From assembly GCA_027067055.1 (NCBI GenBank), contig JAMOMK010000101.1, forward strand, positions 1 to 64,000: 64,000 bases of DNA, read 5' to 3'. Source of the stretch: Lysobacterales bacterium (GTDB lineage Bacteria; Pseudomonadota; Gammaproteobacteria; Xanthomonadales; Marinicellaceae). The position numbers and the translations under genes were made by a program. Below the pieces are notes generated by a model. It was not told the DNA's origin. It saw only the letters and a program-made list of their open reading frames with translations, and did no database searches. Numbering within the stretch: the stretch's first letter is position 1; each line of letters starts with the position of its first letter. Below are positions 1 to 64,000 of this stretch, piece by piece.

Positions 1-99
1 GCTCACATTGTTTTAACATTAAGGGCTCTGGTTCAGTCAGGCGATCGGTGGGAGCAGTTTTGGGATAAGATAAATAGATACGGGGTTAATTTAAAATGA
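1..99 (+). CDS. Transposase C-terminal fragment, IS1380-like (cut by window edge)
   Basis: Frame 1 is open from the first base to a TGA at 97-99 and gives 32 residues including LTLRALVQSGDRWEQFW and ending NRYGVNLK. From memory this resembles the last residues of IS1380-family DDE transposases. The family assignment is supported by a terminal repeat at 134-153 that matches the ends of the IS1380-family remnant at 35349-36165. The start lies outside the window. The tail differs from the tail of that remnant, so the two are related but not identical elements. Confidence 0.6.
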   Translation, partial: AHIVLTLRALVQSGDRWEQFWDKINRYGVNLK

Positions 100-133
100 T
101 GTTACATTGTGACAAGGCTGCACCCCATCGTAC

Positions 134-153
134 TTTCTATATCGGGATTTGGG
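134..153 (+). repeat. Terminal inverted repeat of an IS1380-type element
   Basis: The bases TTTCTATATCGGGATTTGGG match the right end of the element at 36145-36163 and, inverted, its left end near 35351-35370. This copy lies 34 bp after the transposase stop codon at 99, where an IS end is expected. The island gene content starts just beyond it. Confidence 0.75.
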
Positions 154-201
154 GATTTATAGTATTCTCAGTGTACAAAATATTCTAAGGATTTAGTAAA
201 T

Positions 202-495
202 ATGGCTTTTGATATGTACCTAAAATCAGAAAAAGTTTCCATTGAACATTATGAAGAAAATTTATTTTTATTAATCAATGAGGATAATGAATACCCTAAA
301 TTAATGGAGCTATGGGAAAATTATTACAATGGACCTAGAATTAATCCCAGTGAGGCTAATGATATGGCGCATGAATTAATTCGATTGAGATCAATTGTTG
401 ATGATAAACCTATTTTGTCAGTTGTTGATAAATTGCTTCCATTTTTTAGTAAGGCTTATAAACTTCAAGAAGTCATAAAGTGTGTGAGTGATTAA
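202..495 (+). CDS. Conserved small protein of unknown function
   Basis: A 97-residue soluble acidic protein with no signal peptide or membrane segment. AAGGA at 187-191 lies 10 bp before the ATG. It starts with MAFDMYLKSE and ends with CVSD, and I do not recognise a named domain. It stands alone between an IS end and the restriction-modification pair, so it is probably part of the accessory island. No function is proposed. Confidence 0.7.
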   Translation: MAFDMYLKSEKVSIEHYEENLFLLINEDNEYPKLMELWENYYNGPRINPSEANDMAHELIRLRSIVDDKPILSVVDKLLPFFSKAYKLQEVIKCVSD

Positions 496-579
496 AGATT
501 TTATGGATCTTCATTAAAATTTGCACACTTAAGAAATTAACTGTATTTGTTTGTATAAATCCAATTATTTTTTTTATTA

Positions 580-621
580 TGGATACTTCTCCTAAAACTT
601 GAGTATAATTGGTAACAATTA
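580..621 (+). promoter_or_regulatory. Probable promoter of the restriction-modification pair with overlapping palindrome
   Basis: A perfect TATAAT lies at 604-609, with a weak -35 (TGGATA) at 580-585. The inverted repeat TAATTG-gtaa-CAATTA at 606-621 overlaps the end of the -10. The restriction gene starts 16 bp further on. The palindrome could be an operator that delays or balances expression, but no controller gene is visible nearby. The rest of 496-636 is AT-rich with nothing else I can name. Confidence 0.45.
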
Positions 622-636
622 ACATTACTTAATGCA

Positions 637-1635
637 TTGAATCTAAATCCAAAAAATCAAATAACAACAGGCAAAGCATTTGAATATGCTATATTGATTG
701 AGTTTAAAGAAAAGCTAGAAAGAAAAACTAGAGTTAATGTAATTAAGAATAATTCTTTAGAAATAGCTAAGGAATGTTTTAAAGTTTTTGATTCTCAGGA
801 ACAAGGGCAATATTTATTGTCTGCTAGTTTTGCGGTTAATTTTTTAATTGATATTGAACCCAGATTATCGAATGGAATAGATAAACATGATACTTTAGAG
901 CTTAAAATATTAAGTGATAAACACGGAAAAGCAGGTGATGTAAGAGATATATTGACAATAAGAAAGGCACAAGAATGGGAAATAGGTGTTTCAGCAAAGA
1001 ATAACCATGATGCTGCGAAACACTCGAGATTATCTGACAGATTAGATTTTGGCGATAAATGGCTTGGAATTGCTTGTAGTAAAGAGTATTTTTCTTCAAT
1101 TAATCCAATATTCTTAAGTTTAAGAAAACTAAGAAAAGATAGTAATAAAACACAAAAATGGAACTCTCTTCCAAATAAAGAAACCCACGTTTATAAACCA
1201 CTGCTGTTAGCATTCAAAAAAGAGTTATTACGAATATATGATGAAAACCCAAAAGAAATAACTAAGCAATTAATTCAGTATTTAATCGGCAGACAAGATT
1301 TTTATAAAGTCATTAAAAGAAAAAATCATGTACAAATAAAAGCTTATAATCTTTACGGAACCTTGAATCTTCCTTTTCAAGAAACCAAGCCAAAATTTCA
1401 AACACCAAAACTAAATTTTCCAACTGAAATTTCTGAAATATATTTTAAGAAAGATAAAAACCTTATTGAAAAACTAAATACTTTGATTTTTGAGTTTGAT
1501 AAGGGCTGGAAAATATCATTTAGAATTCACAATGCTAGTTCAAGAATTGAACCTTCATTGAAGTTTGACATACAGTTAGTATCTGCGCCGAAAACTTTAT
1601 TTACCAATAAATTATCAATCAAACATGGAGAGTAA
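637..1635 (+). CDS. HaeIII-family type II restriction endonuclease
   Basis: A 332-residue protein immediately upstream of a methyltransferase closely resembling M.HaeIII. Features that fit the HaeIII restriction family are the N-terminal GKAFEYAI segment, the [15 protein letters not shown] block near residues 64-78, and a PD-(D/E)xK-like core with D101/D104, E116 and K121 (EIGVSAKNN). It would cut unmethylated GGCC; the specificity is inferred from the partner. The start is a TTG at 637, because the ATG at 632 runs straight into a stop. Its 3' end overlaps the methylase reading frame by at most 11 bp. The gene is visibly more AT-rich than the core genes in the window, which suggests transfer. 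Confidence 0.85.
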
Positions 1636-1636
1636 A

Positions 1637-2746
1637 ATGAGAATTGTTTCATTATTTAGTGGGGCAGGTGGTTTAGATAAAGGTTTTGAAGCAGCTGGTT
1701 TTGAAACTGTTTGGGCAAATGAATATGACAAGGATATATGGGAAACCTTTGAAAAAAACTTTCAAAACACATCACTTGATAAGCGTTCAATTAGGAAAGT
1801 ACCATCAAAAGAAATTCCTGATTGTGATGGGATAATTGGTGGGCCACCTTGTCAAAGTTGGAGTGAAGCAGGCACACTAAAGGGAATTGAAGATAAAAGA
1901 GGTCAATTATTTTATGAATTTATACGTATATTAAGAGATAAAAAACCATTATTTTTTCTTGCTGAAAATGTTTCAGGAATGTTAGCAAAAAGACATGCAG
2001 GAGCCTTGCGTAATATAAAAGAGTTATTTGAAAAAAGTGGTTATGAGTTATCATTTGAAATGTTAAACGCGTCTGATTATTGGGTAGCACAAGATAGAAA
2101 GAGGGTGTTCTTTATTGGAATTAGAAAAGATTTAGGTTTTAAGTTCCAGTTTCCGGGTAAAATTGAACAAAAAAGAGATTTAAAAGACATTATTTGGGAA
2201 TTAAAAGATACTGCAATGCCTGCCCGTGAAAAAAACCATACAAATGGTGAAAAATGTAAAATCCCCAATCATGAATATATGATTGGGAGTTATTCAACAA
2301 TATTCATGTCTCGAAATAGAGTCAGAAGTTGGGATGAACAATCTTACACAATCCAAGCTGGCGGAAGACACGCCCCTATTCATCCACAAGCTCCTAAAAT
2401 GGAGTTTGTAGAACAGAATAAGCGTATATTTGTAGAAGGGAAAGAGAATCTTTACAGAAGGTTAAGTTTAAGAGAATGTGCTAGGATACAAACATTTCCT
2501 GATGACTTTATCTTTTATTATAAAAATTTAATTGCAGGATATAAAATGGTCGGAAATGCTGTACCATGTAATTTAGCTTACTTCTTGGCTAAGTCAATCA
2601 AATATCAAATTGTTCAGAACTTAAAGAAAACATATAACTTGAATGAGTACCGTAAACAAATATGTAAAATTAAAGAGACAACACCTCCCTATTGTTTTGA
2701 TGAGCTTGAATTAAATACCCCGCAGGAAATATTTTTGGGAACTTAA
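1637..2746 (+). CDS. DNA (cytosine-5) methyltransferase, M.HaeIII-like (GGCC)
   Basis: A 369-residue C5 methyltransferase with the canonical motifs in order: [10 protein letters not shown] (AdoMet site, residues 5-14), GGPPCQSW with catalytic Cys about residue 72, [14 protein letters not shown], the [18 protein letters not shown] block and GNAVP. Between them [20 protein letters not shown] and HPQAPKM match what I remember of M.HaeIII, pointing to GGCC recognition. I chose the ATG at 1637 over 1625 because GGAG at 1627-1630 is well spaced for it and the protein then begins like M.HaeIII. It is coupled to the restriction gene just upstream. Confidence 0.93.
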
Positions 2747-2762
2747 TTGAAGTTAGGGTGAT

Positions 2763-3356
2763 TTAAGCTTTAAAATCTACACCCACATAATAATTTACTG
2801 CATTTCTACTGTGTTCTGAATAAAACCATTGTTTAGTTTTTTTACAGTAGGCAAAGGCATGTTTGCTGCGTTTGCCTTGTTTGGTGTTTTCTAGCAAGTT
2901 TCCAGCAGCATAATAGAGTTCGCAAAATTCAAAGGATTTAAGGGTGAATTTGATTTTATTGGATATAAAAGTATCGTTTTGTTTGAGCATCCAGAGGTTT
3001 TTGTCAGGAAGATAGTGTATTTTTTGGTAGATGGTAAAACTATTATCTTTGTCAATTAACTTGGCATAACCGTGGGTTGGTGAATAGACGTTGTAGACGA
3101 TAAAGTGATTATCGCGACTTGAGTAACTGGTGTTAGCAACAATGGTGAAGGGTATGCCGTGATAGTCGATAATTTGACCAATAGTTAGGCGACTATTTTG
3201 TTGTCTTTGGGTAAAACTGTAGAGTGCTTTGAAATTGTTTTTAAAATCCATCACTGTGCCACAATACTGGCAAATTAAGTTCTTACTGCGAGAGGTATTG
3301 CCTAAAATGGCTAACGGCGCTTGGCATTTTTTGCAGTGGATGGCATTAATTTTCAT
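2763..3356 (-). CDS. Zinc-ribbon protein with DUF4178-like domain
   Basis: 197 residues from an ATG at 3356; a longer reading to 3416 is unlikely. An N-terminal zinc ribbon is made of CKKC and CQYC pairs. It is followed by a beta-rich region (LTIGQIIDYHGIPFTI, then YAKLIDKD, then WFYSEHS) that looks like the DUF4178 family. Its start overlaps the preceding gene by 11 bp, so the two are translationally coupled. It is the last gene of a three-gene operon headed by the helicase at 3873-6545. Function is unknown. Zinc ribbons often bind nucleic acid or scaffold partners, and a role beside the helicase is inference. Confidence 0.75.
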   Translation of the reverse strand: MKINAIHCKKCQAPLAILGNTSRSKNLICQYCGTVMDFKNNFKALYSFTQRQQNSRLTIGQIIDYHGIPFTIVANTSYSSRDNHFIVYNVYSPTHGYAKLIDKDNSFTIYQKIHYLPDKNLWMLKQNDTFISNKIKFTLKSFEFCELYYAAGNLLENTKQGKRSKHAFAYCKKTKQWFYSEHSRNAVNYYVGVDFKA

Positions 3357-3873
3357 GGCTAATCTCGAAGGCATCCACCCATTTGCCTTGTTGGCAGCTA
3401 ATGTAATTGTTTGCAAAGGATAAAATAAGTAGTTCAGCTGACTGGTTGCTTAAGTAGCTTTGTTTGTTTTTGCCTATATAAGCTCTTTTTTGCGTGACTA
3501 ACCAATGAGTACCTAATAACTTTACTTGAGTATTGGGCAATAATGAGCTCCATTTGAGTTTTTCATTAATAACTTCTTGTGTGCTTTGAATCAGGGCAAT
3601 ATTTTCATCTTCAACCATTAAAATAAACTCATCACCGTGGCTATCTTTAACCAAATAATCCAACCGAATACCTTCGTCGTGTGGGTGTTGTACCATTGTT
3701 AGTGCGGTGAATGCTTTGGACTTAATATAAAAAAATTTATTGAGTTGGATTAATGATTGAAAATTATTGTCATCCATTTCAAGCATAAAAGAAGAGGAAC
3801 AAAAACCACATTTAACCAGTATTATTTTTGGTTTTTCTATTGTGGCTCCGCAGTGTGGACAGTTTATTTTCAT
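3346..3873 (-). CDS. Zinc-ribbon protein, second DUF4178-like paralogue
   Basis: 175 residues from ATG 3873, whose A is the last base of the helicase stop (TAATG coupling); GGTGGGA lies just upstream. The N-terminus has CPHC and CGFC pairs forming a zinc ribbon. The beta-rich remainder includes LDYLVKDSHGDEFILMVEDE and NTQVKLLGTHWLVT. It shares its architecture with the next gene downstream, suggesting an old duplication kept as two subunits. No signal peptide or membrane segment is present. Function is unknown. Confidence 0.75.
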   Translation of the reverse strand: MKINCPHCGATIEKPKIILVKCGFCSSSFMLEMDDNNFQSLIQLNKFFYIKSKAFTALTMVQHPHDEGIRLDYLVKDSHGDEFILMVEDENIALIQSTQEVINEKLKWSSLLPNTQVKLLGTHWLVTQKRAYIGKNKQSYLSNQSAELLILSFANNYISCQQGKWVDAFEISHEN

Positions 3874-6545
3874 TATTCCCACCGTTCGATAAAGCGAATT
3901 TCATCATTTTTTTCTTGTGAATAGGTTTTTGCTAACAATTTTAGCAAAATACTTCTGCCTTGTTCGCTAGAGCTAGCAATTAAATGTGACTGTTTAAACT
4001 TGGGTAAATGTTTTTTCCATTGCTTTAAAAATACTTCGGCATTTTTTTTATTGATACCAAAAATAGCAGGCACGGGAAATAGGTCGTTAATACTTGGCGT
4101 TTTACTCAAAGCGATTAGATAACGAGGACGTTTTATTTCCTCTAACAACTGACTTAAGGCTTCGAGGAAAATTTCATTGTCCTTGTGGGTGTAGTTAGCT
4201 AATGAAAATCGAAAATAACCGCTGGCTATTTCTGAGACTATTACACCGTTTTCTAAGGTTTTTTTATTTGTTTGCATTAAGCCAAGATCGTGCAGTGTAT
4301 CTACCACTATGGTGGCAAATATCTTACTGTAATGTTGTGGATTTAATCCGATAACAGCACGAGATTTGGCAAATTTGTTGATAAAAAAAGAAGCGCCTGT
4401 AATCATGCCAGTGTAACTTAATATTGGAACAAGGTGTGCTAAACTTGTTAATGATAAAGCAACGGGAGCAAGAATTAATGAAGCCAGAGTGAGACGCTTA
4501 TATTTTTTAAAACGTTGGCTAATATCTGTGTCCAATTTAGCCACATAGCGCGATATATTGTTTCGTTTTGTTTTATCAAAGTCAATTTGTAAACCTGATT
4601 TCAAACGGTGATGAGTGACTTTTTCTAAAGCATTTTGCCACCGTGCTTGTAGGTTGAAGATGTCATCATTTAGTCGTTTTGACATGACATCATTGGATTG
4701 ACTGATGATGTTTTGCTCGGGTTTGAGTTCGTCTAACAAGTTTAAGCGTTGGATACCTGATTCAATTTTTAATTCATTGGCGTGTAAACCAGCAAAGGTT
4801 TTGAAGCGTTTATGTAAGTCATTAAATATGTATTTGTTGTAGCTGGCATCAGTAGCAACCGCGATAATATGCCAGATACTGGAGGTTTTCATATCATCTG
4901 CGGTATCAATGCGAATGGCGCGACCTCGGATTTGGTTGGTGGTGACGTAAGCTCCCGTTTGGGTTGCCATGATTAATGCATTAACATGCGGTGCATCCCA
5001 ACCTTCGCCCAACAGTGAGCGGGTTCCGATAATGATTAATAATGTGCCATTTTTGTGTAATTCAGTAAAGGCGGCAGATAGTTCATCAGTAGTGTTGTTG
5101 ACAACAACAAAGTCTTTGTTTTCTGAATAGTCATCAAAATCCACTGTTTTATTGTTCGGTAATAAATCGGCAACAGGGGCAATAAGCTTTTTTGGAATAA
5201 TTGCTAATCGTCCCGTAAGTAAAACAGTCTTTAAGCTTATTTCATCCTCAAAATGATGAATAAAATAATGAAAAATAGGATAAGCACCTGTTGGTGCTTC
5301 TAATCCATCCAAGGCTAATTGAAATTTTTCATCGCGAATAAAGTCCGATAAAATTACTAGGCGCATCCATTGTTTTCGACTTTTATATTCTAATTTGGCA
5401 ATATCAAAACAGGCCTTGATGCGTTCTTGGGTTTTGTTGAAGGCTTCAAGTTTTCGTTTCGTGCTATCTAATGTCACTCGTTTTTTCCTTAAAAATCGCT
5501 TGCTTGTTAATAAGGTGGACAAAGTCTCCTGAAATGATTGAATCACTTGAACTTGTGGATAATAGTTTCCATCAATAAAACCTTGCAATAATATTTCCCA
5601 ACTGGCTACTGACACGGGAGGAATATCATCGATGCCTATTTCTAAAATTTCTAATAAACGCAAAGAAATGGTTTTTTGTCTTTGTTTTAATAAAGACAAT
5701 AAAGCAAAACATTCATCCAAATCGTAGAACAAATCATTCACTTTAATTTCTTGATTTTCATCCAACCATTGATGAGTTGATAATAAATAATTAAGTTCAG
5801 CATGGTTTTCTAGACTGGCAATAAATTTTTGTAGGTTCTGTTGGTGGCGAATCAATGAAGTGACATTCTTTTCATCGGTTTTGACCATCCAAATATAATC
5901 TTGGTGAGGGCACAAAGAGTTTGAGCGAACAAGTTCTGGAATGCTGATTTGTTCATCCACAGGGCCGCAAAGCTTTTGGTATCGTGACCATTCTTGTGGT
6001 GTTGCATCATAAGGCGGTGTAGCGGTTAAGCTGATGACGATAAGGTCCTTGTTGGATTCAACAAATTTCATCAAGACCTTCCACCACGCAGCTTTGAGGT
6101 GGTGGGCTTCATCTAATATAAGTAGCTTAAACTCTTGTTGGGAAAACCATTGACTAATGCAATTAAACTGCGCTTGTTCATCGTTTTTACTGATTCTTTT
6201 ATCTAGCGAAAACAAGCCTTGGTAGGTTGTAGCAGTAAACTGTTTGCAAGTGGTGAGTGTGTCACTACACCACTTAGGGATTTCATCTGACGGCAAAAAA
6301 TCAGTAATTCTCTCCAGCCATTGATTGCGGATAAGACGAGTCGGTGATACCACCAGTGCCTTTAAATTCAAACGATTGAAAATCTCAATGCCAATAACTG
6401 TTTTACCCGCACCTGGAGCGGCTACAATGTGAATACGTTTATCATCCAAATATCCTAAAATATTATCTAATACTCTTTGTTGTTCAGGTCTCCATGTGTG
6501 GTTAAAGTTAAGAGTTGGTTCATCTAAATGATTAATAGGTAGCAT
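3873..6545 (-). CDS. Superfamily 2 DEAH helicase/translocase with C-terminal membrane segment
   Basis: 890 residues. The ATPase core shows Walker A APGAGKT (about 43-49), DEAH (145-148), SLTATPPYD (172-180), LGEGWDAP (512-519) and QIRGRAIR (538-545), as in type III restriction/UvrB-like SF2 enzymes. After about residue 680 a hydrophobic stretch (about 685-723) predicts one or two membrane helices, unusual for a DNA helicase. A soluble C-terminal domain of about 165 residues follows that I do not recognise. It heads an operon with two zinc-ribbon proteins and sits beside a restriction-modification system. Nucleic-acid remodelling or defence at the membrane is an inference. I see no nuclease motif in the protein. 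Confidence 0.85.
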   Translation of the reverse strand: MLPINHLDEPTLNFNHTWRPEQQRVLDNILGYLDDKRIHIVAAPGAGKTVIGIEIFNRLNLKALVVSPTRLIRNQWLERITDFLPSDEIPKWCSDTLTTCKQFTATTYQGLFSLDKRISKNDEQAQFNCISQWFSQQEFKLLILDEAHHLKAAWWKVLMKFVESNKDLIVISLTATPPYDATPQEWSRYQKLCGPVDEQISIPELVRSNSLCPHQDYIWMVKTDEKNVTSLIRHQQNLQKFIASLENHAELNYLLSTHQWLDENQEIKVNDLFYDLDECFALLSLLKQRQKTISLRLLEILEIGIDDIPPVSVASWEILLQGFIDGNYYPQVQVIQSFQETLSTLLTSKRFLRKKRVTLDSTKRKLEAFNKTQERIKACFDIAKLEYKSRKQWMRLVILSDFIRDEKFQLALDGLEAPTGAYPIFHYFIHHFEDEISLKTVLLTGRLAIIPKKLIAPVADLLPNNKTVDFDDYSENKDFVVVNNTTDELSAAFTELHKNGTLLIIIGTRSLLGEGWDAPHVNALIMATQTGAYVTTNQIRGRAIRIDTADDMKTSSIWHIIAVATDASYNKYIFNDLHKRFKTFAGLHANELKIESGIQRLNLLDELKPEQNIISQSNDVMSKRLNDDIFNLQARWQNALEKVTHHRLKSGLQIDFDKTKRNNISRYVAKLDTDISQRFKKYKRLTLASLILAPVALSLTSLAHLVPILSYTGMITGASFFINKFAKSRAVIGLNPQHYSKIFATIVVDTLHDLGLMQTNKKTLENGVIVSEIASGYFRFSLANYTHKDNEIFLEALSQLLEEIKRPRYLIALSKTPSINDLFPVPAIFGINKKNAEVFLKQWKKHLPKFKQSHLIASSSEQGRSILLKLLAKTYSQEKNDEIRFIERWE

Positions 6546-6644
6546 TTATTTATTATGCCATTATTGGTTTTTAAAGTAAATGAGTGTCTGTTACAAAAAC
6601 CTCCCTTGAGTAAAATACCTTAGATAGTTTTCTTATAAGTCTGT

Positions 6645-7184
6645 TTATAAAAATGATACGCGAGACCTTCTTAAACGGCTGTGACTTAGGGCTTTGTTTC
6701 TGCGGTTTCTTCTAGAGCTTGTTGACTCAATCTTTTTTATTTTAGACCAATCATCAGTTGAAAAACTTTGGTTTTTCGCATAAATACTTCTACTTTGAGA
6801 AAATTGAGAGTAATTGATTAGTTCCTTTTCAATTTTTTCTGCCACTATATCAATCACAATACAATCATCTAATAAACCAATAACTGGCGTGTCATCAGGA
6901 ATCAAATCGTCATTTTCTGTGAGATAAGAAAATGCCGCTAAAAGGTATTTTTTTGTGTTGAGTGATAAGCTCCATTGATTATCAATAAACATTTGTAACA
7001 TGTTTTCTAAAGGTGCAATGTGATCCTTAACATAGTTTTCTTGTTCTGTTGTTTTAAGCTTGTTGAGCATGAGCTGAATTTCATAGATGGTCACTTCTGA
7101 ATTAACAGCCTCATCATTATTTAGCAACCTATTAAAGTGATTGGTAACTTCTTGCGTTATTTCTAGGTTGTATTCAGCATTCAT
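6645..7184 (-). CDS. DUF1232 (YkvA-like) membrane-associated protein
   Basis: 179 residues. The segment LLAAFSYLTENDDLIPDDTPVIGLLDDCIVI is the DUF1232 signature (hydrophobic-DLIPD-PVIGLLDD). The N-terminal part is helical and charged, and the last 40 residues are rich in Arg and Ser (RRNRRNKALSHSRLRRSR), suggesting nucleic-acid or membrane contact. The family is common near R-M and phage-related genes but its function is unknown. It is separated by about 100 bp from the helicase operon and could be transcribed alone. Confidence 0.75.
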   Translation of the reverse strand: MNAEYNLEITQEVTNHFNRLLNNDEAVNSEVTIYEIQLMLNKLKTTEQENYVKDHIAPLENMLQMFIDNQWSLSLNTKKYLLAAFSYLTENDDLIPDDTPVIGLLDDCIVIDIVAEKIEKELINYSQFSQSRSIYAKNQSFSTDDWSKIKKIESTSSRRNRRNKALSHSRLRRSRVSFL

Positions 7185-7350
7185 AATTATTACCTTTGTT
7201 TGGATTTGTAGGTGTATTATACAACTACAACACTACAACACATGTGCCAATAGTCATTTTCTCTTGATTTTTAGGCAAAATGATAGATTTTTAGTGCAAT
7301 AAACTGGTAATATTAGAGATTGCTAATAAACACTGAAATTTGAGGGGCAT

Positions 7351-8661
7351 ATGAGCGACAAAAATACGGTTAAAGATCAAACGTCTTTAAATCAACAAGA
7401 GGATAATCAAAGCCGCAGAAAATTCTTATCACAAGCAGCTGCAACCACTGCAGTAGTGGCAACGGGTAGTGTAGCAGCTAATAACTTGCCACCTAACGTG
7501 CCAGAATGGCAAAAACACCTAGGCAAGCCGGTAAACTCTAATCCCTATGGGCAACCGTCAAAGTATGAGTCGAGTGTAAGGCGCTTACGTGTGCCTTGGT
7601 TGACTCCTGATTCAATTGCTTCAATTAGTTTTACGCCATTAGCTGAAATTAAAGGTATGATTACTCCAAATGGGCTAGCATTCGAGCGTGATCATGGTGG
7701 TTTACCTACTATTGATCCTGAGCAACACCGTTTAATGATACATGGATTAGTCGAAAAGCCAATCATTTTAACAATGGAAGATATTAAGCGTTTTCCAAAC
7801 GTTTCTCGCATTCACTTTATTGAATGCCCTGCAAATTCAGCAATGGAATGGAAGGGTCCTCAAGTGGGTCGTTTACAATTCACCCATGGCATGACTAATT
7901 GCTGTGAGTGGACTGGTGTTCCATTAAAATATATTCTTGAGGAAGTCGGTGTTAAACCAGAAGGCAAATGGCTTTTAGTTGAGGGAGCAGATTCTGCCTC
8001 GATGAGTCGTTCAGTGCCAATGGAAAAGGCAATGGATGATACCTTGGTTGTCTTTGGTCAAAATGGTGAAGCTTTAAGACCAGAGCAAGGTTATCCATTA
8101 AGATTATTAACTCCTGGCTGGGAAGGTAATACCTCAATAAAATGGTTGCGCCGCATAGAGATTACGGCAGAACCTTCGTATCAACGTGAAGAAACTTCAA
8201 AATATACAGATTTACTAAACCCAAGAGACCCAAATCGCAAAGACCTTATTGGTAAAGCGTATTTATTTTCTTGGATAATGGAAGCTAAGGCGATTATTAC
8301 ATTCCCATGTCCTGAAAAGCCACTTAAAGAACACGGCAAGTATGTGATAAATGGCTTGGCTTGGACAGGTACTGGCAAAATTAAACATGTTGATGTTTCT
8401 TTTGATGGTGGTATAACATGGAAAGAGGCAGAGCTTAATGGCCTGGTTTTAGATAAGTGTTGGACACGATTTAGTATGCCTTTTGAATGGAATGGCGAAG
8501 AAGTCCTTATGCAATCACGAGCTACTGGTGAAGATGGTTATGTACAACCAACATTGAAACAATTAAGAGATGCACGTGGTGTGGCGAGTATTTACCACAA
8601 CAATGCTATACATACTTGGAAAATCAACAAGAACGGAGAGGTGGAAAGTGTACAAGTTTAA
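7351..8661 (+). CDS. soxC: Sulfane dehydrogenase molybdopterin subunit SoxC
   Basis: 436 residues of the sulfite oxidase family. A Tat signal (SRRKFLSQAAATTAV, residues 21-35) directs folded export to the periplasm. Cys159 in the FIECPANSAMEW block is the molybdenum ligand, and the C-terminal dimerisation domain (HVDVSFDGGITW) is intact. With SoxD it removes the outer sulfur from SoxY-bound persulfide, allowing full oxidation to sulfate. A GAGGGG motif precedes the ATG. Its 3' end overlaps soxD by 14 bp and soxYZ follows. Confidence 0.93.
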   Translation: MSDKNTVKDQTSLNQQEDNQSRRKFLSQAAATTAVVATGSVAANNLPPNVPEWQKHLGKPVNSNPYGQPSKYESSVRRLRVPWLTPDSIASISFTPLAEIKGMITPNGLAFERDHGGLPTIDPEQHRLMIHGLVEKPIILTMEDIKRFPNVSRIHFIECPANSAMEWKGPQVGRLQFTHGMTNCCEWTGVPLKYILEEVGVKPEGKWLLVEGADSASMSRSVPMEKAMDDTLVVFGQNGEALRPEQGYPLRLLTPGWEGNTSIKWLRRIEITAEPSYQREETSKYTDLLNPRDPNRKDLIGKAYLFSWIMEAKAIITFPCPEKPLKEHGKYVINGLAWTGTGKIKHVDVSFDGGITWKEAELNGLVLDKCWTRFSMPFEWNGEEVLMQSRATGEDGYVQPTLKQLRDARGVASIYHNNAIHTWKINKNGEVESVQV

Positions 8662-9685
8662 TCAAAAATTAATTTCTGCTGTTGTATTAGCTTTGTCGAT
8701 AACAGCCTGCTCAAATGATTCTGCACAGACAAGTACAGATAAAATTGCTGAACATAAAGGAACTTCGGTTTCAGAAAAAGTAGCTAGTGCAATTCTTCCG
8801 AGTGCACAAGCGGCAACATATGAAGAAATAACGATTAAAACGGGTGGATTTAATCTAGGCAAGCCTGCATCTAAAGAAGAAATTGCTGGTTGGCACATCG
8901 AAGTTTCTCATGGACATAATTTACCGCCAGGTGAAGGAACTGCAGCCGATGGAGAAGAGTTTTTTGAAGAGGTTTGTGCTAATTGTCATGGGTCATTTGG
9001 TGAAGGTGTCGGAAGAAACCCAGTGCTTGCCGGTGGTGAAGGGACGCTAACTGATAAAATGAAACCAGAGCGTACTGTGGGTAGTTATTGGCCTTATGCA
9101 TCAACTTTGTTGGATTATACGCATCGTGCGATGCCATTTACTGCTGCACAATCACTGACTTGGGATCAGACTTGGTCATTATCTGCTTATGTTTTGTATC
9201 TAAATGATATAATTGAAGATGAAGATTTTGTCTTTAATGCTCAGAGTTATAAAGAAGTTCATATGCCTAACGAAAATGGTTTTGTTCGTGACGAACGACC
9301 TGATACGCATAATACGCGTTGCATGAAAGACTGTAAAGATCCTGCTAGTGTTGTGGTGAAAACAGCGCTATTAGGTTATGGTTCAGGAGCTGAAGATGTG
9401 GTTGAAGAAACTAAAATTGTCAAAGGCCATGAAATTGGACAAAAGGTGTATGATGCTACTTGTCGTTTATGCCATGACTCAGGATTGGCAGGAGCACCAA
9501 AAATGGATGATACTTTAACTTGGGAACATCGATTAAAACAAGGCATTAGTAAAGTACATAAACATGCAATTGAAGGGTTTGCTGGCCAAACAGGTGTTAT
9601 GCCCCCTAAAGGTGGCAATATGGAATTGACAGATGATGAAGTCAAAGCTGCAGTTGATTTTATGTTAAAAGACATTGAACATTAA
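8648..9685 (+). CDS. soxD: Dihaem cytochrome c subunit SoxD of sulfane dehydrogenase
   Basis: 345 residues from a GTG at 8648. The longer frame back to 8570 lies wholly in soxC, while GGAGAGG at 8635-8641 is placed exactly for the GTG, and the resulting N-terminus is a signal peptide. Two haem-c sites, CANCH (about 110-114) and CRLCH (about 272-276), with downstream Met residues, match SoxD. The signal ends in SITAC, a lipobox-like site (Cys21), so the protein may be lipid-anchored. It takes electrons from SoxC. An internal Cys pair (CMKDC) lies between the haem domains. Confidence 0.9.
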   Translation: MYKFNQKLISAVVLALSITACSNDSAQTSTDKIAEHKGTSVSEKVASAILPSAQAATYEEITIKTGGFNLGKPASKEEIAGWHIEVSHGHNLPPGEGTAADGEEFFEEVCANCHGSFGEGVGRNPVLAGGEGTLTDKMKPERTVGSYWPYASTLLDYTHRAMPFTAAQSLTWDQTWSLSAYVLYLNDIIEDEDFVFNAQSYKEVHMPNENGFVRDERPDTHNTRCMKDCKDPASVVVKTALLGYGSGAEDVVEETKIVKGHEIGQKVYDATCRLCHDSGLAGAPKMDDTLTWEHRLKQGISKVHKHAIEGFAGQTGVMPPKGGNMELTDDEVKAAVDFMLKDIEH

Positions 9686-9722
9686 CAAATTATCATTAAA
9701 CTATTAATTAAATGCCATTCAG

Positions 9723-9762
9723 CTTATATTCAACTTTACTAATATAAGATACATGGTATAGA
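9723..9762 (+). promoter_or_regulatory. Probable soxYZ promoter with inverted repeat
   Basis: CTTATATT at 9723-9730 and AATATAAG at 9741-9748 form a perfect 8-bp inverted repeat separated by 10 bp. It overlaps a plausible -35 (TTTACT, 9735-9740), and TATAGA at 9757-9762 could be the -10. This would let soxYZ be expressed separately from soxCD and be repressed through the palindrome. The assignment is by eye. Confidence 0.4.
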
Positions 9763-9797
9763 ATACAAACAATATAAATATTTATTAGGAGAAAACT

Positions 9798-10244
9798 ATG
9801 AGTTTAACGAGAAGAAGCATGCTTAAGCGAATCATCGCTGGTAGTGCTATTGCTTTAGTTCCTTTTGGCGCATTTGCTAATTGGGCAGAAGCTGCATTTA
9901 AAGCGGACAGCTTCAAAGGTGTATTAGCTGAGATTGGTTCAGAAGGAGCCGTTGAAAGCGATAAAATCAAACTTAAAGCCCCAGAAATTGCTGAAAATGG
10001 TGCGGTAGTGCCTGTTCAAGTCAGTTCTACTTTAGAAAACATCGAGTCAATCAGCATATTGGTTGAAAAGAACCCAACCCCATTAACAGCACAATTTAAA
10101 ATGTTTCCAGGATTAAAACCAGATTTTAAAATTCGTGTCAGAATGGGCGAAACTTCGAAAGTTATCGCTATAGTTAAAGCTGGTGGTAAGTCTTACTCTA
10201 CAAGTTCTGAAGTTAAAGTAACAATCGGCGGCTGCGGCGGTTAA
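9798..10244 (+). CDS. soxY: Sulfur-carrier subunit SoxY
   Basis: 148 residues with a Tat signal (TRRSMLKRIIAGSAIAL). The C-terminus is VTIGGCGG, the swinging-arm motif whose Cys carries the sulfur intermediates of the Sox cycle. The core is an immunoglobulin-like fold (PVQVSSTLENIESISILVEK). It forms a heterodimer with SoxZ, encoded 12 bp downstream; AGGAG stands before the ATG. It is periplasmic and exported as the SoxYZ complex. Confidence 0.96.
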   Translation: MSLTRRSMLKRIIAGSAIALVPFGAFANWAEAAFKADSFKGVLAEIGSEGAVESDKIKLKAPEIAENGAVVPVQVSSTLENIESISILVEKNPTPLTAQFKMFPGLKPDFKIRVRMGETSKVIAIVKAGGKSYSTSSEVKVTIGGCGG

Positions 10245-10256
10245 GGAGAAAACATT

Positions 10257-10556
10257 ATGAGAATTAAAGCAAAATTAAAAGGCGATACAGCCACAGTTAA
10301 ATTATTAATTAAGCACCCTATGGAATCTGGTCGTCGTAAAGATGAGGCTGGTAAATTGATTCCTGCAAAATATGTACAAACTGTAACAGGTCACATTGCA
10401 GGGACTCAAGTATTTGAAGTTAATACGGGACCGGGTGTTTCAAAAAACCCGTTTATCCAAGTAATTTTAAATGGACGTAAAGCAGGTGAGACTATCGACT
10501 TTAAATGGGTTGATTCATCAGGTGCATCAGAAGATGGCTCTGCTACTTTAAAGTAA
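10257..10556 (+). CDS. soxZ: Sulfur-oxidation carrier partner SoxZ
   Basis: 99 residues with no signal peptide, as expected because SoxZ is co-exported with Tat-carried SoxY. Characteristic blocks are IKHPMESGRRKD near the start, HIAGTQVFEVNTGPGVSKNP in the middle, and the DSSG end. It stabilises SoxY and helps dock its arm to partner enzymes. It is the last sox gene here and a terminator follows. soxA, soxX and soxB are not in the window. Confidence 0.96.
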   Translation: MRIKAKLKGDTATVKLLIKHPMESGRRKDEAGKLIPAKYVQTVTGHIAGTQVFEVNTGPGVSKNPFIQVILNGRKAGETIDFKWVDSSGASEDGSATLK

Positions 10557-10578
10557 GCTCAGCTTTTTTATAGAGTTA

Positions 10579-10610
10579 AAAAGGGTTGTTCTAGGACGAC
10601 CCTTTTTTTT
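10579..10610 (+). terminator. Rho-independent terminator after soxZ
   Basis: AAGGGTTGT and ACGACCCTT pair (one G-U) around the loop TCTAGG and are followed by a run of eight T. It closes the sox operon and separates it from the HupE-like gene. Confidence 0.9.
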
Positions 10611-10645
10611 ATGGGATAATTTACCTTTATAAACGATTCATCATC

Positions 10646-11776
10646 ATGCGGCCATTTCTTTTTTTAATATTTTTTTTCATTAGTCTTAGCGCTAATGCTG
10701 ATTTAGTCAAGCCTACATTGGTTGAAATTAGTGTTTATACCAATGGTACCTATAAAGTAGAAGTACGAGCCAGTATCGAAGCCTTGCTAACGGGCATTAA
10801 TTCGAAGTTTAAAAATACTAAAGAGTCTCCAAATGCTCAAGTCTATGATGATTTGCGTGTTTTAGAAAAACTGCAGTTAGCCGTTGAATTTAATAAATTT
10901 CATCAACAGTTCACCCAAATTGTCAAACTCAAATTTGATGATAAAATTATTCCATTAACGATAACACTGGTTGATATACCAGAACCAGGCTATACAAAAG
11001 TTCCACGCATAAGTATTATTACCTTAAGTGGCAATATCGATAGAAAGGTGAAGAACATCAGTTGGTATTACCCAGCAGCTTTTGCTGATAATGCTGTACG
11101 TGTTAGACAAGTAGATACGCAAGCAGAGAAATGGCATTGGTCTAACTGGCAATGGTTACGCAAAGATACATGGAGCAAGCCATTTGATTTAACGGAAGTT
11201 TTTCATCAACAATCCACATGGTCGGTGGTTAAAGATTACACGCGTGCAGGGTTTGATCATATTTTGCCTAAAGGGCTTGACCATATATTATTTATTTTAG
11301 GCATATTCCTGCTGAGTATAAAGCTTCGCCCTTTATTGTGGCAAGTCACGATGTTCACTGTGGCACATTCAATAACGCTAAGTTTAGCTATGTTAAATAT
11401 AATTAATATACCTTCTTATATCGTCGAACCTTTAATTGCTTTATCCATTGCTTTTATCGCATTTGAAAACATTGTAACCAAAGAAATTAAACCGAGTCGA
11501 TTGGTTGTTGTTTTTATCTTTGGCTTGTTGCACGGCATGGGTTTTGCCAGCATGTTAGCGGATTTTGGAATGCCAAAAAATTCATTTGCAACGGCATTAA
11601 TTAGTTTCAATGTTGGTGTTGAGCTGGGTCAATTAACCATTATTGCACTGGCATTTATTTCTATTGGTTATTGGTTTAGGAACAAAAGTTGGTACAGAAA
11701 CATTATTGTTATTCCTGCCTCTTTACTTATTGGTTTAGTTGGATTGTATTGGACCTATGATAGAATTGTGTTTTAA
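10646..11776 (+). CDS. HupE/UreJ_2-family membrane protein
   Basis: 376 residues. A signal peptide (ending SANA) leads into a periplasmic domain of about 185 residues. The C-terminal HupE/UreJ_2 domain has about six membrane helices, with the family motifs GLDHILFILG, FTVAHSITLSLA and HGMGFASML, whose His residues are candidate metal ligands. The family is linked to nickel/cobalt transport, but members with this long periplasmic domain are poorly characterised. It starts 35 bp after the sox terminator and runs into the nitroreductase gene 12 bp downstream. No nickel enzyme genes are visible in the window. Confidence 0.85.
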   Translation: MRPFLFLIFFFISLSANADLVKPTLVEISVYTNGTYKVEVRASIEALLTGINSKFKNTKESPNAQVYDDLRVLEKLQLAVEFNKFHQQFTQIVKLKFDDKIIPLTITLVDIPEPGYTKVPRISIITLSGNIDRKVKNISWYYPAAFADNAVRVRQVDTQAEKWHWSNWQWLRKDTWSKPFDLTEVFHQQSTWSVVKDYTRAGFDHILPKGLDHILFILGIFLLSIKLRPLLWQVTMFTVAHSITLSLAMLNIINIPSYIVEPLIALSIAFIAFENIVTKEIKPSRLVVVFIFGLLHGMGFASMLADFGMPKNSFATALISFNVGVELGQLTIIALAFISIGYWFRNKSWYRNIIVIPASLLIGLVGLYWTYDRIVF

Positions 11777-11788
11777 TTTGACCAAAAA

Positions 11789-12457
11789 ATGATGAAAGAA
11801 TTTATACCATTACCTCATATTCGTACATTAACAGAACAACAAATGCAGAAAAGAGCGCAAGAATTTAATGTGCAAATACAGAAAAGAAGAACGGTAAGAG
11901 ATTTTTCAGATAGACCTGTGGATAAAGGTATTATTGAAAACTGCATAAAAGCAGCGGCCTCAGCACCAAGTGGCGCTCATCAACAGCCGTGGCATTTTGT
12001 CGCCGTTAGCAATCAAGATATAAAATCAAAAATAAGGCGAGCTGCTGAAGACGAAGAAAAAGAGTTTTATCAACGCCGGGCCAGTGAAGAGTGGCTCAAA
12101 GCACTCGAACCTTTAGGAACAAACACCAGTAAACCTTTTTTAGAAGAGGCTCCGTGGTTGATAGCTGTCTTTGCTCAGCGATATGGAATTGATGTGCAAG
12201 GCAATCGAGTTAAACATTATTATACGCCTGAATCGGTCGGTATTGCTTGTGGCATGTTAATCACAGCATTGCATACCTCTGGTCTTGCGACTTTAACGCA
12301 TACACCAAGCCCAATGGGGTTTTTAAAGAAAATCCTTAAACGCCCTGATAATGAACGCCCTTATTTGCTTGTGGTCTGTGGCCACCCAAAAGAAGGTGCA
12401 CAAGTACCCAATATTAAACGAAAAGAGTTAAATGATATAGCGAGTTTTTTTACTTAG
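11789..12457 (+). CDS. Nitroreductase-family flavoprotein
   Basis: 222 residues. FMN-binding signatures are RRTVRDFSDRPV near the start, AASAPSGAHQQPWHFVAV (about 51-68) and the C-terminal region around GMLITALHTSGLATLTHTP. The pattern fits the BluB/iodotyrosine deiodinase-like branch of nitroreductases more than NfsA/NfsB. Two adjacent ATGs (11789, 11792) give nearly the same start. It probably shares a transcript with the HupE-like gene. Substrate unknown. Confidence 0.85.
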   Translation: MMKEFIPLPHIRTLTEQQMQKRAQEFNVQIQKRRTVRDFSDRPVDKGIIENCIKAAASAPSGAHQQPWHFVAVSNQDIKSKIRRAAEDEEKEFYQRRASEEWLKALEPLGTNTSKPFLEEAPWLIAVFAQRYGIDVQGNRVKHYYTPESVGIACGMLITALHTSGLATLTHTPSPMGFLKKILKRPDNERPYLLVVCGHPKEGAQVPNIKRKELNDIASFFT

Positions 12458-12463
12458 ATATTT

Positions 12464-12535
12464 GCTTTTTTTTACATGTAAAAAAAGCGGTTCCGAGGAA
12501 AGAGTTGTTAAAGGGAGGGTAAAAACCCCGGAACC
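12464..12535 (-). terminator. Terminator region between convergent genes
   Basis: On the minus strand GGTTCCG (12535-12529) and CGGAACC (12495-12489) form a stem, followed by GC and a T-run at 12486-12480, closing the DUF4389 gene. A second palindrome (GC, T-run, ACATGT, A-run, GC at 12464-12488) can act for the nitroreductase gene on the plus strand. The loop between the main arms also contains complementary GGG and CCC runs. Confidence 0.65.
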
Positions 12536-12568
12536 TAAGAGGAGTGTATATAAATGAAAAATAATTAC

Positions 12569-12973
12569 TTATTTGCTTACTTTGACTGTGCTTTGTTGGT
12601 TTAGTTCATTATTATTTTGATTTTCTGTTTCTTCACTATATGGCCAGTCTCTAAAGGGGAAAGGCTTTTGGTTTGTCTGAAATGACAAGTATTTAATCAT
12701 GTCATATAGAAACAGACCTACTTCTTGATTAAAACCTTTCAAATTTTTGTTAACTTGTCCTGTGATTAATAAAAATCCAAACTGAATAAGGACAACAAAT
12801 GTAAAGACCCAAAGTGACACCCAACCAATAAATGCAAATAAGATGGTATAAAATATGCGACTAAATATTTCAGGGTTCTTGTCTTTTTTAGTTTCTGTTG
12901 GCTTTTCTTCTTGGGTTGATTTAACAGAAGTTTCTTCAACTTCAATCTTTTCTTTCTTAGTTTTCTTGACCAT
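12569..12973 (-). CDS. DUF4389 membrane protein
   Basis: 134 residues from ATG 12973; a longer reading to 13024 has no support. A Lys/Glu-rich cytoplasmic N-terminus (about 40 residues) precedes two close membrane helices (RIFYTILFAFIGWVSLWVFT and FVVLIQFGFLLIT). Then comes the family hallmark: NLKGFNQEVGLFLYDMIKYL, then PFPFRDWP. This is the DUF4389 pattern. Function is unknown. It lies downstream of truB on the same strand. Confidence 0.8.
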   Translation of the reverse strand: MVKKTKKEKIEVEETSVKSTQEEKPTETKKDKNPEIFSRIFYTILFAFIGWVSLWVFTFVVLIQFGFLLITGQVNKNLKGFNQEVGLFLYDMIKYLSFQTNQKPFPFRDWPYSEETENQNNNELNQQSTVKVSK

Positions 12974-13088
12974 TTCTCTGTACCTGTTTTGATGACTTAT
13001 ATACATGATACAGAAAAGCGACAAAGAAAAAAAGTGCCATTAGTCATGCGTGACTATTGGGCTATTAGGTAGGAGTTTGGCGATTTAG

Positions 13089-14012
13089 CTAAACAGTTTG
13101 TAACGATTGATAAGATTTTAGGAATAGTTTTTTGACTTTGAATTGACTATTGTCTTGTGCTTCACCTAAGCCCACAAAGTTATTGTGGTGGTCATAAAGG
13201 CGGTAGACCTTTGGTTCTAGAGTGGTTTGAAAGCGCAATCCATGGATAAGTGTTTGTAGTTTGTCTTTATCTAATTGATAGAGTGGGTATTCAATTAATG
13301 CCATATCCATAGGTTGTAAAGAGTCAAAGGGATTAGACTGTTCGGTTAGCTCATCAAGTGTAATCATGCCACCTTTTATTATACCAAGTTGGGTGCGATG
13401 TAAACTGGTCATATGAGCAAAGCTGCCACAGGCTTTGGCAAAATCTTCTAGCAAGGTGCGAATATAAGTTCCTTTTGAGACTTTTATTTCAAAGCGTAAA
13501 GTTTGAATATCTGCTTTATCATTTTTTAATAGTTTAAAGGCGTGTATAATGATATCTCGTGCTTTTCTTTCGACTTCTTTGCCTTCACGTGCTAAATCAT
13601 ACAAACGCCTGCCTTCATGATGCAAAGCAGAATACATGGGAGGAATTTGTTTGATGTCACCAGTCAAAGACTCAATGGAAATTTGAATTTCTTTATCACT
13701 TAGCTTGGTTTTGTTTGAGGTTTTGGTGATTGTTCCTGTGGCATCACCAGTATCTGTTTGACTGCCGATTAAACATTCGGCAATATAGACCTTGTCTGCA
13801 TTAAGCATGAGTCCAGCTACTTTTGTGGCATCGCCAAAACAACAGGGCAACAAACCTGTTGCCATTGGATCAAGCGACCCTGTGTGACCTGCTTTTTTGG
13901 CATTGAATATTCGTCTGACTTTTTGTAAGGCAAGATTAGATGTAATGCCTTTGGGTTTGTTGAGTAAAAAGATGCCATGTACATCTTGCCATTTACTTCG
14001 TGGTTTACTCAT
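13089..14012 (-). CDS. truB: tRNA pseudouridine(55) synthase TruB
   Basis: 307 residues. It converts U55 of the T-loop to pseudouridine in tRNAs. The N-terminal GIFLLNKPKGITSN and the catalytic block GHTGSLDPMATGLLP (active-site Asp in SLDP) are intact, as are YSALHHEGRRLYDLAREG and the SKGTYIRTLLEDF block. A C-terminal PUA-like region follows. It is the last gene of the initiator tRNA-rimP-nusA-infB-rbfA-truB run, 21 bp after rbfA. Confidence 0.97.
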   Translation of the reverse strand: MSKPRSKWQDVHGIFLLNKPKGITSNLALQKVRRIFNAKKAGHTGSLDPMATGLLPCCFGDATKVAGLMLNADKVYIAECLIGSQTDTGDATGTITKTSNKTKLSDKEIQISIESLTGDIKQIPPMYSALHHEGRRLYDLAREGKEVERKARDIIIHAFKLLKNDKADIQTLRFEIKVSKGTYIRTLLEDFAKACGSFAHMTSLHRTQLGIIKGGMITLDELTEQSNPFDSLQPMDMALIEYPLYQLDKDKLQTLIHGLRFQTTLEPKVYRLYDHHNNFVGLGEAQDNSQFKVKKLFLKSYQSLQTV

Positions 14013-14033
14013 TATAGGTTTGCCTGAGTTGCT

Positions 14034-14408
14034 TTACTCTTCTTCAAAACCTGGGTCGGTTTCACGTGCTTTACTGATAAGTGATTCTAAGTTGGCACCA
14101 CGCTCAAGTGATTCATCGTAGATAAATCGTAGCTCGGGTACTTTTCTGGCGCGAATCTTGCTGGCGAGTACAGAGCGTATAAATGGTGCATTTTCTTTTA
14201 ATGTTGCTAGAGCTTCTTTTTGAAGCTCTGGGAAAAGGGTATTGAAATAAACTTTAGCAACCGACAAATCTTTGGTTACATCCACATCTGATATGGCTAC
14301 ATGTTTGAGTTCTTTTTCGTACTCAAATTGTTCACGCACAACTACCGCAACTATGCGCAGTATTTGTGCGGACATTCTATCTGATCGTGTAAATTCTCTA
14401 AAAGCCAT
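14034..14408 (-). CDS. rbfA: Ribosome-binding factor A
   Basis: 124 residues of the RbfA KH-like fold. SDRMSAQILRIVAVVVREQF is typical of the start, and the central VAISDVDVTKDLSVAKVYF strand pair and the ...RVPELRFIYDESLERG block are standard. It assists 16S rRNA 5'-end processing and 30S maturation, especially in the cold. It lies 13 bp after infB and 21 bp before truB. Confidence 0.96.
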   Translation of the reverse strand: MAFREFTRSDRMSAQILRIVAVVVREQFEYEKELKHVAISDVDVTKDLSVAKVYFNTLFPELQKEALATLKENAPFIRSVLASKIRARKVPELRFIYDESLERGANLESLISKARETDPGFEEE

Positions 14409-14421
14409 TTAATAAATCCTA

Positions 14422-17124
14422 TTAATCCAGCGTCTTCTTAACTTCAACACGTTCATAACATTCTATTTCGTCACCTGGATTAATGTCATTGTAGCCTTTA
14501 ACACCAATACCACATTCGGTACCTGACTTGACTTCTTTAACATCATCTTTATGGCGGCGTAATGATTCGAGTTCACCCTCAAAAATAACAACATTGTCGT
14601 GTATTACACGTATTGGGTTATCGCGTTTAACGCTACCTTCTAAGATGATACAACCCGCAATAGAACCAAATTTAGAAGACCTAAAGACATCTTTAACCTC
14701 AGCTGTTCCAATAATTACTTCTTTGGTTTCTGTTCCTAAGAAGCCTGTAATGGCAGCTTTAATGTTATCAATGGCTTCATAGATAATACTGAAATAATGT
14801 AAATCTAAATCGTGTTGTTTAATGACTTCTCTAGCAGCTTTATCAGCACGAACGTTAAATCCAATAATGATGGCTTTGGCAGAGACTGCTAACTGTGCAT
14901 CTGCATTGGTAATGCCACCAACGCCTGTTGATATAGCGCGAACTTCAACATCATCATTTCCAATCATTGTTAACGATTCTTTTAATGCTTCGACACTGCC
15001 TTGCACATCTGCTTTAATTAATAAATTAACAACTAATTTCTCTTTTTTGCCCATACTAGACATAAGTGCTTCGAGTTTAGCCGCTTGCTGTTCTTTTAAG
15101 CGCCTATCGCGTTCAAGAGCTTTTCGTTCAGCCGCCGCTTCTTTGGCGCGTTTTTCATTTTTAACAACAATAAAATCTTCACCGGCAATTGGTACGCCAG
15201 ATAGACCTTGAATAACGACAGGGATAGATGGGCCAGCAGATTCAACTTCTTCGTCAAGCTCATTGAGTATGCGTCTTGCACGACCAAATTGTTCACCACT
15301 TAAGACCATATCGCCTTTCTTAAGTGTTCCTGATTTAACTAATACTGTTGCAACAGGTCCTCGTCCTTTATCCAGACTAGACTCTACAACAATACCTTTG
15401 GCAGGTTTGTCTACAACAGCTTTAAGTTCCATTAATTCAGCTTGTAGGTTAATGGCTTCTAGTAAGTCATCAATGCCTTCACCTGTCTTTGCAGAAACTG
15501 GAATAAATTGTGTATCTCCACCCCAATCATCAGGAATAACTTCGTGATTGGCTAAATCTTGTTTGGCTTTATCAATACTTGCTCCTTGTAAATCCATTTT
15601 GTTGACAGCAACAATTATTGGAACTCCAGCTGCTTTTGAGTGTTTAACCGCTTCGATTGTTTGTGGCATAACACCATCATTGGCTGCTACTACTAAGATA
15701 ACAATATCAGTTGCTTTTGCACCACGTTGGCGCATAGCGGTAAATGCTGCATGACCAGGTGTGTCAATAAATGAGATAATACCATGATCTGTTTTAACAT
15801 GGTAAGCACCGATATGTTGGGTAATACCACCGGCTTCTTTATCAGTTACCTTGGTCTTTCTAATATAATCAAGCAGAGAGGTTTTGCCATGATCCACATG
15901 ACCCATTACGGTGACTACTGGAGGTCTTGGCTCAGCGTTTTCTTCTATTTCATCATTATGTGATTGCGAATGAATCTCTTCAGCAATGGTTTTGCTTTCA
16001 ACCAACTCAACTTTATGACCCATTTCTTCGACGACAAGTACAGCCGTGTCTTGATCTAATGATTGGTTGATGGTAACCATCATTCCCATACCCATTAGTT
16101 CCTTAATAACATCACCAGATTTTATAGTTAAACCTTTAGCCAGTTCTGCAACGGTGATGTTTTCGCCAATACTAACAGTCTTAATTTGATCAGCTACAGG
16201 TTTGGTAAAGCCGTGCTTTTCAGCTTTTTTGAATGTTGGCTTAAGTTGGTGATTACCTCGACCACCTTTAACATGTAATTGTTTTCTACCGTATTTGTTT
16301 TGGTTGTTGCGGTTACCGCGTCCACGAGAATCATTGTTTGGCGCGTTATTATTGGTGTTGGTATTGTTTGTATTTTTATTGTTGTTAGTTCCACCACGGT
16401 TTTGCTTTTCTTCTCTTGCTGCTTTTTCTTTGCGTCTTTTTTCAACAGCAGCCATAACTTGGCGTTGGACTTGTTCTTCTCTTTTGTTTGCCGCAATTTG
16501 TTCTTCGGTTAGTTCAACTTTTTTAGGTTCCTCTTCAACGACTTTTTCTGTAGTTGTTTCACCTTGAGGAACATCTGTTTCTACAGACCCTTCAGAGGAT
16601 TCTTTAGTTGATTCTTGTTCTTTTTCAGCAGCAAGTTGAATTTCTTTTTCAGCTAACTCTTTTTTGACCCTTTCTTCAAGCTCCTGTTGTTTTATTGCGT
16701 CTTCTTGAAGTCTTACTTTATCTTCTTCAGCCAGTTCTTTTTTTCTTGCCTCAAGAGCTTTTTGTGCTTCCATTCTATCCTTAGCAATAGCGTCCAACTC
16801 ATCAGAGTTTGGCTTTTTGAAGGTTCTTTTCTTTCTGACTTCAATATTGACTGTTTTTGTTTTTGCTCGTATGCCAGTGCCGCTTGAAACTTTAAGGGTG
16901 CCAAGTGTTTTACGTTTAAGAACGACCTTTTTTCGCGGCGATTGATCTTGCTTATCTTTGCCATGAGAGTCTCGCAAATAAGCAAGAAGTAATCTCTTGT
17001 CATCGTTGCTAATGGCATCATCAGCATTTTTTGCAGAAATACCTGCACTTTCCAATTGACCTAATAGTGTGTCAAGCGGGACATTTAATACTTCTGCTAA
17101 TTGTTTTACTGTTACTTCAGACAT
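14422..17124 (-). CDS. infB: Translation initiation factor IF-2
   Basis: 900 residues. An IF2_N domain starts the protein ([21 protein letters not shown]). A long charged linker (about 90-300) includes an Asn-rich tract near residues 245-275 ([13 protein letters not shown]). The second IF2_N motif and the G domain follow: [17 protein letters not shown] (G1), DTPGHAAF (G3) and NKMD (G4). C-terminal beta-barrel and initiator-tRNA-binding domains are complete. It loads fMet-tRNA onto the 30S subunit. It lies between nusA and rbfA in the conserved order. An internal start giving a shorter isoform, known in E. coli, could not be judged. Confidence 0.97.
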
Positions 17125-17147
17125 TTAAGAACCTCTAATTATTTCTT

Positions 17148-18635
17148 TTATTCTTCTTCAAACCAAAAACGACGGGCTTCCATAATTAACTCGCCTGCTT
17201 GTTCTTGTGTTAAGTCACTGATTTCCATCAATTCATCTGTTGCCAGATCTGCTAAATCATCACGTGTAATAATGCTTTTAGCCGCAATGGCATACGCTAA
17301 TTTATCATTCATTCCTTCTAATTTTAATAAATCATCTGCTGGTTTTGATCCTTCGAGTTTTTCCTCATTGGAAATCAACTGAGTCAATAGGGCGTCTCGG
17401 GCTCTTTGGCGAAGTTCGGCAACGATGTCTTCATCAAAGCCTTCAACTGATAATAACTCAGACTCTTCAACATAGGCAATTTCTTCAATTGAGCTAAAAC
17501 CTTCTTGTACCAACAAAACGGACATGTCTTCGTCAATATCCAGTTTTTTCATGAAATCTTCAACAAACTTCATGGCTTCTTCTTGTCCTTTTTCACTGGC
17601 TTCTTCAGCAGTCATTACATTGATGTTCCAACCAGTTAATTCGGATGCTAGACGTACATTTTGCCCGCCACGACCTATTGCTTGTGATAGCTTGTCTTCT
17701 GCAACGGCAACATCAATACTGTGACGTTCTTCATCTACTACAATGGATTCGATTTCAGCGGGTGCCATCGCATTAATAACGAATACAGCAGGATCTTCAT
17801 CCCATAAGACAATATCAATTCTCTCACCACCTAATTCATTTGAAACCGACATAACACGTGAGCCTCTCATGCCAACACACGCTCCAATGGGATCCAATTT
17901 TGGGTCACTAGAAAACACGGCTATTTTAGCACGAAATCCAGGGTCTCTGGCAGCTCCTTTTATTTCAATAAGGTTTTGGTCAATCTCTGGGACTTCTACT
18001 TTAAATAGTTCAACTAAAAACTCAGGAGCACCACGTGATAATGTTAAGAGCGGTCCTCTATTCTCTGTGTTGACTTCTATCAACATGCCACGAAGTCTAT
18101 CGCCACGACGTACATTTTCGCGTGGAATTCCGTGGTTTCTAGGAATAATTGCTTCCACTTTATTGCCTAAATCTAGAAAAATATGTCCTCGATCAGCTCT
18201 TTTGACTACACCATTTAGAGTTTCACCAACTCGATTTTCAAAGCGTTCAACCACTTGCATGCGCTCGGCTTCGCGCACTTTTTGCAAGATAACTTGTTTT
18301 GCTGTTTGTGCTGCAATTCGTCCAAACTCGATGGACTCCATTTCTTCTTCGATAATATCGCCTACTTCGAGTTCTGAATCTTCCTTATGAGCCTCTTCCA
18401 AGGTGATTTGTTTGTCTTCAAACTCAAAGTCTTCATCGCTAACAACTTCCCAGTGTCTAAAACTTCTGTAGTCGCCAGTTTGGGTATCGATAATGACTTT
18501 AACATCCATGTCTTTGCGATATTTTTTTCGTGTTGCAGTAGCTAAAGCAATTTCGATTGCATCATAAATCACTTCTTTACTAACATTCTTTTCGTTAGAT
18601 AGGGCTTCTGCCACGTATAGAATTTCTTTACTCAT
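17148..18635 (-). CDS. nusA: Transcription termination/antitermination factor NusA
   Basis: 495 residues. Domains in order: N-terminal RNAP-binding domain (ILYVAEALSNEKNVSKEVIY), S1 domain around residues 135-200, two KH domains (DPIGACVGMRGSRVMSV and SQAIGRGGQNVRLASELTG), and two acidic C-terminal repeats (FVEDFMKKLDIDEDMSVLLV; LKLEGMNDKLAYAIA), the arrangement of gammaproteobacterial NusA. Its start ATG overlaps the rimP stop by one base. It acts in pausing, termination and rRNA antitermination. Confidence 0.97.
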   Translation of the reverse strand: MSKEILYVAEALSNEKNVSKEVIYDAIEIALATATRKKYRKDMDVKVIIDTQTGDYRSFRHWEVVSDEDFEFEDKQITLEEAHKEDSELEVGDIIEEEMESIEFGRIAAQTAKQVILQKVREAERMQVVERFENRVGETLNGVVKRADRGHIFLDLGNKVEAIIPRNHGIPRENVRRGDRLRGMLIEVNTENRGPLLTLSRGAPEFLVELFKVEVPEIDQNLIEIKGAARDPGFRAKIAVFSSDPKLDPIGACVGMRGSRVMSVSNELGGERIDIVLWDEDPAVFVINAMAPAEIESIVVDEERHSIDVAVAEDKLSQAIGRGGQNVRLASELTGWNINVMTAEEASEKGQEEAMKFVEDFMKKLDIDEDMSVLLVQEGFSSIEEIAYVEESELLSVEGFDEDIVAELRQRARDALLTQLISNEEKLEGSKPADDLLKLEGMNDKLAYAIAAKSIITRDDLADLATDELMEISDLTQEQAGELIMEARRFWFEEE

Positions 18636-19117
18636 TATTTGTTAACTCCATTGAGGTCGGGGTTTATCCGTGCTCTCATAATTTTATCAAACTCAATTAT
18701 TACTTCTTCTTCTTCTGTCTTAATCATGATGTCTTGACCAACAACAGATACAATCTGACCTTTTATTTTTCTGCGACCATCAATCTTTTGATTCAGTTTT
18801 ATTTTAACATAATTACCTATAAACTTTTCAAATTGTGAGGTGCTAAATAAAATTCGATCCATTCCTGGTGAGGAAACTTCAAGGATATAAGCCATAGTAA
18901 TGGGTTCTTCAACATCTAGTATACCAGAAACTTCATGACTTACCGAAGCACAGTCATCAACACTGATTCCATTTTCATGGTCGATATAGACGCGCAATAA
19001 AGCATCAACTTTACGTACTTGGTATTCTATACCCCAAAAGGTATAACCCAAATCTTCTATAACTGGCGCTAATAATTCTGTTAATTTATCTTGTTTCATC
19101 TGTTTAAATCTCACCAT
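18635..19117 (-). CDS. rimP: Ribosome maturation factor RimP
   Basis: 160 residues from ATG 19117; an internal ATG at 19099 would give a start closer to the usual RimP N-terminus, and ribosome sites are weak for both. Typical blocks: LLAPVIEDLGYTFWGIEYQ, then LRVYIDHENGISVDDCASVS, then YILEVSSPGMDR. It binds nascent 30S particles and promotes their maturation. It is first of the protein-coding genes behind the initiator tRNA, as in E. coli. Confidence 0.94.
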   Translation of the reverse strand: MVRFKQMKQDKLTELLAPVIEDLGYTFWGIEYQVRKVDALLRVYIDHENGISVDDCASVSHEVSGILDVEEPITMAYILEVSSPGMDRILFSTSQFEKFIGNYVKIKLNQKIDGRRKIKGQIVSVVGQDIMIKTEEEEVIIEFDKIMRARINPDLNGVNK

Positions 19118-19118
19118 C

Positions 19119-19145
19119 AAAAAAGGCTCCTAAAGGAGCCTTTTT
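19119..19145 (-). terminator. Terminator/attenuator between initiator tRNA and rimP
   Basis: GGCTCC, loop TAAA, GGAGCC with A-runs before and T-runs after on either strand. Read on the minus strand it ends the tRNA transcript, and its T-run abuts the rimP start. Partial read-through would feed the rimP-nusA-infB operon, as known for metY-nusA. Confidence 0.85.
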
Positions 19146-19181
19146 AAAAGTAATAACGATTAAAATATTACTGTATTAAAT

Positions 19182-19258
<77 letters not shown>

Positions 19259-19273
19259 TCATTAAGTTTGAGG

Positions 19274-19301
19274 ATTCTATCACCAAGTTTCTAAATTGCA
19301 A
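19274..19301 (-). promoter_or_regulatory. Sigma70-like promoter of the initiator tRNA operon
   Basis: On the minus strand TTGCAA (19301-19296), a 16-bp spacer and TAGAAT (19279-19274) place the start about 8-10 bp before the tRNA 5' end. Confidence 0.6.
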
Positions 19302-19340
19302 CATTTAATTCCTGTAAGTGAGTGAAATTAATGTATTTTC

Positions 19341-20573
19341 TTATTTTTTTGCCATTGCTGCCACTTTACCAATGGTTAACCCTTGCACAAGTATACTAAA
19401 AATCACCACAGCATAGGTTGCCGTTAATAATGGATCACGCCATTCGCCATGAGGAATTGATAAGGCCAGTGCTACTGATATACCACCTCGTAGTCCGCCC
19501 CATGTTAATATTTTTACGGCATGTGGAGAATATGAATTTTTAAATTTAAGTAAAAATACGGGCAAACCCACACTGATAAATCGTGCAATTAATACCGTTG
19601 GGATGATAAGGAGGGCTGCAATTATATAACTTTGTGAAATCTGGATGATTAAAAGCTCAACACCGATTAACAAGAACAGCAGGGCATTTAAGACTTCATC
19701 AATTAATTCCCAAAAATCATCCAATCGCTTTCTAGTGTTATCACTCATGGCTAACTTGCGGCCTTTGTTGCCTATCATTAATCCTGCTACAACAATTGCT
19801 ATAGGACCAGACAGATGTAGGTGTTGTGCTAAAGAGTAACCGCCCATAACCAGTGCTAGAGTAATTAAGACTTCAACTTGATAATCATCCACAGCCTTTA
19901 AAAGTAAATAAGCCGTATAACCAATTATGAATCCATAAAATGCACCACCAATAGCTTCTTTTGCGAAAAGCAGACCAATATCTTTGATGGACATAGAGCC
20001 TGGATTGACTGCCAGCTCCAAGACAACAATGAAGAAAACCACAGCGACACCGTCATTAAAAAGTGACTCACCTGTTATTTTTACTTCGATGGATTTTGGT
20101 GCGCCAATTTTCTTGAGTATTCCCATCACAGCAATGGGATCGGTTGGAGAGATGAGTACACCAAATAAGAGACAATACATGTAGGAAACTTCAATACCCA
20201 ACCACATAAAAATATAGTAAGCGACAACGGAGACTATAGCAGCAGAAATGGCAACGCCAATGGTTGCTAATACAGCAATGGTGTCGGCTAGCTCAGCTAA
20301 TTTATTAATATTAACATGCAAAGCACCGGCAAATAATAAAAAGCTTAACATGCCATTTAATACGGTTTCGTTAAAGTCTACACTGGCAAAAACATGTTGG
20401 ATTGATTCGGTTGAATATAACCCAACTTTATTAACCACAATTAAAGCGATCGACATAAGTAGACCAATAAGCATTATGCCTATACCGTTAGGAAGTTTTA
20501 TGGTCTTATAATTAATGAGTGAAAATAATGCTGCCAAGGTAATTAAAATAGCAACCATATCAAATAATGACAT
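19341..20573 (-). CDS. Na+/H+ antiporter, CPA1 family
   Basis: 410 residues with about 12 membrane helices and almost no cytoplasmic tail. The family core is present: LLFGVLISPTDPIAVMGIL (the acidic ion-binding helix), ITGESLFNDGVAVVFF (ND motif) and the GGLRGGISVALALSIP block near the C-terminus. It exchanges cytoplasmic Na+ (or K+) for protons across the inner membrane. It stands as a single gene downstream of the tRNA locus on the same strand. Confidence 0.92.
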   Translation of the reverse strand: MSLFDMVAILITLAALFSLINYKTIKLPNGIGIMLIGLLMSIALIVVNKVGLYSTESIQHVFASVDFNETVLNGMLSFLLFAGALHVNINKLAELADTIAVLATIGVAISAAIVSVVAYYIFMWLGIEVSYMYCLLFGVLISPTDPIAVMGILKKIGAPKSIEVKITGESLFNDGVAVVFFIVVLELAVNPGSMSIKDIGLLFAKEAIGGAFYGFIIGYTAYLLLKAVDDYQVEVLITLALVMGGYSLAQHLHLSGPIAIVVAGLMIGNKGRKLAMSDNTRKRLDDFWELIDEVLNALLFLLIGVELLIIQISQSYIIAALLIIPTVLIARFISVGLPVFLLKFKNSYSPHAVKILTWGGLRGGISVALALSIPHGEWRDPLLTATYAVVIFSILVQGLTIGKVAAMAKK

Positions 20574-20646
20574 ATTTAATCCAATAAATTAAAAAGTGAT
20601 GGCTAGGTTAACAAACTCTTAATTTATTTACAACTAGGAGCTTCTA

Positions 20647-23600
20647 TTAATTATTGCTCTGTTCAAATCCCATTGTCTTGTGAATTATATTTGAGAGAGT
20701 TTGTTGACTAAAGGGTTTGGCAACAACATCGGTCATGTGGTACTTCTGTGCTTTAATCAAAACATCATCAGTTAAGTCTGCAGTAACCATAACTACAGGT
20801 ATATTTTGGGTATTCTTCCATTGCTGAACTAATTGAAAGCCATCCATTCCTGGCAGGTGGTAGTCTAAAAACAACATATCATAGTTATTTCTTTGTAACA
20901 TCGTGAGTCCTTCCTCAGCATTATCCACTACATCCACCATGTGGCCCATTTTTTCAAGCATCTCTATACTAACTTGTTGGTTTATGGCACTGTCTTCAAT
21001 AACTAATAATTTTAAAACTCTTTGGTGTTTTATGATTTTCATCGGATTGAGGTTTGATTGGTCAACACTAAACTCATCTAAGCATAGTTCTTGCATTTTT
21101 TTAAAGGTTAATGGTGGTGGAGAGGTGATAAGAGGAATATTTAAAGCTTTCAAATGTTCAGGATAGGCATGCTCATCAAAACTAATCGCTATAATTTTGG
21201 TGTTTTGATTTTTTGCTAAAACTAATACTTGATTGAATTGTCCACCAGCAATAAATTTTTGATCAACAAATACACATTTGGTTTTATTGTTAATCTGATT
21301 ACTGTAAGAAATGGATAACAAATAACAATACTCAACAATACTTTGTTTTATATGTGACTCTTCTAACAACAGACAAATATTTGATTGGCTTGCTTGCTTA
21401 TCTTTTAGCAATGCAGTTTTTTTATCAAATTTTAGGGGAATGCTGATTGTAAAAGTTGTTCCTGTGTTTATTTTGGAAACAACATCAATAGTACCATTCA
21501 TTTTTTCTGTTAATTGTTTACAAATTGCCAGTCCTAAACCAGTCCCGCCAAATTTTCGAGTGATAGCTGAGTCGGCTTGAACAAATGGTTCAAACAGACT
21601 TTGTACTAATTTTTCATCAATGCCAATCCCTGTGTCTTGCACAGAAATAACAACATTATCAGTCTCTTCCTCGCCACTGATTTTAATAAACACCTCACCC
21701 TCTTTAGTGAATTTAAAAGCATTGCTTAATAGGTTAAATAAAATCTGTTTTAGTCTGATAACATCACCGATGCGGTTGCGCGGGGTTTTGTGATCGAAAA
21801 CACAGGAAAACATCAGTTGTTTTTGCCTGCATTGTGAGATAAAACTGCTACAGACTTCATCAACAAGCAGTAGTAAATCAAAAGGCAGTTCTTCTAATTC
21901 GAGTTTTCCCGCTTCAATTTTCGACAAGTCTAAAATGTCATTAATAATATCTAGCAAGTGCTTGCCAGATGTATGAATTGTGTCAGCATAAATTTTTTGT
22001 TCTTCGTCGACCTGGGTATCAAGCAACAATTCACTCATACCCAGGACACCATTTAATGGCGTTCTGACTTCGTGACTAACACGTGCTAAAAAGTCACTTT
22101 TGGCTTTACTGGCAGCATCGGCAAGGTCTTTTTGCGCTTGTTTCTTGGAAATTTCATGTTCATACAGAATTTTTCTTTTATATAAATACAACAACCATGA
22201 CAAAATTAAAACAGCGCTTATTGCATATAAAATGTAAGCCCACAAGGTTTTCCAAGGTGCTGCTTTGACAGTAAATGGAAATTCTGCAATTTCTGACCAT
22301 TTACCATAATTACTTCGACCTTTGATTTGGAAATTATAATGCCCTCCTTTTAAATTTAAAAAAGCAAATTTGTTATCGTTACCAGCATCAATCCATTTGT
22401 TGGTCGCTCCTTTTAGTCGGTATTGGTATTCAAAAGTCGATGAATCGGTGTATGAAAGCAAAGCCACATCAAAATTTATAGAACCGTAGTTGTAGTCAAT
22501 TGTTAGGTTGGTTTTTTCCTTTTCTGAAAAGGGGTTATCACCTAGAGAGATTTCATCAATTATAATCTGAGGTATTAAAGTGTGTTGCCCGTTGAAATTT
22601 GGATTTTGGATTGCAATACCTGCTTCCGTGACAATAATTAGTGACTGCTTATGCTTTATAATCTTTTTTATTGAGTTAGAAGGTAATCCATTTTCGGTCG
22701 TGAATACTTTATATTCAAGTGTATGTATGTTAAGTTCAACAAATCCACTATCAACTGTATTCATTAAAAAAGTATCGCCCTGAATTTTTACTATTTGGGT
22801 AAATACAACAGTAGGTAAAATGTTTGCGAAATAATTGTCTTGTTCTATTAACGTTAACGTGTCACTATCCCATTTTAGAAGAAATAAGCCGCCATTTTTT
22901 ATTATCCATACCTTATCTTTTTCTTGTTCAATAAAAATTTCGCTTATGTTTTGTTCTTTCGGGATTCTATAAATGGTTTTGAGCGTTTTGTGCTTTGTAT
23001 TCAGACTTACAATTTTATTACTTGCTAAGAACCATACACTTTGATCAAAACCATTTATTATTTTTGCCAACTTATTATCTGTGAGTAGATCTTGACTAAT
23101 AATATGTGCATTAAGGTCTGTATCATTAATGTAGCCAATCTCGCCATCAAATGTACTAAAATATAAGAATTTATTTTCAGAATGTATTAATTGAGTTACG
23201 CTATTTAACTCTTGAGTTTTATTCGTCTTTATTTTAGAGGTTTCTCCTGTAGTTAGATTAACTCTGTGTATTCCTTTTAAAGAAGTCACCCATAAATAGT
23301 CATTGTTGTATTGAAGTGTTTTGTCAATATTGACATCTTTATTTCCTAAATCCAGATGCAATTCTTTTTTAAAATGCAAGTTTTCATTTTCAATAGTAAA
23401 TAAATCAAGTTTTGATGAAGAATGACTAATCCATAAATTGTTTTGAAATAAAGTTGCGTTTGTGACAGGGTCTGATTTTGCGTCTTGATCTGAGGAAACA
23501 ATGAATCTTTCCCAATCATATGGAATTTTAATGAGCCCAACACCATCGGTCGCAATCCATATATTTCCATCAAGGTCTTCAATTATTGAGCTAATTGTCC

Positions 23601-24585
23601 AATCACCTTTTATAAATTCACCATTTTCAAAAAAACTTACTTTAGATAATGAGTTGTTTGAAAACAGCAACAATGATTTGGTTGTTCCAATCCAAATATT
23701 CTCCTTAGAGTCAATGGTCAAACGTCTGACAGAAACCCTGTTTCCTTTATAAAAGTTAGCAATTTGATCTTTTGAAATAAAAGGTTCAAAAGATTGTTTT
23801 GCAGCATTAAACTTATAAACACCAGAATACCCTCCCGCGTAAATTTCCCCACCTTGTGATTCTGTAAAGCCATAAAGTGGGTTTGACATTGGGTCTTCAT
23901 TTTTTTTTGTAAAGAGAAATTCTTTTGACTCACCCGTATTAATATTATATCTGTAAATTTTAGAGTCAATTGTACAAACCCATAAAATATTTTTTGAATC
24001 AATAAAAATTTCAAATGTTTTTTTTGACTTTAGCCATGGGTCTTTATTTTCAGGTGTGTGTTTAATTAAAATTTGTTGGCTTGTCTTCCATTGATAAATT
24101 CCAGCGCCAAACAAGGAAATCCATAAGTTATAGTTTTGATCATGCGCCATCCCATATAGGTTTTTATTTTGCAAGTCAAATAAGGGTGAGATTTTGTTTT
24201 TTATACTATTAAATGTAAAGGTGGTTTTGTTAATTGATGAAATACCAACGTCAAATACCGAAAGCCATAATTTATTTTTAGGGATATTCATCATGAAATC
24301 AATATCATTGGACGGAATTGAGTTGTTGTTAGATTTATCTGGTACAAAGTGTTTAAAGTTTTTTGAATCAAAACGACTTAAGCCCTTGTCTGTAGCAATC
24401 CATAGAAACCCTTTTTCATCTTGAATCACATCTTTAACGGTATCACTTAACAAGCCAGTTTCTTTTTTATAAGATTTAACAGGAATAACTTTTTGATTAA
24501 GAGGAGTTGAACTAGCATAACTAGAGAATATAGTACAAAGTAATAAAACTAAAAGATGAATGTATTGAGGCAAATGCTTAACCAA
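20647..24585 (-). CDS. Hybrid two-component sensor kinase with periplasmic propeller (HTCS-like)
   Basis: 1312 residues. A signal peptide leads into two seven-bladed propellers of regulator-propeller repeats (repeated GLLSDTVKDVIQDEKGFLWIA-like blades, to about residue 690). A Y_Y_Y domain and one membrane helix (about 790-812) follow. The kinase has HisKA with phospho-His838 (VSHEVRTPLNG) and HATPase (NLLSNAFKF, DTGIGID, GGTGLGLAI). A degenerate receiver-like segment (about 1060-1160) precedes a true receiver with Asp1241 (LDYHLPGMDG). Unlike Bacteroidetes HTCS there is no AraC output domain, so signal must pass to another protein. The ligand is unknown, and no sugar-use genes lie nearby. 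Confidence 0.9.
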   Translation of the reverse strand: MVKHLPQYIHLLVLLLCTIFSSYASSTPLNQKVIPVKSYKKETGLLSDTVKDVIQDEKGFLWIATDKGLSRFDSKNFKHFVPDKSNNNSIPSNDIDFMMNIPKNKLWLSVFDVGISSINKTTFTFNSIKNKISPLFDLQNKNLYGMAHDQNYNLWISLFGAGIYQWKTSQQILIKHTPENKDPWLKSKKTFEIFIDSKNILWVCTIDSKIYRYNINTGESKEFLFTKKNEDPMSNPLYGFTESQGGEIYAGGYSGVYKFNAAKQSFEPFISKDQIANFYKGNRVSVRRLTIDSKENIWIGTTKSLLLFSNNSLSKVSFFENGEFIKGDWTISSIIEDLDGNIWIATDGVGLIKIPYDWERFIVSSDQDAKSDPVTNATLFQNNLWISHSSSKLDLFTIENENLHFKKELHLDLGNKDVNIDKTLQYNNDYLWVTSLKGIHRVNLTTGETSKIKTNKTQELNSVTQLIHSENKFLYFSTFDGEIGYINDTDLNAHIISQDLLTDNKLAKIINGFDQSVWFLASNKIVSLNTKHKTLKTIYRIPKEQNISEIFIEQEKDKVWIIKNGGLFLLKWDSDTLTLIEQDNYFANILPTVVFTQIVKIQGDTFLMNTVDSGFVELNIHTLEYKVFTTENGLPSNSIKKIIKHKQSLIIVTEAGIAIQNPNFNGQHTLIPQIIIDEISLGDNPFSEKEKTNLTIDYNYGSINFDVALLSYTDSSTFEYQYRLKGATNKWIDAGNDNKFAFLNLKGGHYNFQIKGRSNYGKWSEIAEFPFTVKAAPWKTLWAYILYAISAVLILSWLLYLYKRKILYEHEISKKQAQKDLADAASKAKSDFLARVSHEVRTPLNGVLGMSELLLDTQVDEEQKIYADTIHTSGKHLLDIINDILDLSKIEAGKLELEELPFDLLLLVDEVCSSFISQCRQKQLMFSCVFDHKTPRNRIGDVIRLKQILFNLLSNAFKFTKEGEVFIKISGEEETDNVVISVQDTGIGIDEKLVQSLFEPFVQADSAITRKFGGTGLGLAICKQLTEKMNGTIDVVSKINTGTTFTISIPLKFDKKTALLKDKQASQSNICLLLEESHIKQSIVEYCYLLSISYSNQINNKTKCVFVDQKFIAGGQFNQVLVLAKNQNTKIIAISFDEHAYPEHLKALNIPLITSPPPLTFKKMQELCLDEFSVDQSNLNPMKIIKHQRVLKLLVIEDSAINQQVSIEMLEKMGHMVDVVDNAEEGLTMLQRNNYDMLFLDYHLPGMDGFQLVQQWKNTQNIPVVMVTADLTDDVLIKAQKYHMTDVVAKPFSQQTLSNIIHKTMGFEQSNN

Positions 24586-24759
24586 TATTAACGATGATTA
24601 ATAGTTTAGCAAGATTAGTAATAAAATAGAACTGTAATTTATAAATTAGTACATTTGAAATTCAAAAAAGTAAAACTAGAAAGTAAAATTAGGATAGGCA
24701 CATATTAAAATCTGCAAATTATGCTTTCTTTAGTTAGGTTTAAATGAGTTTTTAAGTTA

Positions 24760-24787
24760 AAAAACCGCACGAATGTGCGGTTTTTTT
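24760..24787 (-). terminator. Terminator after fadE
   Basis: CCGCAC, loop, GTGCGG with an A-run on one side and seven T on the other; on the minus strand the hairpin is followed by TTTTTT. It lies 20 bp beyond the fadE stop. The remaining gap to 24586 is AT-rich, with nothing further seen. Confidence 0.88.
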
Positions 24788-24807
24788 AGGTTAAGAAAAA
24801 AGTTTAT

Positions 24808-27282
24808 TTAAGCGGCTTTTATCTTTGTTATTTTGCCTTTTTTGGCAAGCTTTGTGCGATCAAAAGCATCAAATTCAAAGTCATCAACATTGATCACATC
24901 CATCACTTCAGCGCGAACAATTTTGAGTTTGTCGTGTTCGTCTTGACTGATAATGTCTTTTGCTAAAGCTTGAACAAGACTTTCATCAGGGTTGATGGCG
25001 GAAATTTCGCCTGCTTTTAAAGCTTTAAGGATTCGACGTTCTAATGGCTCTGTTTCGATGACTTTCTTCAGAGTTTCATTCATTTGTGCCACGATGTTTG
25101 AGTCTGTGACTTCTTTGTCAATACCGTCAGTTAATCGAGCGCGTGTTTCATTTGGGTTTAAAATTAAACTTGCTGCCTTATGACCCAATCTATCGCCTGC
25201 TGGTAATTCATGGTTGCCAAAGGGTAAGACCAACCTTCTTAAGATGAATCCAACCACTTTACTTGGGTAATTGTAGGTTAACATTTTTAAAGCTTGTTCA
25301 ATTTTGTAAAAGTGTTGATGCAATGACCAAGCAACCAAGGCTTGATCGGCTTTTTGTGAACCTTGGTCACGGTAACGTTTGAGTACTGCTGATGCCATGT
25401 ATAAATGACTTAAAACATCACCTAAACGAGCCGATGTCTTTTCTTTTTTCTTTAGAGCGCCGCCAAGTGTTAACATGGAAACATCGGCAGCTAATCCAAA
25501 AGCAGCACTGTAACGTGTGATACGTGCGTAAAACTTTTTACTAAAATTATCTGATGGTGCTTTTTCTAAACGCCACAAGCCTAAGCCCATAAAGAATGAA
25601 CGAACGGCATTGCTAAAACTGTAACCAATGTGTTTAAATAAGATTTCATCAAATTTGACTAAACGCGTATCTGCATCTTCAATATTGGCGGCTTCCATTT
25701 CTTTGAGAACATACGGATGACAACGAATTGCGCCCTGTCCAAAGATAATCATGCTACGGGTTAAAATATTTGCCCCTTCAACCGTAATCCAAATCGGCAA
25801 GCCCATCCAGGCACGACCGAGGTAATTTTTTGGTCCCATGATAATACCTTTACCACCATGAATATCCATCGCATGTGAAATAATAGTGCGAGACATATCT
25901 GTTGCGTGCATTTTGGCAATTGCTGATGGCACAGCAGGAATTTCCCCTTGATCCACTGCCAGTGCAGTCATTGTAGAGGTTGCTGCCATCGAATAAGTCA
26001 TGCCAGCGATTTCGCACAAAGCTTCTTCGATGCCTTCAAATCGACCAATAGGTATATTAAATTGTTTGCGAATTCGTGCATAAGCTCCTGTGGCAAAAGT
26101 GACCATTTTGGCACCGCCTGTTGAACACGAAGGTAAGGAAATTGAACGCCCAATAGATAAACATTCGACCAGCATTTTCCAGCCTTGTCCAATCATCTTT
26201 TCGCCACCAATAATAAAGCTTAATGGGATAAAAACGTCTTTGCCTATGATTGGTCCATTCATAAACATGACATCAAGTGGGTTATGGCGCCTACCAATTT
26301 CCATGCCTTTGGTGTCACGCGGTAATAGAGCTAAGGTTATGCCTAACTCGTTAGTATCACCTAATAAACCATCAGGATCTAACATTTGGAAAGCCAAGCC
26401 AACAACCGTCGCAACAGGTGCTAAGGTAATATAGCGTTTGTTGAAGTTTAATAAGATGCCTAATTGTTGTTTGCCTTCAAATTTACGCCTACAAACAACT
26501 CCAGTATCAGGAATTGAAGTGGCATCAGAACCCGCAGTAGGACCTGTCAAACCAAAACAAGGAATATCTTTGCCTGCGGCTAGGCTAGGTAAATAATGGT
26601 CCTTTTGTTCTTGTGTTCCGTATAAATGTAATAACTCACCAGGTCCTAAAGAGTTAGGGACGGCAACTGTAGCGGCAACAGCGACACTGCGCGATGCTAG
26701 TTTTTGCAATACCATGGAATGACCAAGAGCAGAAAAACCCAAACCACCGTATTTTTTGGAAATTATCATGCCGATAAAACCATTGTCTCGAATAAATTGC
26801 CACACTTCTTTTGGCATATCGCCTTTGATGTGATTAATTTCGTATTCATTAACCATGCTACACAATTCAGCAACAGGCCCATCAATAAAGGCTTGCTCAT
26901 CCGATGAAAGTTGTGGAGCAGGGATTTCATGAAGTTTCTTGAAGTTTGGTTTGCCACTAAATAACTCACCATCCCAGCTCACTGTGCCTGATTCAAGCGC
27001 AATACGTTCTGTTTCAGAAAGTTTCGGCAATGCTTTTTTGTAAAAGGTTAAAAAAGGAGCGGTGATGAGTTGTTGCCGAATTGATTTGATATTCAAAATA
27101 GCAGCAGCGGCGATAAAAATGAGCCAAATAAGTGACAATGATAGCCACCCAAAGTTAAACTTCCATGAAACCAATGCCATGACAATAGCGGTAGCAATTG
27201 TCCATGTTTTCAAGTTAGTTTTTAAATAGGAGCAGAAAAAAGTGACTGCTAAAAATGTGCCGAATAAAATTAAAAAATTCAT
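24808..27282 (-). CDS. fadE: Acyl-CoA dehydrogenase FadE (long gammaproteobacterial type)
   Basis: 824 residues from ATG 27282 with GGAG seven bases upstream. Two to three N-terminal membrane helices (FLILFGTFLAVTFFCSYL onward) are followed by the acyl-CoA dehydrogenase core (GMIISKKYGGLGFSALGHSM, CFGLTGPTAGSD, MDIHGGKGIIMGPKNYLG) and a C-terminal DUF1974 region. The length matches E. coli FadE. It performs the first oxidation of fatty acid beta-oxidation at the inner membrane. It is transcribed divergently from a TetR gene, and its promoter is covered by two matching palindromes. Confidence 0.95.
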   Translation of the reverse strand: MNFLILFGTFLAVTFFCSYLKTNLKTWTIATAIVMALVSWKFNFGWLSLSLIWLIFIAAAAILNIKSIRQQLITAPFLTFYKKALPKLSETERIALESGTVSWDGELFSGKPNFKKLHEIPAPQLSSDEQAFIDGPVAELCSMVNEYEINHIKGDMPKEVWQFIRDNGFIGMIISKKYGGLGFSALGHSMVLQKLASRSVAVAATVAVPNSLGPGELLHLYGTQEQKDHYLPSLAAGKDIPCFGLTGPTAGSDATSIPDTGVVCRRKFEGKQQLGILLNFNKRYITLAPVATVVGLAFQMLDPDGLLGDTNELGITLALLPRDTKGMEIGRRHNPLDVMFMNGPIIGKDVFIPLSFIIGGEKMIGQGWKMLVECLSIGRSISLPSCSTGGAKMVTFATGAYARIRKQFNIPIGRFEGIEEALCEIAGMTYSMAATSTMTALAVDQGEIPAVPSAIAKMHATDMSRTIISHAMDIHGGKGIIMGPKNYLGRAWMGLPIWITVEGANILTRSMIIFGQGAIRCHPYVLKEMEAANIEDADTRLVKFDEILFKHIGYSFSNAVRSFFMGLGLWRLEKAPSDNFSKKFYARITRYSAAFGLAADVSMLTLGGALKKKEKTSARLGDVLSHLYMASAVLKRYRDQGSQKADQALVAWSLHQHFYKIEQALKMLTYNYPSKVVGFILRRLVLPFGNHELPAGDRLGHKAASLILNPNETRARLTDGIDKEVTDSNIVAQMNETLKKVIETEPLERRILKALKAGEISAINPDESLVQALAKDIISQDEHDKLKIVRAEVMDVINVDDFEFDAFDRTKLAKKGKITKIKAA

Positions 27283-27303
27283 TTTAAGTCTCCAATAGTA
27301 ATA

Positions 27304-27321
27304 CCATACGCCACAGTATGG
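27304..27321. promoter_or_regulatory. Operator 1 of the fadE/TetR intergenic region
   Basis: CCATACGCCACAGTATGG is a palindrome with 6-bp arms. On the minus strand it contains the predicted fadE -10 (CATACT, 27320-27315). It aligns with operator 2, sharing the pattern C(C/A)ATACGC....GTATGG. Confidence 0.75.
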
Positions 27322-27343
27322 AGTGCTTTTAATCAAAAGTCAA
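27315..27343 (-). promoter_or_regulatory. Predicted fadE promoter
   Basis: TTGACT (27343-27338), a 17-bp spacer and CATACT (27320-27315) on the minus strand. The -35 touches operator 2 and the -10 lies in operator 1, so repressor binding would block RNA polymerase directly. Confidence 0.65.
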
Positions 27344-27358
27344 TACGCTTGCGTATGG
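27341..27358. promoter_or_regulatory. Operator 2 of the fadE/TetR intergenic region
   Basis: CAATACGCTTGCGTATGG has perfect 6-bp arms (ATACGC/GCGTAT) around TT. Its centre is 37 bp from that of operator 1. It overlaps the fadE -35 and faces the TetR gene 64 bp away, which fits joint control and autoregulation. Confidence 0.75.
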
Positions 27359-27421
27359 ATAAGACCAAAAACACCATGTTTTTCTTTCAATCATACCTTA
27401 TTTAGTGTTAAATACATAACT

Positions 27422-27991
27422 ATGAGTGAAGTTGTCAAAAAGAAATCATTAACAGCAGAGGACTGGCAAGAAGCAGCCTTGAATGTGATTGCCCATCAAG
27501 GCGTTGGTGCGGTGGCTGTTGAGCCATTGGCACGTGAACTGGGTGTCACAAAGGGTAGTTTTTATTGGCACTTTAGTAACCGCATGGATTTAGTCAAACA
27601 GTCTTTAAAAAAATGGCGTTTAGGCGATAAAAAACTGGTTGAAGAAACCATACTCACCATCAAGAACCCTAAAAAGAGATTGCTTGCTTGGTTTAAGCTC
27701 AGTGCAGAACCCATACAAACTCATCTCATCTATAGCACATTGCTAGCCGATAGATCACACACATTAATTTCCAAAATCTTAAAAGAGATTACCTTAGAGC
27801 GCTTGGGGCATTTGCAACAATCCTACCGTGAAATGGGTTTTGATGAGAAATTTGCTAAAGCTCAATCCTTACTAGCCTATTCGGTTTATGTTGGATTTTT
27901 ACACATGTCAAAAACGCTATATGGATCATTGCCCGATAGTAAAAAGGCCGAAGAATACGCAAAGTTTGTATCAAAACAATTGTTATCTTAA
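27422..27991 (+). CDS. TetR-family repressor, probable fatty-acid degradation regulator
   Basis: 189 residues from ATG 27422; the longer frame to 27323 runs through the operators and is not used. The N-terminal helix-turn-helix reads VAVEPLARELGVTKGSFYWHFSNRMDLVKQ, a standard TetR DNA-binding domain. The C-terminal ligand domain is divergent. It is divergent from fadE with two identical-type operators between them, so it most likely represses fadE and responds to an acyl-CoA or fatty acid. The inducer is inferred from the neighbour only. Confidence 0.88.
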   Translation: MSEVVKKKSLTAEDWQEAALNVIAHQGVGAVAVEPLARELGVTKGSFYWHFSNRMDLVKQSLKKWRLGDKKLVEETILTIKNPKKRLLAWFKLSAEPIQTHLIYSTLLADRSHTLISKILKEITLERLGHLQQSYREMGFDEKFAKAQSLLAYSVYVGFLHMSKTLYGSLPDSKKAEEYAKFVSKQLLS

Positions 27992-27998
27992 GAAAGAT

Positions 27999-28496
27999 TT
28001 ACAAAACGCTCCCTACTACTTTTTTATAAAAATATTTATCCACTCCCATAATTTGAAAGTTGTTAGGTAAATCAGACTCACTGATGCGTTCAAATCCATT
28101 TTTTTCATAGAATCGATGAGCAGCATAATAGTTTGGTACGGTACCAAGGAAAATCTCAACAATCTGATGCATTTGAGATGTTTCTAATAAGGTGTCTATC
28201 AGTTGTTGGCCGATTAAAAGTGGCTTGCCACGACGGTACTCTTGTTTGACAAACATCTTACGTAACGCGCCTTGTTGGTTACCAATGTCCACTAATGCTA
28301 TAGTGCCTACAACTTCATCACCCTCAAGGGCAATCCAAAAGTTACCCGCATTTTTCTGGTAGTAATTGTTAATGTCTTTAAGATTGGGTTGGTCATTAGC
28401 GGTTATGGACACCCCATATTCTTTGGCTTGAATGGAAACGATTAAATCAATGACTTGTTGCTGATACCTTAGAGTAAAAGGCGTGATACTAATCAT
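27999..28496 (-). CDS. GNAT-family N-acetyltransferase
   Basis: 165 residues from ATG 28496, overlapping the ftsB end by 8 bp. The GNAT core is clear: NFWIALEGDEVVGTIALVDI (beta strands 2-3), then LRKMFVKQEYRRGKPLLIGQ containing a variant acetyl-CoA loop (R-R-G-K-P-L-L-I-G), then YYAAHRFYEKNGFERI. The usual Q/RxxGxG/A loop is modified, which may weaken or alter CoA binding. Substrate unknown. It is cotranscribed with ftsB. Confidence 0.85.
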   Translation of the reverse strand: MISITPFTLRYQQQVIDLIVSIQAKEYGVSITANDQPNLKDINNYYQKNAGNFWIALEGDEVVGTIALVDIGNQQGALRKMFVKQEYRRGKPLLIGQQLIDTLLETSQMHQIVEIFLGTVPNYYAAHRFYEKNGFERISESDLPNNFQIMGVDKYFYKKVVGSVL

Positions 28497-28767
28497 TGTC
28501 TTCAATCACTTGAATAAATGTTTCTCCAGATTTAATCATACCCATTTCTGAGCGTGCACGTTCTTCAATGGCTTCAAAACCATTTTGTAAATCCTCGACT
28601 TCTGCTTTGAGCTTATCATTGCGTGCTTGTAATTTTTCATTTTTTTCAAGCTGTTCTTGATAGAGTCGCTGTTTTTCTTTTAAATCTTTTGAACCACCAT
28701 CGCCAAAAAGATGCAACCATGACATGATGACTAACAGTACCAGTAATATTATATTAACTGTTTTCAT
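28489..28767 (-). CDS. ftsB: Cell division protein FtsB
   Basis: 92 residues. A short cytoplasmic N-terminus and one membrane helix (VNIILLVLLVIMSWLHLF) are followed by a periplasmic coiled coil (residues about 30-70). The family end ERARSEMGMIKSGETFIQVI is diagnostic. It joins FtsL and FtsQ in the divisome and helps activate FtsWI. In many gammaproteobacteria it follows eno and precedes ispD; here eno lies about 4.6 kb away and the next gene is a GNAT enzyme. Confidence 0.95.
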   Translation of the reverse strand: MKTVNIILLVLLVIMSWLHLFGDGGSKDLKEKQRLYQEQLEKNEKLQARNDKLKAEVEDLQNGFEAIEERARSEMGMIKSGETFIQVIEDND

Positions 28768-28991
28768 TGCGTTTGAATTATTTAAATAATAGACCGAATT
28801 TTAAGCCAATCGATATAAAATTGTAAGACATTGTTGCCATTACTTTGCCTCTTTGACGATTCGTAAATGGAACAATGATGAGAGTTGGACACTTTACGTA
28901 TAAAATTAGTCAGTGACGAATAGCACATTTAATATAATTTGATTAATGTTATTATACTTACAGTTAATAAATAAACCTTACAGGAAAAGAT

Positions 28992-29921
28992 ATGATTGAA
29001 GTGAAAAACTTAAGTAAAACCTTTGGTTCATTTGAAGCGGTAAAGGACGTTTCTTTTACTGCCAAACAGGGTCAAATATTTGGTTTGTTGGGACCCAATG
29101 GAGCAGGAAAATCAACCACAATAAATTGCATCAGTGGATTGGTTAATGCCACAAGTGGTTCTTTATCAATTAATAATTTCAATATCGCCTCAGAAGCGGT
29201 AAAAGCAAAAAAATCTCTGGGGATTGTGCCACAAGAGTTGGCGCTTTATGATGACTTGTCGGCACATGAAAATTTGGTATTTTGGGGTTCTGCCTACGGC
29301 TTGTCAGGAAAAGTACTAGAAAACCGTATCCAAGAAGTGTTGGTTGATGTGGGATTAGAATCACGCCAAAAAGAACCAGTCAAACAATTTAGTGGTGGCA
29401 TGAAAAGGCGGCTTAATTTTGCCTGTGCAATCTTACACAAACCTTCAGCCTTGTTATTGGATGAACCTACTGTTGGTGTCGATCCGCAATCACGCGAGCA
29501 TTTGTTGCAAGCAACGATAAAGCTCAAAGAATCAGGAACATCAGTTATTTACACGACACATTATATGGAAGAAGCCGAAAGGTTGTGTGACGAGTTACTT
29601 ATCATGGATAAAGGGCAAGTGATTGCTGCTGGGACTGTTGAGGCCTTACGCCAGCAGATGGGAGAGCGCGACTTGATTACCTTAAAAGGGCGTTACGATG
29701 AAAAGGCGAATCAACAAATTCTTGAAGCTATTGGGGCACAAGTGCTGGAGTTTTCACATCAAGAAGTGCGTATTTTGATTCCTGAAGCATCAAAATGCTT
29801 AACAAAAGTATTAGAGGCAGTTGCAAAATTAGGAAAAGTACATCAGGTCAATATTCAGCAAGCCAATTTGGAGAGCTTGTTTATCAAACTCACAGGAAGA
29901 GCATTGCGAGATGCATCATGA
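28992..29921 (+). CDS. ABC-2 exporter ATP-binding protein
   Basis: 309 residues. Walker A GPNGAGKST (about 35-43), signature FSGGMKRRLN, Walker B LLLDEPTVGVD and the switch His in YTTHYMEEAERLC. A C-terminal extension of about 80 residues is typical of DrrA/NatA-type exporters. AGGAAA precedes the ATG. Its stop overlaps the first permease start (ATGA). It powers export by the two permeases that follow. The cargo is unknown. Confidence 0.92.
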   Translation: MIEVKNLSKTFGSFEAVKDVSFTAKQGQIFGLLGPNGAGKSTTINCISGLVNATSGSLSINNFNIASEAVKAKKSLGIVPQELALYDDLSAHENLVFWGSAYGLSGKVLENRIQEVLVDVGLESRQKEPVKQFSGGMKRRLNFACAILHKPSALLLDEPTVGVDPQSREHLLQATIKLKESGTSVIYTTHYMEEAERLCDELLIMDKGQVIAAGTVEALRQQMGERDLITLKGRYDEKANQQILEAIGAQVLEFSHQEVRILIPEASKCLTKVLEAVAKLGKVHQVNIQQANLESLFIKLTGRALRDAS

Positions 29922-31168
29922 TTAATACATTAACGCAAACTGTTTTTAAAGGCACTTTGTCCAAGTTGCTGAGAGAAAAATGGCAATTAGCCATGTGGCT
30001 TGCTATTCCTATGATGATGGCAGCTCTTTTTTCTTTGATGTCGGGATCAGATGGCAACGCTAAACCAAGTGGTGTTTTGTTGATAACCGACAATGATGAT
30101 AGTTTTTTATCACAGATGTTTGTTCGCACCTTTAGTCAGGGACCTCTTGCCGATATGTTTATCCTTAAGACTGTGAAGAAAGATGAAGGGCAAACTATTA
30201 TGGCAGCAGGGGATGCCAGTGTGTGGTTAACAATAGAAAAGGACTTCACCCAAAACTTTATTGATAATAAACCCACAACACTAAAACTAATTAAAAATCC
30301 CAGTCAAAACATATTGCCCAAAATTGCAGAAACCATGGTCACAACTTTAGCGGATAGTGGGCACTATATTCAATTACTGTTTTCAAAAGAGTTGCAACAG
30401 TTCAACAATTTAATAACAGGTAAAGATATATCGGATACGCAAATGGCAGTGATGAGTGTACAAATAAAACACACGATAGATTTATTAGAGAAACAACTTT
30501 TTCCGCCACAAATTCAGGCAAAGAAAAAGGGTAAACCAGAAGAAAACAAAAAAACAGAATCAAAACATTCATTTATGTTTATTATGTTTCCGGGCATTCT
30601 TTTTATGTCTTTATTATTTTCTGCTCAAGGCATGGCGCAAGATTTTTGGAAAGACAAGTCCCAAGGGATATTGTCACGCTTACTTTCTTCTCCTGTCGGC
30701 CTTAAACATTATTTCACAGGCAAGCTGTTATCAGCAACAATGGTATTCATCCTTATTGCTATATTAATGGCATCTCTTGGCGTGTGGATGTTTAATATTA
30801 ATAGCCAAAAACTACTTATTATTGTTCCTTGGGTAGTCCTTTCTGGAGTTGCTATTTGGAGTTTTTTGTTATTTGTGACATTAAAGTTACCGACAAAGAA
30901 ATCAGCTAATTTAGTGACCGAAGGCATGGTCTTTCCATTAATGATGTTAGGAGGTAGTTTCTTTCCATTTGACTCCATGCCCAAATGGATGGTTGTTATT
31001 GGTGAAAAATTACCTAATGGTTATTTATTACAGAGCTTTAATTCGTGGTTTATCAAGGGCAACAGTCTCTCAATATTAATGACACCAACCCTTATTGCAC
31101 TGGGCTTTATTGTTGTTTTCTTTATCGTCAACAAAAAGACAGTCATGCAATTTGCGAGGAGTAAATAA
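29918..31168 (+). CDS. ABC-2 type permease (first of pair)
   Basis: 416 residues from ATG 29918 (ATGA overlap); a longer frame from 29795 lies in the ATPase gene. An N-terminal membrane helix (WQLAMWLAIPMMMAALFSLM), a large extracytoplasmic domain of about 200 residues, and a cluster of about five helices from about residue 220. The motif GGSFFPFDSMPKWM and the C-terminal ABC2_membrane pattern fit the family. Its stop overlaps the next permease (TAATG). Confidence 0.88.
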   Translation: MINTLTQTVFKGTLSKLLREKWQLAMWLAIPMMMAALFSLMSGSDGNAKPSGVLLITDNDDSFLSQMFVRTFSQGPLADMFILKTVKKDEGQTIMAAGDASVWLTIEKDFTQNFIDNKPTTLKLIKNPSQNILPKIAETMVTTLADSGHYIQLLFSKELQQFNNLITGKDISDTQMAVMSVQIKHTIDLLEKQLFPPQIQAKKKGKPEENKKTESKHSFMFIMFPGILFMSLLFSAQGMAQDFWKDKSQGILSRLLSSPVGLKHYFTGKLLSATMVFILIAILMASLGVWMFNINSQKLLIIVPWVVLSGVAIWSFLLFVTLKLPTKKSANLVTEGMVFPLMMLGGSFFPFDSMPKWMVVIGEKLPNGYLLQSFNSWFIKGNSLSILMTPTLIALGFIVVFFIVNKKTVMQFARSK

Positions 31169-32337
31169 TGTTAAAAAATAGTTTCTTCATTGCAAAAAAA
31201 GACTTTAGTTATTCACTAAAAGATAAGTCATTATTGGTGTGGATGTTTATAATGCCATTGGTGTTTTTTGGGTTTATTGGTTCAACCACTGGTGGGCTAG
31301 GTGGTTATACAGGATCGACAAATATTGCCGTTTGGGAAAGTGATGAAAACATGACGCAAACCAACTCACTGGCAAAACAACTTATTCGCAACTTAGAAAG
31401 TGAAAATTACAACATAAAAATCTTTAATAAAGTCACAGACACACAAGAAATAAAGCACCATTTCAAAGATTACACCAGGCAATTGTGGTTGCCTAGTGAT
31501 ATGCAAGAAAATTTAGAATTGGGAGAAAAGATAGAAATAGAATATTTATCTACAGCCAGTGGATTGGGGCAAGATAAAGATAAGTTTGCTATAGAAAAAG
31601 CCATATATAAAACATTAGGGGATGTATTGGTCTTTAAAAAACTCCATGGTGATACTAAAAATATAAGTTTTGATGATATTAATGAACAAACAAAAAACAT
31701 TGCTGTTGATATAAGTTCGGCAGGAGAAAAAAGAGTCATCCCATCAGGATTTAATCAAGCGGTTCCAGGTATATTGGTGATGTTTATCATGATGATTGCC
31801 TTAAGCGCTGGCAGTGTATCTTTATTTTTAGAGCGCCAGTCGGGTGTACTAAAACGATTAGCATCAACACCTTTAACGCGCAGTGAAATTGTCTTGGGTA
31901 AGTGGTTGGGCAAATGGTTTATAACACTTTTACAATTAGCTTATGGCATGTTGACTGGTTGGCTAATCTTCAAAATTCATTGGGGGAATCATCTGATTGC
32001 CATTGTGGTTGTATTGGCAATTTGGGCGGCATTTAATGCGGCATTAGCTGTTCTGCTTGGGAGTTTTGCGCAATCTGAAGGGCAGGTCAGTCTTATTGCC
32101 ACGGTTTTTTCTTTGTTACTTGCCGCACTTGGCGGGTGTTGGTGGCCGATAGAAATAACACCGCAGTGGATGCAAACTTTAGCGAATTTTTTACCTACAG
32201 GTTGGATAATGGATGTCTTGCATCAATTGATGTATTTTGGAGGAAATTTAGCTGAAATATCATGGCAAATAACAGCTATAATTGTTATTTCGCTTGTATC
32301 TTTGTCAATTGCTTTCAAACGTTTTAAGTTTTTCTAA
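31168..32337 (+). CDS. ABC-2 type permease (second of pair)
   Basis: 389 residues with the same topology as its partner: one N-terminal helix (LLVWMFIMPLVFFGFIG), a long extracytoplasmic loop, then about five helices. The ABC-2 signature is around LERQSGVLKRLASTPLTRSEIVLGKWLGKW. GGCWWPIEITPQWMQ corresponds to the first permease's GGSFFPFDSMPKWM. Presumably it forms a heterodimeric channel with the upstream permease. Confidence 0.88.
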   Translation: MLKNSFFIAKKDFSYSLKDKSLLVWMFIMPLVFFGFIGSTTGGLGGYTGSTNIAVWESDENMTQTNSLAKQLIRNLESENYNIKIFNKVTDTQEIKHHFKDYTRQLWLPSDMQENLELGEKIEIEYLSTASGLGQDKDKFAIEKAIYKTLGDVLVFKKLHGDTKNISFDDINEQTKNIAVDISSAGEKRVIPSGFNQAVPGILVMFIMMIALSAGSVSLFLERQSGVLKRLASTPLTRSEIVLGKWLGKWFITLLQLAYGMLTGWLIFKIHWGNHLIAIVVVLAIWAAFNAALAVLLGSFAQSEGQVSLIATVFSLLLAALGGCWWPIEITPQWMQTLANFLPTGWIMDVLHQLMYFGGNLAEISWQITAIIVISLVSLSIAFKRFKFF

Positions 32338-32403
32338 TGGGTGTTTTTTAAAAATTTAATTTTCATGATATACTAAAAGCAATTCATTCAAAGAGTAGTA
32401 AAA

Positions 32404-33264
32404 ATGCGTTGGAAAGGGCAAAGAAGAAGCAGTAATGTTGAAGACAGGAGAGGACGCGGTGGTCGAGTGGTACGCGGAGGCGCAAAATTAAGTGGAGGCA
32501 TGATTGTAGCAGCTATTGCCTATGCCGTTATTACAGGTAAAAACCCAATGGCTTTATTGCAGACAATGAGCGGTAATCAACAGCAAGCGGGTAATGTGCA
32601 AAACTCAGCACCAGCACCACAACGCTCCGCAGCAGAGAAAGAGCTTTATGATTTTGCTGGAACAGTCCTTGCTTCAACAGAAGATGCATGGAATGCAGAA
32701 TTTAAACGTAGAGGCTCTCAATACCCAGCTCCTAAAATGGTTGTTTTCGAAGGCAATGTCAGATCTGCATGTGGCACAAACAATGAACAAACAGGTCCTT
32801 TTTATTGTCCAGGGGATCAAAAAATGTATTTATCTTTAAGTTTTTTTAACCAATTAAAACGCATGGGCGCTCCAGGTGATTTTGCCCAAGCTTATGTGAT
32901 TGCTCATGAAGTAGGGCATCACATCCAAAATATCACAGGAACAGAAAAGAAAATGCGCGATATGCAACGCCGTGACCCACGCAATAAAAACCAGTATTCA
33001 GTGTTGCTAGAATTACAAGCCGATTGCTATGCAGGTGTTTGGGCAGCATTATCACAGCAACAAAAAAACTGGTTAGATTCTGGCGATGTTGAAGAAGGTT
33101 TGCAAGCGGCAGCATCTATCGGCGATGATACCTTGCAACGAAATGCCGGACGAAGAGTTGATGTAGAATCATTCACTCATGGATCATCTGATCAACGCAT
33201 AAAATGGTTGCGTAAAGGCATGAGTACTGGTGATATTGGTCAGTGTGATACGTTTAGCCGATAA
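32404..33264 (+). CDS. Putative neutral zinc metallopeptidase (YpfJ family)
   Basis: 286 residues. An Arg/Gly-rich N-terminus (MRWKGQRRSSNVEDRRGRGG) precedes one membrane helix. The peptidase domain has the zinc motif HEVGHH (in AYVIAHEVGHHIQNITG) and a downstream glutamate region ELQADCYAGVWA, both hallmarks of the PF04228 family. The family is annotated as peptidase from its motif; a substrate is not known. AAAGAGTAG precedes the ATG. It stands alone after the ABC operon. Confidence 0.9.
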   Translation: MRWKGQRRSSNVEDRRGRGGRVVRGGAKLSGGMIVAAIAYAVITGKNPMALLQTMSGNQQQAGNVQNSAPAPQRSAAEKELYDFAGTVLASTEDAWNAEFKRRGSQYPAPKMVVFEGNVRSACGTNNEQTGPFYCPGDQKMYLSLSFFNQLKRMGAPGDFAQAYVIAHEVGHHIQNITGTEKKMRDMQRRDPRNKNQYSVLLELQADCYAGVWAALSQQQKNWLDSGDVEEGLQAAASIGDDTLQRNAGRRVDVESFTHGSSDQRIKWLRKGMSTGDIGQCDTFSR

Positions 33265-33284
33265 TAATCTCTCATCAATTATCT

Positions 33285-33368
33285 AGTAGTGGAGTCCCTT
33301 GTGGGCTCCTTTTCTAACCAATCTAAAAAGTCTTAGCAAGCAAGGCTCCCACAAGGGAAGCCACTACT
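33285..33368. repeat. REP-like long palindrome between convergent genes
   Basis: AGTAGTGG at 33285-33292 and CCACTACT at 33361-33368 are the ends of two 27-bp arms that match with about four differences. The arms share CCCTTGTGGG and its complement CCCACAAGGG. The composition and GTGGGAGCC core recall REP elements. It lies between the metallopeptidase and eno stops and can serve as a bidirectional transcript end. Confidence 0.75.
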
Positions 33369-33379
33369 ATGGGTCTGTT

Positions 33380-34687
<1,308 letters not shown>

Positions 34688-34766
34688 TTAAGGTTGAGTA
34701 TATGGCTTGTGTAATAAAGTATGGAAGTTTATCACTTCATAGCAGTGATTTAAAGTTGTAAGTACT

Positions 34767-35300
34767 TCATCTTTCATAAAGTTTAATTAGAAAACGACCC
34801 AATTGTGGATCAGTTCGTTCAAGAGGTATGTTATCTTTATGAAACCACTTAACACGAGTGAATTCTGATTGATCAAAAGAAAGGTTCATCTTTTGATTGC
34901 CTTTCAAAACATACCATAAACACACATCGGTATGACCTGCTGTTTTACCAACAGTTACTGTGCTGGTGATAAATAGTGGATTTTCGTGTAGAAACTCACC
35001 ATCAATGGCAAGTTCTTCGTGCGCTTCTCGCAATGCGGTATCGCGGGGATGTTCACCAGGTTCAACATGTCCACCCGTTGGCAACCACAATTGTGCATTA
35101 ATATGGTCAACAAGCAAAATAAAGTCACCATCGACAAGTACAAAATAAGACACCAAATGCTTGTCAGGAGTGCCAGGCTTTTCTAATCTGCAAAGCTCGA
35201 CACCAGAGTCTATCCAAGCCAAAACATCGGTGATTGCTTTACTTTCAAGAGAATCCAAAGGAGTGATGGACTGTACTTCATGCTTAATTTGTTCTTTCAT
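34767..35300 (-). CDS. Nudix hydrolase
   Basis: 177 residues. The Nudix box reads GGHVEPGEHPRDTALREAHE with the following E; the REAHEE core is intact and the normally conserved Gly after EE is Ala. The C-terminus FTRVKWFHKDNIPLERTDPQ is a family feature. Substrate cannot be told from sequence; general house-cleaning pyrophosphohydrolases share this architecture. It is separated from eno by about 100 bp. Confidence 0.9.
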   Translation of the reverse strand: MKEQIKHEVQSITPLDSLESKAITDVLAWIDSGVELCRLEKPGTPDKHLVSYFVLVDGDFILLVDHINAQLWLPTGGHVEPGEHPRDTALREAHEELAIDGEFLHENPLFITSTVTVGKTAGHTDVCLWYVLKGNQKMNLSFDQSEFTRVKWFHKDNIPLERTDPQLGRFLIKLYER

Positions 35301-35450
35301 TCAGGTGTGGTTCCAGTTTATTTAATAGTTGAATAAATTATTATTTAATACCCTAATCCCGATATAGAAAAGTCAAAACAAGCTAGAAGCCTTGGTGTAT
35401 AATGGTTTTACGACAAATCAAATACCACCCAAAGGGTGAAACCAAGGCTT

Positions 35451-35915
35451 ATGAACATATTACCACACAACCTATCAACAACGCATGAACTTTTAACATC
35501 CAGAGGCGGATTGCTTGCAATCGCCACCTTAATGCAGAAACTAAAACTTACAAACCTAATCGACAAACATTTTGCATTGCCTAAAAGTAACCGAGGTTTC
35601 AAGCCATCAGTATTTATCAACTCATTGGTACTAATGCAACACGAAGGCGGCATACGTTTAGATGACTTGAAGTACCTCAAAAAAGATGAAACCCTAACAA
35701 AATTACTGGGTTTGAAAAATATCCCAACGCCAGGTACTGTTGGTGATTGGTTACGTAGAATGGGAATAACAGGAGTCAATGCCATTTCCTTAATCAACAA
35801 GGAGTTATGCCGTATAGCACTTAAAGACAGCAAAGAAATCACCCTGAATATAGATGCATCGGAAATCATAATCAATAAAAAGGAAGCAAAAAAGACCTAT
35901 AAATTAGAGCCATAA
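35451..35915 (+). pseudogene. IS1380-family transposase, N-terminal fragment
   Basis: 154 residues from ATG 35451. It has the IS1380 start (LTSRGGLLAIATLMQKLKLT, PSVFINSLVLMQHEGG) and runs to the first catalytic-Asp block (LNIDASEIIINKKEAKKTYK), then ends after LEP. The normal protein is about 430-470 residues, so only the first third survives. A 26-codon frame (35915-35995) follows with no recognised match. The fragment should be inactive. Confidence 0.85.
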
Positions 35916-36020
35916 TGAGTAAATCATTAAAAAGCTATATTAACACATTAGATGAAACCCAGTGGGTATTATCCAAAGTACCTAGGATTTGGTAAATGTT
36001 GTCATTAATTCATGTATTTT

Positions 36021-36132
36021 GAAGTATCGATACTATTTTCGATATAAAGAAACTAATGCATTGAGAATAAGCCAGTTAAAATTGTCAGGTTTTAACTGCC
36101 AGAATAATTTTATTCGTCAAATCAAGATTTAG
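36021..36132 (+). pseudogene. IS1380-family transposase, C-terminal stub
   Basis: Reading from AAG at 36021, the frame gives KYRYYFRYKETNALR, then ISQLKLSGFNCQNN, and a stop at 36130-36132. This looks like the last residues of an IS1380 transposase, placed as expected 13-35 bp before the right terminal repeat. It indicates an internal deletion rather than 3' truncation. No start codon belongs to it. Confidence 0.55.
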
Positions 36133-36260
36133 TGGGAAATTAGTTTCTATATCGGGATTTGGGTATTAATTAATTGTTTGGTATATTTCCATGTAAAGCC
36201 TTAATTATTGATTATAGTCAAGATAATAGGGCTTGATATTATGAAATCTATTATTATTAA

Positions 36261-36342
36261 TATGGAGGTATATGCATAACTAAAAACGGTGGGAATGTGC
36301 ATCTCCATCCCATTCGCCCATAGTTATGCATATATCTCTATA
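36261..36342 (+). ncRNA. Strong structured leader (hairpin) upstream of DUF5335-like gene
   Basis: 36261-36282 pairs with 36321-36342 in a 22-bp stem. The two non-Watson-Crick positions (36264 with 36339, 36268 with 36335) are both G-U when read as plus-strand RNA but C-A on the other strand, which favours a plus-strand RNA. Inside, TGGGA(A)TG (36290-36297) pairs with CATCCCA (36306-36312). It lies 30 bp before the gene at 36373 and has no T-run, so it is not a terminator. A small palindromic mobile element is the main alternative. Confidence 0.5.
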
Positions 36343-36372
36343 GTGTAATTTAATACAATTGGAGAAACGAAT

Positions 36373-36705
36373 ATGAATGAATTAATAAAAAAGCAAGATT
36401 ACCATACCTATTTTGATGATATAAGTAAGTTTTTTGAAGACGACTTGGTTGAGATAGAAGTCATTGGTTTAAAATTGGGCGATCAAGTTGAAGCTGATTA
36501 TATTGCTTTAAAAGGCATTACATATGAAAAAAAAGCGGACGAACTATATTTGTATTTAGACGATGGTTTAGAGCATGTTATTAGAAACCCCGTTGAGGTT
36601 TACGTTGATGAAGGCGAGTTTGGATTAAATGAAATTGTAATTAAATGTGCGCATGGTCATTTGCATTTAGTGAAATTTAAACATGCTATAGCAGTTAAAA
36701 AGTGA
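36373..36705 (+). CDS. DUF5335-like small protein
   Basis: 110 residues, acidic and soluble, no signal. The central part GLKLGDQVEADYIALKGITY and YLYLDDGLEHVIRNPVEVYVDEG matches my memory of DUF5335 proteins. GGAG at 36361-36364 is 8 bp before the ATG. The function of the family is unknown. The gene stands alone between the IS remnant and the export operon, with a structured leader and its own terminator. Confidence 0.7.
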   Translation: MNELIKKQDYHTYFDDISKFFEDDLVEIEVIGLKLGDQVEADYIALKGITYEKKADELYLYLDDGLEHVIRNPVEVYVDEGEFGLNEIVIKCAHGHLHLVKFKHAIAVKK

Positions 36706-36773
36706 TTTAAGAAAAGCTTGTACAGGTCTTGAAACGTGTAAAAAGGTTTTTAGACATATCGTTTTGCATAAAA

Positions 36774-36809
36774 AAACTTGCTAGTAGTTCGTTATTAGTG
36801 AGTTTTTTT
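36774..36809 (+). terminator. Terminator after DUF5335-like gene
   Basis: CTTGCTAGTAG pairs with TTATTAGTGAG (several G-U) around a TTCG loop, followed by seven T. It isolates the small gene from the export operon. Between here and 36953 I see only AT-rich sequence. Confidence 0.8.
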
Positions 36810-36953
36810 CTTTAGTTGGTGTCTTTTCCATCCTTTTACCATTATCCTAGAATTAAAGAATTTTCTTAAAGTGTTTTGTTTGTCGGAGGCTCTTTAAGGA
36901 AATTGGTTTTCTGTAATTTCAATATAAAGAAATGATTAAAATAGTGCTATCGC

Positions 36954-36997
36954 TTGAAAAATTATTGATTTAGTATTATAGTGAGTGAATGTTCACT
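36954..36997 (+). promoter_or_regulatory. Promoter and palindromic operator of the export operon
   Basis: TTGAAA (36954-36959), 17 bp, TATAGT (36977-36982). The palindrome AGTGAATGTTCACT (36984-36997) starts one base after the -10, at the expected transcription start. The same palindrome occurs at 47331 and, with one changed end base, at 59404. It is the predicted binding site of the TetR protein at 58380-58967. Confidence 0.75.
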
Positions 36998-37064
36998 AAC
37001 AATAAATAAGTAATAATTGTAGATAAGACTTTATTCTATAGAGTAAAACCATGAGGTTTTTAAC

Positions 37065-37958
37065 ATGAAGATAAATAAATCAAGCAACATAGAAAGCTCA
37101 GCTCATCTTACTCCGCATCAAGTTGAGCAGCTACAAGATGAAATTTTACAAAACCAATCGTATCAGTTGGCTTATGAGGATAAGGATTTTTTGTCCAGTG
37201 ATGATTTGCGACCTGTGCGTTTACAGTTGGAATTGCTTAAACCTGAACAGGCTTTGCGTGATAAAAATATTAACTCAACCATTGTGATTTTTGGTAGTGC
37301 TCGAATTTTGAGTCCAGATGATGCACAAGAACAGTGTCAACAAGTGCAACAAAAAGTTAAAGATAATCCTAGTGATACTCAAGCACAAATAGCTTTAATA
37401 AAAGCACAACGACAAGTCAAACAATCCAAGTATTATCAAGAAGCACAGAAACTGGCAAGAATTGTTTCTTTGCAGTTTCAGCAACAAAACCGCAAAGACT
37501 TTGTGGTGGTTACTGGTGGTGGCCCTGGTATTATGGAAGCGGCAAATCGTGGTGCTTTTGATGTCAAACAGCACAGCGTTGGTTTTAATATAACTTTAGA
37601 ACACGAACAAGCACCCAATCCGTATATCAACCCCGATTTGTGTTTTCAGTTTCAGTACTTTGCCTTGCGAAAAATGCACTTCTTACTGCGAGCAAAAGCC
37701 TTGGTTGCTTTCCCTGGTGGTTTTGGCACGCTGGATGAAGTATTTGAGGTGTTAACATTGGTTCAAACTAAAAAAATGGAACGATTGCCAATTATATTGC
37801 TAGGTAAAGAATACTGGCAACAGGTAATTAATTTTGAATACTTACAACAAGAGGGCTTTATTCATGTTGATGATTTAGCTTTATTTCACTTGATTGATAC
37901 CGCCGAACAAGCCGTGGAGGTCATGGTCGATTTTTATCATGGTCAACCACCTAAATAG
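37065..37958 (+). CDS. LOG-family protein (lysine decarboxylase-like fold, TIGR00730 type)
   Basis: 297 residues. The Rossmann-like nucleotide-binding core has FGSARI (about 77-82), VTGGGPGIMEAANRGAF and the diagnostic PGGFGTLDE. LOG proteins are phosphoribohydrolases that cut nucleoside monophosphates; they were once misnamed lysine decarboxylases. A long Gln-rich helical insertion (about 95-135) sits after the first strand. It is the first gene of an operon with a YbhGFSR-like exporter, 21 bp before the next gene. Why a nucleotide hydrolase joins an exporter is not clear. Confidence 0.88.
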   Translation: MKINKSSNIESSAHLTPHQVEQLQDEILQNQSYQLAYEDKDFLSSDDLRPVRLQLELLKPEQALRDKNINSTIVIFGSARILSPDDAQEQCQQVQQKVKDNPSDTQAQIALIKAQRQVKQSKYYQEAQKLARIVSLQFQQQNRKDFVVVTGGGPGIMEAANRGAFDVKQHSVGFNITLEHEQAPNPYINPDLCFQFQYFALRKMHFLLRAKALVAFPGGFGTLDEVFEVLTLVQTKKMERLPIILLGKEYWQQVINFEYLQQEGFIHVDDLALFHLIDTAEQAVEVMVDFYHGQPPK

Positions 37959-37979
37959 CCCTTAAATGAGGAAAATAAA

Positions 37980-39014
37980 ATGAACAAAAAACCCATAATT
38001 TTAATAATCGTTCTTGCTGCACTGGCAGCAGGTGGCTATTATTTTTTCATCAACAAGCAAGAACAAGATACATCAACGCTTAATCTCTATGGCAATGTAG
38101 ATATTCGTGAGGTGCAATTGGCATTTAATGGCAGCGAACACATCAGTCAACTCTTAGTTGAAGAGGGTGAGACGGTTAAAAAAGGTCAGTTACTGGCAGT
38201 TTTGCACAGTGAAATCTTGCAAGCCCAATTAGCAGAGGCTCAAGCTCAAGTGGTGGCGCAACAGCAATTGTTGGCAAAATTAAAAGCAGGCAGTCGCATC
38301 GAAGAGGTGGACAAGGTTAAAGCCGAACTTAATGCTGCTAGAGCAAAAGCCAAGGCAGCCAGCAGCAGTTACAGCCGCTTGCGTTCGTTGTTGAAGAAAA
38401 AAGTGGTCACAGCCGATCAAGTTGACCAAGCCAAAGCCTTAAAAGATGCTGCCAATGCCGAAGTTGAAGCGATTAAACAGGCGTTGAATTTATTAGAAGC
38501 AGGCACACGAAAAGAAGACATTGCCAGTGCTGAAGCTGTTTTATTGGCGCGTATTGCTGGAGTTGATTTGATTCAACAACGCCTTAATGATGCCAAATTA
38601 ATTGCACCCTCTGATGGTATTATTCGTAATAGAATTTTGGAAGTCGGGAGCATGGTGTTTCCACAAACACCGGTGATGACTTTAGCATTTGTCGATCCGA
38701 TTTGGGTGAGAACCTATTTGCCTGAAACTGCTTTAGGGAGAGTTACTATTGGCAGTCGAGCCAAGATATACACCGATTCTTATCCCAATAAAGCTTATGA
38801 AGGTTGGGTGGGTTATATTTCACCGACCTCAGAGTTTACTCCAAAAAATATTCAAACCGAAGAATTACGCACCCGTTTGGTTTATTCCATGCGCGTTTTT
38901 GCCTGTAATCCAAACAATGAATTGCGTTTAGGAATGCCTGCAACTGTGGTGATTGATACCACAAAAACCACCAATGACGAACCAATAACCGCAGCTGAAA
39001 TGTGTAAAAAATAA
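37980..39014 (+). CDS. HlyD-family membrane fusion protein, YbhG-like
   Basis: 344 residues. One N-terminal membrane anchor (PIILIIVLAALAAGGYYFFI), a split lipoyl domain (HISQLLVEEGETVKKGQLLA and IAPSDGIIRNRILEVGS) and a coiled-coil hairpin of about 120 residues between them. The C-terminal beta-barrel carries WVRTYLPETALGRV. It is the periplasmic adaptor for the ABC exporter encoded next; its stop and the next start share TAATG. The size and neighbours match E. coli YbhG. Confidence 0.9.
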   Translation: MNKKPIILIIVLAALAAGGYYFFINKQEQDTSTLNLYGNVDIREVQLAFNGSEHISQLLVEEGETVKKGQLLAVLHSEILQAQLAEAQAQVVAQQQLLAKLKAGSRIEEVDKVKAELNAARAKAKAASSSYSRLRSLLKKKVVTADQVDQAKALKDAANAEVEAIKQALNLLEAGTRKEDIASAEAVLLARIAGVDLIQQRLNDAKLIAPSDGIIRNRILEVGSMVFPQTPVMTLAFVDPIWVRTYLPETALGRVTIGSRAKIYTDSYPNKAYEGWVGYISPTSEFTPKNIQTEELRTRLVYSMRVFACNPNNELRLGMPATVVIDTTKTTNDEPITAAEMCKK

Positions 39015-40768
39015 TGTCAAAAGTCATCCTCACCTTATCGCAAGTCAACAAAACTTTTGATAGTCAAGATTATCAAGTCAAAGCCATTGATGACATGAGT
39101 TTTGCCGTGAAAACGGGTAAAGTCACGGGTTTGATAGGACCCGATGGTGCGGGTAAAACCACCTTGATGCGTTTGGCTTGCGGGATTTTGACCCCTGATT
39201 CTGGTGATTTTGAAGTCATGGGCATTGATGTCACTAAGGAACCTTTGCAAGTGCAATCGCAAATTGGTTACATGCCTCAGAGATTTGGCTTATACGAAGA
39301 CTTAACCGTACAGGAAAACTTGGACTTGTATGCTGATTTACAGAATGTCGCCAAAGACAAACGCCAAGCCCGCTACGACGAATTGATGCACATGACAGGC
39401 ATGAGTCCTTTTACTGGACGATTGGCAGGAAAATTATCGGGTGGCATGAAGCAAAAACTGGGATTGGCGTGTACGCTGATTCGTTCACCAAAACTCTTGT
39501 TATTGGATGAACCAACCGTTGGTGTTGATCCTGTTTCTCGACGTGAACTGTGGGAAATTGTCTATCGGCAAGTACAAGAACAGGGCATGAGCGTATTATT
39601 AAGTACCGCTTATTTGGATGAAGCCGAACGTTGTGATGAAGTGGTTTTGTTACACGAAGGCAAACTCATTATGCAGGGTGACCCCAAAGAATTTAGCCAA
39701 ACGGTCAATGGGCGTGTCTTTCAAGTCACGGTTGAAAACAGCAAACACCGTTCTTTGCAACAAAAGCTTAGCCAAAACCCCGCTGTTTTAGATGCCTTAA
39801 TTGAAGGCGAGGGTGTTCGTTTGGTTATGACTGAACAAAGCGAACCTAAGGCAGAAGTTTTATTGCCCGAGATGGTTAAAGCCAATAGAAAAATAAACAT
39901 CACAGCTGTAGCCCCGCGTTTTGAAGATGCTTTTATTGCCCGTTTAAAAAATAAAGAAAACAGTAAAGAACACAGTATTGCGAAAATCCAAGTCAGTGGC
40001 TCAGCCGATGATGAGGTCATTCGGGTAGAGGATTTAACCCGAAAATTTGGTGATTTTACCGCCGTTAATAAAATAAATTTTCACGTGAAACGCGGTGAAA
40101 TATTTGGCTTACTGGGAGCCAATGGCGCAGGCAAATCCACCGCTTTTCGAATGTTGTGCGGTTTATTGCCAGTCAGTAGCGGCAAGGTGGCTGTTGCTGG
40201 TATGGATTTACGTGTGGCAACGGCAAGTGCGCGACGGAAAATTGGCTACATGGCACAGAAATTCTCGCTTTATACCGACTTATCGGTGAAACAAAACTTG
40301 AAATTCTTTTCCAGTGCTTATGGTTTACGAAAAAAAGCCCAGCAAGATCGGATTGATTGGGCATTAGAAACTTTTGAATTACAAGAATACCAAGACACCA
40401 ATGCAGGCAATTTGCCTTTGGGTTATAAACAACGCTTATCGTTTGCCGCAGCCTTGATGCACGAACCTGAAATTTTGTTTTTGGATGAACCTACCTCTGG
40501 GGTTGATCCTTTGGCTAGGCGTGAATTTTGGCAGAGAACCAATGCTTTGGCAGAAATGGGCGTGACTATTTTGGTGACAACGCATTTTATGGATGAAGCC
40601 AATTATTGTGACCGTTTGGTGATCATGTCAAAAGGTAAAATATTGGCATCAGGAACACCATTAGACATGAAAAATCTGGCTCGAACCGAATCACAGCCTG
40701 ATCCATCCATGGAAGATGCTTTTATTTACCTCATTCAAGAAAAGGAGCAGCCTGATGGCAGAGAATAA
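39014..40768 (+). CDS. Tandem ABC ATP-binding protein, YbhF-like
   Basis: 584 residues with two nucleotide-binding domains in one chain. The first has GPDGAGKTT and LSGGMKQKLG with LLLDEPTVGVD; its switch position reads STAYLDEA, lacking the usual His. The second has GANGAGKST, LPLGYKQRLS in place of LSGG, FLDEPTSGVD and TTHFMDEA. The two sites therefore differ, one with a good signature and the other with a good switch His, as in asymmetric exporters. The architecture matches E. coli YbhF. Confidence 0.92.
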   Translation: MSKVILTLSQVNKTFDSQDYQVKAIDDMSFAVKTGKVTGLIGPDGAGKTTLMRLACGILTPDSGDFEVMGIDVTKEPLQVQSQIGYMPQRFGLYEDLTVQENLDLYADLQNVAKDKRQARYDELMHMTGMSPFTGRLAGKLSGGMKQKLGLACTLIRSPKLLLLDEPTVGVDPVSRRELWEIVYRQVQEQGMSVLLSTAYLDEAERCDEVVLLHEGKLIMQGDPKEFSQTVNGRVFQVTVENSKHRSLQQKLSQNPAVLDALIEGEGVRLVMTEQSEPKAEVLLPEMVKANRKINITAVAPRFEDAFIARLKNKENSKEHSIAKIQVSGSADDEVIRVEDLTRKFGDFTAVNKINFHVKRGEIFGLLGANGAGKSTAFRMLCGLLPVSSGKVAVAGMDLRVATASARRKIGYMAQKFSLYTDLSVKQNLKFFSSAYGLRKKAQQDRIDWALETFELQEYQDTNAGNLPLGYKQRLSFAAALMHEPEILFLDEPTSGVDPLARREFWQRTNALAEMGVTILVTTHFMDEANYCDRLVIMSKGKILASGTPLDMKNLARTESQPDPSMEDAFIYLIQEKEQPDGRE

Positions 40769-41891
40769 AACTTCCGCTCGAAATATGCGCTTAATGGGTA
40801 TGCTACGCAAAGAAATGTGGCAAATCATTCGTGATCCTTCTAGTATCGCCATCGCTTTTGTTATGCCAGTGGTTTTGTTGTTTATGTTTGGTTATGGTGT
40901 ATCGCTGGATGCCAAAGATATTCCAGTGGGAATCGCCGTTGAACAGGCCGATATTGTTACCCAATCATTGAGCGATTCTTTTGAACAATCCGAATTTTTC
41001 AAGCCATCGTATTACCACTCTATTCAACAAGCCCAACAAGCCTTAGAGGAAAGAAAAATTGATGGTATCGTCTGGCTACGCAGTAATTTTTCACAAAACT
41101 TACAAGCAGGAAAACAAGCTCCAATTGAAATTATTATCAACGGAGTCGATTCCAATCAAGCCAATATCACCATGGGATACATTCAAGGGGTGTGGCAATC
41201 GTGGTTGATTCAGTTTTCAAGTTCTCGTGGTATCGCCTTAAATTTACCCGTTAATTTAGAACAGCGTGTGTGGTTTAATTCGGCATTAAACAGCCGGTTG
41301 TTTTTGGTGCCAGGAGTAATTGCGGTAATTATGACCATGATTGGTTCTTTGCTCACTGCTATGGTTGTGGCGCGAGAGTGGGAACGTGGCACCATGGAAG
41401 CCTTAATGGTGACACCATTATCCATGAAAGAAATGTTGGCAGGTAAGTTAATCCCTTATTTTATATTGGGTATGGGCAGTATGTTTATTAGCGTTGCCTT
41501 GGCGGTTTGGTGGTTTGGTGTTCCTTTGCGTGGCTCGTTTTGGGTGATGGTTTTGGTTTCGTCCCTTTTTATGATGGTGTCTTTGCTTATTGGTCTATTG
41601 ATTTCAATCATTTCAAAAAACCAATTTGTCGCAGGACAAACCGCTATTGCCGCTTCATTTTTACCAGCCTTTTTATTATCGGGATTCTTATTTGACATTA
41701 ATTCCATGCCCACAATTATTCAAGGCATCACTTATTTGATTCCTGCCCGCTATTTTGTCGCACAACTGCAAACCTTGTTTTTAGCAGGCAATGTTTGGCC
41801 AGTCATTCTTAGCAATGCTTTTGCTTTGATGGTAATGTTAGTGGTTTTGGCCTACTGGGTTTCCAGTAAATCACGTAAAACTTTGGAGTGA
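40755..41891 (+). CDS. ABC-2 permease, YbhS-like
   Basis: 378 residues from ATG 40755, preceded by AAGGAG and overlapping the ATPase gene by 14 bp. One helix near the N-terminus (SIAIAFVMPVVLLFMFGYGV) and about five more after residue 175, with the ABC-2 block AREWERGTMEALMVTPLS. The extracytoplasmic loop of about 130 residues should contact the adaptor. It pairs with the next permease. E. coli YbhS is the closest relative by architecture. Confidence 0.9.
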   Translation: MAENKTSARNMRLMGMLRKEMWQIIRDPSSIAIAFVMPVVLLFMFGYGVSLDAKDIPVGIAVEQADIVTQSLSDSFEQSEFFKPSYYHSIQQAQQALEERKIDGIVWLRSNFSQNLQAGKQAPIEIIINGVDSNQANITMGYIQGVWQSWLIQFSSSRGIALNLPVNLEQRVWFNSALNSRLFLVPGVIAVIMTMIGSLLTAMVVAREWERGTMEALMVTPLSMKEMLAGKLIPYFILGMGSMFISVALAVWWFGVPLRGSFWVMVLVSSLFMMVSLLIGLLISIISKNQFVAGQTAIAASFLPAFLLSGFLFDINSMPTIIQGITYLIPARYFVAQLQTLFLAGNVWPVILSNAFALMVMLVVLAYWVSSKSRKTLE

Positions 41892-41896
41892 TGCAG

Positions 41897-43018
41897 ATGA
41901 ATAATCAGTACTTTTCACAAATTTTTGCTTTGGCTTTAAAAGAGTTTTTGGCGTTGTTTCGGGACAAACGCAGTCGTTTGATTTTGGTTTTTCCACCACT
42001 TTTGCAAATATTGATTTTTGGCTTTGCTGCAACCTATGATTTGGACAATGTACCTATTGCTATTTACAACCAAGACCAAGGTCTGGTTTCGCGTGAATTT
42101 ATAAGCCAATTCGAAGGCTCAGAAACTTTTGAAGTTATAGAATACATCAAAAAAGACAGAGACATTGCACCTTTAATTGATAACAAAGACGTGCTGTTGG
42201 TGTTAAATATCGAACCTCAATTTTCTGATAAATTACAACAAGGAAAGAGTGCCAAAGTGCAAGTTATTTTGGATGGTAGAAACTCCAATACCGCCATGAC
42301 AGCGATGAATTATATTGCCAGTATGAATCTGGATTTTAACCAAAAATGGAGTGCCCAACATGGCGCAACAGGACCCAAAGTGGCTTTGGAGGTACGCAAT
42401 TGGTATAACGAAAACTTGCAATCACGCTGGTTTATTTTGCCCGGGATTTTAGGCTCACTTATTTTGGTGGTGATTTTGTTGGTTACCGCCTTATCGGTTG
42501 CCCGTGAGCGTGAGGCAGGTACTTTTGATCAATTATTGGTCACGCCGATGAACCCTACCCAAATCTTAATTGGCAAAGCCATTCCTGGTATTGTTATCGG
42601 CTTGCTTGAATCTACCTTGATCTTAATTATCATTGTTAAACTATTCCAAATACCGATTCAAGGTGATATTGCCGCTTTGTATCTTGGCTTGTTTTTATTT
42701 CTTATTGCTGCTACTGGTATTGGCTTGGTGATTTCTGCAATTTCCTTAACCCAACAACAGGCAGTCTTGGGAGCGTTTTTGTTTATCGTACCAGCTGTTG
42801 TGCTTTCGGGCTTTACTACACCCATAGCCAACATGCCCGATAGTGTGCAATTATTAACCTATATAAACCCTTTGCGTTATTTCTTGATTATATTACGTGG
42901 TGTGTTTTTAGAGGGTAATGGCTTTACCTTGTTGTTTTCACAATTTTGGCCAATGGCTATTATTGGTGTGGTGTGTTTGGTTTTTGCGGGTTGGTTGTTT
43001 CGACATCGAATGTATTAG
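41897..43018 (+). CDS. ABC-2 permease, YbhR-like
   Basis: 373 residues. ATG 41897 is preferred over earlier starts at 41888 and 41891 because GGAG at 41885-41888 is best spaced for it. Features: KEFLALFRDKRSRLILVFPP, a helix with FGFAATYDLDNVPIAIYN, a long loop, then LSVAREREAGTFDQLLVTPM and the terminal helices. It completes the YbhGFSR-like set. E. coli relatives have been linked to drug and cation tolerance. Confidence 0.9.
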   Translation: MNNQYFSQIFALALKEFLALFRDKRSRLILVFPPLLQILIFGFAATYDLDNVPIAIYNQDQGLVSREFISQFEGSETFEVIEYIKKDRDIAPLIDNKDVLLVLNIEPQFSDKLQQGKSAKVQVILDGRNSNTAMTAMNYIASMNLDFNQKWSAQHGATGPKVALEVRNWYNENLQSRWFILPGILGSLILVVILLVTALSVAREREAGTFDQLLVTPMNPTQILIGKAIPGIVIGLLESTLILIIIVKLFQIPIQGDIAALYLGLFLFLIAATGIGLVISAISLTQQQAVLGAFLFIVPAVVLSGFTTPIANMPDSVQLLTYINPLRYFLIILRGVFLEGNGFTLLFSQFWPMAIIGVVCLVFAGWLFRHRMY

Positions 43019-43027
43019 GAGAGAGTT

Positions 43028-44032
43028 ATGAAATTAATATCAATTATTTTTTTAGTTATGTCATTATCGACCCAGGCACAAATTGAATTACACGATTCTG
43101 ATCAATCAGGTTATTGGAGTGTGCAGATCGAAAACGATGTGTTTGGCACCAGTACTGACCGGTTTTATACCAACGGTGTGCAACTCAACTATATTCAACG
43201 CGATAAAACCATCACTTGGTTGGAAAAATTGGTAGACAAACTGCCTTTATTTGTACGCACCGATAGCAAAGGGCGTGGTTATGCTTTCGGACAAAAAATG
43301 TTTACTCCTGAAGATACCCAAACCACTGAACTAATAGAAAATGATCGTCCCTATGCAGGCTGGTTATATGGCAGTGCATCAGTGGCATCCTTGATGAAAA
43401 ATACTGCTGATTACCGCAAAATAAATGCAGTTGAATTTACTTTGGGCATTGTCGGCCCTTCATCACTTGGTGAACAAGCTCAAAATGGTTTTCATGATTT
43501 GATTGGTGTTCCACATGCCAATGGTTGGGATAATCAATTGGGAGATGAATTGGGGCTGGTGGTGACTTATGTGCGAAAGAGTGAGCATTTTAGATACTTG
43601 AAAAGTGGTCTTGAGTATTCATGGTCACCTCATAAGGTTTTGGCTTTGGGGAATGTTTATACTTATGCGGGTGGAGGCATGATGGTGCGATTTGGTAAAA
43701 ACCTACGCAACGATATTGGACCGCCCAATATCAGCCCTGGCTTTCCTGGCAATGCTTTTTTTAATCCCACCAAAGAAGGCAGCAGTTGGTATCTATTTGC
43801 AGGTGTTGAAGGGCGTGCAATGGCACGTAATATTTTTCTTGATGGCAATACATTCAAAGACAGTCACAGTGTTGATAAAAAAACAATGGTATTTGATTTG
43901 CAATATGGTATTGCTTATCAACGTGGTAAAGTACGGATAAGCTACAGTCAAGTACTTCGTAGCAAAGAATTTTATGGGCAAATAGATGATAGTTTATTTG
44001 GTGCGGTTAATATTTCTTATGACTTGGATTGA
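43028..44032 (+). CDS. LpxR-family outer-membrane lipid A deacylase-like protein
   Basis: 334 residues with a signal peptide (SLSTQA end). The LpxR (DUF2219) pattern is present: GYWSVQIENDVFGTSTDRFYTNGVQ near the start, then NDRPYAGWLYGSASVAS, and GFHDLIGVPHANGWDNQL. The catalytic Asn/Asp/His region of LpxR falls in the first block and HANGW. It would be a 12-stranded barrel removing the 3'-acyloxyacyl group of lipid A. It follows the exporter by 9 bp, placing an outer-membrane enzyme in the regulated operon. Confidence 0.88.
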   Translation: MKLISIIFLVMSLSTQAQIELHDSDQSGYWSVQIENDVFGTSTDRFYTNGVQLNYIQRDKTITWLEKLVDKLPLFVRTDSKGRGYAFGQKMFTPEDTQTTELIENDRPYAGWLYGSASVASLMKNTADYRKINAVEFTLGIVGPSSLGEQAQNGFHDLIGVPHANGWDNQLGDELGLVVTYVRKSEHFRYLKSGLEYSWSPHKVLALGNVYTYAGGGMMVRFGKNLRNDIGPPNISPGFPGNAFFNPTKEGSSWYLFAGVEGRAMARNIFLDGNTFKDSHSVDKKTMVFDLQYGIAYQRGKVRISYSQVLRSKEFYGQIDDSLFGAVNISYDLD

Positions 44033-44059
44033 GGAAGTGAATTAATAATTAAGTGGTGC

Positions 44060-44090
44060 CACTATCGGTGGGCCGTACCCACCGATAGTG
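44060..44090. terminator. Perfect hairpin between convergent operons
   Basis: A 13-bp perfect stem (CACTATCGGTGGG and its complement) with loop CCGTA. Only a weak T-rich tail (TTATTT) follows on the plus strand. It lies between the LpxR-like stop (44032) and the lipoprotein stop (44110), so it probably serves both directions. Confidence 0.75.
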
Positions 44091-44109
44091 TTATTTGTAT
44101 CAGTTATTG

Positions 44110-44553
44110 TTAATCCTCACTATTAGGAAAGGTCTTTTTATCCTCAGCTGTTGCTGTTTCGTTGCATTCGCCTTTGATGGTGACATGTCCTCGTTCAAAG
44201 AAGCTATCTAATTCCATATAACCTTCACGGCAATATCCTGTTTCGACTAGCTTAAGGTTGAGCTTTTTATTGGCTTTTTCTTCCATCTTGGCTTTCATTT
44301 TACTCATGTCGGGCTTTTTACCACCTTTCATGCCACCATGCATACCGCCACCTTTACCCATACCTTTGCCCATTTGACCTTGATTTGGCATTTTTTTTAT
44401 GAGACTATAATTGAAGACTTTGCTGCCATCAGGTTTAATATGAGTGACAAAAACCTCAGAGGGCTTGCCACCATGTCTTTTGGGCGAGTTTGAACTACAA
44501 GCAGTTATGCTTAATGTAGCAATTGTTAGACTTATAATAAGTTTATTATTCAT
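44110..44553 (-). CDS. Small Met/Gly/Lys-rich lipoprotein
   Basis: 147 residues. The signal peptide ends in a lipobox (LSITACSS, Cys about 20). The middle is low-complexity, with repeated GKGMGKGGGMHGGMKGG and many Met, Lys and His residues, a composition suited to metal binding. The C-terminal part contains two Cys (GYCREGYMELDSFFERG; GECNETA). I do not recognise a family. It is the last gene of the DUF2202-peroxidase-cytochrome cluster, but a 133-bp structured gap separates it from the cytochrome gene. Confidence 0.75.
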   Translation of the reverse strand: MNNKLIISLTIATLSITACSSNSPKRHGGKPSEVFVTHIKPDGSKVFNYSLIKKMPNQGQMGKGMGKGGGMHGGMKGGKKPDMSKMKAKMEEKANKKLNLKLVETGYCREGYMELDSFFERGHVTIKGECNETATAEDKKTFPNSED

Positions 44554-44581
44554 GTGTTTTTACCTTTTTTAAAGACGAGTA

Positions 44582-44680
44582 TCTCCCAGCCACATTAGAT
44601 AAGTGGTTTAAAAGTATCTCTATTGATTAAAGTGAGCTACAAAGTCTTTAACTAAACTGGACGATGTAGCTCTGGGGAGA
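44582..44680 (-). ncRNA. Possible three-way-junction RNA leader of the lipoprotein gene
   Basis: Outer arms TCTCCCAG (44582-44589) and CTGGGGAGA (44672-44680) pair with one bulge. Inside, CCAC/GTGG (44590-44593 and 44603-44606) and GAGCTACA/TGTAGCTC (44634-44641 and 44665-44672) form two further stems. The lipoprotein ATG lies about 30 bp downstream on the minus strand. No T-run follows, so this is not an ordinary terminator. I do not match it to a known riboswitch. Confidence 0.35.
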
Positions 44681-44686
44681 ACCTAA

Positions 44687-45169
44687 TTACTTACATAATT
44701 GGTTGTATTTCATGCGAATCATGGCATCATGATTACCACCTCGACCCATACCTTGACCATTTCCTTGAGGTTGAGAGCCACTAGAGTTTTTTAAATCATT
44801 AGCCCAATGGGTGCAAGGAGCCTCAAAAGTTTCTTCATACAAATAAGCACCAATTTGGGCTAGCATTTCATCAGGTAAAGGCATCGCTGGCATTAATCCA
44901 AACTTTTTAACAGGGCGTTTCATTAAAGCCTTTTCTTGGGTTGGATTTTTTGCCCAGTCGCTAACGGCTGTGATGAAGCTTTGTTTGTCCGCATAATTGC
45001 GTTTATATCTATTTTGTACTCCATAAAAAGGTGGAGCAAGTGACGGTGTTAACTCTGCATTATGGCAAGCTAAACAAGCATTAATTGCTGTTTTGCCTTT
45101 TTCGGCCTCTAGCGTTAATGCCATTGAGTTAAACGCTAATATCAATGTTATTAGGGTTAGGTTTTTCAT
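44687..45169 (-). CDS. Periplasmic monohaem c-type cytochrome
   Basis: 160 residues from ATG 45169 with AAGGAG upstream; the longer frame to 45241 overlaps the peroxidase gene and lacks a signal. A signal peptide precedes a single haem site CLACH (about 33-37), with Met residues in LMPAMPLPDEML as candidate sixth ligand. The C-terminus is Gly/Gln/Met-rich (GNGQGMGRGGNHDAM), echoing the neighbouring lipoprotein. Probably the electron partner of the dihaem peroxidase encoded just upstream. Confidence 0.85.
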   Translation of the reverse strand: MKNLTLITLILAFNSMALTLEAEKGKTAINACLACHNAELTPSLAPPFYGVQNRYKRNYADKQSFITAVSDWAKNPTQEKALMKRPVKKFGLMPAMPLPDEMLAQIGAYLYEETFEAPCTHWANDLKNSSGSQPQGNGQGMGRGGNHDAMIRMKYNQLCK

Positions 45170-45179
45170 GCGTTTCTCC

Positions 45180-46163
45180 TTATTTGAAAGGTTCTGGTTT
45201 TGGGGTTTCTGCAACTGACGGTGGTAATTGCGGTAAATCAAATGACGGTGCGTCTCCTGTAAGAGTTTTTAAGAAGGCTACAATCATATTGCTTTCATCG
45301 GTTGTAAATTTACGCCCCAATTGAATTTCTCCCATGATATTAACCGCTTCATTTAGTGAAGTAGTTGAGCCATCATGAAAGTATGGATAGGTTAGTTCAA
45401 TATTTCTTAGCGTTGGTACTTTAAACATAAACTTATCGCTGTCTTTTTGAGTCACTCCAGCAAGTCCTATGGCTTTATTACTAGTTTGGAATTTCTTTAT
45501 TACACCCATTTTTTGATAAGATGAACCACCTACAGCTGCACCATTGTGACAACCGACACAGCCGCTGTTTTTAAACAGTTCATAACCAGACAATTCTTTG
45601 GCAGAAATGGCATCTTTATCGCCAAGTAACCATTGGTCAAAAGGAGAATGAGGTGTAACCAAAGTTTTTTCAAATTCGGCAATAGCAGAGGTCATGCTAT
45701 CGACATTAATTTGATTCTTACCAAAGACTAGTTTGAACTCTTGCACATAACCTGGTATTGATTTAATCACGCTGATTGCAAGCTCATGAGTTGATGCCAT
45801 TTCACCAGGGTTAGCAATTGGACCACCTGCCTGTTCTTTTAAGTCTTTAGCACGACCATCCCAAAATTGAGCTATATTAAAACTGGAATTTAATACAGTA
45901 GGAGCATTAATTGGTCCTTGATTCCACTTATGCCCAATGGATGTTGGTAGATTGTCAGTGCCTCCCATACTTAAGTTATGGCAAGAGTTACAGGAAATAA
46001 AACCTGACTTTGAAAGCCGAGGATCAAAATAGAGTTTTTTTCCTAACTCCATTAGTGCCATATTAATATTTTCTGCTGGCTTAATTGGCTCAATGGGTTC
46101 TTGTGCATTAGATAATGCAGAAAGACCTAGCAGCCCAGTAATTAGTATTTTTTTAATAGTCAT
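45180..46163 (-). CDS. Dihaem cytochrome c peroxidase (CcpA/MauG family)
   Basis: 327 residues from ATG 46163; GGAG lies just upstream inside a spurious longer frame. Signal peptide, then two haem sites CNSCH (about 62-66) and CVGCH (about 209-213). The characteristic blocks LGKKLYFDPRLSKSGFISCN, NAPTVLNSSFN, FWDGRAKDLKEQA and KVPTLRNIELTYPYFHDGS match the family. It reduces hydrogen peroxide in the periplasm with cytochrome electrons. It sits between a DUF2202 ferritin-like protein and a cytochrome c. Confidence 0.93.
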   Translation of the reverse strand: MTIKKILITGLLGLSALSNAQEPIEPIKPAENINMALMELGKKLYFDPRLSKSGFISCNSCHNLSMGGTDNLPTSIGHKWNQGPINAPTVLNSSFNIAQFWDGRAKDLKEQAGGPIANPGEMASTHELAISVIKSIPGYVQEFKLVFGKNQINVDSMTSAIAEFEKTLVTPHSPFDQWLLGDKDAISAKELSGYELFKNSGCVGCHNGAAVGGSSYQKMGVIKKFQTSNKAIGLAGVTQKDSDKFMFKVPTLRNIELTYPYFHDGSTTSLNEAVNIMGEIQLGRKFTTDESNMIVAFLKTLTGDAPSFDLPQLPPSVAETPKPEPFK

Positions 46164-46230
46164 ATTCTTCTCCAAATTTATATAACACTATACCTTATAA
46201 AGCATAGTGTTATATTTTACAAAATTTTTA

Positions 46231-47226
46231 TCATCTACCACATTGTTCATTAGCAGAAGAAAGTATTTCTGCAACAACGGTTGCTATTTCTGAAATCTGT
46301 ACTTGATAAGTTGTTCCTGTTAATTGCTCGTATGCTGGTACAAAAGAGCGCAAGTGATTTCTTGAACCGCATAACAATTTATCATAAGTTGCCAAAATAT
46401 CAGCAGGCATAGTCTCATCATCCTCAAATGCCATCAAGTCCACTATGTCTGTCTCCTCAACCAAAGCGGCTGCAAGATAAGCATCACTTAGTGAAGTAGA
46501 ACCCATATCAATTAATGCATCATACAAAGCTTGTAGATCAGAGTTGTTAAATGTTCCCTCAACTCCTGTTGATGAGTCAGGAACATTGTAGATATTCATT
46601 AGGTTTAACACGGAATCCATGTGCTGTTGTTCACTACTTGCGATGCTTGAAAATATATTTTGACCGTAGTCTCTGTTGAATTTCAAGTAAACATCACGTG
46701 CTAGTTTTTCTTCTTCACGCATAAAGGCAAGGCTTTGCTTAGCAACTGAATCTTGTGCTCCAGTATCTTCATGGCAGCTTAGTCCGTCAGTAAATGTCAA
46801 ACGGGTTAGTTGTACAGAACCTGTTCCATAGTTGCTATCATTAGATGAGTATTGCATAGTGCCAATGTTGCAGTCGGTAAAATCAATGGTAACTGTACCC
46901 CAGTCGGTTCTAATGACATCAGACTCAACAAAATTAGTATCCCAACCTGCTCCAGATGTAATTTGCATAGGAATGGTTAATGTTTCTATGCCATAGTCAA
47001 AAGGCTGTGATCCAACCAACCACATTTGTTCTCCATTTAAGTACCCATACCACGTAACAACAAAGTTGGGCTGATCATTAACTCGGGCAATGTTAACAAA
47101 AATCCCTTGCCCTGAGGCACCTGCAATCCAAGCACCGCTGACACCGGGTTGTAGTTGGATATTAGCATTTGCTGAAAATGCCAATAATAAGCTCGTTAAT
47201 AATACTGTTTGTATAACTGTTTTCAT
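46231..47226 (-). CDS. Exported DUF2202 (ferritin-like) protein with beta-rich N-terminal module
   Basis: 331 residues from ATG 47226 (AAGGTG upstream). A signal peptide ends at SANA. Residues about 25-150 form a beta-rich module (GAWIAGASGQGIFVNIA, then WGTVTIDFTDCNIGTM, then RLTF). Residues about 165-325 are DUF2202: MREEEKLARDVYLKF and SSEQQHMDSVLNLM give the two E-ExxH halves of a di-iron four-helix bundle. It may store iron or use oxygen/peroxide. The operator at 47331 sits at its predicted promoter, and the dihaem peroxidase follows 67 bp later. Confidence 0.85.
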   Translation of the reverse strand: MKTVIQTVLLTSLLLAFSANANIQLQPGVSGAWIAGASGQGIFVNIARVNDQPNFVVTWYGYLNGEQMWLVGSQPFDYGIETLTIPMQITSGAGWDTNFVESDVIRTDWGTVTIDFTDCNIGTMQYSSNDSNYGTGSVQLTRLTFTDGLSCHEDTGAQDSVAKQSLAFMREEEKLARDVYLKFNRDYGQNIFSSIASSEQQHMDSVLNLMNIYNVPDSSTGVEGTFNNSDLQALYDALIDMGSTSLSDAYLAAALVEETDIVDLMAFEDDETMPADILATYDKLLCGSRNHLRSFVPAYEQLTGTTYQVQISEIATVVAEILSSANEQCGR

Positions 47227-47330
47227 AATAATCACCTTAATATAAGTAAGTTCTAATTTAGTGTTTTCTAATATAACAAATGCCGTGTTAATAATTTGTT
47301 AGTTTCTCTATATTTATTTTTTATTTTGTA

Positions 47331-47379
47331 AGTGAATGTTCACTTACTTCTAATATACTCAATAAATTTGGTATTGCAA
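47331..47379 (-). promoter_or_regulatory. Promoter and palindromic operator of the DUF2202/peroxidase operon
   Basis: On the minus strand TTGCAA (47379-47374), 16 bp and TATATT (47357-47352). The operator GTAAGTGAATGTTCACTTAC (47328-47347) begins 4 bp after the -10 and covers the start point. Its 9-bp arms are perfect, making it the best of the three copies in the window. Confidence 0.7.
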
Positions 47380-47428
47380 GGTAAAATATGAAAAAAACTT
47401 AATATATTAGTGTTTGCTAATGTATGGA

Positions 47429-47704
47429 TCATATTTCGCCACAATCAATCAATGGTAGCACCCAATACTTGAGTTTGAATCGTCCTCCTAAATGACTAAA
47501 AGCCTCAAGTAAATCGCCAAGATCATTAGAATCATGAACAATATCCAAACGGTAGAAGTCTTTATACCCTTCTACCTGTTCTTTAATGTCATATTGTGCA
47601 TGTTTTCGACTGAATCCATAGGCATTATACAAAGTGAATCCAGTAATATTTTCTAAGTTTAAAACCACATCAACGGCATCATCTTTGATGGATTTATTGA
47701 TCAT
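47429..47704 (-). CDS. DUF3240 (GlnB-like fold) protein of a metal efflux operon
   Basis: 91 residues from ATG 47704; the longer frame to 47860 lies inside the RND gene. DUF3240 proteins are small PII-like proteins encoded beside heavy-metal RND pumps. Seen here are the ferredoxin-like pattern DDAVDVVLNLENITGFTLYN and the C-terminal WVLPLIDCGEI. It lies 19 bp after the pump gene on the same strand and probably modulates the pump or signals metal load; the exact role is unknown. Confidence 0.75.
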   Translation of the reverse strand: MINKSIKDDAVDVVLNLENITGFTLYNAYGFSRKHAQYDIKEQVEGYKDFYRLDIVHDSNDLGDLLEAFSHLGGRFKLKYWVLPLIDCGEI

Positions 47705-47723
47705 TATTGTTATGAGTTGTTGA

Positions 47724-50700
47724 TTACACACGGCTTTTGCCCTCAAGTTTGTAGTAAAAGATAGGCAACAAATACAATGTTGCGATAGTTGAGGTAAATA
47801 AACCTCCGATAACCACAATCGCCAGTGGTTTTTGAATTTCAGCACCTGGTCCTGTGGCAACGACTAATGGCATTAAGCCAAACATGGCAGTGGTTGCAGT
47901 CATTAAAATAGGACGCAAACGATCACCTGCTGCATTTGATACTAATTTAAACAAGTCTTTGCTTTTGTATTTGACCGATTCGATGTGCGATAACATGACC
48001 ACGCCATTTAGTACGGCAACACCCAACAAGGCAATAAAGCCGATAGAAGCAGGTACTGAAACATATTGTCCACTGACAAACAAGCCCAAGATGCCACCCA
48101 TTAAGGCAAAAGGAATATTGGCGAGAATCAACCCTGCCTTGGCTAATGAGTTGAACGTTGAAAAGAGAATAATCACAATCAAAAATAAAACTAACGGAAT
48201 AACGGTTAGCAGATTGTTTGTGGCTCTGATTTGATTTTCAAATTCACCACCATAGACCACATAATATCCACTGGGTAATTTCAACTCGGCATTGACATTT
48301 TGTTGTAGCTCTTCGACAAAGCCGACCATATCTCGTCCTGTTACATTGGTGGCAACAACGGCAAAACGTTCCGCATTTTCACGTTCGACAAGAGCAGGAC
48401 CAACCTTTAAAGTAACATCAGCGATGTCTTTTAAACGTAAAGTTGTACCATCAGGCATGATAACCATCAATTTTTCTAACTCTTTGATAGATGAAATTTC
48501 TCCCGAATTAGATTTATTGGCAAACATAATTGGAGTTTTGATTTTGCCTTTAATTATTTCTGCCGCTTTAAAACCATCAACTTGAATATTTAAAAAATGC
48601 GACAACTCGGCAACACTCATGCCAAATTGACTAGCCAATTCAGGTTTTAATACAACATTGAGGTAATCTCCACCTTCGATTATGGTAGTTTGTACATCGA
48701 CACTCCCTTGGGTTTTCTTAACAATCAATGAAATATCATGGGCAATTTCGGACAACTGTGTGATATCAGCACCAAAGACTTTGGCAGTAACCGCACCTGT
48801 AGAGCCTGTTAACATTTCGGATACTCGCATCTGAATTGGTTGGGTAAAGCCAAAGTTGATGCCAGGAAACTCAACTAAAATTTGACGAATCTTACCTTCA
48901 ATTTCTGATTTTGTTGCCACTTCCCACGTGTCACGCGGTTGAAGTTCCATAAAAACATCGGTTTCATTGAGGCTCATGGGATCAAGGCCCAACTCATCAG
49001 AACCGACACGGGCAACGATTTGTTTAATCTCAGGAACATTCGCCAATAAAGCCTTTTCAATTTGTTTATCCAAATCAAGTGACTCTTTGAGTGAAATGGT
49101 TGGTGATTTTTCTAGTTGCACAATAATATCGCCTTCATCCAAAACAGGCATAAATGTTTTGCCTAAAAAGGTGTACAAAACACCACTGACGATTAAGACA
49201 ATAACAAAAACAATCATGGTTAATGAAGGCGCTTTGAGTACCTTGTCCAGAGTGTTGGTGTAAGCCTGTTGTAATTTAACCAAATAACCCGGTGTATCTA
49301 AATTTTTGTTACTAATAAAAAAGGAAGCCAGTACTGGAATAACGGTTAATGAAATCACCAAGGCTGAACACATGGCAAAGACAATGGTTAAAGCCACTGG
49401 TGAAAATAATTTGCCTTCGAGTCCTGTTAGACTTAATAGTGGTACAAACACCATAATTACGATAACTGTTCCTGAAAAAACGGGAGCAGCAATGGCTTTG
49501 CTGGCACGGTACATCAGATGCATACGTGGTAAGTTTGTGTTTTTGCTGAGTTGGGAGATGATGTTTTCAACCACTACGACCGAAGAATCCACAATCATGC
49601 CAATGGCAATCACTAAGCCGCCTAAACTCATTAAATTAGCTGACAAGCCAAATTGATACATTAAAAAGAAGGTGATAATCACGGCAATGGGAATAGAGGT
49701 GGCAACCACCATTGAAGCACGGATATTGCCCAAAAATACTGCCAATAACACAATTACCAATATAATTGCCTGAATTAAGGCTGAGGTAATGGTGTCAACG
49801 GCAGTTTCGATTAGATTTTTGCGGTTATAGAAAATATTGAGATGCGTGCCTTCTGGTAAAGTTTTTTCAATTTGGTTGAGTTTTTCGACAACACCATCAA
49901 CCACTTGAGCTGTGTTGGCATTTTTTAAAGCAACGACCAAAGCCTCGGTAGTTTCGTGCCCGTCTTTTGTTACGGCTCCATAGCGGACTAATGAGCTGTA
50001 TGAAATTTCTCCAACATCTTTTAAGTGATACAGCTTGCCATTGTCGTTTTTCACCACCAAATTAGAAACATCATTGATGTTTTGAAAACGCCCTTGGGTT
50101 CGAATAATAAGAGATTCAGTGCCCACATTAATGCGTCCAACACTGCCATTAATATTAGCAGAATCCAAATGATTTTGTATATCATCAATGCTGATATTGG
50201 CATTGGACAATGCGATAGCATCGGGCGAAAACTGGATAGTTTTAGTTTCACCACCCAAGACATTAACATCGGCTACGCCTTCAACCGTTCGCAAAAGGGG
50301 GCGAATCTGCCAATCCAAAATATATTTACGCTCGGTAATTGAAAGCGATGGATTTTCAATGGTGAACATAAACATTTCGCTCAAAGGCGTGCTCATGGGA
50401 GCAAGCCCACCCTCAACATTAGCAGGCAGTTGATCCCAGATACTGAGCAAACGTTCATTCACTTGTTGTCTTGCCCAATAAATATCTGTACCTGCTTGAA
50501 AATCAAGCGTGATTGAAGTAATTGCGTATTTTGTGGTTGAACGCAAGATGTCTTTTTTTGGAATGCCTAAGAGTTCGGTTTCAACCAAAGTGGTGATTTG
50601 TGACTCAATTTCTTCAGCCGTCATCCCGGGTGCTTTGATTATGATATTGACCTGTGTGGTAGAAATATCGGGAAAAGCATCAATGGGAATATTCTTCCAA

Positions 50701-50789
50701 GCATTAATACCCAAAGTAATAAGTACCCCAAACACAACCAGTACAAAGACCCGTTGGGTGAGTGAAAAGCGAATGATTTTATCTAACAT
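47724..50789 (-). CDS. Heavy-metal-type RND efflux pump, CzcA/CusA-like inner-membrane subunit
   Basis: 1021 residues with 12 membrane helices and two large periplasmic loops. FSLTQRVFVLVVFGVLI starts the protein. The helix 4 motif is MSLGGLVIAIGMIVDSSVVV followed by VENI, closer to the CusA/HME group than to the CzcA DFG type. I could not identify the CusA methionine triad securely, so the metal (Cu/Ag or Zn/Co/Cd) is open. It is coupled to the adaptor by a TAATG overlap. Proton-driven export from periplasm and cytoplasm. Confidence 0.92.
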   Translation of the reverse strand: MLDKIIRFSLTQRVFVLVVFGVLITLGINAWKNIPIDAFPDISTTQVNIIIKAPGMTAEEIESQITTLVETELLGIPKKDILRSTTKYAITSITLDFQAGTDIYWARQQVNERLLSIWDQLPANVEGGLAPMSTPLSEMFMFTIENPSLSITERKYILDWQIRPLLRTVEGVADVNVLGGETKTIQFSPDAIALSNANISIDDIQNHLDSANINGSVGRINVGTESLIIRTQGRFQNINDVSNLVVKNDNGKLYHLKDVGEISYSSLVRYGAVTKDGHETTEALVVALKNANTAQVVDGVVEKLNQIEKTLPEGTHLNIFYNRKNLIETAVDTITSALIQAIILVIVLLAVFLGNIRASMVVATSIPIAVIITFFLMYQFGLSANLMSLGGLVIAIGMIVDSSVVVVENIISQLSKNTNLPRMHLMYRASKAIAAPVFSGTVIVIMVFVPLLSLTGLEGKLFSPVALTIVFAMCSALVISLTVIPVLASFFISNKNLDTPGYLVKLQQAYTNTLDKVLKAPSLTMIVFVIVLIVSGVLYTFLGKTFMPVLDEGDIIVQLEKSPTISLKESLDLDKQIEKALLANVPEIKQIVARVGSDELGLDPMSLNETDVFMELQPRDTWEVATKSEIEGKIRQILVEFPGINFGFTQPIQMRVSEMLTGSTGAVTAKVFGADITQLSEIAHDISLIVKKTQGSVDVQTTIIEGGDYLNVVLKPELASQFGMSVAELSHFLNIQVDGFKAAEIIKGKIKTPIMFANKSNSGEISSIKELEKLMVIMPDGTTLRLKDIADVTLKVGPALVERENAERFAVVATNVTGRDMVGFVEELQQNVNAELKLPSGYYVVYGGEFENQIRATNNLLTVIPLVLFLIVIILFSTFNSLAKAGLILANIPFALMGGILGLFVSGQYVSVPASIGFIALLGVAVLNGVVMLSHIESVKYKSKDLFKLVSNAAGDRLRPILMTATTAMFGLMPLVVATGPGAEIQKPLAIVVIGGLFTSTIATLYLLPIFYYKLEGKSRV

Positions 50790-51811
50790 TATTCGCCCCC
50801 AAGTCCCATCAGAACACCTTGGACAGCAGCAACGGAAGTGGAAAGCACTTCTTTATTGTGTAGATCAGTTGCGGAATCAACAAAATAAACTTTGTCATTG
50901 GAGTCCATTATATCAACAGCGACAGGCTGTAAATTAAGTCCTTGTTTTAATAAAATATAAGTCGCTCTATCAATAGTGAAAACACTGGATTTAGGTACCC
51001 TAAAAGCACTGGTAGCTAAATGTGGAATGACTCGAATGGTTTGCCCAAAAGATAATTTGCATTGTCTAGAGATAGGCTTACTCCAGGCTTTTAGAAAATA
51101 TCCTTCGGAAACTTGACTGACTTCATCAATTTCGATTTTACAGTTTTGGGTTTCGAAAGATTTAAGCTTTTTGGCATCATCCACACCGATGTATGCTTGA
51201 ACACGCAAAGAATTTATCGGTAACACTTGCCCTAATTTTAACTCACCTGCACTGATGCTTTCTGAATCTGGATAGAAAAAATAACCATCAAGCGGGGATT
51301 TAATAATGATTTCATCTTCAGATTTAATCGAATGAATCAGCTCATTAAAGTGACGATAGTGACCGTATTCAATTTTATTTTCAAAATAGTTTTGTGAAAT
51401 AGTGAGCCACTTGTCATTGCTGATGCTTTTTTGCTTGAATAGTTTTTTGTTTAAATCGTAACGGCTTTTGGCTAAATCATACAAAGCTTTTGCTGATTCG
51501 AATTGCTCCATAAAATGATGCACTTCGCTGCCTGATAAAGACATTACTGCTGTTCCTTGCTTGACTTGCTCACCATTTTTGACCAAAAACTCGTGGCGTT
51601 GTGGTTCAAAAGGCGCAACCAATTGAAAAGCTTCACCTGTTTTGTGTGTAACCAGTGCTTTGATTGGGCGTAATGCCAAAGAATCCACTTGCACGATGGA
51701 TGAATATTTGAGGTTTAACTGACCTAAATCTTCTATTTTTAATGTTTCTTGTGCGTTAAGAGATAAACTTAATGCGGTTAATGCTGAAAAAAATATGTTT
51801 TGGAAGTTCAT
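50789..51811 (-). CDS. RND periplasmic adaptor (CusB/CzcB-like)
   Basis: 340 residues with a signal peptide (LSLNA). Lipoyl domain halves VAPFEPQRHEFLVKNGEQVK and IIKSPLDGYFFYPDS, a helical hairpin between them, and beta-barrel/membrane-proximal domains after. It bridges the inner-membrane pump and the TolC-like duct. It overlaps both neighbours by 1-4 bp. It lacks the N-terminal metal-binding extension of some CusB proteins. Confidence 0.87.
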   Translation of the reverse strand: MNFQNIFFSALTALSLSLNAQETLKIEDLGQLNLKYSSIVQVDSLALRPIKALVTHKTGEAFQLVAPFEPQRHEFLVKNGEQVKQGTAVMSLSGSEVHHFMEQFESAKALYDLAKSRYDLNKKLFKQKSISNDKWLTISQNYFENKIEYGHYRHFNELIHSIKSEDEIIIKSPLDGYFFYPDSESISAGELKLGQVLPINSLRVQAYIGVDDAKKLKSFETQNCKIEIDEVSQVSEGYFLKAWSKPISRQCKLSFGQTIRVIPHLATSAFRVPKSSVFTIDRATYILLKQGLNLQPVAVDIMDSNDKVYFVDSATDLHNKEVLSTSVAAVQGVLMGLGGE

Positions 51812-52974
51812 AGCGTTGCTCCGACCAGCTGGTTTTGCCTTGATTGGTTTTGGTTGATATAAAGTTGGTTCAGTTCGCCTTGGTGAATTGAAGCGATAAG
51901 TTCAATCATGCGTTGAAAAAATAAGCCTTGATTGAGTTCGTTATTTTTGCGCAGTTGTTCTAATTTATTAAAAATTTGTTTGGTTTTTTGTGCTTGTTGT
52001 TCAAGCAATCCTTGTTTCTTGCTCAGGAATTGATGTTCGCCACGCAGTTGAGAAAACTGAGTTTTAAAAGACCTCTCAAAAGTAATCAACTGGTTGGATA
52101 AGATGTTTTGCTGCTGTAACCAGCTAGAACTATCGGCTTGAGTTTTGTTTTTTGATAAGCCGATAGGCATTTCGATTCCCACACCATATTGTCTGTCATT
52201 CGCACCTATTGCTTTAATGTCTAAAGCTGTCAAAGAAACATTAATCGGATTGTTGGCTTTTCCAGTCAGTTGATACTGCAAGTCTGCTTGTTGCAGGGAC
52301 ACCTGCAACTGTTGAACCATCGGGTGTTTAGCAAAGATTAATTGTTCATCCTCAATACCATTCTCATAAAAATTGTCAGGTATTTCAGAAACACCAGTGA
52401 TGTCATAAAATTGTGTGAGTCGCAGTTGTGCTTGTTGATTAAGTTCCAACATGAGTAGTTGTGCATCCAATAGTTGCTTTTCAACAAACAATAAATCTAA
52501 GTTTGAACCGCCTGATTGAACCAGTTGAGTTAATCGTGCTTTTTGTTTGTTAAGCCAATCCAGTTTACTTTGTTCAATTTCACCTTTCTTTTGAGCAATT
52601 TTGTATTGCCAAATGGTTTCACGAATAAGTCCTGATACAAACAGGGCTTTATTTTGTTTGGCAATAGAAACCAATGTTTGTGTTTGAGTAAATAATTGCT
52701 TATCCAAATTTTTACGTGCGCGAGATTTGAAAGGTAAGTTAAGACTTAATTCATATTCATCAGCACCTAACTTATTGTCACTTTGCAATAAAGAAAACCC
52801 CGTTGTTGGCAAACCAACTAACCAATTTGAAACCTCATTAATTTCTTGGGTTGAATCAAATTGACTGGCTTTAAGTCGATTTAAGCTTTCAGCTAACAAT
52901 TGTTGCGAAGAAAAAGTTTCTCCAGCATTAACAAAAGAGCTCAAAACTAAACTAAATAGAATAACTTTTTTCAT
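51808..52974 (-). CDS. TolC-family outer-membrane duct (CzcC/CusC-like)
   Basis: 388 residues with a signal peptide (SFVNA). The protein is almost all coiled-coil helix with Gln-rich segments, in two similar halves, as in TolC-like trimers; short beta segments such as LSLNLPFKSRARK mark the barrel. First gene of the czcCBA-like operon (TolC-adaptor-pump-DUF3240). ATGA overlap with the adaptor gene. The 158-bp gap to the divergent LuxR gene holds its promoter. Confidence 0.83.
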   Translation of the reverse strand: MKKVILFSLVLSSFVNAGETFSSQQLLAESLNRLKASQFDSTQEINEVSNWLVGLPTTGFSLLQSDNKLGADEYELSLNLPFKSRARKNLDKQLFTQTQTLVSIAKQNKALFVSGLIRETIWQYKIAQKKGEIEQSKLDWLNKQKARLTQLVQSGGSNLDLLFVEKQLLDAQLLMLELNQQAQLRLTQFYDITGVSEIPDNFYENGIEDEQLIFAKHPMVQQLQVSLQQADLQYQLTGKANNPINVSLTALDIKAIGANDRQYGVGIEMPIGLSKNKTQADSSSWLQQQNILSNQLITFERSFKTQFSQLRGEHQFLSKKQGLLEQQAQKTKQIFNKLEQLRKNNELNQGLFFQRMIELIASIHQGELNQLYINQNQSRQNQLVGATL

Positions 52975-53132
52975 GAGACTATACTTTTTAAATAATTAGA
53001 GCGACTATATTAGTTGTTTCTAATATTCAAAGAATCAGGCAATTGTCTTATTTGGTAAATTAAACCAAAGTTTCCATAGGGCATTTGTACCAAAAGCAGT
53101 AAAATGAGGCAAAAATAATATAAAATTGGAAA

Positions 53133-53642
53133 ATGAAAGATAAAATAGTTGCTGCCTGCCTATTGCTGATAATGGTACTTAATACATTAGATGTGATTAC
53201 TGATATTTCTTTAAAAGTACCCTTGTGGCATATTATAGAAGAGGCCATGATAGTGATTTTTTCAGGGTCATTGGCTGGTTATTTAATCTGGGATACGCGT
53301 CGAACAACCAAAGAGTTAAATTCATTGTCCAGTTCTTTAAGTGAGGCAGAAGCCCATGTAAAAAAAATTACCAAACAATTTAAAGAAATTCGCCATCAGT
53401 ATTCTGAAGTCATCCATCAGCAATTCAATGATTGGAGCTTATCACAAAGTGAGCAAGAGGTAGCTATGCTAATGTTAAAAGGCATGAATTTCCATGAAAT
53501 CGCCACTATCAGAAATACCAAAGAAAAAACAGCTCGACAACAAGCTTCATCAATTTATGCCAAAAGTGGTTTACAAGGCAGGCATGAGTTATCAGCTTGG
53601 TTTATTGAGGATTTTTTAAGTAATGAAACAAACACTAATTGA
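53133..53642 (+). CDS. Membrane-anchored LuxR-type transcriptional regulator
   Basis: 169 residues. Two N-terminal membrane helices (IVAACLLLIMVLNTLDVI; AMIVIFSGSLAGYLIW), a coiled coil of about 40 residues, and a C-terminal LuxR helix-turn-helix (LSQSEQEVAMLMLKGMNFHE with IATIRNTKEKTARQQASSIY). It is divergent from the metal efflux operon and convergent with the histidine kinase, whose end it overlaps by 8 bp. It could regulate the pump, but no operator was identified with confidence. Confidence 0.85.
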   Translation: MKDKIVAACLLLIMVLNTLDVITDISLKVPLWHIIEEAMIVIFSGSLAGYLIWDTRRTTKELNSLSSSLSEAEAHVKKITKQFKEIRHQYSEVIHQQFNDWSLSQSEQEVAMLMLKGMNFHEIATIRNTKEKTARQQASSIYAKSGLQGRHELSAWFIEDFLSNETNTN

Positions 53643-54951
53643 GCCTAATTACTACTTGTAAACCTCCTAATTGTGATTTTTGGAATGTAATTTTACCATT
53701 GTATAGCTCAATGATATCCTTAACAATTGCAAGCCCCAAACCCGTTCCATCACTATGGCTGTCGACTCGTGTCCCTCTTTGAGTCAGAAAATCAAGTTGG
53801 TTTTTATCACAGCCTTCACCATCATCTTCAATACTGATTGTTATACCATCCTTTGAATTAACCTGACAAATAATTTGTGATTTTGACCATTTAAAGGCAT
53901 TGTCCAAAAGGTTGCCAAATACTTCAAGCATGTCATTTCTATCAGCTTGTATTTCGCAGTTTGCATCAATGATTAGTTGCACATCACGGTGCTTTTGAGG
54001 GTAAACCCGTTTTAATACATCAACCAATAAAGAGATTTCTTCCTGTACTTTAAACACATGGCCATGAATACCTGCTCCCATCATTTTGGCTCTTTTGAGC
54101 TCACTTTCGCTTAATAGGTAAATTTTGTTCACTTGGGAGATTAGCTCTTTTTTAACTTTGGGCAAGGCCTTTAGCTGTTCGGACTCAGCAAGATTCACCA
54201 ACAATGTTAACGGGTGTTTTAAGCTGTGGGCTAAGTTGCCTGTGGCTTTTCGCGACCGTTGCAATTGTTTGCTTAGTAGTTGCAGTAGATGATTAATTTC
54301 CTTGATTAATGGGTTGAGTTCTAACGGTGCTTGAGTGGAAAGTTGAGAAATCTTACCTTCAGCCAATTGTTGCAATTCAGTTTTAATTTGGGATAAGGGC
54401 AGTAAGGCGCGTTTTATCATTAACCTTTGTAAAAGCAATGACAGGAGTAATACTATAAGCGCGGTGATAGTAAAATAAAGGTTGAATTGACGAATGGCGA
54501 TTAACAATTCGCTGCTGTCTTCAGCGACAGTGAGTGTGATTTTTTGACCAAATCGTTCAAACGCCATGCTTAACTGCACCAGTGGTTGTTTGTTGGGCCC
54601 GATAAAATCTTGAACCAATCGCTGCCCCGTTTCCAACGGTGTTTGGGTTAAGCTTTCGTCCCATAATGAATGAGAACGAAGCAATTGAGTTTTAGTTTTT
54701 ATAATAAAATAATGCCCCGAAAAAATGCGTTGATAAATATGCCCAACTTGTAAATTTTTCAGGGCGATTTCAGCGTTGTTTTTTACTTCCAAGCTTGCTA
54801 AAACAGCCTCTGCATCGTGTTGCAAGCGGCTCACCATCATGTTCTTATTAATCGTGGTGATGTAATTGTTGGCAATCCACCACAAAACGACTACCAAAAC
54901 GACAAGACTACCCGTCAAGCTAAAATTCAACTGGTTACGTAAGGATTTCAT
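53635..54951 (-). CDS. Sensor histidine kinase (QseC/PhoQ-like)
   Basis: 438 residues. Two membrane helices (LVVLVVVLWWIANNYIT and FTITALIVLLLSLLLQRLMI) enclose a periplasmic sensor of about 120 residues. A HAMP-like linker, HisKA with NLAHSLKHPLTLLVNL (phospho-His in SLKHPL) and a HATPase domain with NLLDNAFKW and EDDGEGCD, GTGLGLAI follow. The ATG of its gene overlaps the response regulator stop. It is the last gene of a cytochrome operon, so it probably senses redox or a cation. Confidence 0.93.
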   Translation of the reverse strand: MKSLRNQLNFSLTGSLVVLVVVLWWIANNYITTINKNMMVSRLQHDAEAVLASLEVKNNAEIALKNLQVGHIYQRIFSGHYFIIKTKTQLLRSHSLWDESLTQTPLETGQRLVQDFIGPNKQPLVQLSMAFERFGQKITLTVAEDSSELLIAIRQFNLYFTITALIVLLLSLLLQRLMIKRALLPLSQIKTELQQLAEGKISQLSTQAPLELNPLIKEINHLLQLLSKQLQRSRKATGNLAHSLKHPLTLLVNLAESEQLKALPKVKKELISQVNKIYLLSESELKRAKMMGAGIHGHVFKVQEEISLLVDVLKRVYPQKHRDVQLIIDANCEIQADRNDMLEVFGNLLDNAFKWSKSQIICQVNSKDGITISIEDDGEGCDKNQLDFLTQRGTRVDSHSDGTGLGLAIVKDIIELYNGKITFQKSQLGGLQVVIRLN

Positions 54952-55619
54952 TGAGTATTTACCTTAAAAACATAACCCTGAAAACGTTTGGTTTGAATCA
55001 TTTCTTGACCAATTTTATTCCGCAATCGCTTAACATAGACTTCTATCACATTGGCATCACGTTCGTTATCGCCTTCATAGACGTATTCGATGAGTCTGTT
55101 TTTGGATAAAACCACACCTGCATGGGTCATGAAATACCACAACAATCGGTATTCAATGTGGGTTAGGGCGTGAGTTTTATTATTTTTGTTTGTCACTTCT
55201 TGTTTGTTTTCATCCAGAAATAGTCCAGCTAATGAGATGCCAGTTGAAGCATTGCCAACACTGCGGCGAATTAAAGCTTCAACGCGTGCCAGCAATTCCT
55301 GTGCATGAAAGGGTTTGCCCATATAATCATCTGCACCAAGCTTTAAGCCGTCAACTCTATCACTCCAATCGTTGCGAGCGGTTAACATTAAAACAGGAGT
55401 TTTGTTGCCTTTAGCACGCCAGTTTTCTAATACCTGTAATCCTGAGCGTTTGGGCAAACCAATATCTAATATGACTAAAGCGTATTCAATTTCATCGCCT
55501 TGAAATTCTGCATCAATACCGTTAGTGACAGTCTCAACCAAATAATTTGCTTGCCGTAAAAATGCTTTGATGTTTTTAGCCAATTCTTTATCGTCTTCAG
55601 CGAGCAATATACGCATCAA
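54948..55619 (-). CDS. OmpR/PhoB-family response regulator
   Basis: 223 residues. Receiver: LAEDDKELAKNIK (acidic pocket), phospho-Asp in LVILDIGLPKRSGL, Thr in VLMLTAR and Lys in GKPF. The winged-helix DNA-binding domain follows (HIEYRLLWYFMTHAGVVLSK, then RDANVIEVYVKRLRNKIG). It is coupled to the kinase by an ATGA overlap and to the PepSY gene upstream. Target genes likely include its own operon. Confidence 0.95.
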   Translation of the reverse strand: MMRILLAEDDKELAKNIKAFLRQANYLVETVTNGIDAEFQGDEIEYALVILDIGLPKRSGLQVLENWRAKGNKTPVLMLTARNDWSDRVDGLKLGADDYMGKPFHAQELLARVEALIRRSVGNASTGISLAGLFLDENKQEVTNKNNKTHALTHIEYRLLWYFMTHAGVVLSKNRLIEYVYEGDNERDANVIEVYVKRLRNKIGQEMIQTKRFQGYVFKVNTQ

Positions 55620-55906
55620 TCCAGTTCCTTTTTGATTATTTTACCCGTTTTGGCATTGATCTTGTATTCCCAAACTACACCTTGTTCATTCAAAATTTCA
55701 ATCTCATAGATGATTTGCTTATTTTCACGCTCCAGTTCCACTTCCAAGACTTTGCCTGGCATGGTTTTATGGTTGATATGCAGGATTTTCTCTAGGGGTA
55801 AGATTTCTCCTTTTTGCAAAAGATTATAGGCAATATCATGTTCATCAGCTTGAACTATTGAACAAGCTGAGATGTATAAAATAACAAATAAACCTAGTCT
55901 TCCCAT
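55616..55906 (-). CDS. Periplasmic PepSY-domain protein
   Basis: 96 residues. Signal peptide (ISACSIVQA), then a PepSY domain: LQKGEILPLEKILHINHK, GKVLEVELERENKQIIYEIE and YKINAKTGKIIKKELD. PepSY proteins often inhibit a protease or bind a metal/redox partner and commonly accompany two-component systems and cytochrome b561. Its ends overlap both neighbours by 4-13 bp. Confidence 0.88.
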   Translation of the reverse strand: MGRLGLFVILYISACSIVQADEHDIAYNLLQKGEILPLEKILHINHKTMPGKVLEVELERENKQIIYEIEILNEQGVVWEYKINAKTGKIIKKELD

Positions 55907-56475
55907 CGCCCATAACCAGGGATTTTGACATCATGTTCATTAAACGACCCTTTTTCTGCATTGGTATGGCAGGCAGTACAATTACTAAAAGAACCAATTT
56001 CTTTTGTGTTTTTAACAATACGATAAGGGATTTCATCATGCTTACGGACAAAATACAAGGTCTTAGTAATACGCAATGGTGCATCACTCCTACCTAAGGA
56101 GCGCATAATGCGCTTGGAGCGTTTATAATTTGATTTATCTGCAGAATTTTGAACCAAGTACTGAGTCAGTTCATTTTGTAAGTCTACCTCAAGCTCGGCA
56201 TTTTCATCGAAATGATTTTCTAAGTCTCCCATGATTTTCAACCAGGACTTTTCTGGCAACAAGCCAGGTTGATAAGCAAAATGGCAACTGCCACATTCTT
56301 CTGTATAATTGGCATTGTTCACGGCAGCCACGTCCAAATTGCGTGAAGAATAGGATTTGTACTCGTGTTCTTCGTGTTCATTTTCTTCTTTATGGTTGAA
56401 TCGATTACCACCCATTATAATACTTGTTGTCAGTAACAGGGCAAAAACGGCAACGGTTGTTATGATTATCTTCAT
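55894..56475 (-). CDS. Dihaem cytochrome c (DHC family)
   Basis: 193 residues. N-terminal signal or anchor helix, a charged segment (HKEENEHEEHEYKSY), then haem sites CGSCH (about 60-64) and CTACH (about 168-172). The block YQPGLLPEKSWLKIMGDLEN and the DVKIPGYGRWED end are DHC hallmarks. DHC accepts electrons from cytochrome b561 and passes them to SHP/DUF1924. All three genes are adjacent here. Confidence 0.92.
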   Translation of the reverse strand: MKIIITTVAVFALLLTTSIIMGGNRFNHKEENEHEEHEYKSYSSRNLDVAAVNNANYTEECGSCHFAYQPGLLPEKSWLKIMGDLENHFDENAELEVDLQNELTQYLVQNSADKSNYKRSKRIMRSLGRSDAPLRITKTLYFVRKHDEIPYRIVKNTKEIGSFSNCTACHTNAEKGSFNEHDVKIPGYGRWED

Positions 56476-56485
56476 GTTCTATCTC

Positions 56486-56884
56486 CTATTGAGTGATTAA
56501 AAATTTTAAAATATCGGCTTGTTCTTGGGCACTGCACTCGCGACCAAGCGTCCATTTGCAATTGCGTTTGAACCATTTCTTAATTTTCTTGCTATCGGTA
56601 AAACGTTTATCATTTACACTTTTTGCCATTGCTTCAATGACTTTACCTGTGCGAAGATGCTCGCCACTTTGTGTCACATCCAAACCATGGCAACTGGCAC
56701 AACTGCGTTGCTTGCCTTTGGATTTTTCTGTAATGAAGGGTTTATTCCACAAGGCTTTGCCTTGTTGAGGGTCTATTGAAGCCACACCTGCTTGTTGATA
56801 GGCATCAAACATTTCATCTATTGGATTGGCTTGTATATTATTTATGGATAGCAAAGCAAATAATGTTATTATTGAAACTTTCAT
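56486..56884 (-). CDS. DUF1924 / SHP-type monohaem cytochrome
   Basis: 132 residues. Signal peptide (NNIQA), then a single CASCH haem site (about 62-66). KALWNKPFITEKSKGKQRSC is characteristic of DUF1924/sphaeroides haem protein. The C-terminal CKWTLGRECSAQEQADILKF adds two further Cys typical of SHP. SHP binds oxygen and small ligands in other bacteria, and the reaction in the cell is unsettled. It overlaps cytochrome b561 by 4 bp. Confidence 0.9.
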   Translation of the reverse strand: MKVSIITLFALLSINNIQANPIDEMFDAYQQAGVASIDPQQGKALWNKPFITEKSKGKQRSCASCHGLDVTQSGEHLRTGKVIEAMAKSVNDKRFTDSKKIKKWFKRNCKWTLGRECSAQEQADILKFLITQ

Positions 56885-57471
56885 GAGGCATCCTCTTTAG
56901 ATGTGGCATTCGCTCTTTTCTTACCGTTAAGCATGCTGACCACTAAATTTTCTTTGTGTTGGTAACTGGCAGAAATGACTCCCAAAATATGTAGAACAAT
57001 TAAAAACAAGGTAAAGTTGGCAAAAAATTCATGGATTTCTTCAATATCATGGGCTGTGGATTTACTCACTTCCATCATCACACCAGCCAACGGCCCTGAA
57101 AATTCCCCAACTCCATAAAGCATTAGACCAAATAAAGTTGTCATGAGTAAACTAAAAATTAAAGCCAAAACCATCATCGCTCCAGCTGGGTTGTGCCCAA
57201 TATAACGTTTGGCTGAGTGGTTTTTAATGTCTTTGATATAAGAAAGGGCAGTGGATGGTTTCACCACGAAACTATTGAATCGAGCGTATCGACTCCCGAT
57301 AAATCCCCAGATTAAGCGAAAAATAATTAAGCCTAAGATGACATACCCCGCAATCACGTGTACGTCCTGATAATCATCTTCCGTTAAATAAGCAATAGCA
57401 AACGAAGTCACTAAGCTCCAATGAAAAACACGCACTAAGACATCCCAGACTTTAACTGTATCTTGTGTCAT
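56881..57471 (-). CDS. Cytochrome b561-type membrane protein
   Basis: 196 residues, four membrane helices. VRVFHWSLVTSFAIAYL carries the first haem His; HVIAGYVILGLIIFRLIWG and the late EEIHEFFANFTLFLIVLHIL carry further His ligands. The pattern matches the di-haem b561 that feeds DHC/SHP modules. First gene of the six-gene operon b561-SHP-DHC-PepSY-regulator-kinase, all overlapping or within 10 bp. Confidence 0.92.
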   Translation of the reverse strand: MTQDTVKVWDVLVRVFHWSLVTSFAIAYLTEDDYQDVHVIAGYVILGLIIFRLIWGFIGSRYARFNSFVVKPSTALSYIKDIKNHSAKRYIGHNPAGAMMVLALIFSLLMTTLFGLMLYGVGEFSGPLAGVMMEVSKSTAHDIEEIHEFFANFTLFLIVLHILGVISASYQHKENLVVSMLNGKKRANATSKEDAS

Positions 57472-57553
57472 AAACTACCTCAATTATTAAATAAGGGCAG
57501 TTTAAATCACCGAGCTGAAATCAAGCTGAAATTAAAATTGTAGAAGGTTGATT

Positions 57554-57985
57554 TTAAAAATAGATTACTTTTACTTTAACAAATTTATTAGTTTCAAGTA
57601 AAAATTGTGCTTTTTTAAAGTTGGGTTTATGTCTGAATCCGATTGATTCGAAATTACTAAAACCAATGCCTTCTTTGGGTAGGACAAAGCCTTTATCAAT
57701 TTTGCCATCTTTGTTTTCATCATGGAGTATATTGACCGCATAATTTCCCTTGGGTAAGTTGTTAAAAATCACACTGGCTGTTTTATTTTCAATAGTGCTT
57801 TTCTGTTGCAAAAGATAATGAGTAAAGTGTTCATCTGGTATGCTGCCATCTTTATTGTACAAAGAAAATTGGACAACTCCTGTAGAATTACGTAAATCTT
57901 CAACTTGCACTGTTAATGTATAATTTAAATCTTGCGAGTTAATGCTGCTGGCAAACAGAATTATTAATAATAAAGAATTCTTCAC
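57554..57985 (-). CDS. DUF2141 periplasmic protein
   Basis: 143 residues. Signal peptide (SSINS), then a beta-sandwich with the DUF2141 pattern: LTVQVEDLRNSTGVVQFSLY, FNNLPKGNYAVNILHDENKD, and GFVLPKEGIGFSNF. Function is unknown. It is the last gene of the TetR operon, overlapping the previous membrane gene by 4 bp. Confidence 0.88.
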   Translation of the reverse strand: MKNSLLLIILFASSINSQDLNYTLTVQVEDLRNSTGVVQFSLYNKDGSIPDEHFTHYLLQQKSTIENKTASVIFNNLPKGNYAVNILHDENKDGKIDKGFVLPKEGIGFSNFESIGFRHKPNFKKAQFLLETNKFVKVKVIYF

Positions 57986-58377
57986 AATAAAGTTGCCTTT
58001 TTAGGAATAACAAAATAAGCCAGTAAAGTAAATACTGCAGTAACTGCCATTCTAAACATCATAGCGCCATAAGTTTTGACTTCATAGATACCACCGTTAT
58101 CAATGTAAATGGTAAAATAGGCAAAAACAAGTATCAATAATGAAAGTGCCAGCCCTAATAATAATGATGTCCAACCCTTTTGTTTGATAAAACCATAAAC
58201 GGCAACAAAGTAAACCAAACTGCATATCAGGTTGGTGACCACTATAAACAGAACATAGTTGCCTTGAGAAGCGCGGACATCAAATAGATCAAAAATTACC
58301 GAGGTACTTAAAAAAAAAGTTAAGGACGCAAAGGCAAGTAGAGGTAGTGCAAATAGGTAAGGGAGGTATTTTTTCAT
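57982..58377 (-). CDS. Small four-helix membrane protein of unknown function
   Basis: 131 residues, four predicted membrane helices (YLFALPLLAFASLTFFLSTS; VLFIVVTNLICSLVYFVAVY; WTSLLLGLALSLLILVFAYF; MFRMAVTAVFTLLAYFVI). I do not recognise a family. Located 2 bp after the TetR gene in the same operon. The position suggests a role in membrane stress or lipid handling, which is only context. Confidence 0.7.
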   Translation of the reverse strand: MKKYLPYLFALPLLAFASLTFFLSTSVIFDLFDVRASQGNYVLFIVVTNLICSLVYFVAVYGFIKQKGWTSLLLGLALSLLILVFAYFTIYIDNGGIYEVKTYGAMMFRMAVTAVFTLLAYFVIPKKATLL

Positions 58378-58379
58378 AG

Positions 58380-58967
58380 TTAGCTCATTAGGGTTAAAAG
58401 GGTTTGTATGTGTTTATCGCCTTCTTTTTTTAGATTAAATTGAAATTCATCCATACGCCACTTAAACATCATCAACCGAAAGGTTCCCATAACAATATGA
58501 ATTAATTGTTTGGTATTAACTTTGTCAGTAAAATCTCCTTGTTTTTGTCCTGCTTTAATAATGGGCATTAAGTGTTTGTACTTAACTGCCATGATTTTTT
58601 TAATTGCTATGTTAATTTCTTTCGATTCTTCCATTAGACCATCTGAAAAGGCAGCAACCACGAAGTGTGAGTGACTTGAAAAGAAATCAAACTGTGAGCT
58701 GAACATGGCAACAAATTGTTCAATAGGTGTGTTTTTAGATTTAATAGCTTCACCTAGTCTATTATCCATATCATGTTCCATATAGGCCAACATGGCTTCA
58801 ACAATTTTCCCTTTGCTTTTGAAATGTCGGTACAAGGCACTTTCCGAAAACTTCATTTCTAAAGCGAGGTTTTTAGTGGTAAGCCCACTAATACCTGACT
58901 TGGAAAGAATCTTACCCGCACAATCGACAATTTCTTGCTGTCGTTTACTTATTTTAAATTCTTGCAT
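58380..58967 (-). CDS. TetR/AcrR-family repressor, predicted master of the local palindrome regulon
   Basis: 195 residues. N-terminal helix-turn-helix: LTTKNLALEMKFSESALYRH then FKSKGKIVEAML, a classical TetR recognition helix. The C-terminal half is helical with Met-rich stretches (MGTFRLMMFKWRM), suitable for a hydrophobic inducer. It lies in an operon starting 14 bp upstream of the palindrome at 59404. The same palindrome precedes two other operons in this window. Proposed role: repressor of its own operon, the RND pump, the YbhGFSR-like operon and the DUF2202 operon. The link rests on shared sites and genome proximity. Confidence 0.88.
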   Translation of the reverse strand: MQEFKISKRQQEIVDCAGKILSKSGISGLTTKNLALEMKFSESALYRHFKSKGKIVEAMLAYMEHDMDNRLGEAIKSKNTPIEQFVAMFSSQFDFFSSHSHFVVAAFSDGLMEESKEINIAIKKIMAVKYKHLMPIIKAGQKQGDFTDKVNTKQLIHIVMGTFRLMMFKWRMDEFQFNLKKEGDKHIQTLLTLMS

Positions 58968-58970
58968 TGA

Positions 58971-59381
58971 TTAATCCTGTAAATTTTTCATCTTTAAAAA
59001 AGACAATCCTAACCACACAACGGAAATTGTCATGCAAATAGCGCCAATTAAGACCAAAATAGGTGGAAAGCCAAGGTAAACTTCAGCCAATATACCAATA
59101 GGCATTAATAGGCCAGTTAAAGCTAACCATGATATGGCTTTTACATGCTTGAGTTTGTCATGGAATCTTAATAAGAAATAGCCAATCAAAAGGTTTAGAA
59201 AAGCAAATAAATTACCGTGCACATGTGCCAGTCGAGTTTCAAAATGTTTTCCTATTGAATAGGCATTGGCCCACTCTTCTTTTCCTGGAGCAAAGTCTCG
59301 TAAATAGATCAAAAAGAACCCATATGCCATAAAAAAGCCCATGGTTAAAAAACCAATTGCAATGTTGTTTTTGCCGTTCAT
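58971..59381 (-). CDS. Small four-helix membrane protein with His motif
   Basis: 136 residues, four predicted helices (IAIGFLTMGFFMAYGFFLIY; NLFAFLNLLIGYFLLRF; ISWLALTGLLMPIGILAEVY; PILVLIGAICMTISVVWLGL). HFETRLAHVHGNLFAFLN before helix 2 resembles the haem- or substrate-binding His region of styrene-oxide-isomerase-like small membrane proteins, weakly. AGGAAA lies before the ATG. First gene of the TetR operon, 3 bp before the regulator. Confidence 0.7.
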   Translation of the reverse strand: MNGKNNIAIGFLTMGFFMAYGFFLIYLRDFAPGKEEWANAYSIGKHFETRLAHVHGNLFAFLNLLIGYFLLRFHDKLKHVKAISWLALTGLLMPIGILAEVYLGFPPILVLIGAICMTISVVWLGLSFLKMKNLQD

Positions 59382-59403
59382 AATTATTTCCTCTTTAAAA
59401 GTT

Positions 59404-59452
59404 AGTGAATGTTCACAAACTTCACTATAATCCTTGATTTTAATCTTTGCAA
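59404..59452. promoter_or_regulatory. Divergent promoters with shared palindromic operator
   Basis: AGTGAATGTTCACA (59404-59417). Minus-strand promoter: TTGCAA (59452-59447), 17 bp, TATAGT (59429-59424), with the operator 6 bp past the -10. Plus-strand promoter: TATAAT (59426-59431) with a poor -35 (TTAGTG, 59402-59407, 18 bp) inside which the operator begins. Repressor binding would block both directions, switching the TetR operon and the RND pump together. Confidence 0.75.
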
Positions 59453-59460
59453 GTGATTTA

Positions 59461-60864
59461 ATGAAAAAAGTTAAAAATCATTCAATGGCTAAGAACATGA
59501 AAAAAATACTTAAAAAACTTCCGATTTTACCTATTATCATAGCAGTGGCGGTTGCCATTGTTGTGATAGCCGTAAAAACAAAAGCCCCGATAGAACACGA
59601 GGAATTAGGTTATCCGCAAAAAGCAGTTGAGGTGATTACCACAGAAAAGATTCCATTTCGCGCACGTGTGATGGCGTTTGGTAATGTTGAGCCCTCTGTG
59701 TTAATGAAAGCAAAAGCAGAAGTCAGTGGTAAAATAGTCTATATTCACCCAGATTTAAAACAAGGGGCAAGTCTTAAAAAAGGTACTGTGGTTTTGCGGG
59801 TTGAACCCACCACTTATGAAATCTCACTGAATCAAAGTAAGGCAGGCTTAGCTGGCAGTAAATCTTCTTTGGCGCAATTGGTTGCCGAAGAAAACAGTGC
59901 CAAAGGTGCGTTGAAAATTGCCAATGAAAAATTAGAGTTTGAACGTCAGGAATTGGCTCGAATGCAATCTATGTGGGATAAAAAACTCATCGCTCGCACG
60001 ACTTTAGATAAAGAAGAAAAAAATGTTTTATCACTTGAACAGCAAGTTCAAGATATCGAAGGCAAGTTATCAGCCTTTGCCAGTCGCAAAGCAGCGGTTG
60101 TTGCCAAAATAAACCAGTCCAAGTCTTTAGTCAACAAAGGCAAAGATTCTTTGGGTCGCACCGAAGTGACTCTGCCATTTGATGCGCGTATTGGTCAAGT
60201 GTTTGTTGAAAATGGTGAATTTACAGCCATTGGTGGTGTTTTATTTGAAGCTTTAGGAGTTCAGGCGGTTGAGATTAATGCGCAATTGCCACTCAGGCAG
60301 TTTAGAGCCTTAGTTTCGGATTTGTTTGATGGGGAAAATACCTCATTAAGTTTGCAAAATCCTGAGGTAATGCAATTGGCGATTAAAAATATGAATTTAG
60401 AAGCCCGTGTGCGTTTGGTTAGCAATGCCAGTGATCAGTCGCAGTGGCAAGGTGAGTTGATTCGTTTAAGTGAATCGGTTGATCCCAGTCGCGATACTCT
60501 GGGTTTGGTTGTGGTGGTGAACAACCCTTATGAAAAAGTGATTCCCGGTATTCGTCCTCCTTTACTCAAGGGCATGTACACTTCGGTTGAGTTTTTTGCA
60601 CCAAGCAAACCCACTTTGGTTATCCCACGAAAAGCCGTGCATCAAGGGCGTGTGTATGTAGCAATGTCGGATAATACCTTGGATATTCGTCCCATTGAAA
60701 TTGCCTATTCTCAAGGTGATTTAGTGGTCATTAAAAATGGATTAAACGAAGGTGAGCAGCTAATTGTTAGCGATGTTATTCCTGTTATGCAAGGTTTACC
60801 AGTAAAGCAAATGATAGTTGAAGATTATGCCAATGAATTGATAAAACAAGCTGCTGGAGAGTAA
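59461..60864 (+). CDS. RND efflux periplasmic adaptor (HlyD/AcrA-like)
   Basis: 467 residues from ATG 59461; the frame back to 59434 overlaps the -10 and start region. One N-terminal membrane helix (LPIIIAVAVAIVVIAVKT), lipoyl halves (GKIVYIHPDLKQGASLKKGT and VTLPFDARIGQVFVENGE), a long coiled coil and a C-terminal barrel. Two base pairs separate it from the pump gene. No TolC-type gene follows in the window, so the pump must use a duct encoded elsewhere, possibly that of the other system. Confidence 0.88.
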   Translation: MKKVKNHSMAKNMKKILKKLPILPIIIAVAVAIVVIAVKTKAPIEHEELGYPQKAVEVITTEKIPFRARVMAFGNVEPSVLMKAKAEVSGKIVYIHPDLKQGASLKKGTVVLRVEPTTYEISLNQSKAGLAGSKSSLAQLVAEENSAKGALKIANEKLEFERQELARMQSMWDKKLIARTTLDKEEKNVLSLEQQVQDIEGKLSAFASRKAAVVAKINQSKSLVNKGKDSLGRTEVTLPFDARIGQVFVENGEFTAIGGVLFEALGVQAVEINAQLPLRQFRALVSDLFDGENTSLSLQNPEVMQLAIKNMNLEARVRLVSNASDQSQWQGELIRLSESVDPSRDTLGLVVVVNNPYEKVIPGIRPPLLKGMYTSVEFFAPSKPTLVIPRKAVHQGRVYVAMSDNTLDIRPIEIAYSQGDLVVIKNGLNEGEQLIVSDVIPVMQGLPVKQMIVEDYANELIKQAAGE

Positions 60865-60866
60865 TA

Positions 60867-63800
60867 ATGATTCGTTATTTCATAAAACATCCAACAGCGG
60901 GCAATATACTGATGATGGCAATTGTTGCCATTGGAATTGCTTCATTGGCAAGCTTGAATAAAGAATCGTTTCCTTTACTCAAACCCAGCAAAGTCCAAGT
61001 CAAAATGATTTATCCTGGTGCGAACCCAAATGATGTCGAAGATGCCATTTGTAATCGCTTAGAAGATGCCACCGATGGCATCAGTTTTCTTAAGGAGCAA
61101 ACCTGTGATGCACGTGATAATATCGCAATATTTACATTGGAAATGCAAGAAGCTGGCAACATAGAAGACTTTTATAACGACATCAAAGCCGCAGTTGATG
61201 GCGTACAAGATTTTCCTGATGAAACTGAAGACCCAACCATAGTTGAACTGGGTCGTGTCAGCCCTGTTGCCAATGTCGCCATTACTTCACGAGGGTTAAC
61301 TAACGCAGAACTCAAAGCCTTAACCGAAGAATACCGCGATAAGTTACTGTCTAATTCGAAAATACCCATCGTTACTGTCGGTGGATTTTCTACCCACCAA
61401 TTGCATGTGTTAATTGATCCAAATGTGCTATTGAAATACAAATTAAGTGTACAAGATATTGCTAATCTTATAGCAGCACAAGGCGTTGATTTACCTGCTG
61501 GCTTGTTAGAAGCTGATGAAAAATCTTATCAAATTCGTTTTGACAATATCCGTAAAACTGCACAAGAACTATCTGACTTAGTTATTATGAACACAAAAGG
61601 TGGTGCTGAAATTACTGTAGGCGATATTGCTACAATAAAAGATACTTTTGAAAACAAGGAAGATCGAATTGAGTTGAATGGCAAGCGTGCAGGCTTGTTA
61701 AAGGTGAGCAAGAATACCACTGATGATATTTTAAAAGTCTATGCTGCCATTGAAGAATTTGTAAAAATAGAAAACAATATTCTGCCACAATCAACGCAAC
61801 TCACCATTACCCAAGATGGTGCGGCTCTAGTTAAAGACAGGTTAAAACTATTAATCACCAATGGTTGGCAAGGTCTAATATTGGCATCATTGGTGCTGTT
61901 TATGTTCTTTACTTGGCGTTACACCTTCTGGGTGGCAGTGGGATTGCCAGTTTCATTTTTGGGTGGGCTTGCTATGATGGTGTTTTTTGGTGTGACTATT
62001 AACATGATTTCCATGATTGCCTTATTGATGGCGATTGGTATATTGATGGATGATGCTATTGTGCTCTCGGAAAGTATTGCTCACGAATACAAAAAAGGTT
62101 TGTCGCCAATGGAAGCGGCAATTGCAGGAACCCAGCGTGTTTTAGCTGGCGTATTTGCATCCTTTTTAACTTCGGCTTTTTTGTTTGGTTCGTTATTAAT
62201 GATGAAAGGTGACATGGGACAAATTCTAGGCGTGTTGCCCGTTGTGTTATTATCGGTTTTAACTGTTAGTTTGATTGAAGCCTTTTTAGTATTGCCACAC
62301 CATTTGATGCATTCTTTGCAACATTCGCATGAGAAACAACCACATCGGTTACGTGTAAAATTTGAAGCCATGTTTGAAAGATGGCGTGAAAAAATGGGCA
62401 AAGCCGCTGATTTTGCCATATCTTATCGTTATGTTACCGTGGGTTTAGCAATTGCCATGTTGGTTTTTTCAGTTGGGTTAATTGCCACAGGTACGGTTAA
62501 ATTTAAAGCTTTTCCTGATATGGAAGGCAATACAGTTGATGCCCAAATACTGTTGCCACAAGGCACGCCATTGGAAGAAACTGAAAAGGTCATGGCAAAA
62601 TTATTGGTATCTTTGGATAAAACAGTTAAAGAATTTAATAAAAATGAAAAAGAGCCTTTAGTAAAAAATGTACAGCTAAGTTACGGTGTTCACGGACAAG
62701 TGCCTGAAAATGGAACACATTTAGCTACCATCTCTTTAGATTTGCTCAATACTGAGAAGCGTAACACCACAATTGCTGAGCTTACCCGTACATGGAAAGA
62801 AAACAGTGGTGATATTCCCAGTGTATTGAGTATATTATTTCGTGAACCCAAAGTCGGACCCGCAGGACGAGCCATCGAAATTCGCTTAAGCGGTGAAGAT
62901 TTGGATCGTGTGTCTCAAGCCTCATGGGCCTTGCAAAATTGGCTTCGTGGTTATGATGGTGTTAATAATCTCATTGATGATATGCGCCCAGGCAAACCGC
63001 AATTTACCGTCGAGCTGAAGCATGGAGCTTTGGCATCTGGCATAGATGCACGTAGTATCGCTACACAATTACGTGCGGCTTATCAAGGCGTTAAAGTGGA
63101 TGAAATTTACCACAAAGGTGAATCCTATGAAATCATTACCAAACTCGAAAGTGAAAAAGGCAAGGAACTGAGAGACTTTGATAATTTGTCCATCTTTACC
63201 CGCACAGGCAATCCCATTCCGTTAACAAGTATTGCAACTATAGTTGAAAAAAGAGAACCTGCACGAATCGGTCGCATTAATCACCAACGCACGGTTACCA
63301 TCTTTGGCGATGTGGATGCCGAGATTGCCAATACTTCCGAAGTGGTTAACGGCACAATTCAAAACATACTGCCAAAACTCAAACAACAATTCCCTGATGT
63401 AAAAGTTACTTTTAAGGGCGAGGTTGAAAACGGCACAGAAACCAAACTATCCATACTCACAGGTTTTGGACTCGGAGCCATCGGTGTGTTTTTACTGTTA
63501 TCACTGATCTTTAGAAATTACCGAGAACCCGCCATAGTTATGCTCAATATTCCCCTCGCGCTTATCGGCGCCATCTGGGGGCACCTTATCATGGGCTTGG
63601 ATTTCACACTGCCCAGTATGATTGGCTTTGTGTCATTAGCAGGAATAGTGGTCAATGATTCTATCCTACTGGTTATCTTCGTCAAAAACCACGTCGAAGA
63701 TGGTATGAGCTTCCATGAAGCCGCAGGCCAAGCCGTCCGTGATAGATTTCGTGCAATATTTTTAACCTCCGCCACAACCGTAGCAGGCATGGTGCCACTA

Positions 63801-63968
63801 CTATTTGAAACCAGTACCCAAGCCTTAATTCTTGTACCATTGGTCACAAGTATCGTCTTCGGTATGCTCACCTCTACCATGCTCGTAATGCTAGTATTGC
63901 CCTCAGTTTACGGTATTTTAGAAGACGTAGGATTTTATAAAATTAAGAAAGCCGAAGTAACAGCCTAA
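60867..63968 (+). CDS. RND efflux pump inner-membrane transporter (AcrB/HAE-like)
   Basis: 1033 residues, 12 helices. N-terminus MIRYFIKHPTAGNILMMAIV; helix 4 block MISMIALLMAIGILMDDAIV (Asp pair for proton relay); second-half repeat FVSLAGIVVNDSILLVIFVK. It belongs to the HAE branch rather than the metal-specific group. It exports hydrophobic or amphipathic compounds driven by protons. Complete to the stop at 63966-63968; the last 32 bp of the window hold nothing I can assign. Confidence 0.92.
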   Translation: MIRYFIKHPTAGNILMMAIVAIGIASLASLNKESFPLLKPSKVQVKMIYPGANPNDVEDAICNRLEDATDGISFLKEQTCDARDNIAIFTLEMQEAGNIEDFYNDIKAAVDGVQDFPDETEDPTIVELGRVSPVANVAITSRGLTNAELKALTEEYRDKLLSNSKIPIVTVGGFSTHQLHVLIDPNVLLKYKLSVQDIANLIAAQGVDLPAGLLEADEKSYQIRFDNIRKTAQELSDLVIMNTKGGAEITVGDIATIKDTFENKEDRIELNGKRAGLLKVSKNTTDDILKVYAAIEEFVKIENNILPQSTQLTITQDGAALVKDRLKLLITNGWQGLILASLVLFMFFTWRYTFWVAVGLPVSFLGGLAMMVFFGVTINMISMIALLMAIGILMDDAIVLSESIAHEYKKGLSPMEAAIAGTQRVLAGVFASFLTSAFLFGSLLMMKGDMGQILGVLPVVLLSVLTVSLIEAFLVLPHHLMHSLQHSHEKQPHRLRVKFEAMFERWREKMGKAADFAISYRYVTVGLAIAMLVFSVGLIATGTVKFKAFPDMEGNTVDAQILLPQGTPLEETEKVMAKLLVSLDKTVKEFNKNEKEPLVKNVQLSYGVHGQVPENGTHLATISLDLLNTEKRNTTIAELTRTWKENSGDIPSVLSILFREPKVGPAGRAIEIRLSGEDLDRVSQASWALQNWLRGYDGVNNLIDDMRPGKPQFTVELKHGALASGIDARSIATQLRAAYQGVKVDEIYHKGESYEIITKLESEKGKELRDFDNLSIFTRTGNPIPLTSIATIVEKREPARIGRINHQRTVTIFGDVDAEIANTSEVVNGTIQNILPKLKQQFPDVKVTFKGEVENGTETKLSILTGFGLGAIGVFLLLSLIFRNYREPAIVMLNIPLALIGAIWGHLIMGLDFTLPSMIGFVSLAGIVVNDSILLVIFVKNHVEDGMSFHEAAGQAVRDRFRAIFLTSATTVAGMVPLLFETSTQALILVPLVTSIVFGMLTSTMLVMLVLPSVYGILEDVGFYKIKKAEVTA

Positions 63969-64000
63969 CTAGACCCAATTAAAAACACATCTGCCGTAGG

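Follow-up and report, generated by a model that had tools for sequence, protein, structure and literature searches.

AcrR- and MtrR-type members of the TetR family are local efflux repressors, and KstR2 has an acyl-CoA-type ligand; FadR (YsiA) of Bacillus is an acyl-CoA-type ligand protein by its PDB title. In Escherichia coli, CecR (YbiH) controls ybhGFSR and rhlE (PMC6790063). The locus described here lies in a 64,000-nucleotide stretch of a Lysobacterales genome (contig JAMOMK010000101.1; this whole stretch is called the window), where three copies of one palindrome are very probably the operators of a TetR-family protein, the product of 58380-58967. A single switch would in this way probably join the export of drugs, the trimming of lipid A and a redox cluster of haem/ferritin-like type. 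The features of the locus are collected in Table 1.

The 14-mer AGTGAATGTTCACT occurs exactly at 36984-36997 and 47331-47344 and with one end base changed at 59404-59417, so that all three copies claimed by the first-pass annotation are present. When the window was scanned for the 14-mer, five matches at up to two mismatches were found, both strands counted, against 0.64 expected from shuffles. With its flanks the site becomes the 20-bp GTnAGTGAATGTTCACTnAC. In the draft genome (3.42 Mb), no places but the three in the window match this 20-mer within one mismatch; elsewhere in the draft none was found at up to two mismatches, and the sole extra place has three. At three mismatches the real pattern gave 3 forward and 4 reverse matches and the reversed-pattern control 5 forward and 2 reverse; because this control is comparable to the real pattern, we place weight on the close 20-mer matches only. 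Genome-wide, the 14-mer at up to one mismatch has six places, namely the three window sites, which fall outside all ORFs of at least 100 aa, and three (C10, C25, C131) within ORFs. At up to two mismatches, 15 of the 21 places tested are within an ORF of at least 100 aa and six outside, three of the latter being the window sites. Many coding copies had been named beforehand as an argument against a regulon; this test did not refute it, as the close 20-mer copies number three, all at promoters. A value of 1.7e-4, calculated for the clustering of the three sites within 22 kb, is post hoc and was given no evidential weight. Chance occurrence of the palindrome was rejected on the genome scans, the shuffles and the control palindromes outside the genus described below.

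Table 1. Features of the locus, in window coordinates. G handles denote genomes of the genus.
Feature	Position	Strand	Remarks
TetR operator 1 (predicted)	36981..37000		20-bp palindrome GTGAGTGAATGTTCACTAAC; also upstream of LOG in G009, G010
TetR operator 2 (predicted)	47328..47347		GTAAGTGAATGTTCACTTAC; outer 8+8 bases invariant in 5/5 aligned genomes
TetR operator 3 (predicted)	59401..59420		GTTAGTGAATGTTCACAAAC; between tetR operon and RND operon
LOG/exporter/LpxR promoter boxes	36954..36982	+	TTGAAA 36954-36959, 17 bp, TATAGT 36977-36982
LOG-type (TIGR00730) Rossmann protein	37065..37958	+	104.3 bits, cut-off 96.35; below LOG equivalog cut-off
HlyD-type adaptor, YbhG-like	37980..39014	+	NF002939, below its cut-off
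Double ABC ATPase, YbhF-like	39014..40768	+	Pfam
ABC2 permease	40716..41891	+	Pfam
ABC2 permease	41888..43018	+	Pfam
LpxR family outer membrane protein	43028..44032	+	PF09982, E 9e-101, 337.5 bits, cut-off 26
Met-rich putative lipoprotein	44110..44553	-	no Pfam match
Cytochrome c with Met/Gly-rich tail	44687..45241	-	Pfam
MauG/CCP-type dihaem protein	45180..46175	-	Pfam; below MauG equivalog cut-off
DUF2202 protein with N-terminal extra region	46231..47235	-	probable start ATG at 47226
Second-type palindrome	47254..47275		in DUF2202 leader
DUF2202 operon promoter boxes	47352..47379	-	TTGCAA 47379-47374, 16 bp, TATATT 47357-47352
Second-type palindrome	47403..47424		upstream of DUF2202 promoter
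Second-type palindrome	53006..53027		between start of 51808-52974 (CzcA-type pump operon) and LuxR-like gene at 53133
Cytochrome b561, DUF1924, DHC, PepSY, response regulator, histidine kinase	53635..57471	-	probably outside TetR regulon
Direct repeat TTTCAGCTTGATTTCAGCT upstream of b561	57513..57531	-	possible response-regulator box
DUF2141 protein	57554..57985	-	Pfam
131-aa hydrophobic protein	57982..58377	-	homologue at tetR locus in 17 loci outside genus
TetR-family regulator, SlmA-like	58380..58967	-	proposed owner of three operators
136-aa hydrophobic protein, presumably membrane	58971..59381	-	no Pfam match, no PDB fold match
tetR operon promoter boxes	59424..59452	-	TTGCAA 59452-59447, 17 bp, TATAGT 59429-59424
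RND adaptor	59434..60864	+	start codon uncertain; ATG near 59461 likely
RND permease	60867..63968	+	NCBIfam/profile match

The promoter boxes and spacers proposed earlier were borne out at all three sites, and the TTGCAA of the tetR promoter is invariant in 7/7 aligned genus genomes. The third site, thought to serve the RND pump as well, is indeed located between the tetR operon and this divergent pump. A TetR dimer would bind GTnAGTGAAnnTTCACTnAC right after the -10 box of the three promoters and thereby block transcription, repression being suggested by the position of the site. Its first target would be the short operon of tetR itself, which also encodes two small hydrophobic proteins and DUF2141, along with the RND pump that diverges from it. 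The second would be the operon of LOG, the YbhGFSR-like exporter and LpxR, and the third that of DUF2202, MauG, cytochrome c and the lipoprotein. The releasing signal would probably be a toxicant, small and hydrophobic or of acyl type, or else a product of envelope damage, as suggested by the TetR class, the fold relatives and the exporters. Activation or dual regulation in place of repression has a precedent in SlmA, which directly activates chb in Vibrio cholerae (PMC6790063), but the 14-bp cores start 1-7 bp past the -10 box at all three promoters, as fits steric repression, and we regard an activator as very improbable.

Pfam agreed with the operon contents as first annotated (LOG-type protein, HlyD, double ABC ATPase, two ABC2 permeases, LpxR, MauG-type protein, cytochrome c, DUF2202 and TetR). 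The exporter has the YbhGFSR-type layout, with HlyD adaptor, ABC ATPase and two ABC2 permeases in one run, and its adaptor misses the YbhG equivalog cut-off (334 of 393 bits). LpxR is presumably lipid A 3'-O-deacylase, its enzymatic activity here being predicted by family, and DUF2202 we take to be of the ferritin-like clan; no paper on DUF2202 was found in the literature searched. The gene annotated as a lipoprotein in the DUF2202 set is present and encodes a Met-rich putative lipoprotein, for which Pfam gives no match at E<=1. The label of peroxide/iron defence attached to this operon was a guess: a CzcA-type heavy-metal pump adjoins it, and a second palindrome points to sulfur/redox stress.

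This second palindrome, TATATTAGn6CTAATATA, is found genus-wide in the DUF2202 promoter region. It has 43 places in the genome versus six for its reversed control, and the 15 best places all lie outside ORFs. One place is upstream of a gene on contig C16 for an ArsR protein with Cys38 and Cys104, whose best PDB matches are of the HlyU and BigR types, and we infer that the palindrome is the target of this protein. The DUF2202 operon is, judging by these motifs, probably also under a BigR/HlyU-type ArsR sulfur/redox regulator throughout the genus. The LuxR-type gene at 53133 was rejected as owner of the second palindrome: four genomes without a homologue (G001, G002, G005, G006) keep 12-28 places versus 5-8 for the control, though the six with a close homologue show 18-43 places.

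Of 109 relatives, 80 were kept, giving 79 loci; for the count of sites near tetR outside the genus, six genus loci and the truncated L227 were set aside. A site matching at least 12 of 14 positions lies near tetR, in a span from 1.1 kb before to 0.7 kb past its start, in 65 of these 72 loci and is missing from 7; in the same loci, 209 control palindromes made from the same half-site letters gave a mean of 0.94 and a maximum of 9. In other phyla, the genes that follow tetR (loci L160-L208 only, two loci having no qualifying gene) gave 124 proteins, among them 35 HlyD, 27 OEP, 22 MacB/FtsX, 12 ABC ATPase and 7 RND proteins, and genes after the same TetR type are YbhGFSR-like in three loci and include LpxR in three. 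L178 and L179 have near-identical coordinates and may be one lineage. The tree of TetR relatives comprised 42 hand-chosen rows. The repressor gene was apparently acquired from Bacteroidota, where the protein would act mostly locally, on itself and the adjacent efflux system. In 17 non-genus genomes, hand-chosen from loci mostly already showing the site near tetR, 19 of 20 site places were at the tetR locus; recruitment of the operator to remote operons therefore looks specific to this gammaproteobacterial genus. As far as titles and abstract openings tell, none of the papers in the literature searched that contain the core 12-mers as text is about a regulator, and the palindrome described for Caldithrix abyssi is a different one.

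A site found almost only at the tetR locus in other phyla would also suit a regulator limited to its own operon and the RND pump, with the LOG and DUF2202 sites belonging to another, related TetR or being decaying leftovers. Ten TetR_N genes in the genome, nine besides the one in the window, leave room for such a regulator, and in G008 both TetR (47% identity) and DUF2202 are present, the latter without a site. The genus genomes argue against it. TetR is present in 7 of 11 and the site stands at the tetR promoter in all seven; DUF2202 orthologues (53-100% identity) occur in eight, with the site upstream in 5/6 that also have TetR and in 0/2 that lack it; and the exporter operon, judged by its HlyD gene, occurs in three, each with the site. 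The LOG and DUF2202 sites are conserved to the same degree as the tetR site: the outer arms are invariant in 16/16, 15/15 and 11/12 ungapped columns, versus 30/66, 48/103 and 34/86 in the rest of the regions. Furthermore, none of the nine other TetR proteins of this genome (G000) matches the SlmA model at E<=1e-12, as the window protein does. We therefore consider the restricted regulon improbable and retain the TetR protein as regulator of all three sites, a role proposed in the first-pass annotation and consistent with the retention of the site in relatives within and outside the genus. The full three-operon set was seen only in G000, G009 and G010; G003 and G004 have two sites and G007 and G008 one, some assemblies being incomplete. 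In G003 and G010, tetR and DUF2202 are on separate contigs, each with a site; the split in G010 may be an assembly break.

The TetR protein has a TetR_N helix-turn-helix (33.9 bits, Pfam cut-off 24) and a TetR_C_4 domain, and its model (pLDDT 90.7) gave Foldseek matches of TetR type. Its best PDB sequence match is SlmA, over residues 4-87, and the recognition helix reads SESALYRHF versus SEAALYRHF in SlmA. With the similar box, this could make the protein an SlmA-like nucleoid-occlusion factor and the palindromes chromosome-position markers rather than operators. We rejected SlmA identity and chromosome marking, an exceedingly improbable reading, since the protein scores 62.9 bits against a cut-off of 120 for the SlmA model NF007015, and since its only close sites are the three at promoters, whereas E. 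coli K-12 has 50 SlmA sites, mainly coding (PMC3116907).

The tetR operon had been taken as a single run. The tetR gene and its site stand, and the b561 cluster is probably a separate unit: the gap before b561 measures 82 bp in the window and about 95-145 bp in relatives, and the direct repeat TTTCAGCTTGATTTCAGCT has 0-2 changes across four aligned genomes, so that the b561-SHP-DHC-PepSY-response regulator-histidine kinase cluster may lie outside the TetR regulon (DUF1924 we take to be SHP-like). Inclusion of this SHP/DHC/two-component cluster in the tetR operon was accordingly judged unlikely. A promoter scan of the gap was uninformative (one match versus 1.2 expected), and no terminator was found in it. 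The genes behind tetR would probably form two units, the cytochrome cluster having its own promoter.

The explanation as a whole, in which the palindrome is the operator of the TetR protein, three promoters are repressed, the gene came from Bacteroidota and DUF2202 has a second regulator, appears quite likely to us. We regard as doubtful a wider proposal: that a cross-phylum SlmA-like TetR type reads GTnAGTGAATATTCACTnAC nearly throughout, is paired over part of its range with the 136-aa protein as membrane sensor or signal source, and, once transferred from Bacteroidota, captured the host's envelope and redox operons (LpxR lipid A deacylation, export, DUF2202/MauG) into a single lipid-damage regulon joined to a persulfide-type ArsR signal at the DUF2202 promoter. 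The 136-aa protein is 65-82% identical across 14 aligned Bacteroidota/Ignavibacteria tetR loci, and H46, E48, R50, H53 and H55 are invariant in 17 aligned rows (the L165 row was rejected as a homologue at 22% identity). Pfam gives no match for it at E<=0.5, nor does its model (pLDDT 82.4) match any PDB entry (best E 2.1). Against a sensor role, it is present in only 16/73 loci outside the genus and absent from the tetR locus of G003, G008 and G010.

Because sequence alone is enough to recognise regulator and operator as a pair in several phyla, it becomes possible to predict operators for a large group of TetR proteins that is apparently uncharacterised. Within one genus, a repressor gained by horizontal transfer can be followed as its regulon grows from a single locus to three promoters. 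DUF2202 gains a regulatory context, made up of an efflux signal through TetR and a probable sulfur/redox signal through ArsR.

Among known systems, the parallel first drawn to CecR holds as a functional likeness: both are TetR-type regulators of two or more transcription units (here predicted), one of which encodes a YbhGFSR-type exporter. There is no sign of orthology; the nearest sequence relatives of the protein are SlmA and Bacillus FadR, none of its 12 NCBIfam matches is a CecR-named model (the library may hold none), gene neighbours and partners (LpxR, DUF2202/MauG, RND) differ, and about 21 kb separate the regulator gene from the promoter of the exporter. The SlmA box GTGAGTACTCAC (PMC3116907) equals the family consensus core GTGAATATTCAC at 10/12 positions and the window core GTGAATGTTCAC at 9/12. 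SlmA and the window protein share a near-identical recognition helix; the latter differs in its score under the cut-off, in having three promoter sites in the genome, and in an operator lengthened by GTn/nAC flanks. Bacillus FadR/YsiA and KstR2 stand near the top of the fold matches, at a TM by query of 0.78-0.85, and share the TetR_C_4 domain, but identity is 14-18% and the predicted targets here are exporters, not fatty-acid degradation. The ArsR gene, with its two cysteines and its own promoter bearing the motif, resembles the BigR, HlyU, SqrR and YgaV regulators. As with AcrR/MtrR-type repressors, the operator is flanked by the regulator operon on one side and a divergent RND operon on the other, whereas here two more operons carry it, one of them a non-exporter.

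The first-pass annotation had placed one 14-bp palindrome at three window promoters, and a motif search bore this out, with promoter boxes and spacers as described there. When the whole assembly (3,419,909 bases in 145 contigs; completeness 98.25%) was searched with the 20-mer form of the site, allowing up to 3 mismatches, only the three window sites came within 1 mismatch; the sole additional place had 3 mismatches. The same annotation had proposed a genome search with the 14-mer at up to 1 mismatch; this added three places to the window sites, all within ORFs. The sites and their promoter positions are established computationally. The SlmA-like TetR regulator would bind them, repressing the operons under control of a ligand, and the operons would respond jointly.

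Positions of features in the window
Feature	Position	Sequence	Location or note
TetR sites, with flanks	36981-37000; 47328-47347; 59401-59420	GTGAGTGAATGTTCACTAAC, GTAAGTGAATGTTCACTTAC, GTTAGTGAATGTTCACAAAC	three promoters
Lipoprotein	44110-44553		DUF2202 operon
Cytochrome c	44687-45241		DUF2202 operon
DUF2202 protein	46231-47235		
Second palindrome	47254-47275 and 47403-47424		flank DUF2202 promoter
Second palindrome	53006-53027		upstream of CzcA-type pump operon
Direct repeat	57513-57531	TTTCAGCTTGATTTCAGCT	ahead of b561-SHP-DHC-PepSY-RR-HK cluster
TetR	58380-58967		
136-aa protein	58971-59381		tetR operon

Close TetR homologues (E ≤ 2.5e-56) occur in 6 of the 10 remaining genus genomes (G003, G004, G007, G008, G009 and G010), with identities of 85-93% except in G008 (47%), and the palindrome is present at the tetR promoter in all six as in the window genome (G000). 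The TetR-less genomes G001, G002, G005 and G006 contain just 3-mismatch matches, at the same level of one or two on each strand that the control patterns give. DUF2202 orthologues were found in 8 genus genomes; the TetR site precedes the gene in G000, G003, G004, G009 and G010, and is absent before it in G008, where TetR is present, and in G001 and G005. Close homologues of the exporter HlyD gene are confined, among the genus genomes, to G009 and G010, both of which carry the site before LOG. In the three genus alignments, 16/16, 15/15 and 11/12 ungapped columns of the site's outer arms show no variation, against 30/66, 48/103 and 34/86 for the rest of the same regions.

The wider scan, of one genome per species, yielded 79 loci from the best 80 of 109 relatives, chiefly Bacteroidota but also Ignavibacteria, Aminicenantes, Calditrichaceae and Sporomusaceae; setting aside 6 same-genus loci and the truncated L227 left 72. 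A match of at least 12/14 to AGTGAATATTCACT lies near tetR in 65 of these (at least 11, 70; at least 13, 52; all 14, 18), and such matches are about 29 times less dense elsewhere in the loci. Among 209 other palindromes with the same half-site letters, the mean was 0.94 loci and the maximum 9. Both inside the genus and in other phyla, site and TetR gene are thereby shown computationally to occur together. In 17 genomes hand-picked from the outside loci, the 20-mer at up to 2 mismatches gave 20 places in 16 genomes (reversed control, 2); by coordinate comparison, 19 of the 20 fall within about 4 kb of tetR (exception, contig C4 of G063), so the regulator looks local outside the genus.

Genes after tetR in other phyla encode mostly tripartite efflux parts. 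Exporter and LpxR are recurring companions of this TetR type, since YbhGFSR-like sets follow tetR in three outside loci (L180, L219 and L216, whose sole site scores 11/14) and LpxR occurs in three (L178, L179 and L166, where another site stands ahead of an OEP-adaptor-RND-LpxR gene run). DUF2202/MauG was seen as a target within this genus only; in L209, the sole outside locus encoding DUF2202, that gene lacks a TetR site. The predicted TetR fold (pLDDT 90.7) is nearest to KstR2, FadR and SlmA, and acyl ligands may be offered as a first guess.

Among the best 80 of 109 relatives, the nearest outside the genus are Bacteroidota, at 58% identity and less. In a tree of 42 chosen proteins, rooted for drawing only, the gammaproteobacterial rows nest in a mainly Bacteroidota group (support 96/91), and transfer was likely from Bacteroidota. 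Support for a single group of the six gammaproteobacterial rows is weak (44/24), which would fit one transfer or two. The hydrophobic 136-aa protein, limited to 16 of the 73 loci outside the genus, shares 65-82% identity between the genus and 14 aligned Bacteroidota/Ignavibacteria tetR-locus rows, above that of TetR itself; H46, E48, R50, H53 and H55 are invariant, and no Pfam or PDB fold match was found.

In the DUF2202 operon, the lipoprotein and cytochrome c tail are Met/Gly-rich, which may reflect metal handling next to the CzcA-type pump. The N-terminal region of DUF2202 (residues about 30-160) resembles stretches of many large genus ORFs, with up to 22 matches in a single genome. The direct repeat, conserved with 0-2 changes in 4 genomes, is possibly a box for its cluster's own response regulator; in PMC2909971, pairs of sensor kinase and response regulator are described for SHP operons.

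The second palindrome, TATATTAGn6CTAATATA, is genus-wide and occurs at 43 genome places at up to 2 mismatches, against 6 for the reversed control (12-43 against 1-8 across 11 genomes), and none of the 15 best places is within an ORF. The DUF2202 genes of G001, G008 and G005 carry it without the TetR site, the G005 call being made from the printed sequence of that region. In G008, a cytochrome c gene (C7 70357-70836; 10357-10836 of tetR locus L125), a DUF2202-operon member elsewhere, adjoins tetR convergently, and a copy of the second palindrome (C7:70324-70345) adjoins its start. Ten proteins beside the best places include an ArsR regulator, a pyridine nucleotide-disulphide oxidoreductase, MauG-type, HlyD and NifU-type proteins, two cytochromes, a metallophosphatase and a metallo-beta-lactamase-fold protein divergent from TauE, this pair lying at 72844 of the window's contig, beyond the window. 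The ArsR protein, which would own the second palindrome, contains Cys38 and Cys104, and its nearest structures are HlyU and BigR; the palindrome probably marks a BigR/HlyU-type ArsR regulon that includes DUF2202, the MauG-type protein, cytochromes and the TauE/metallo-beta-lactamase-fold pair.
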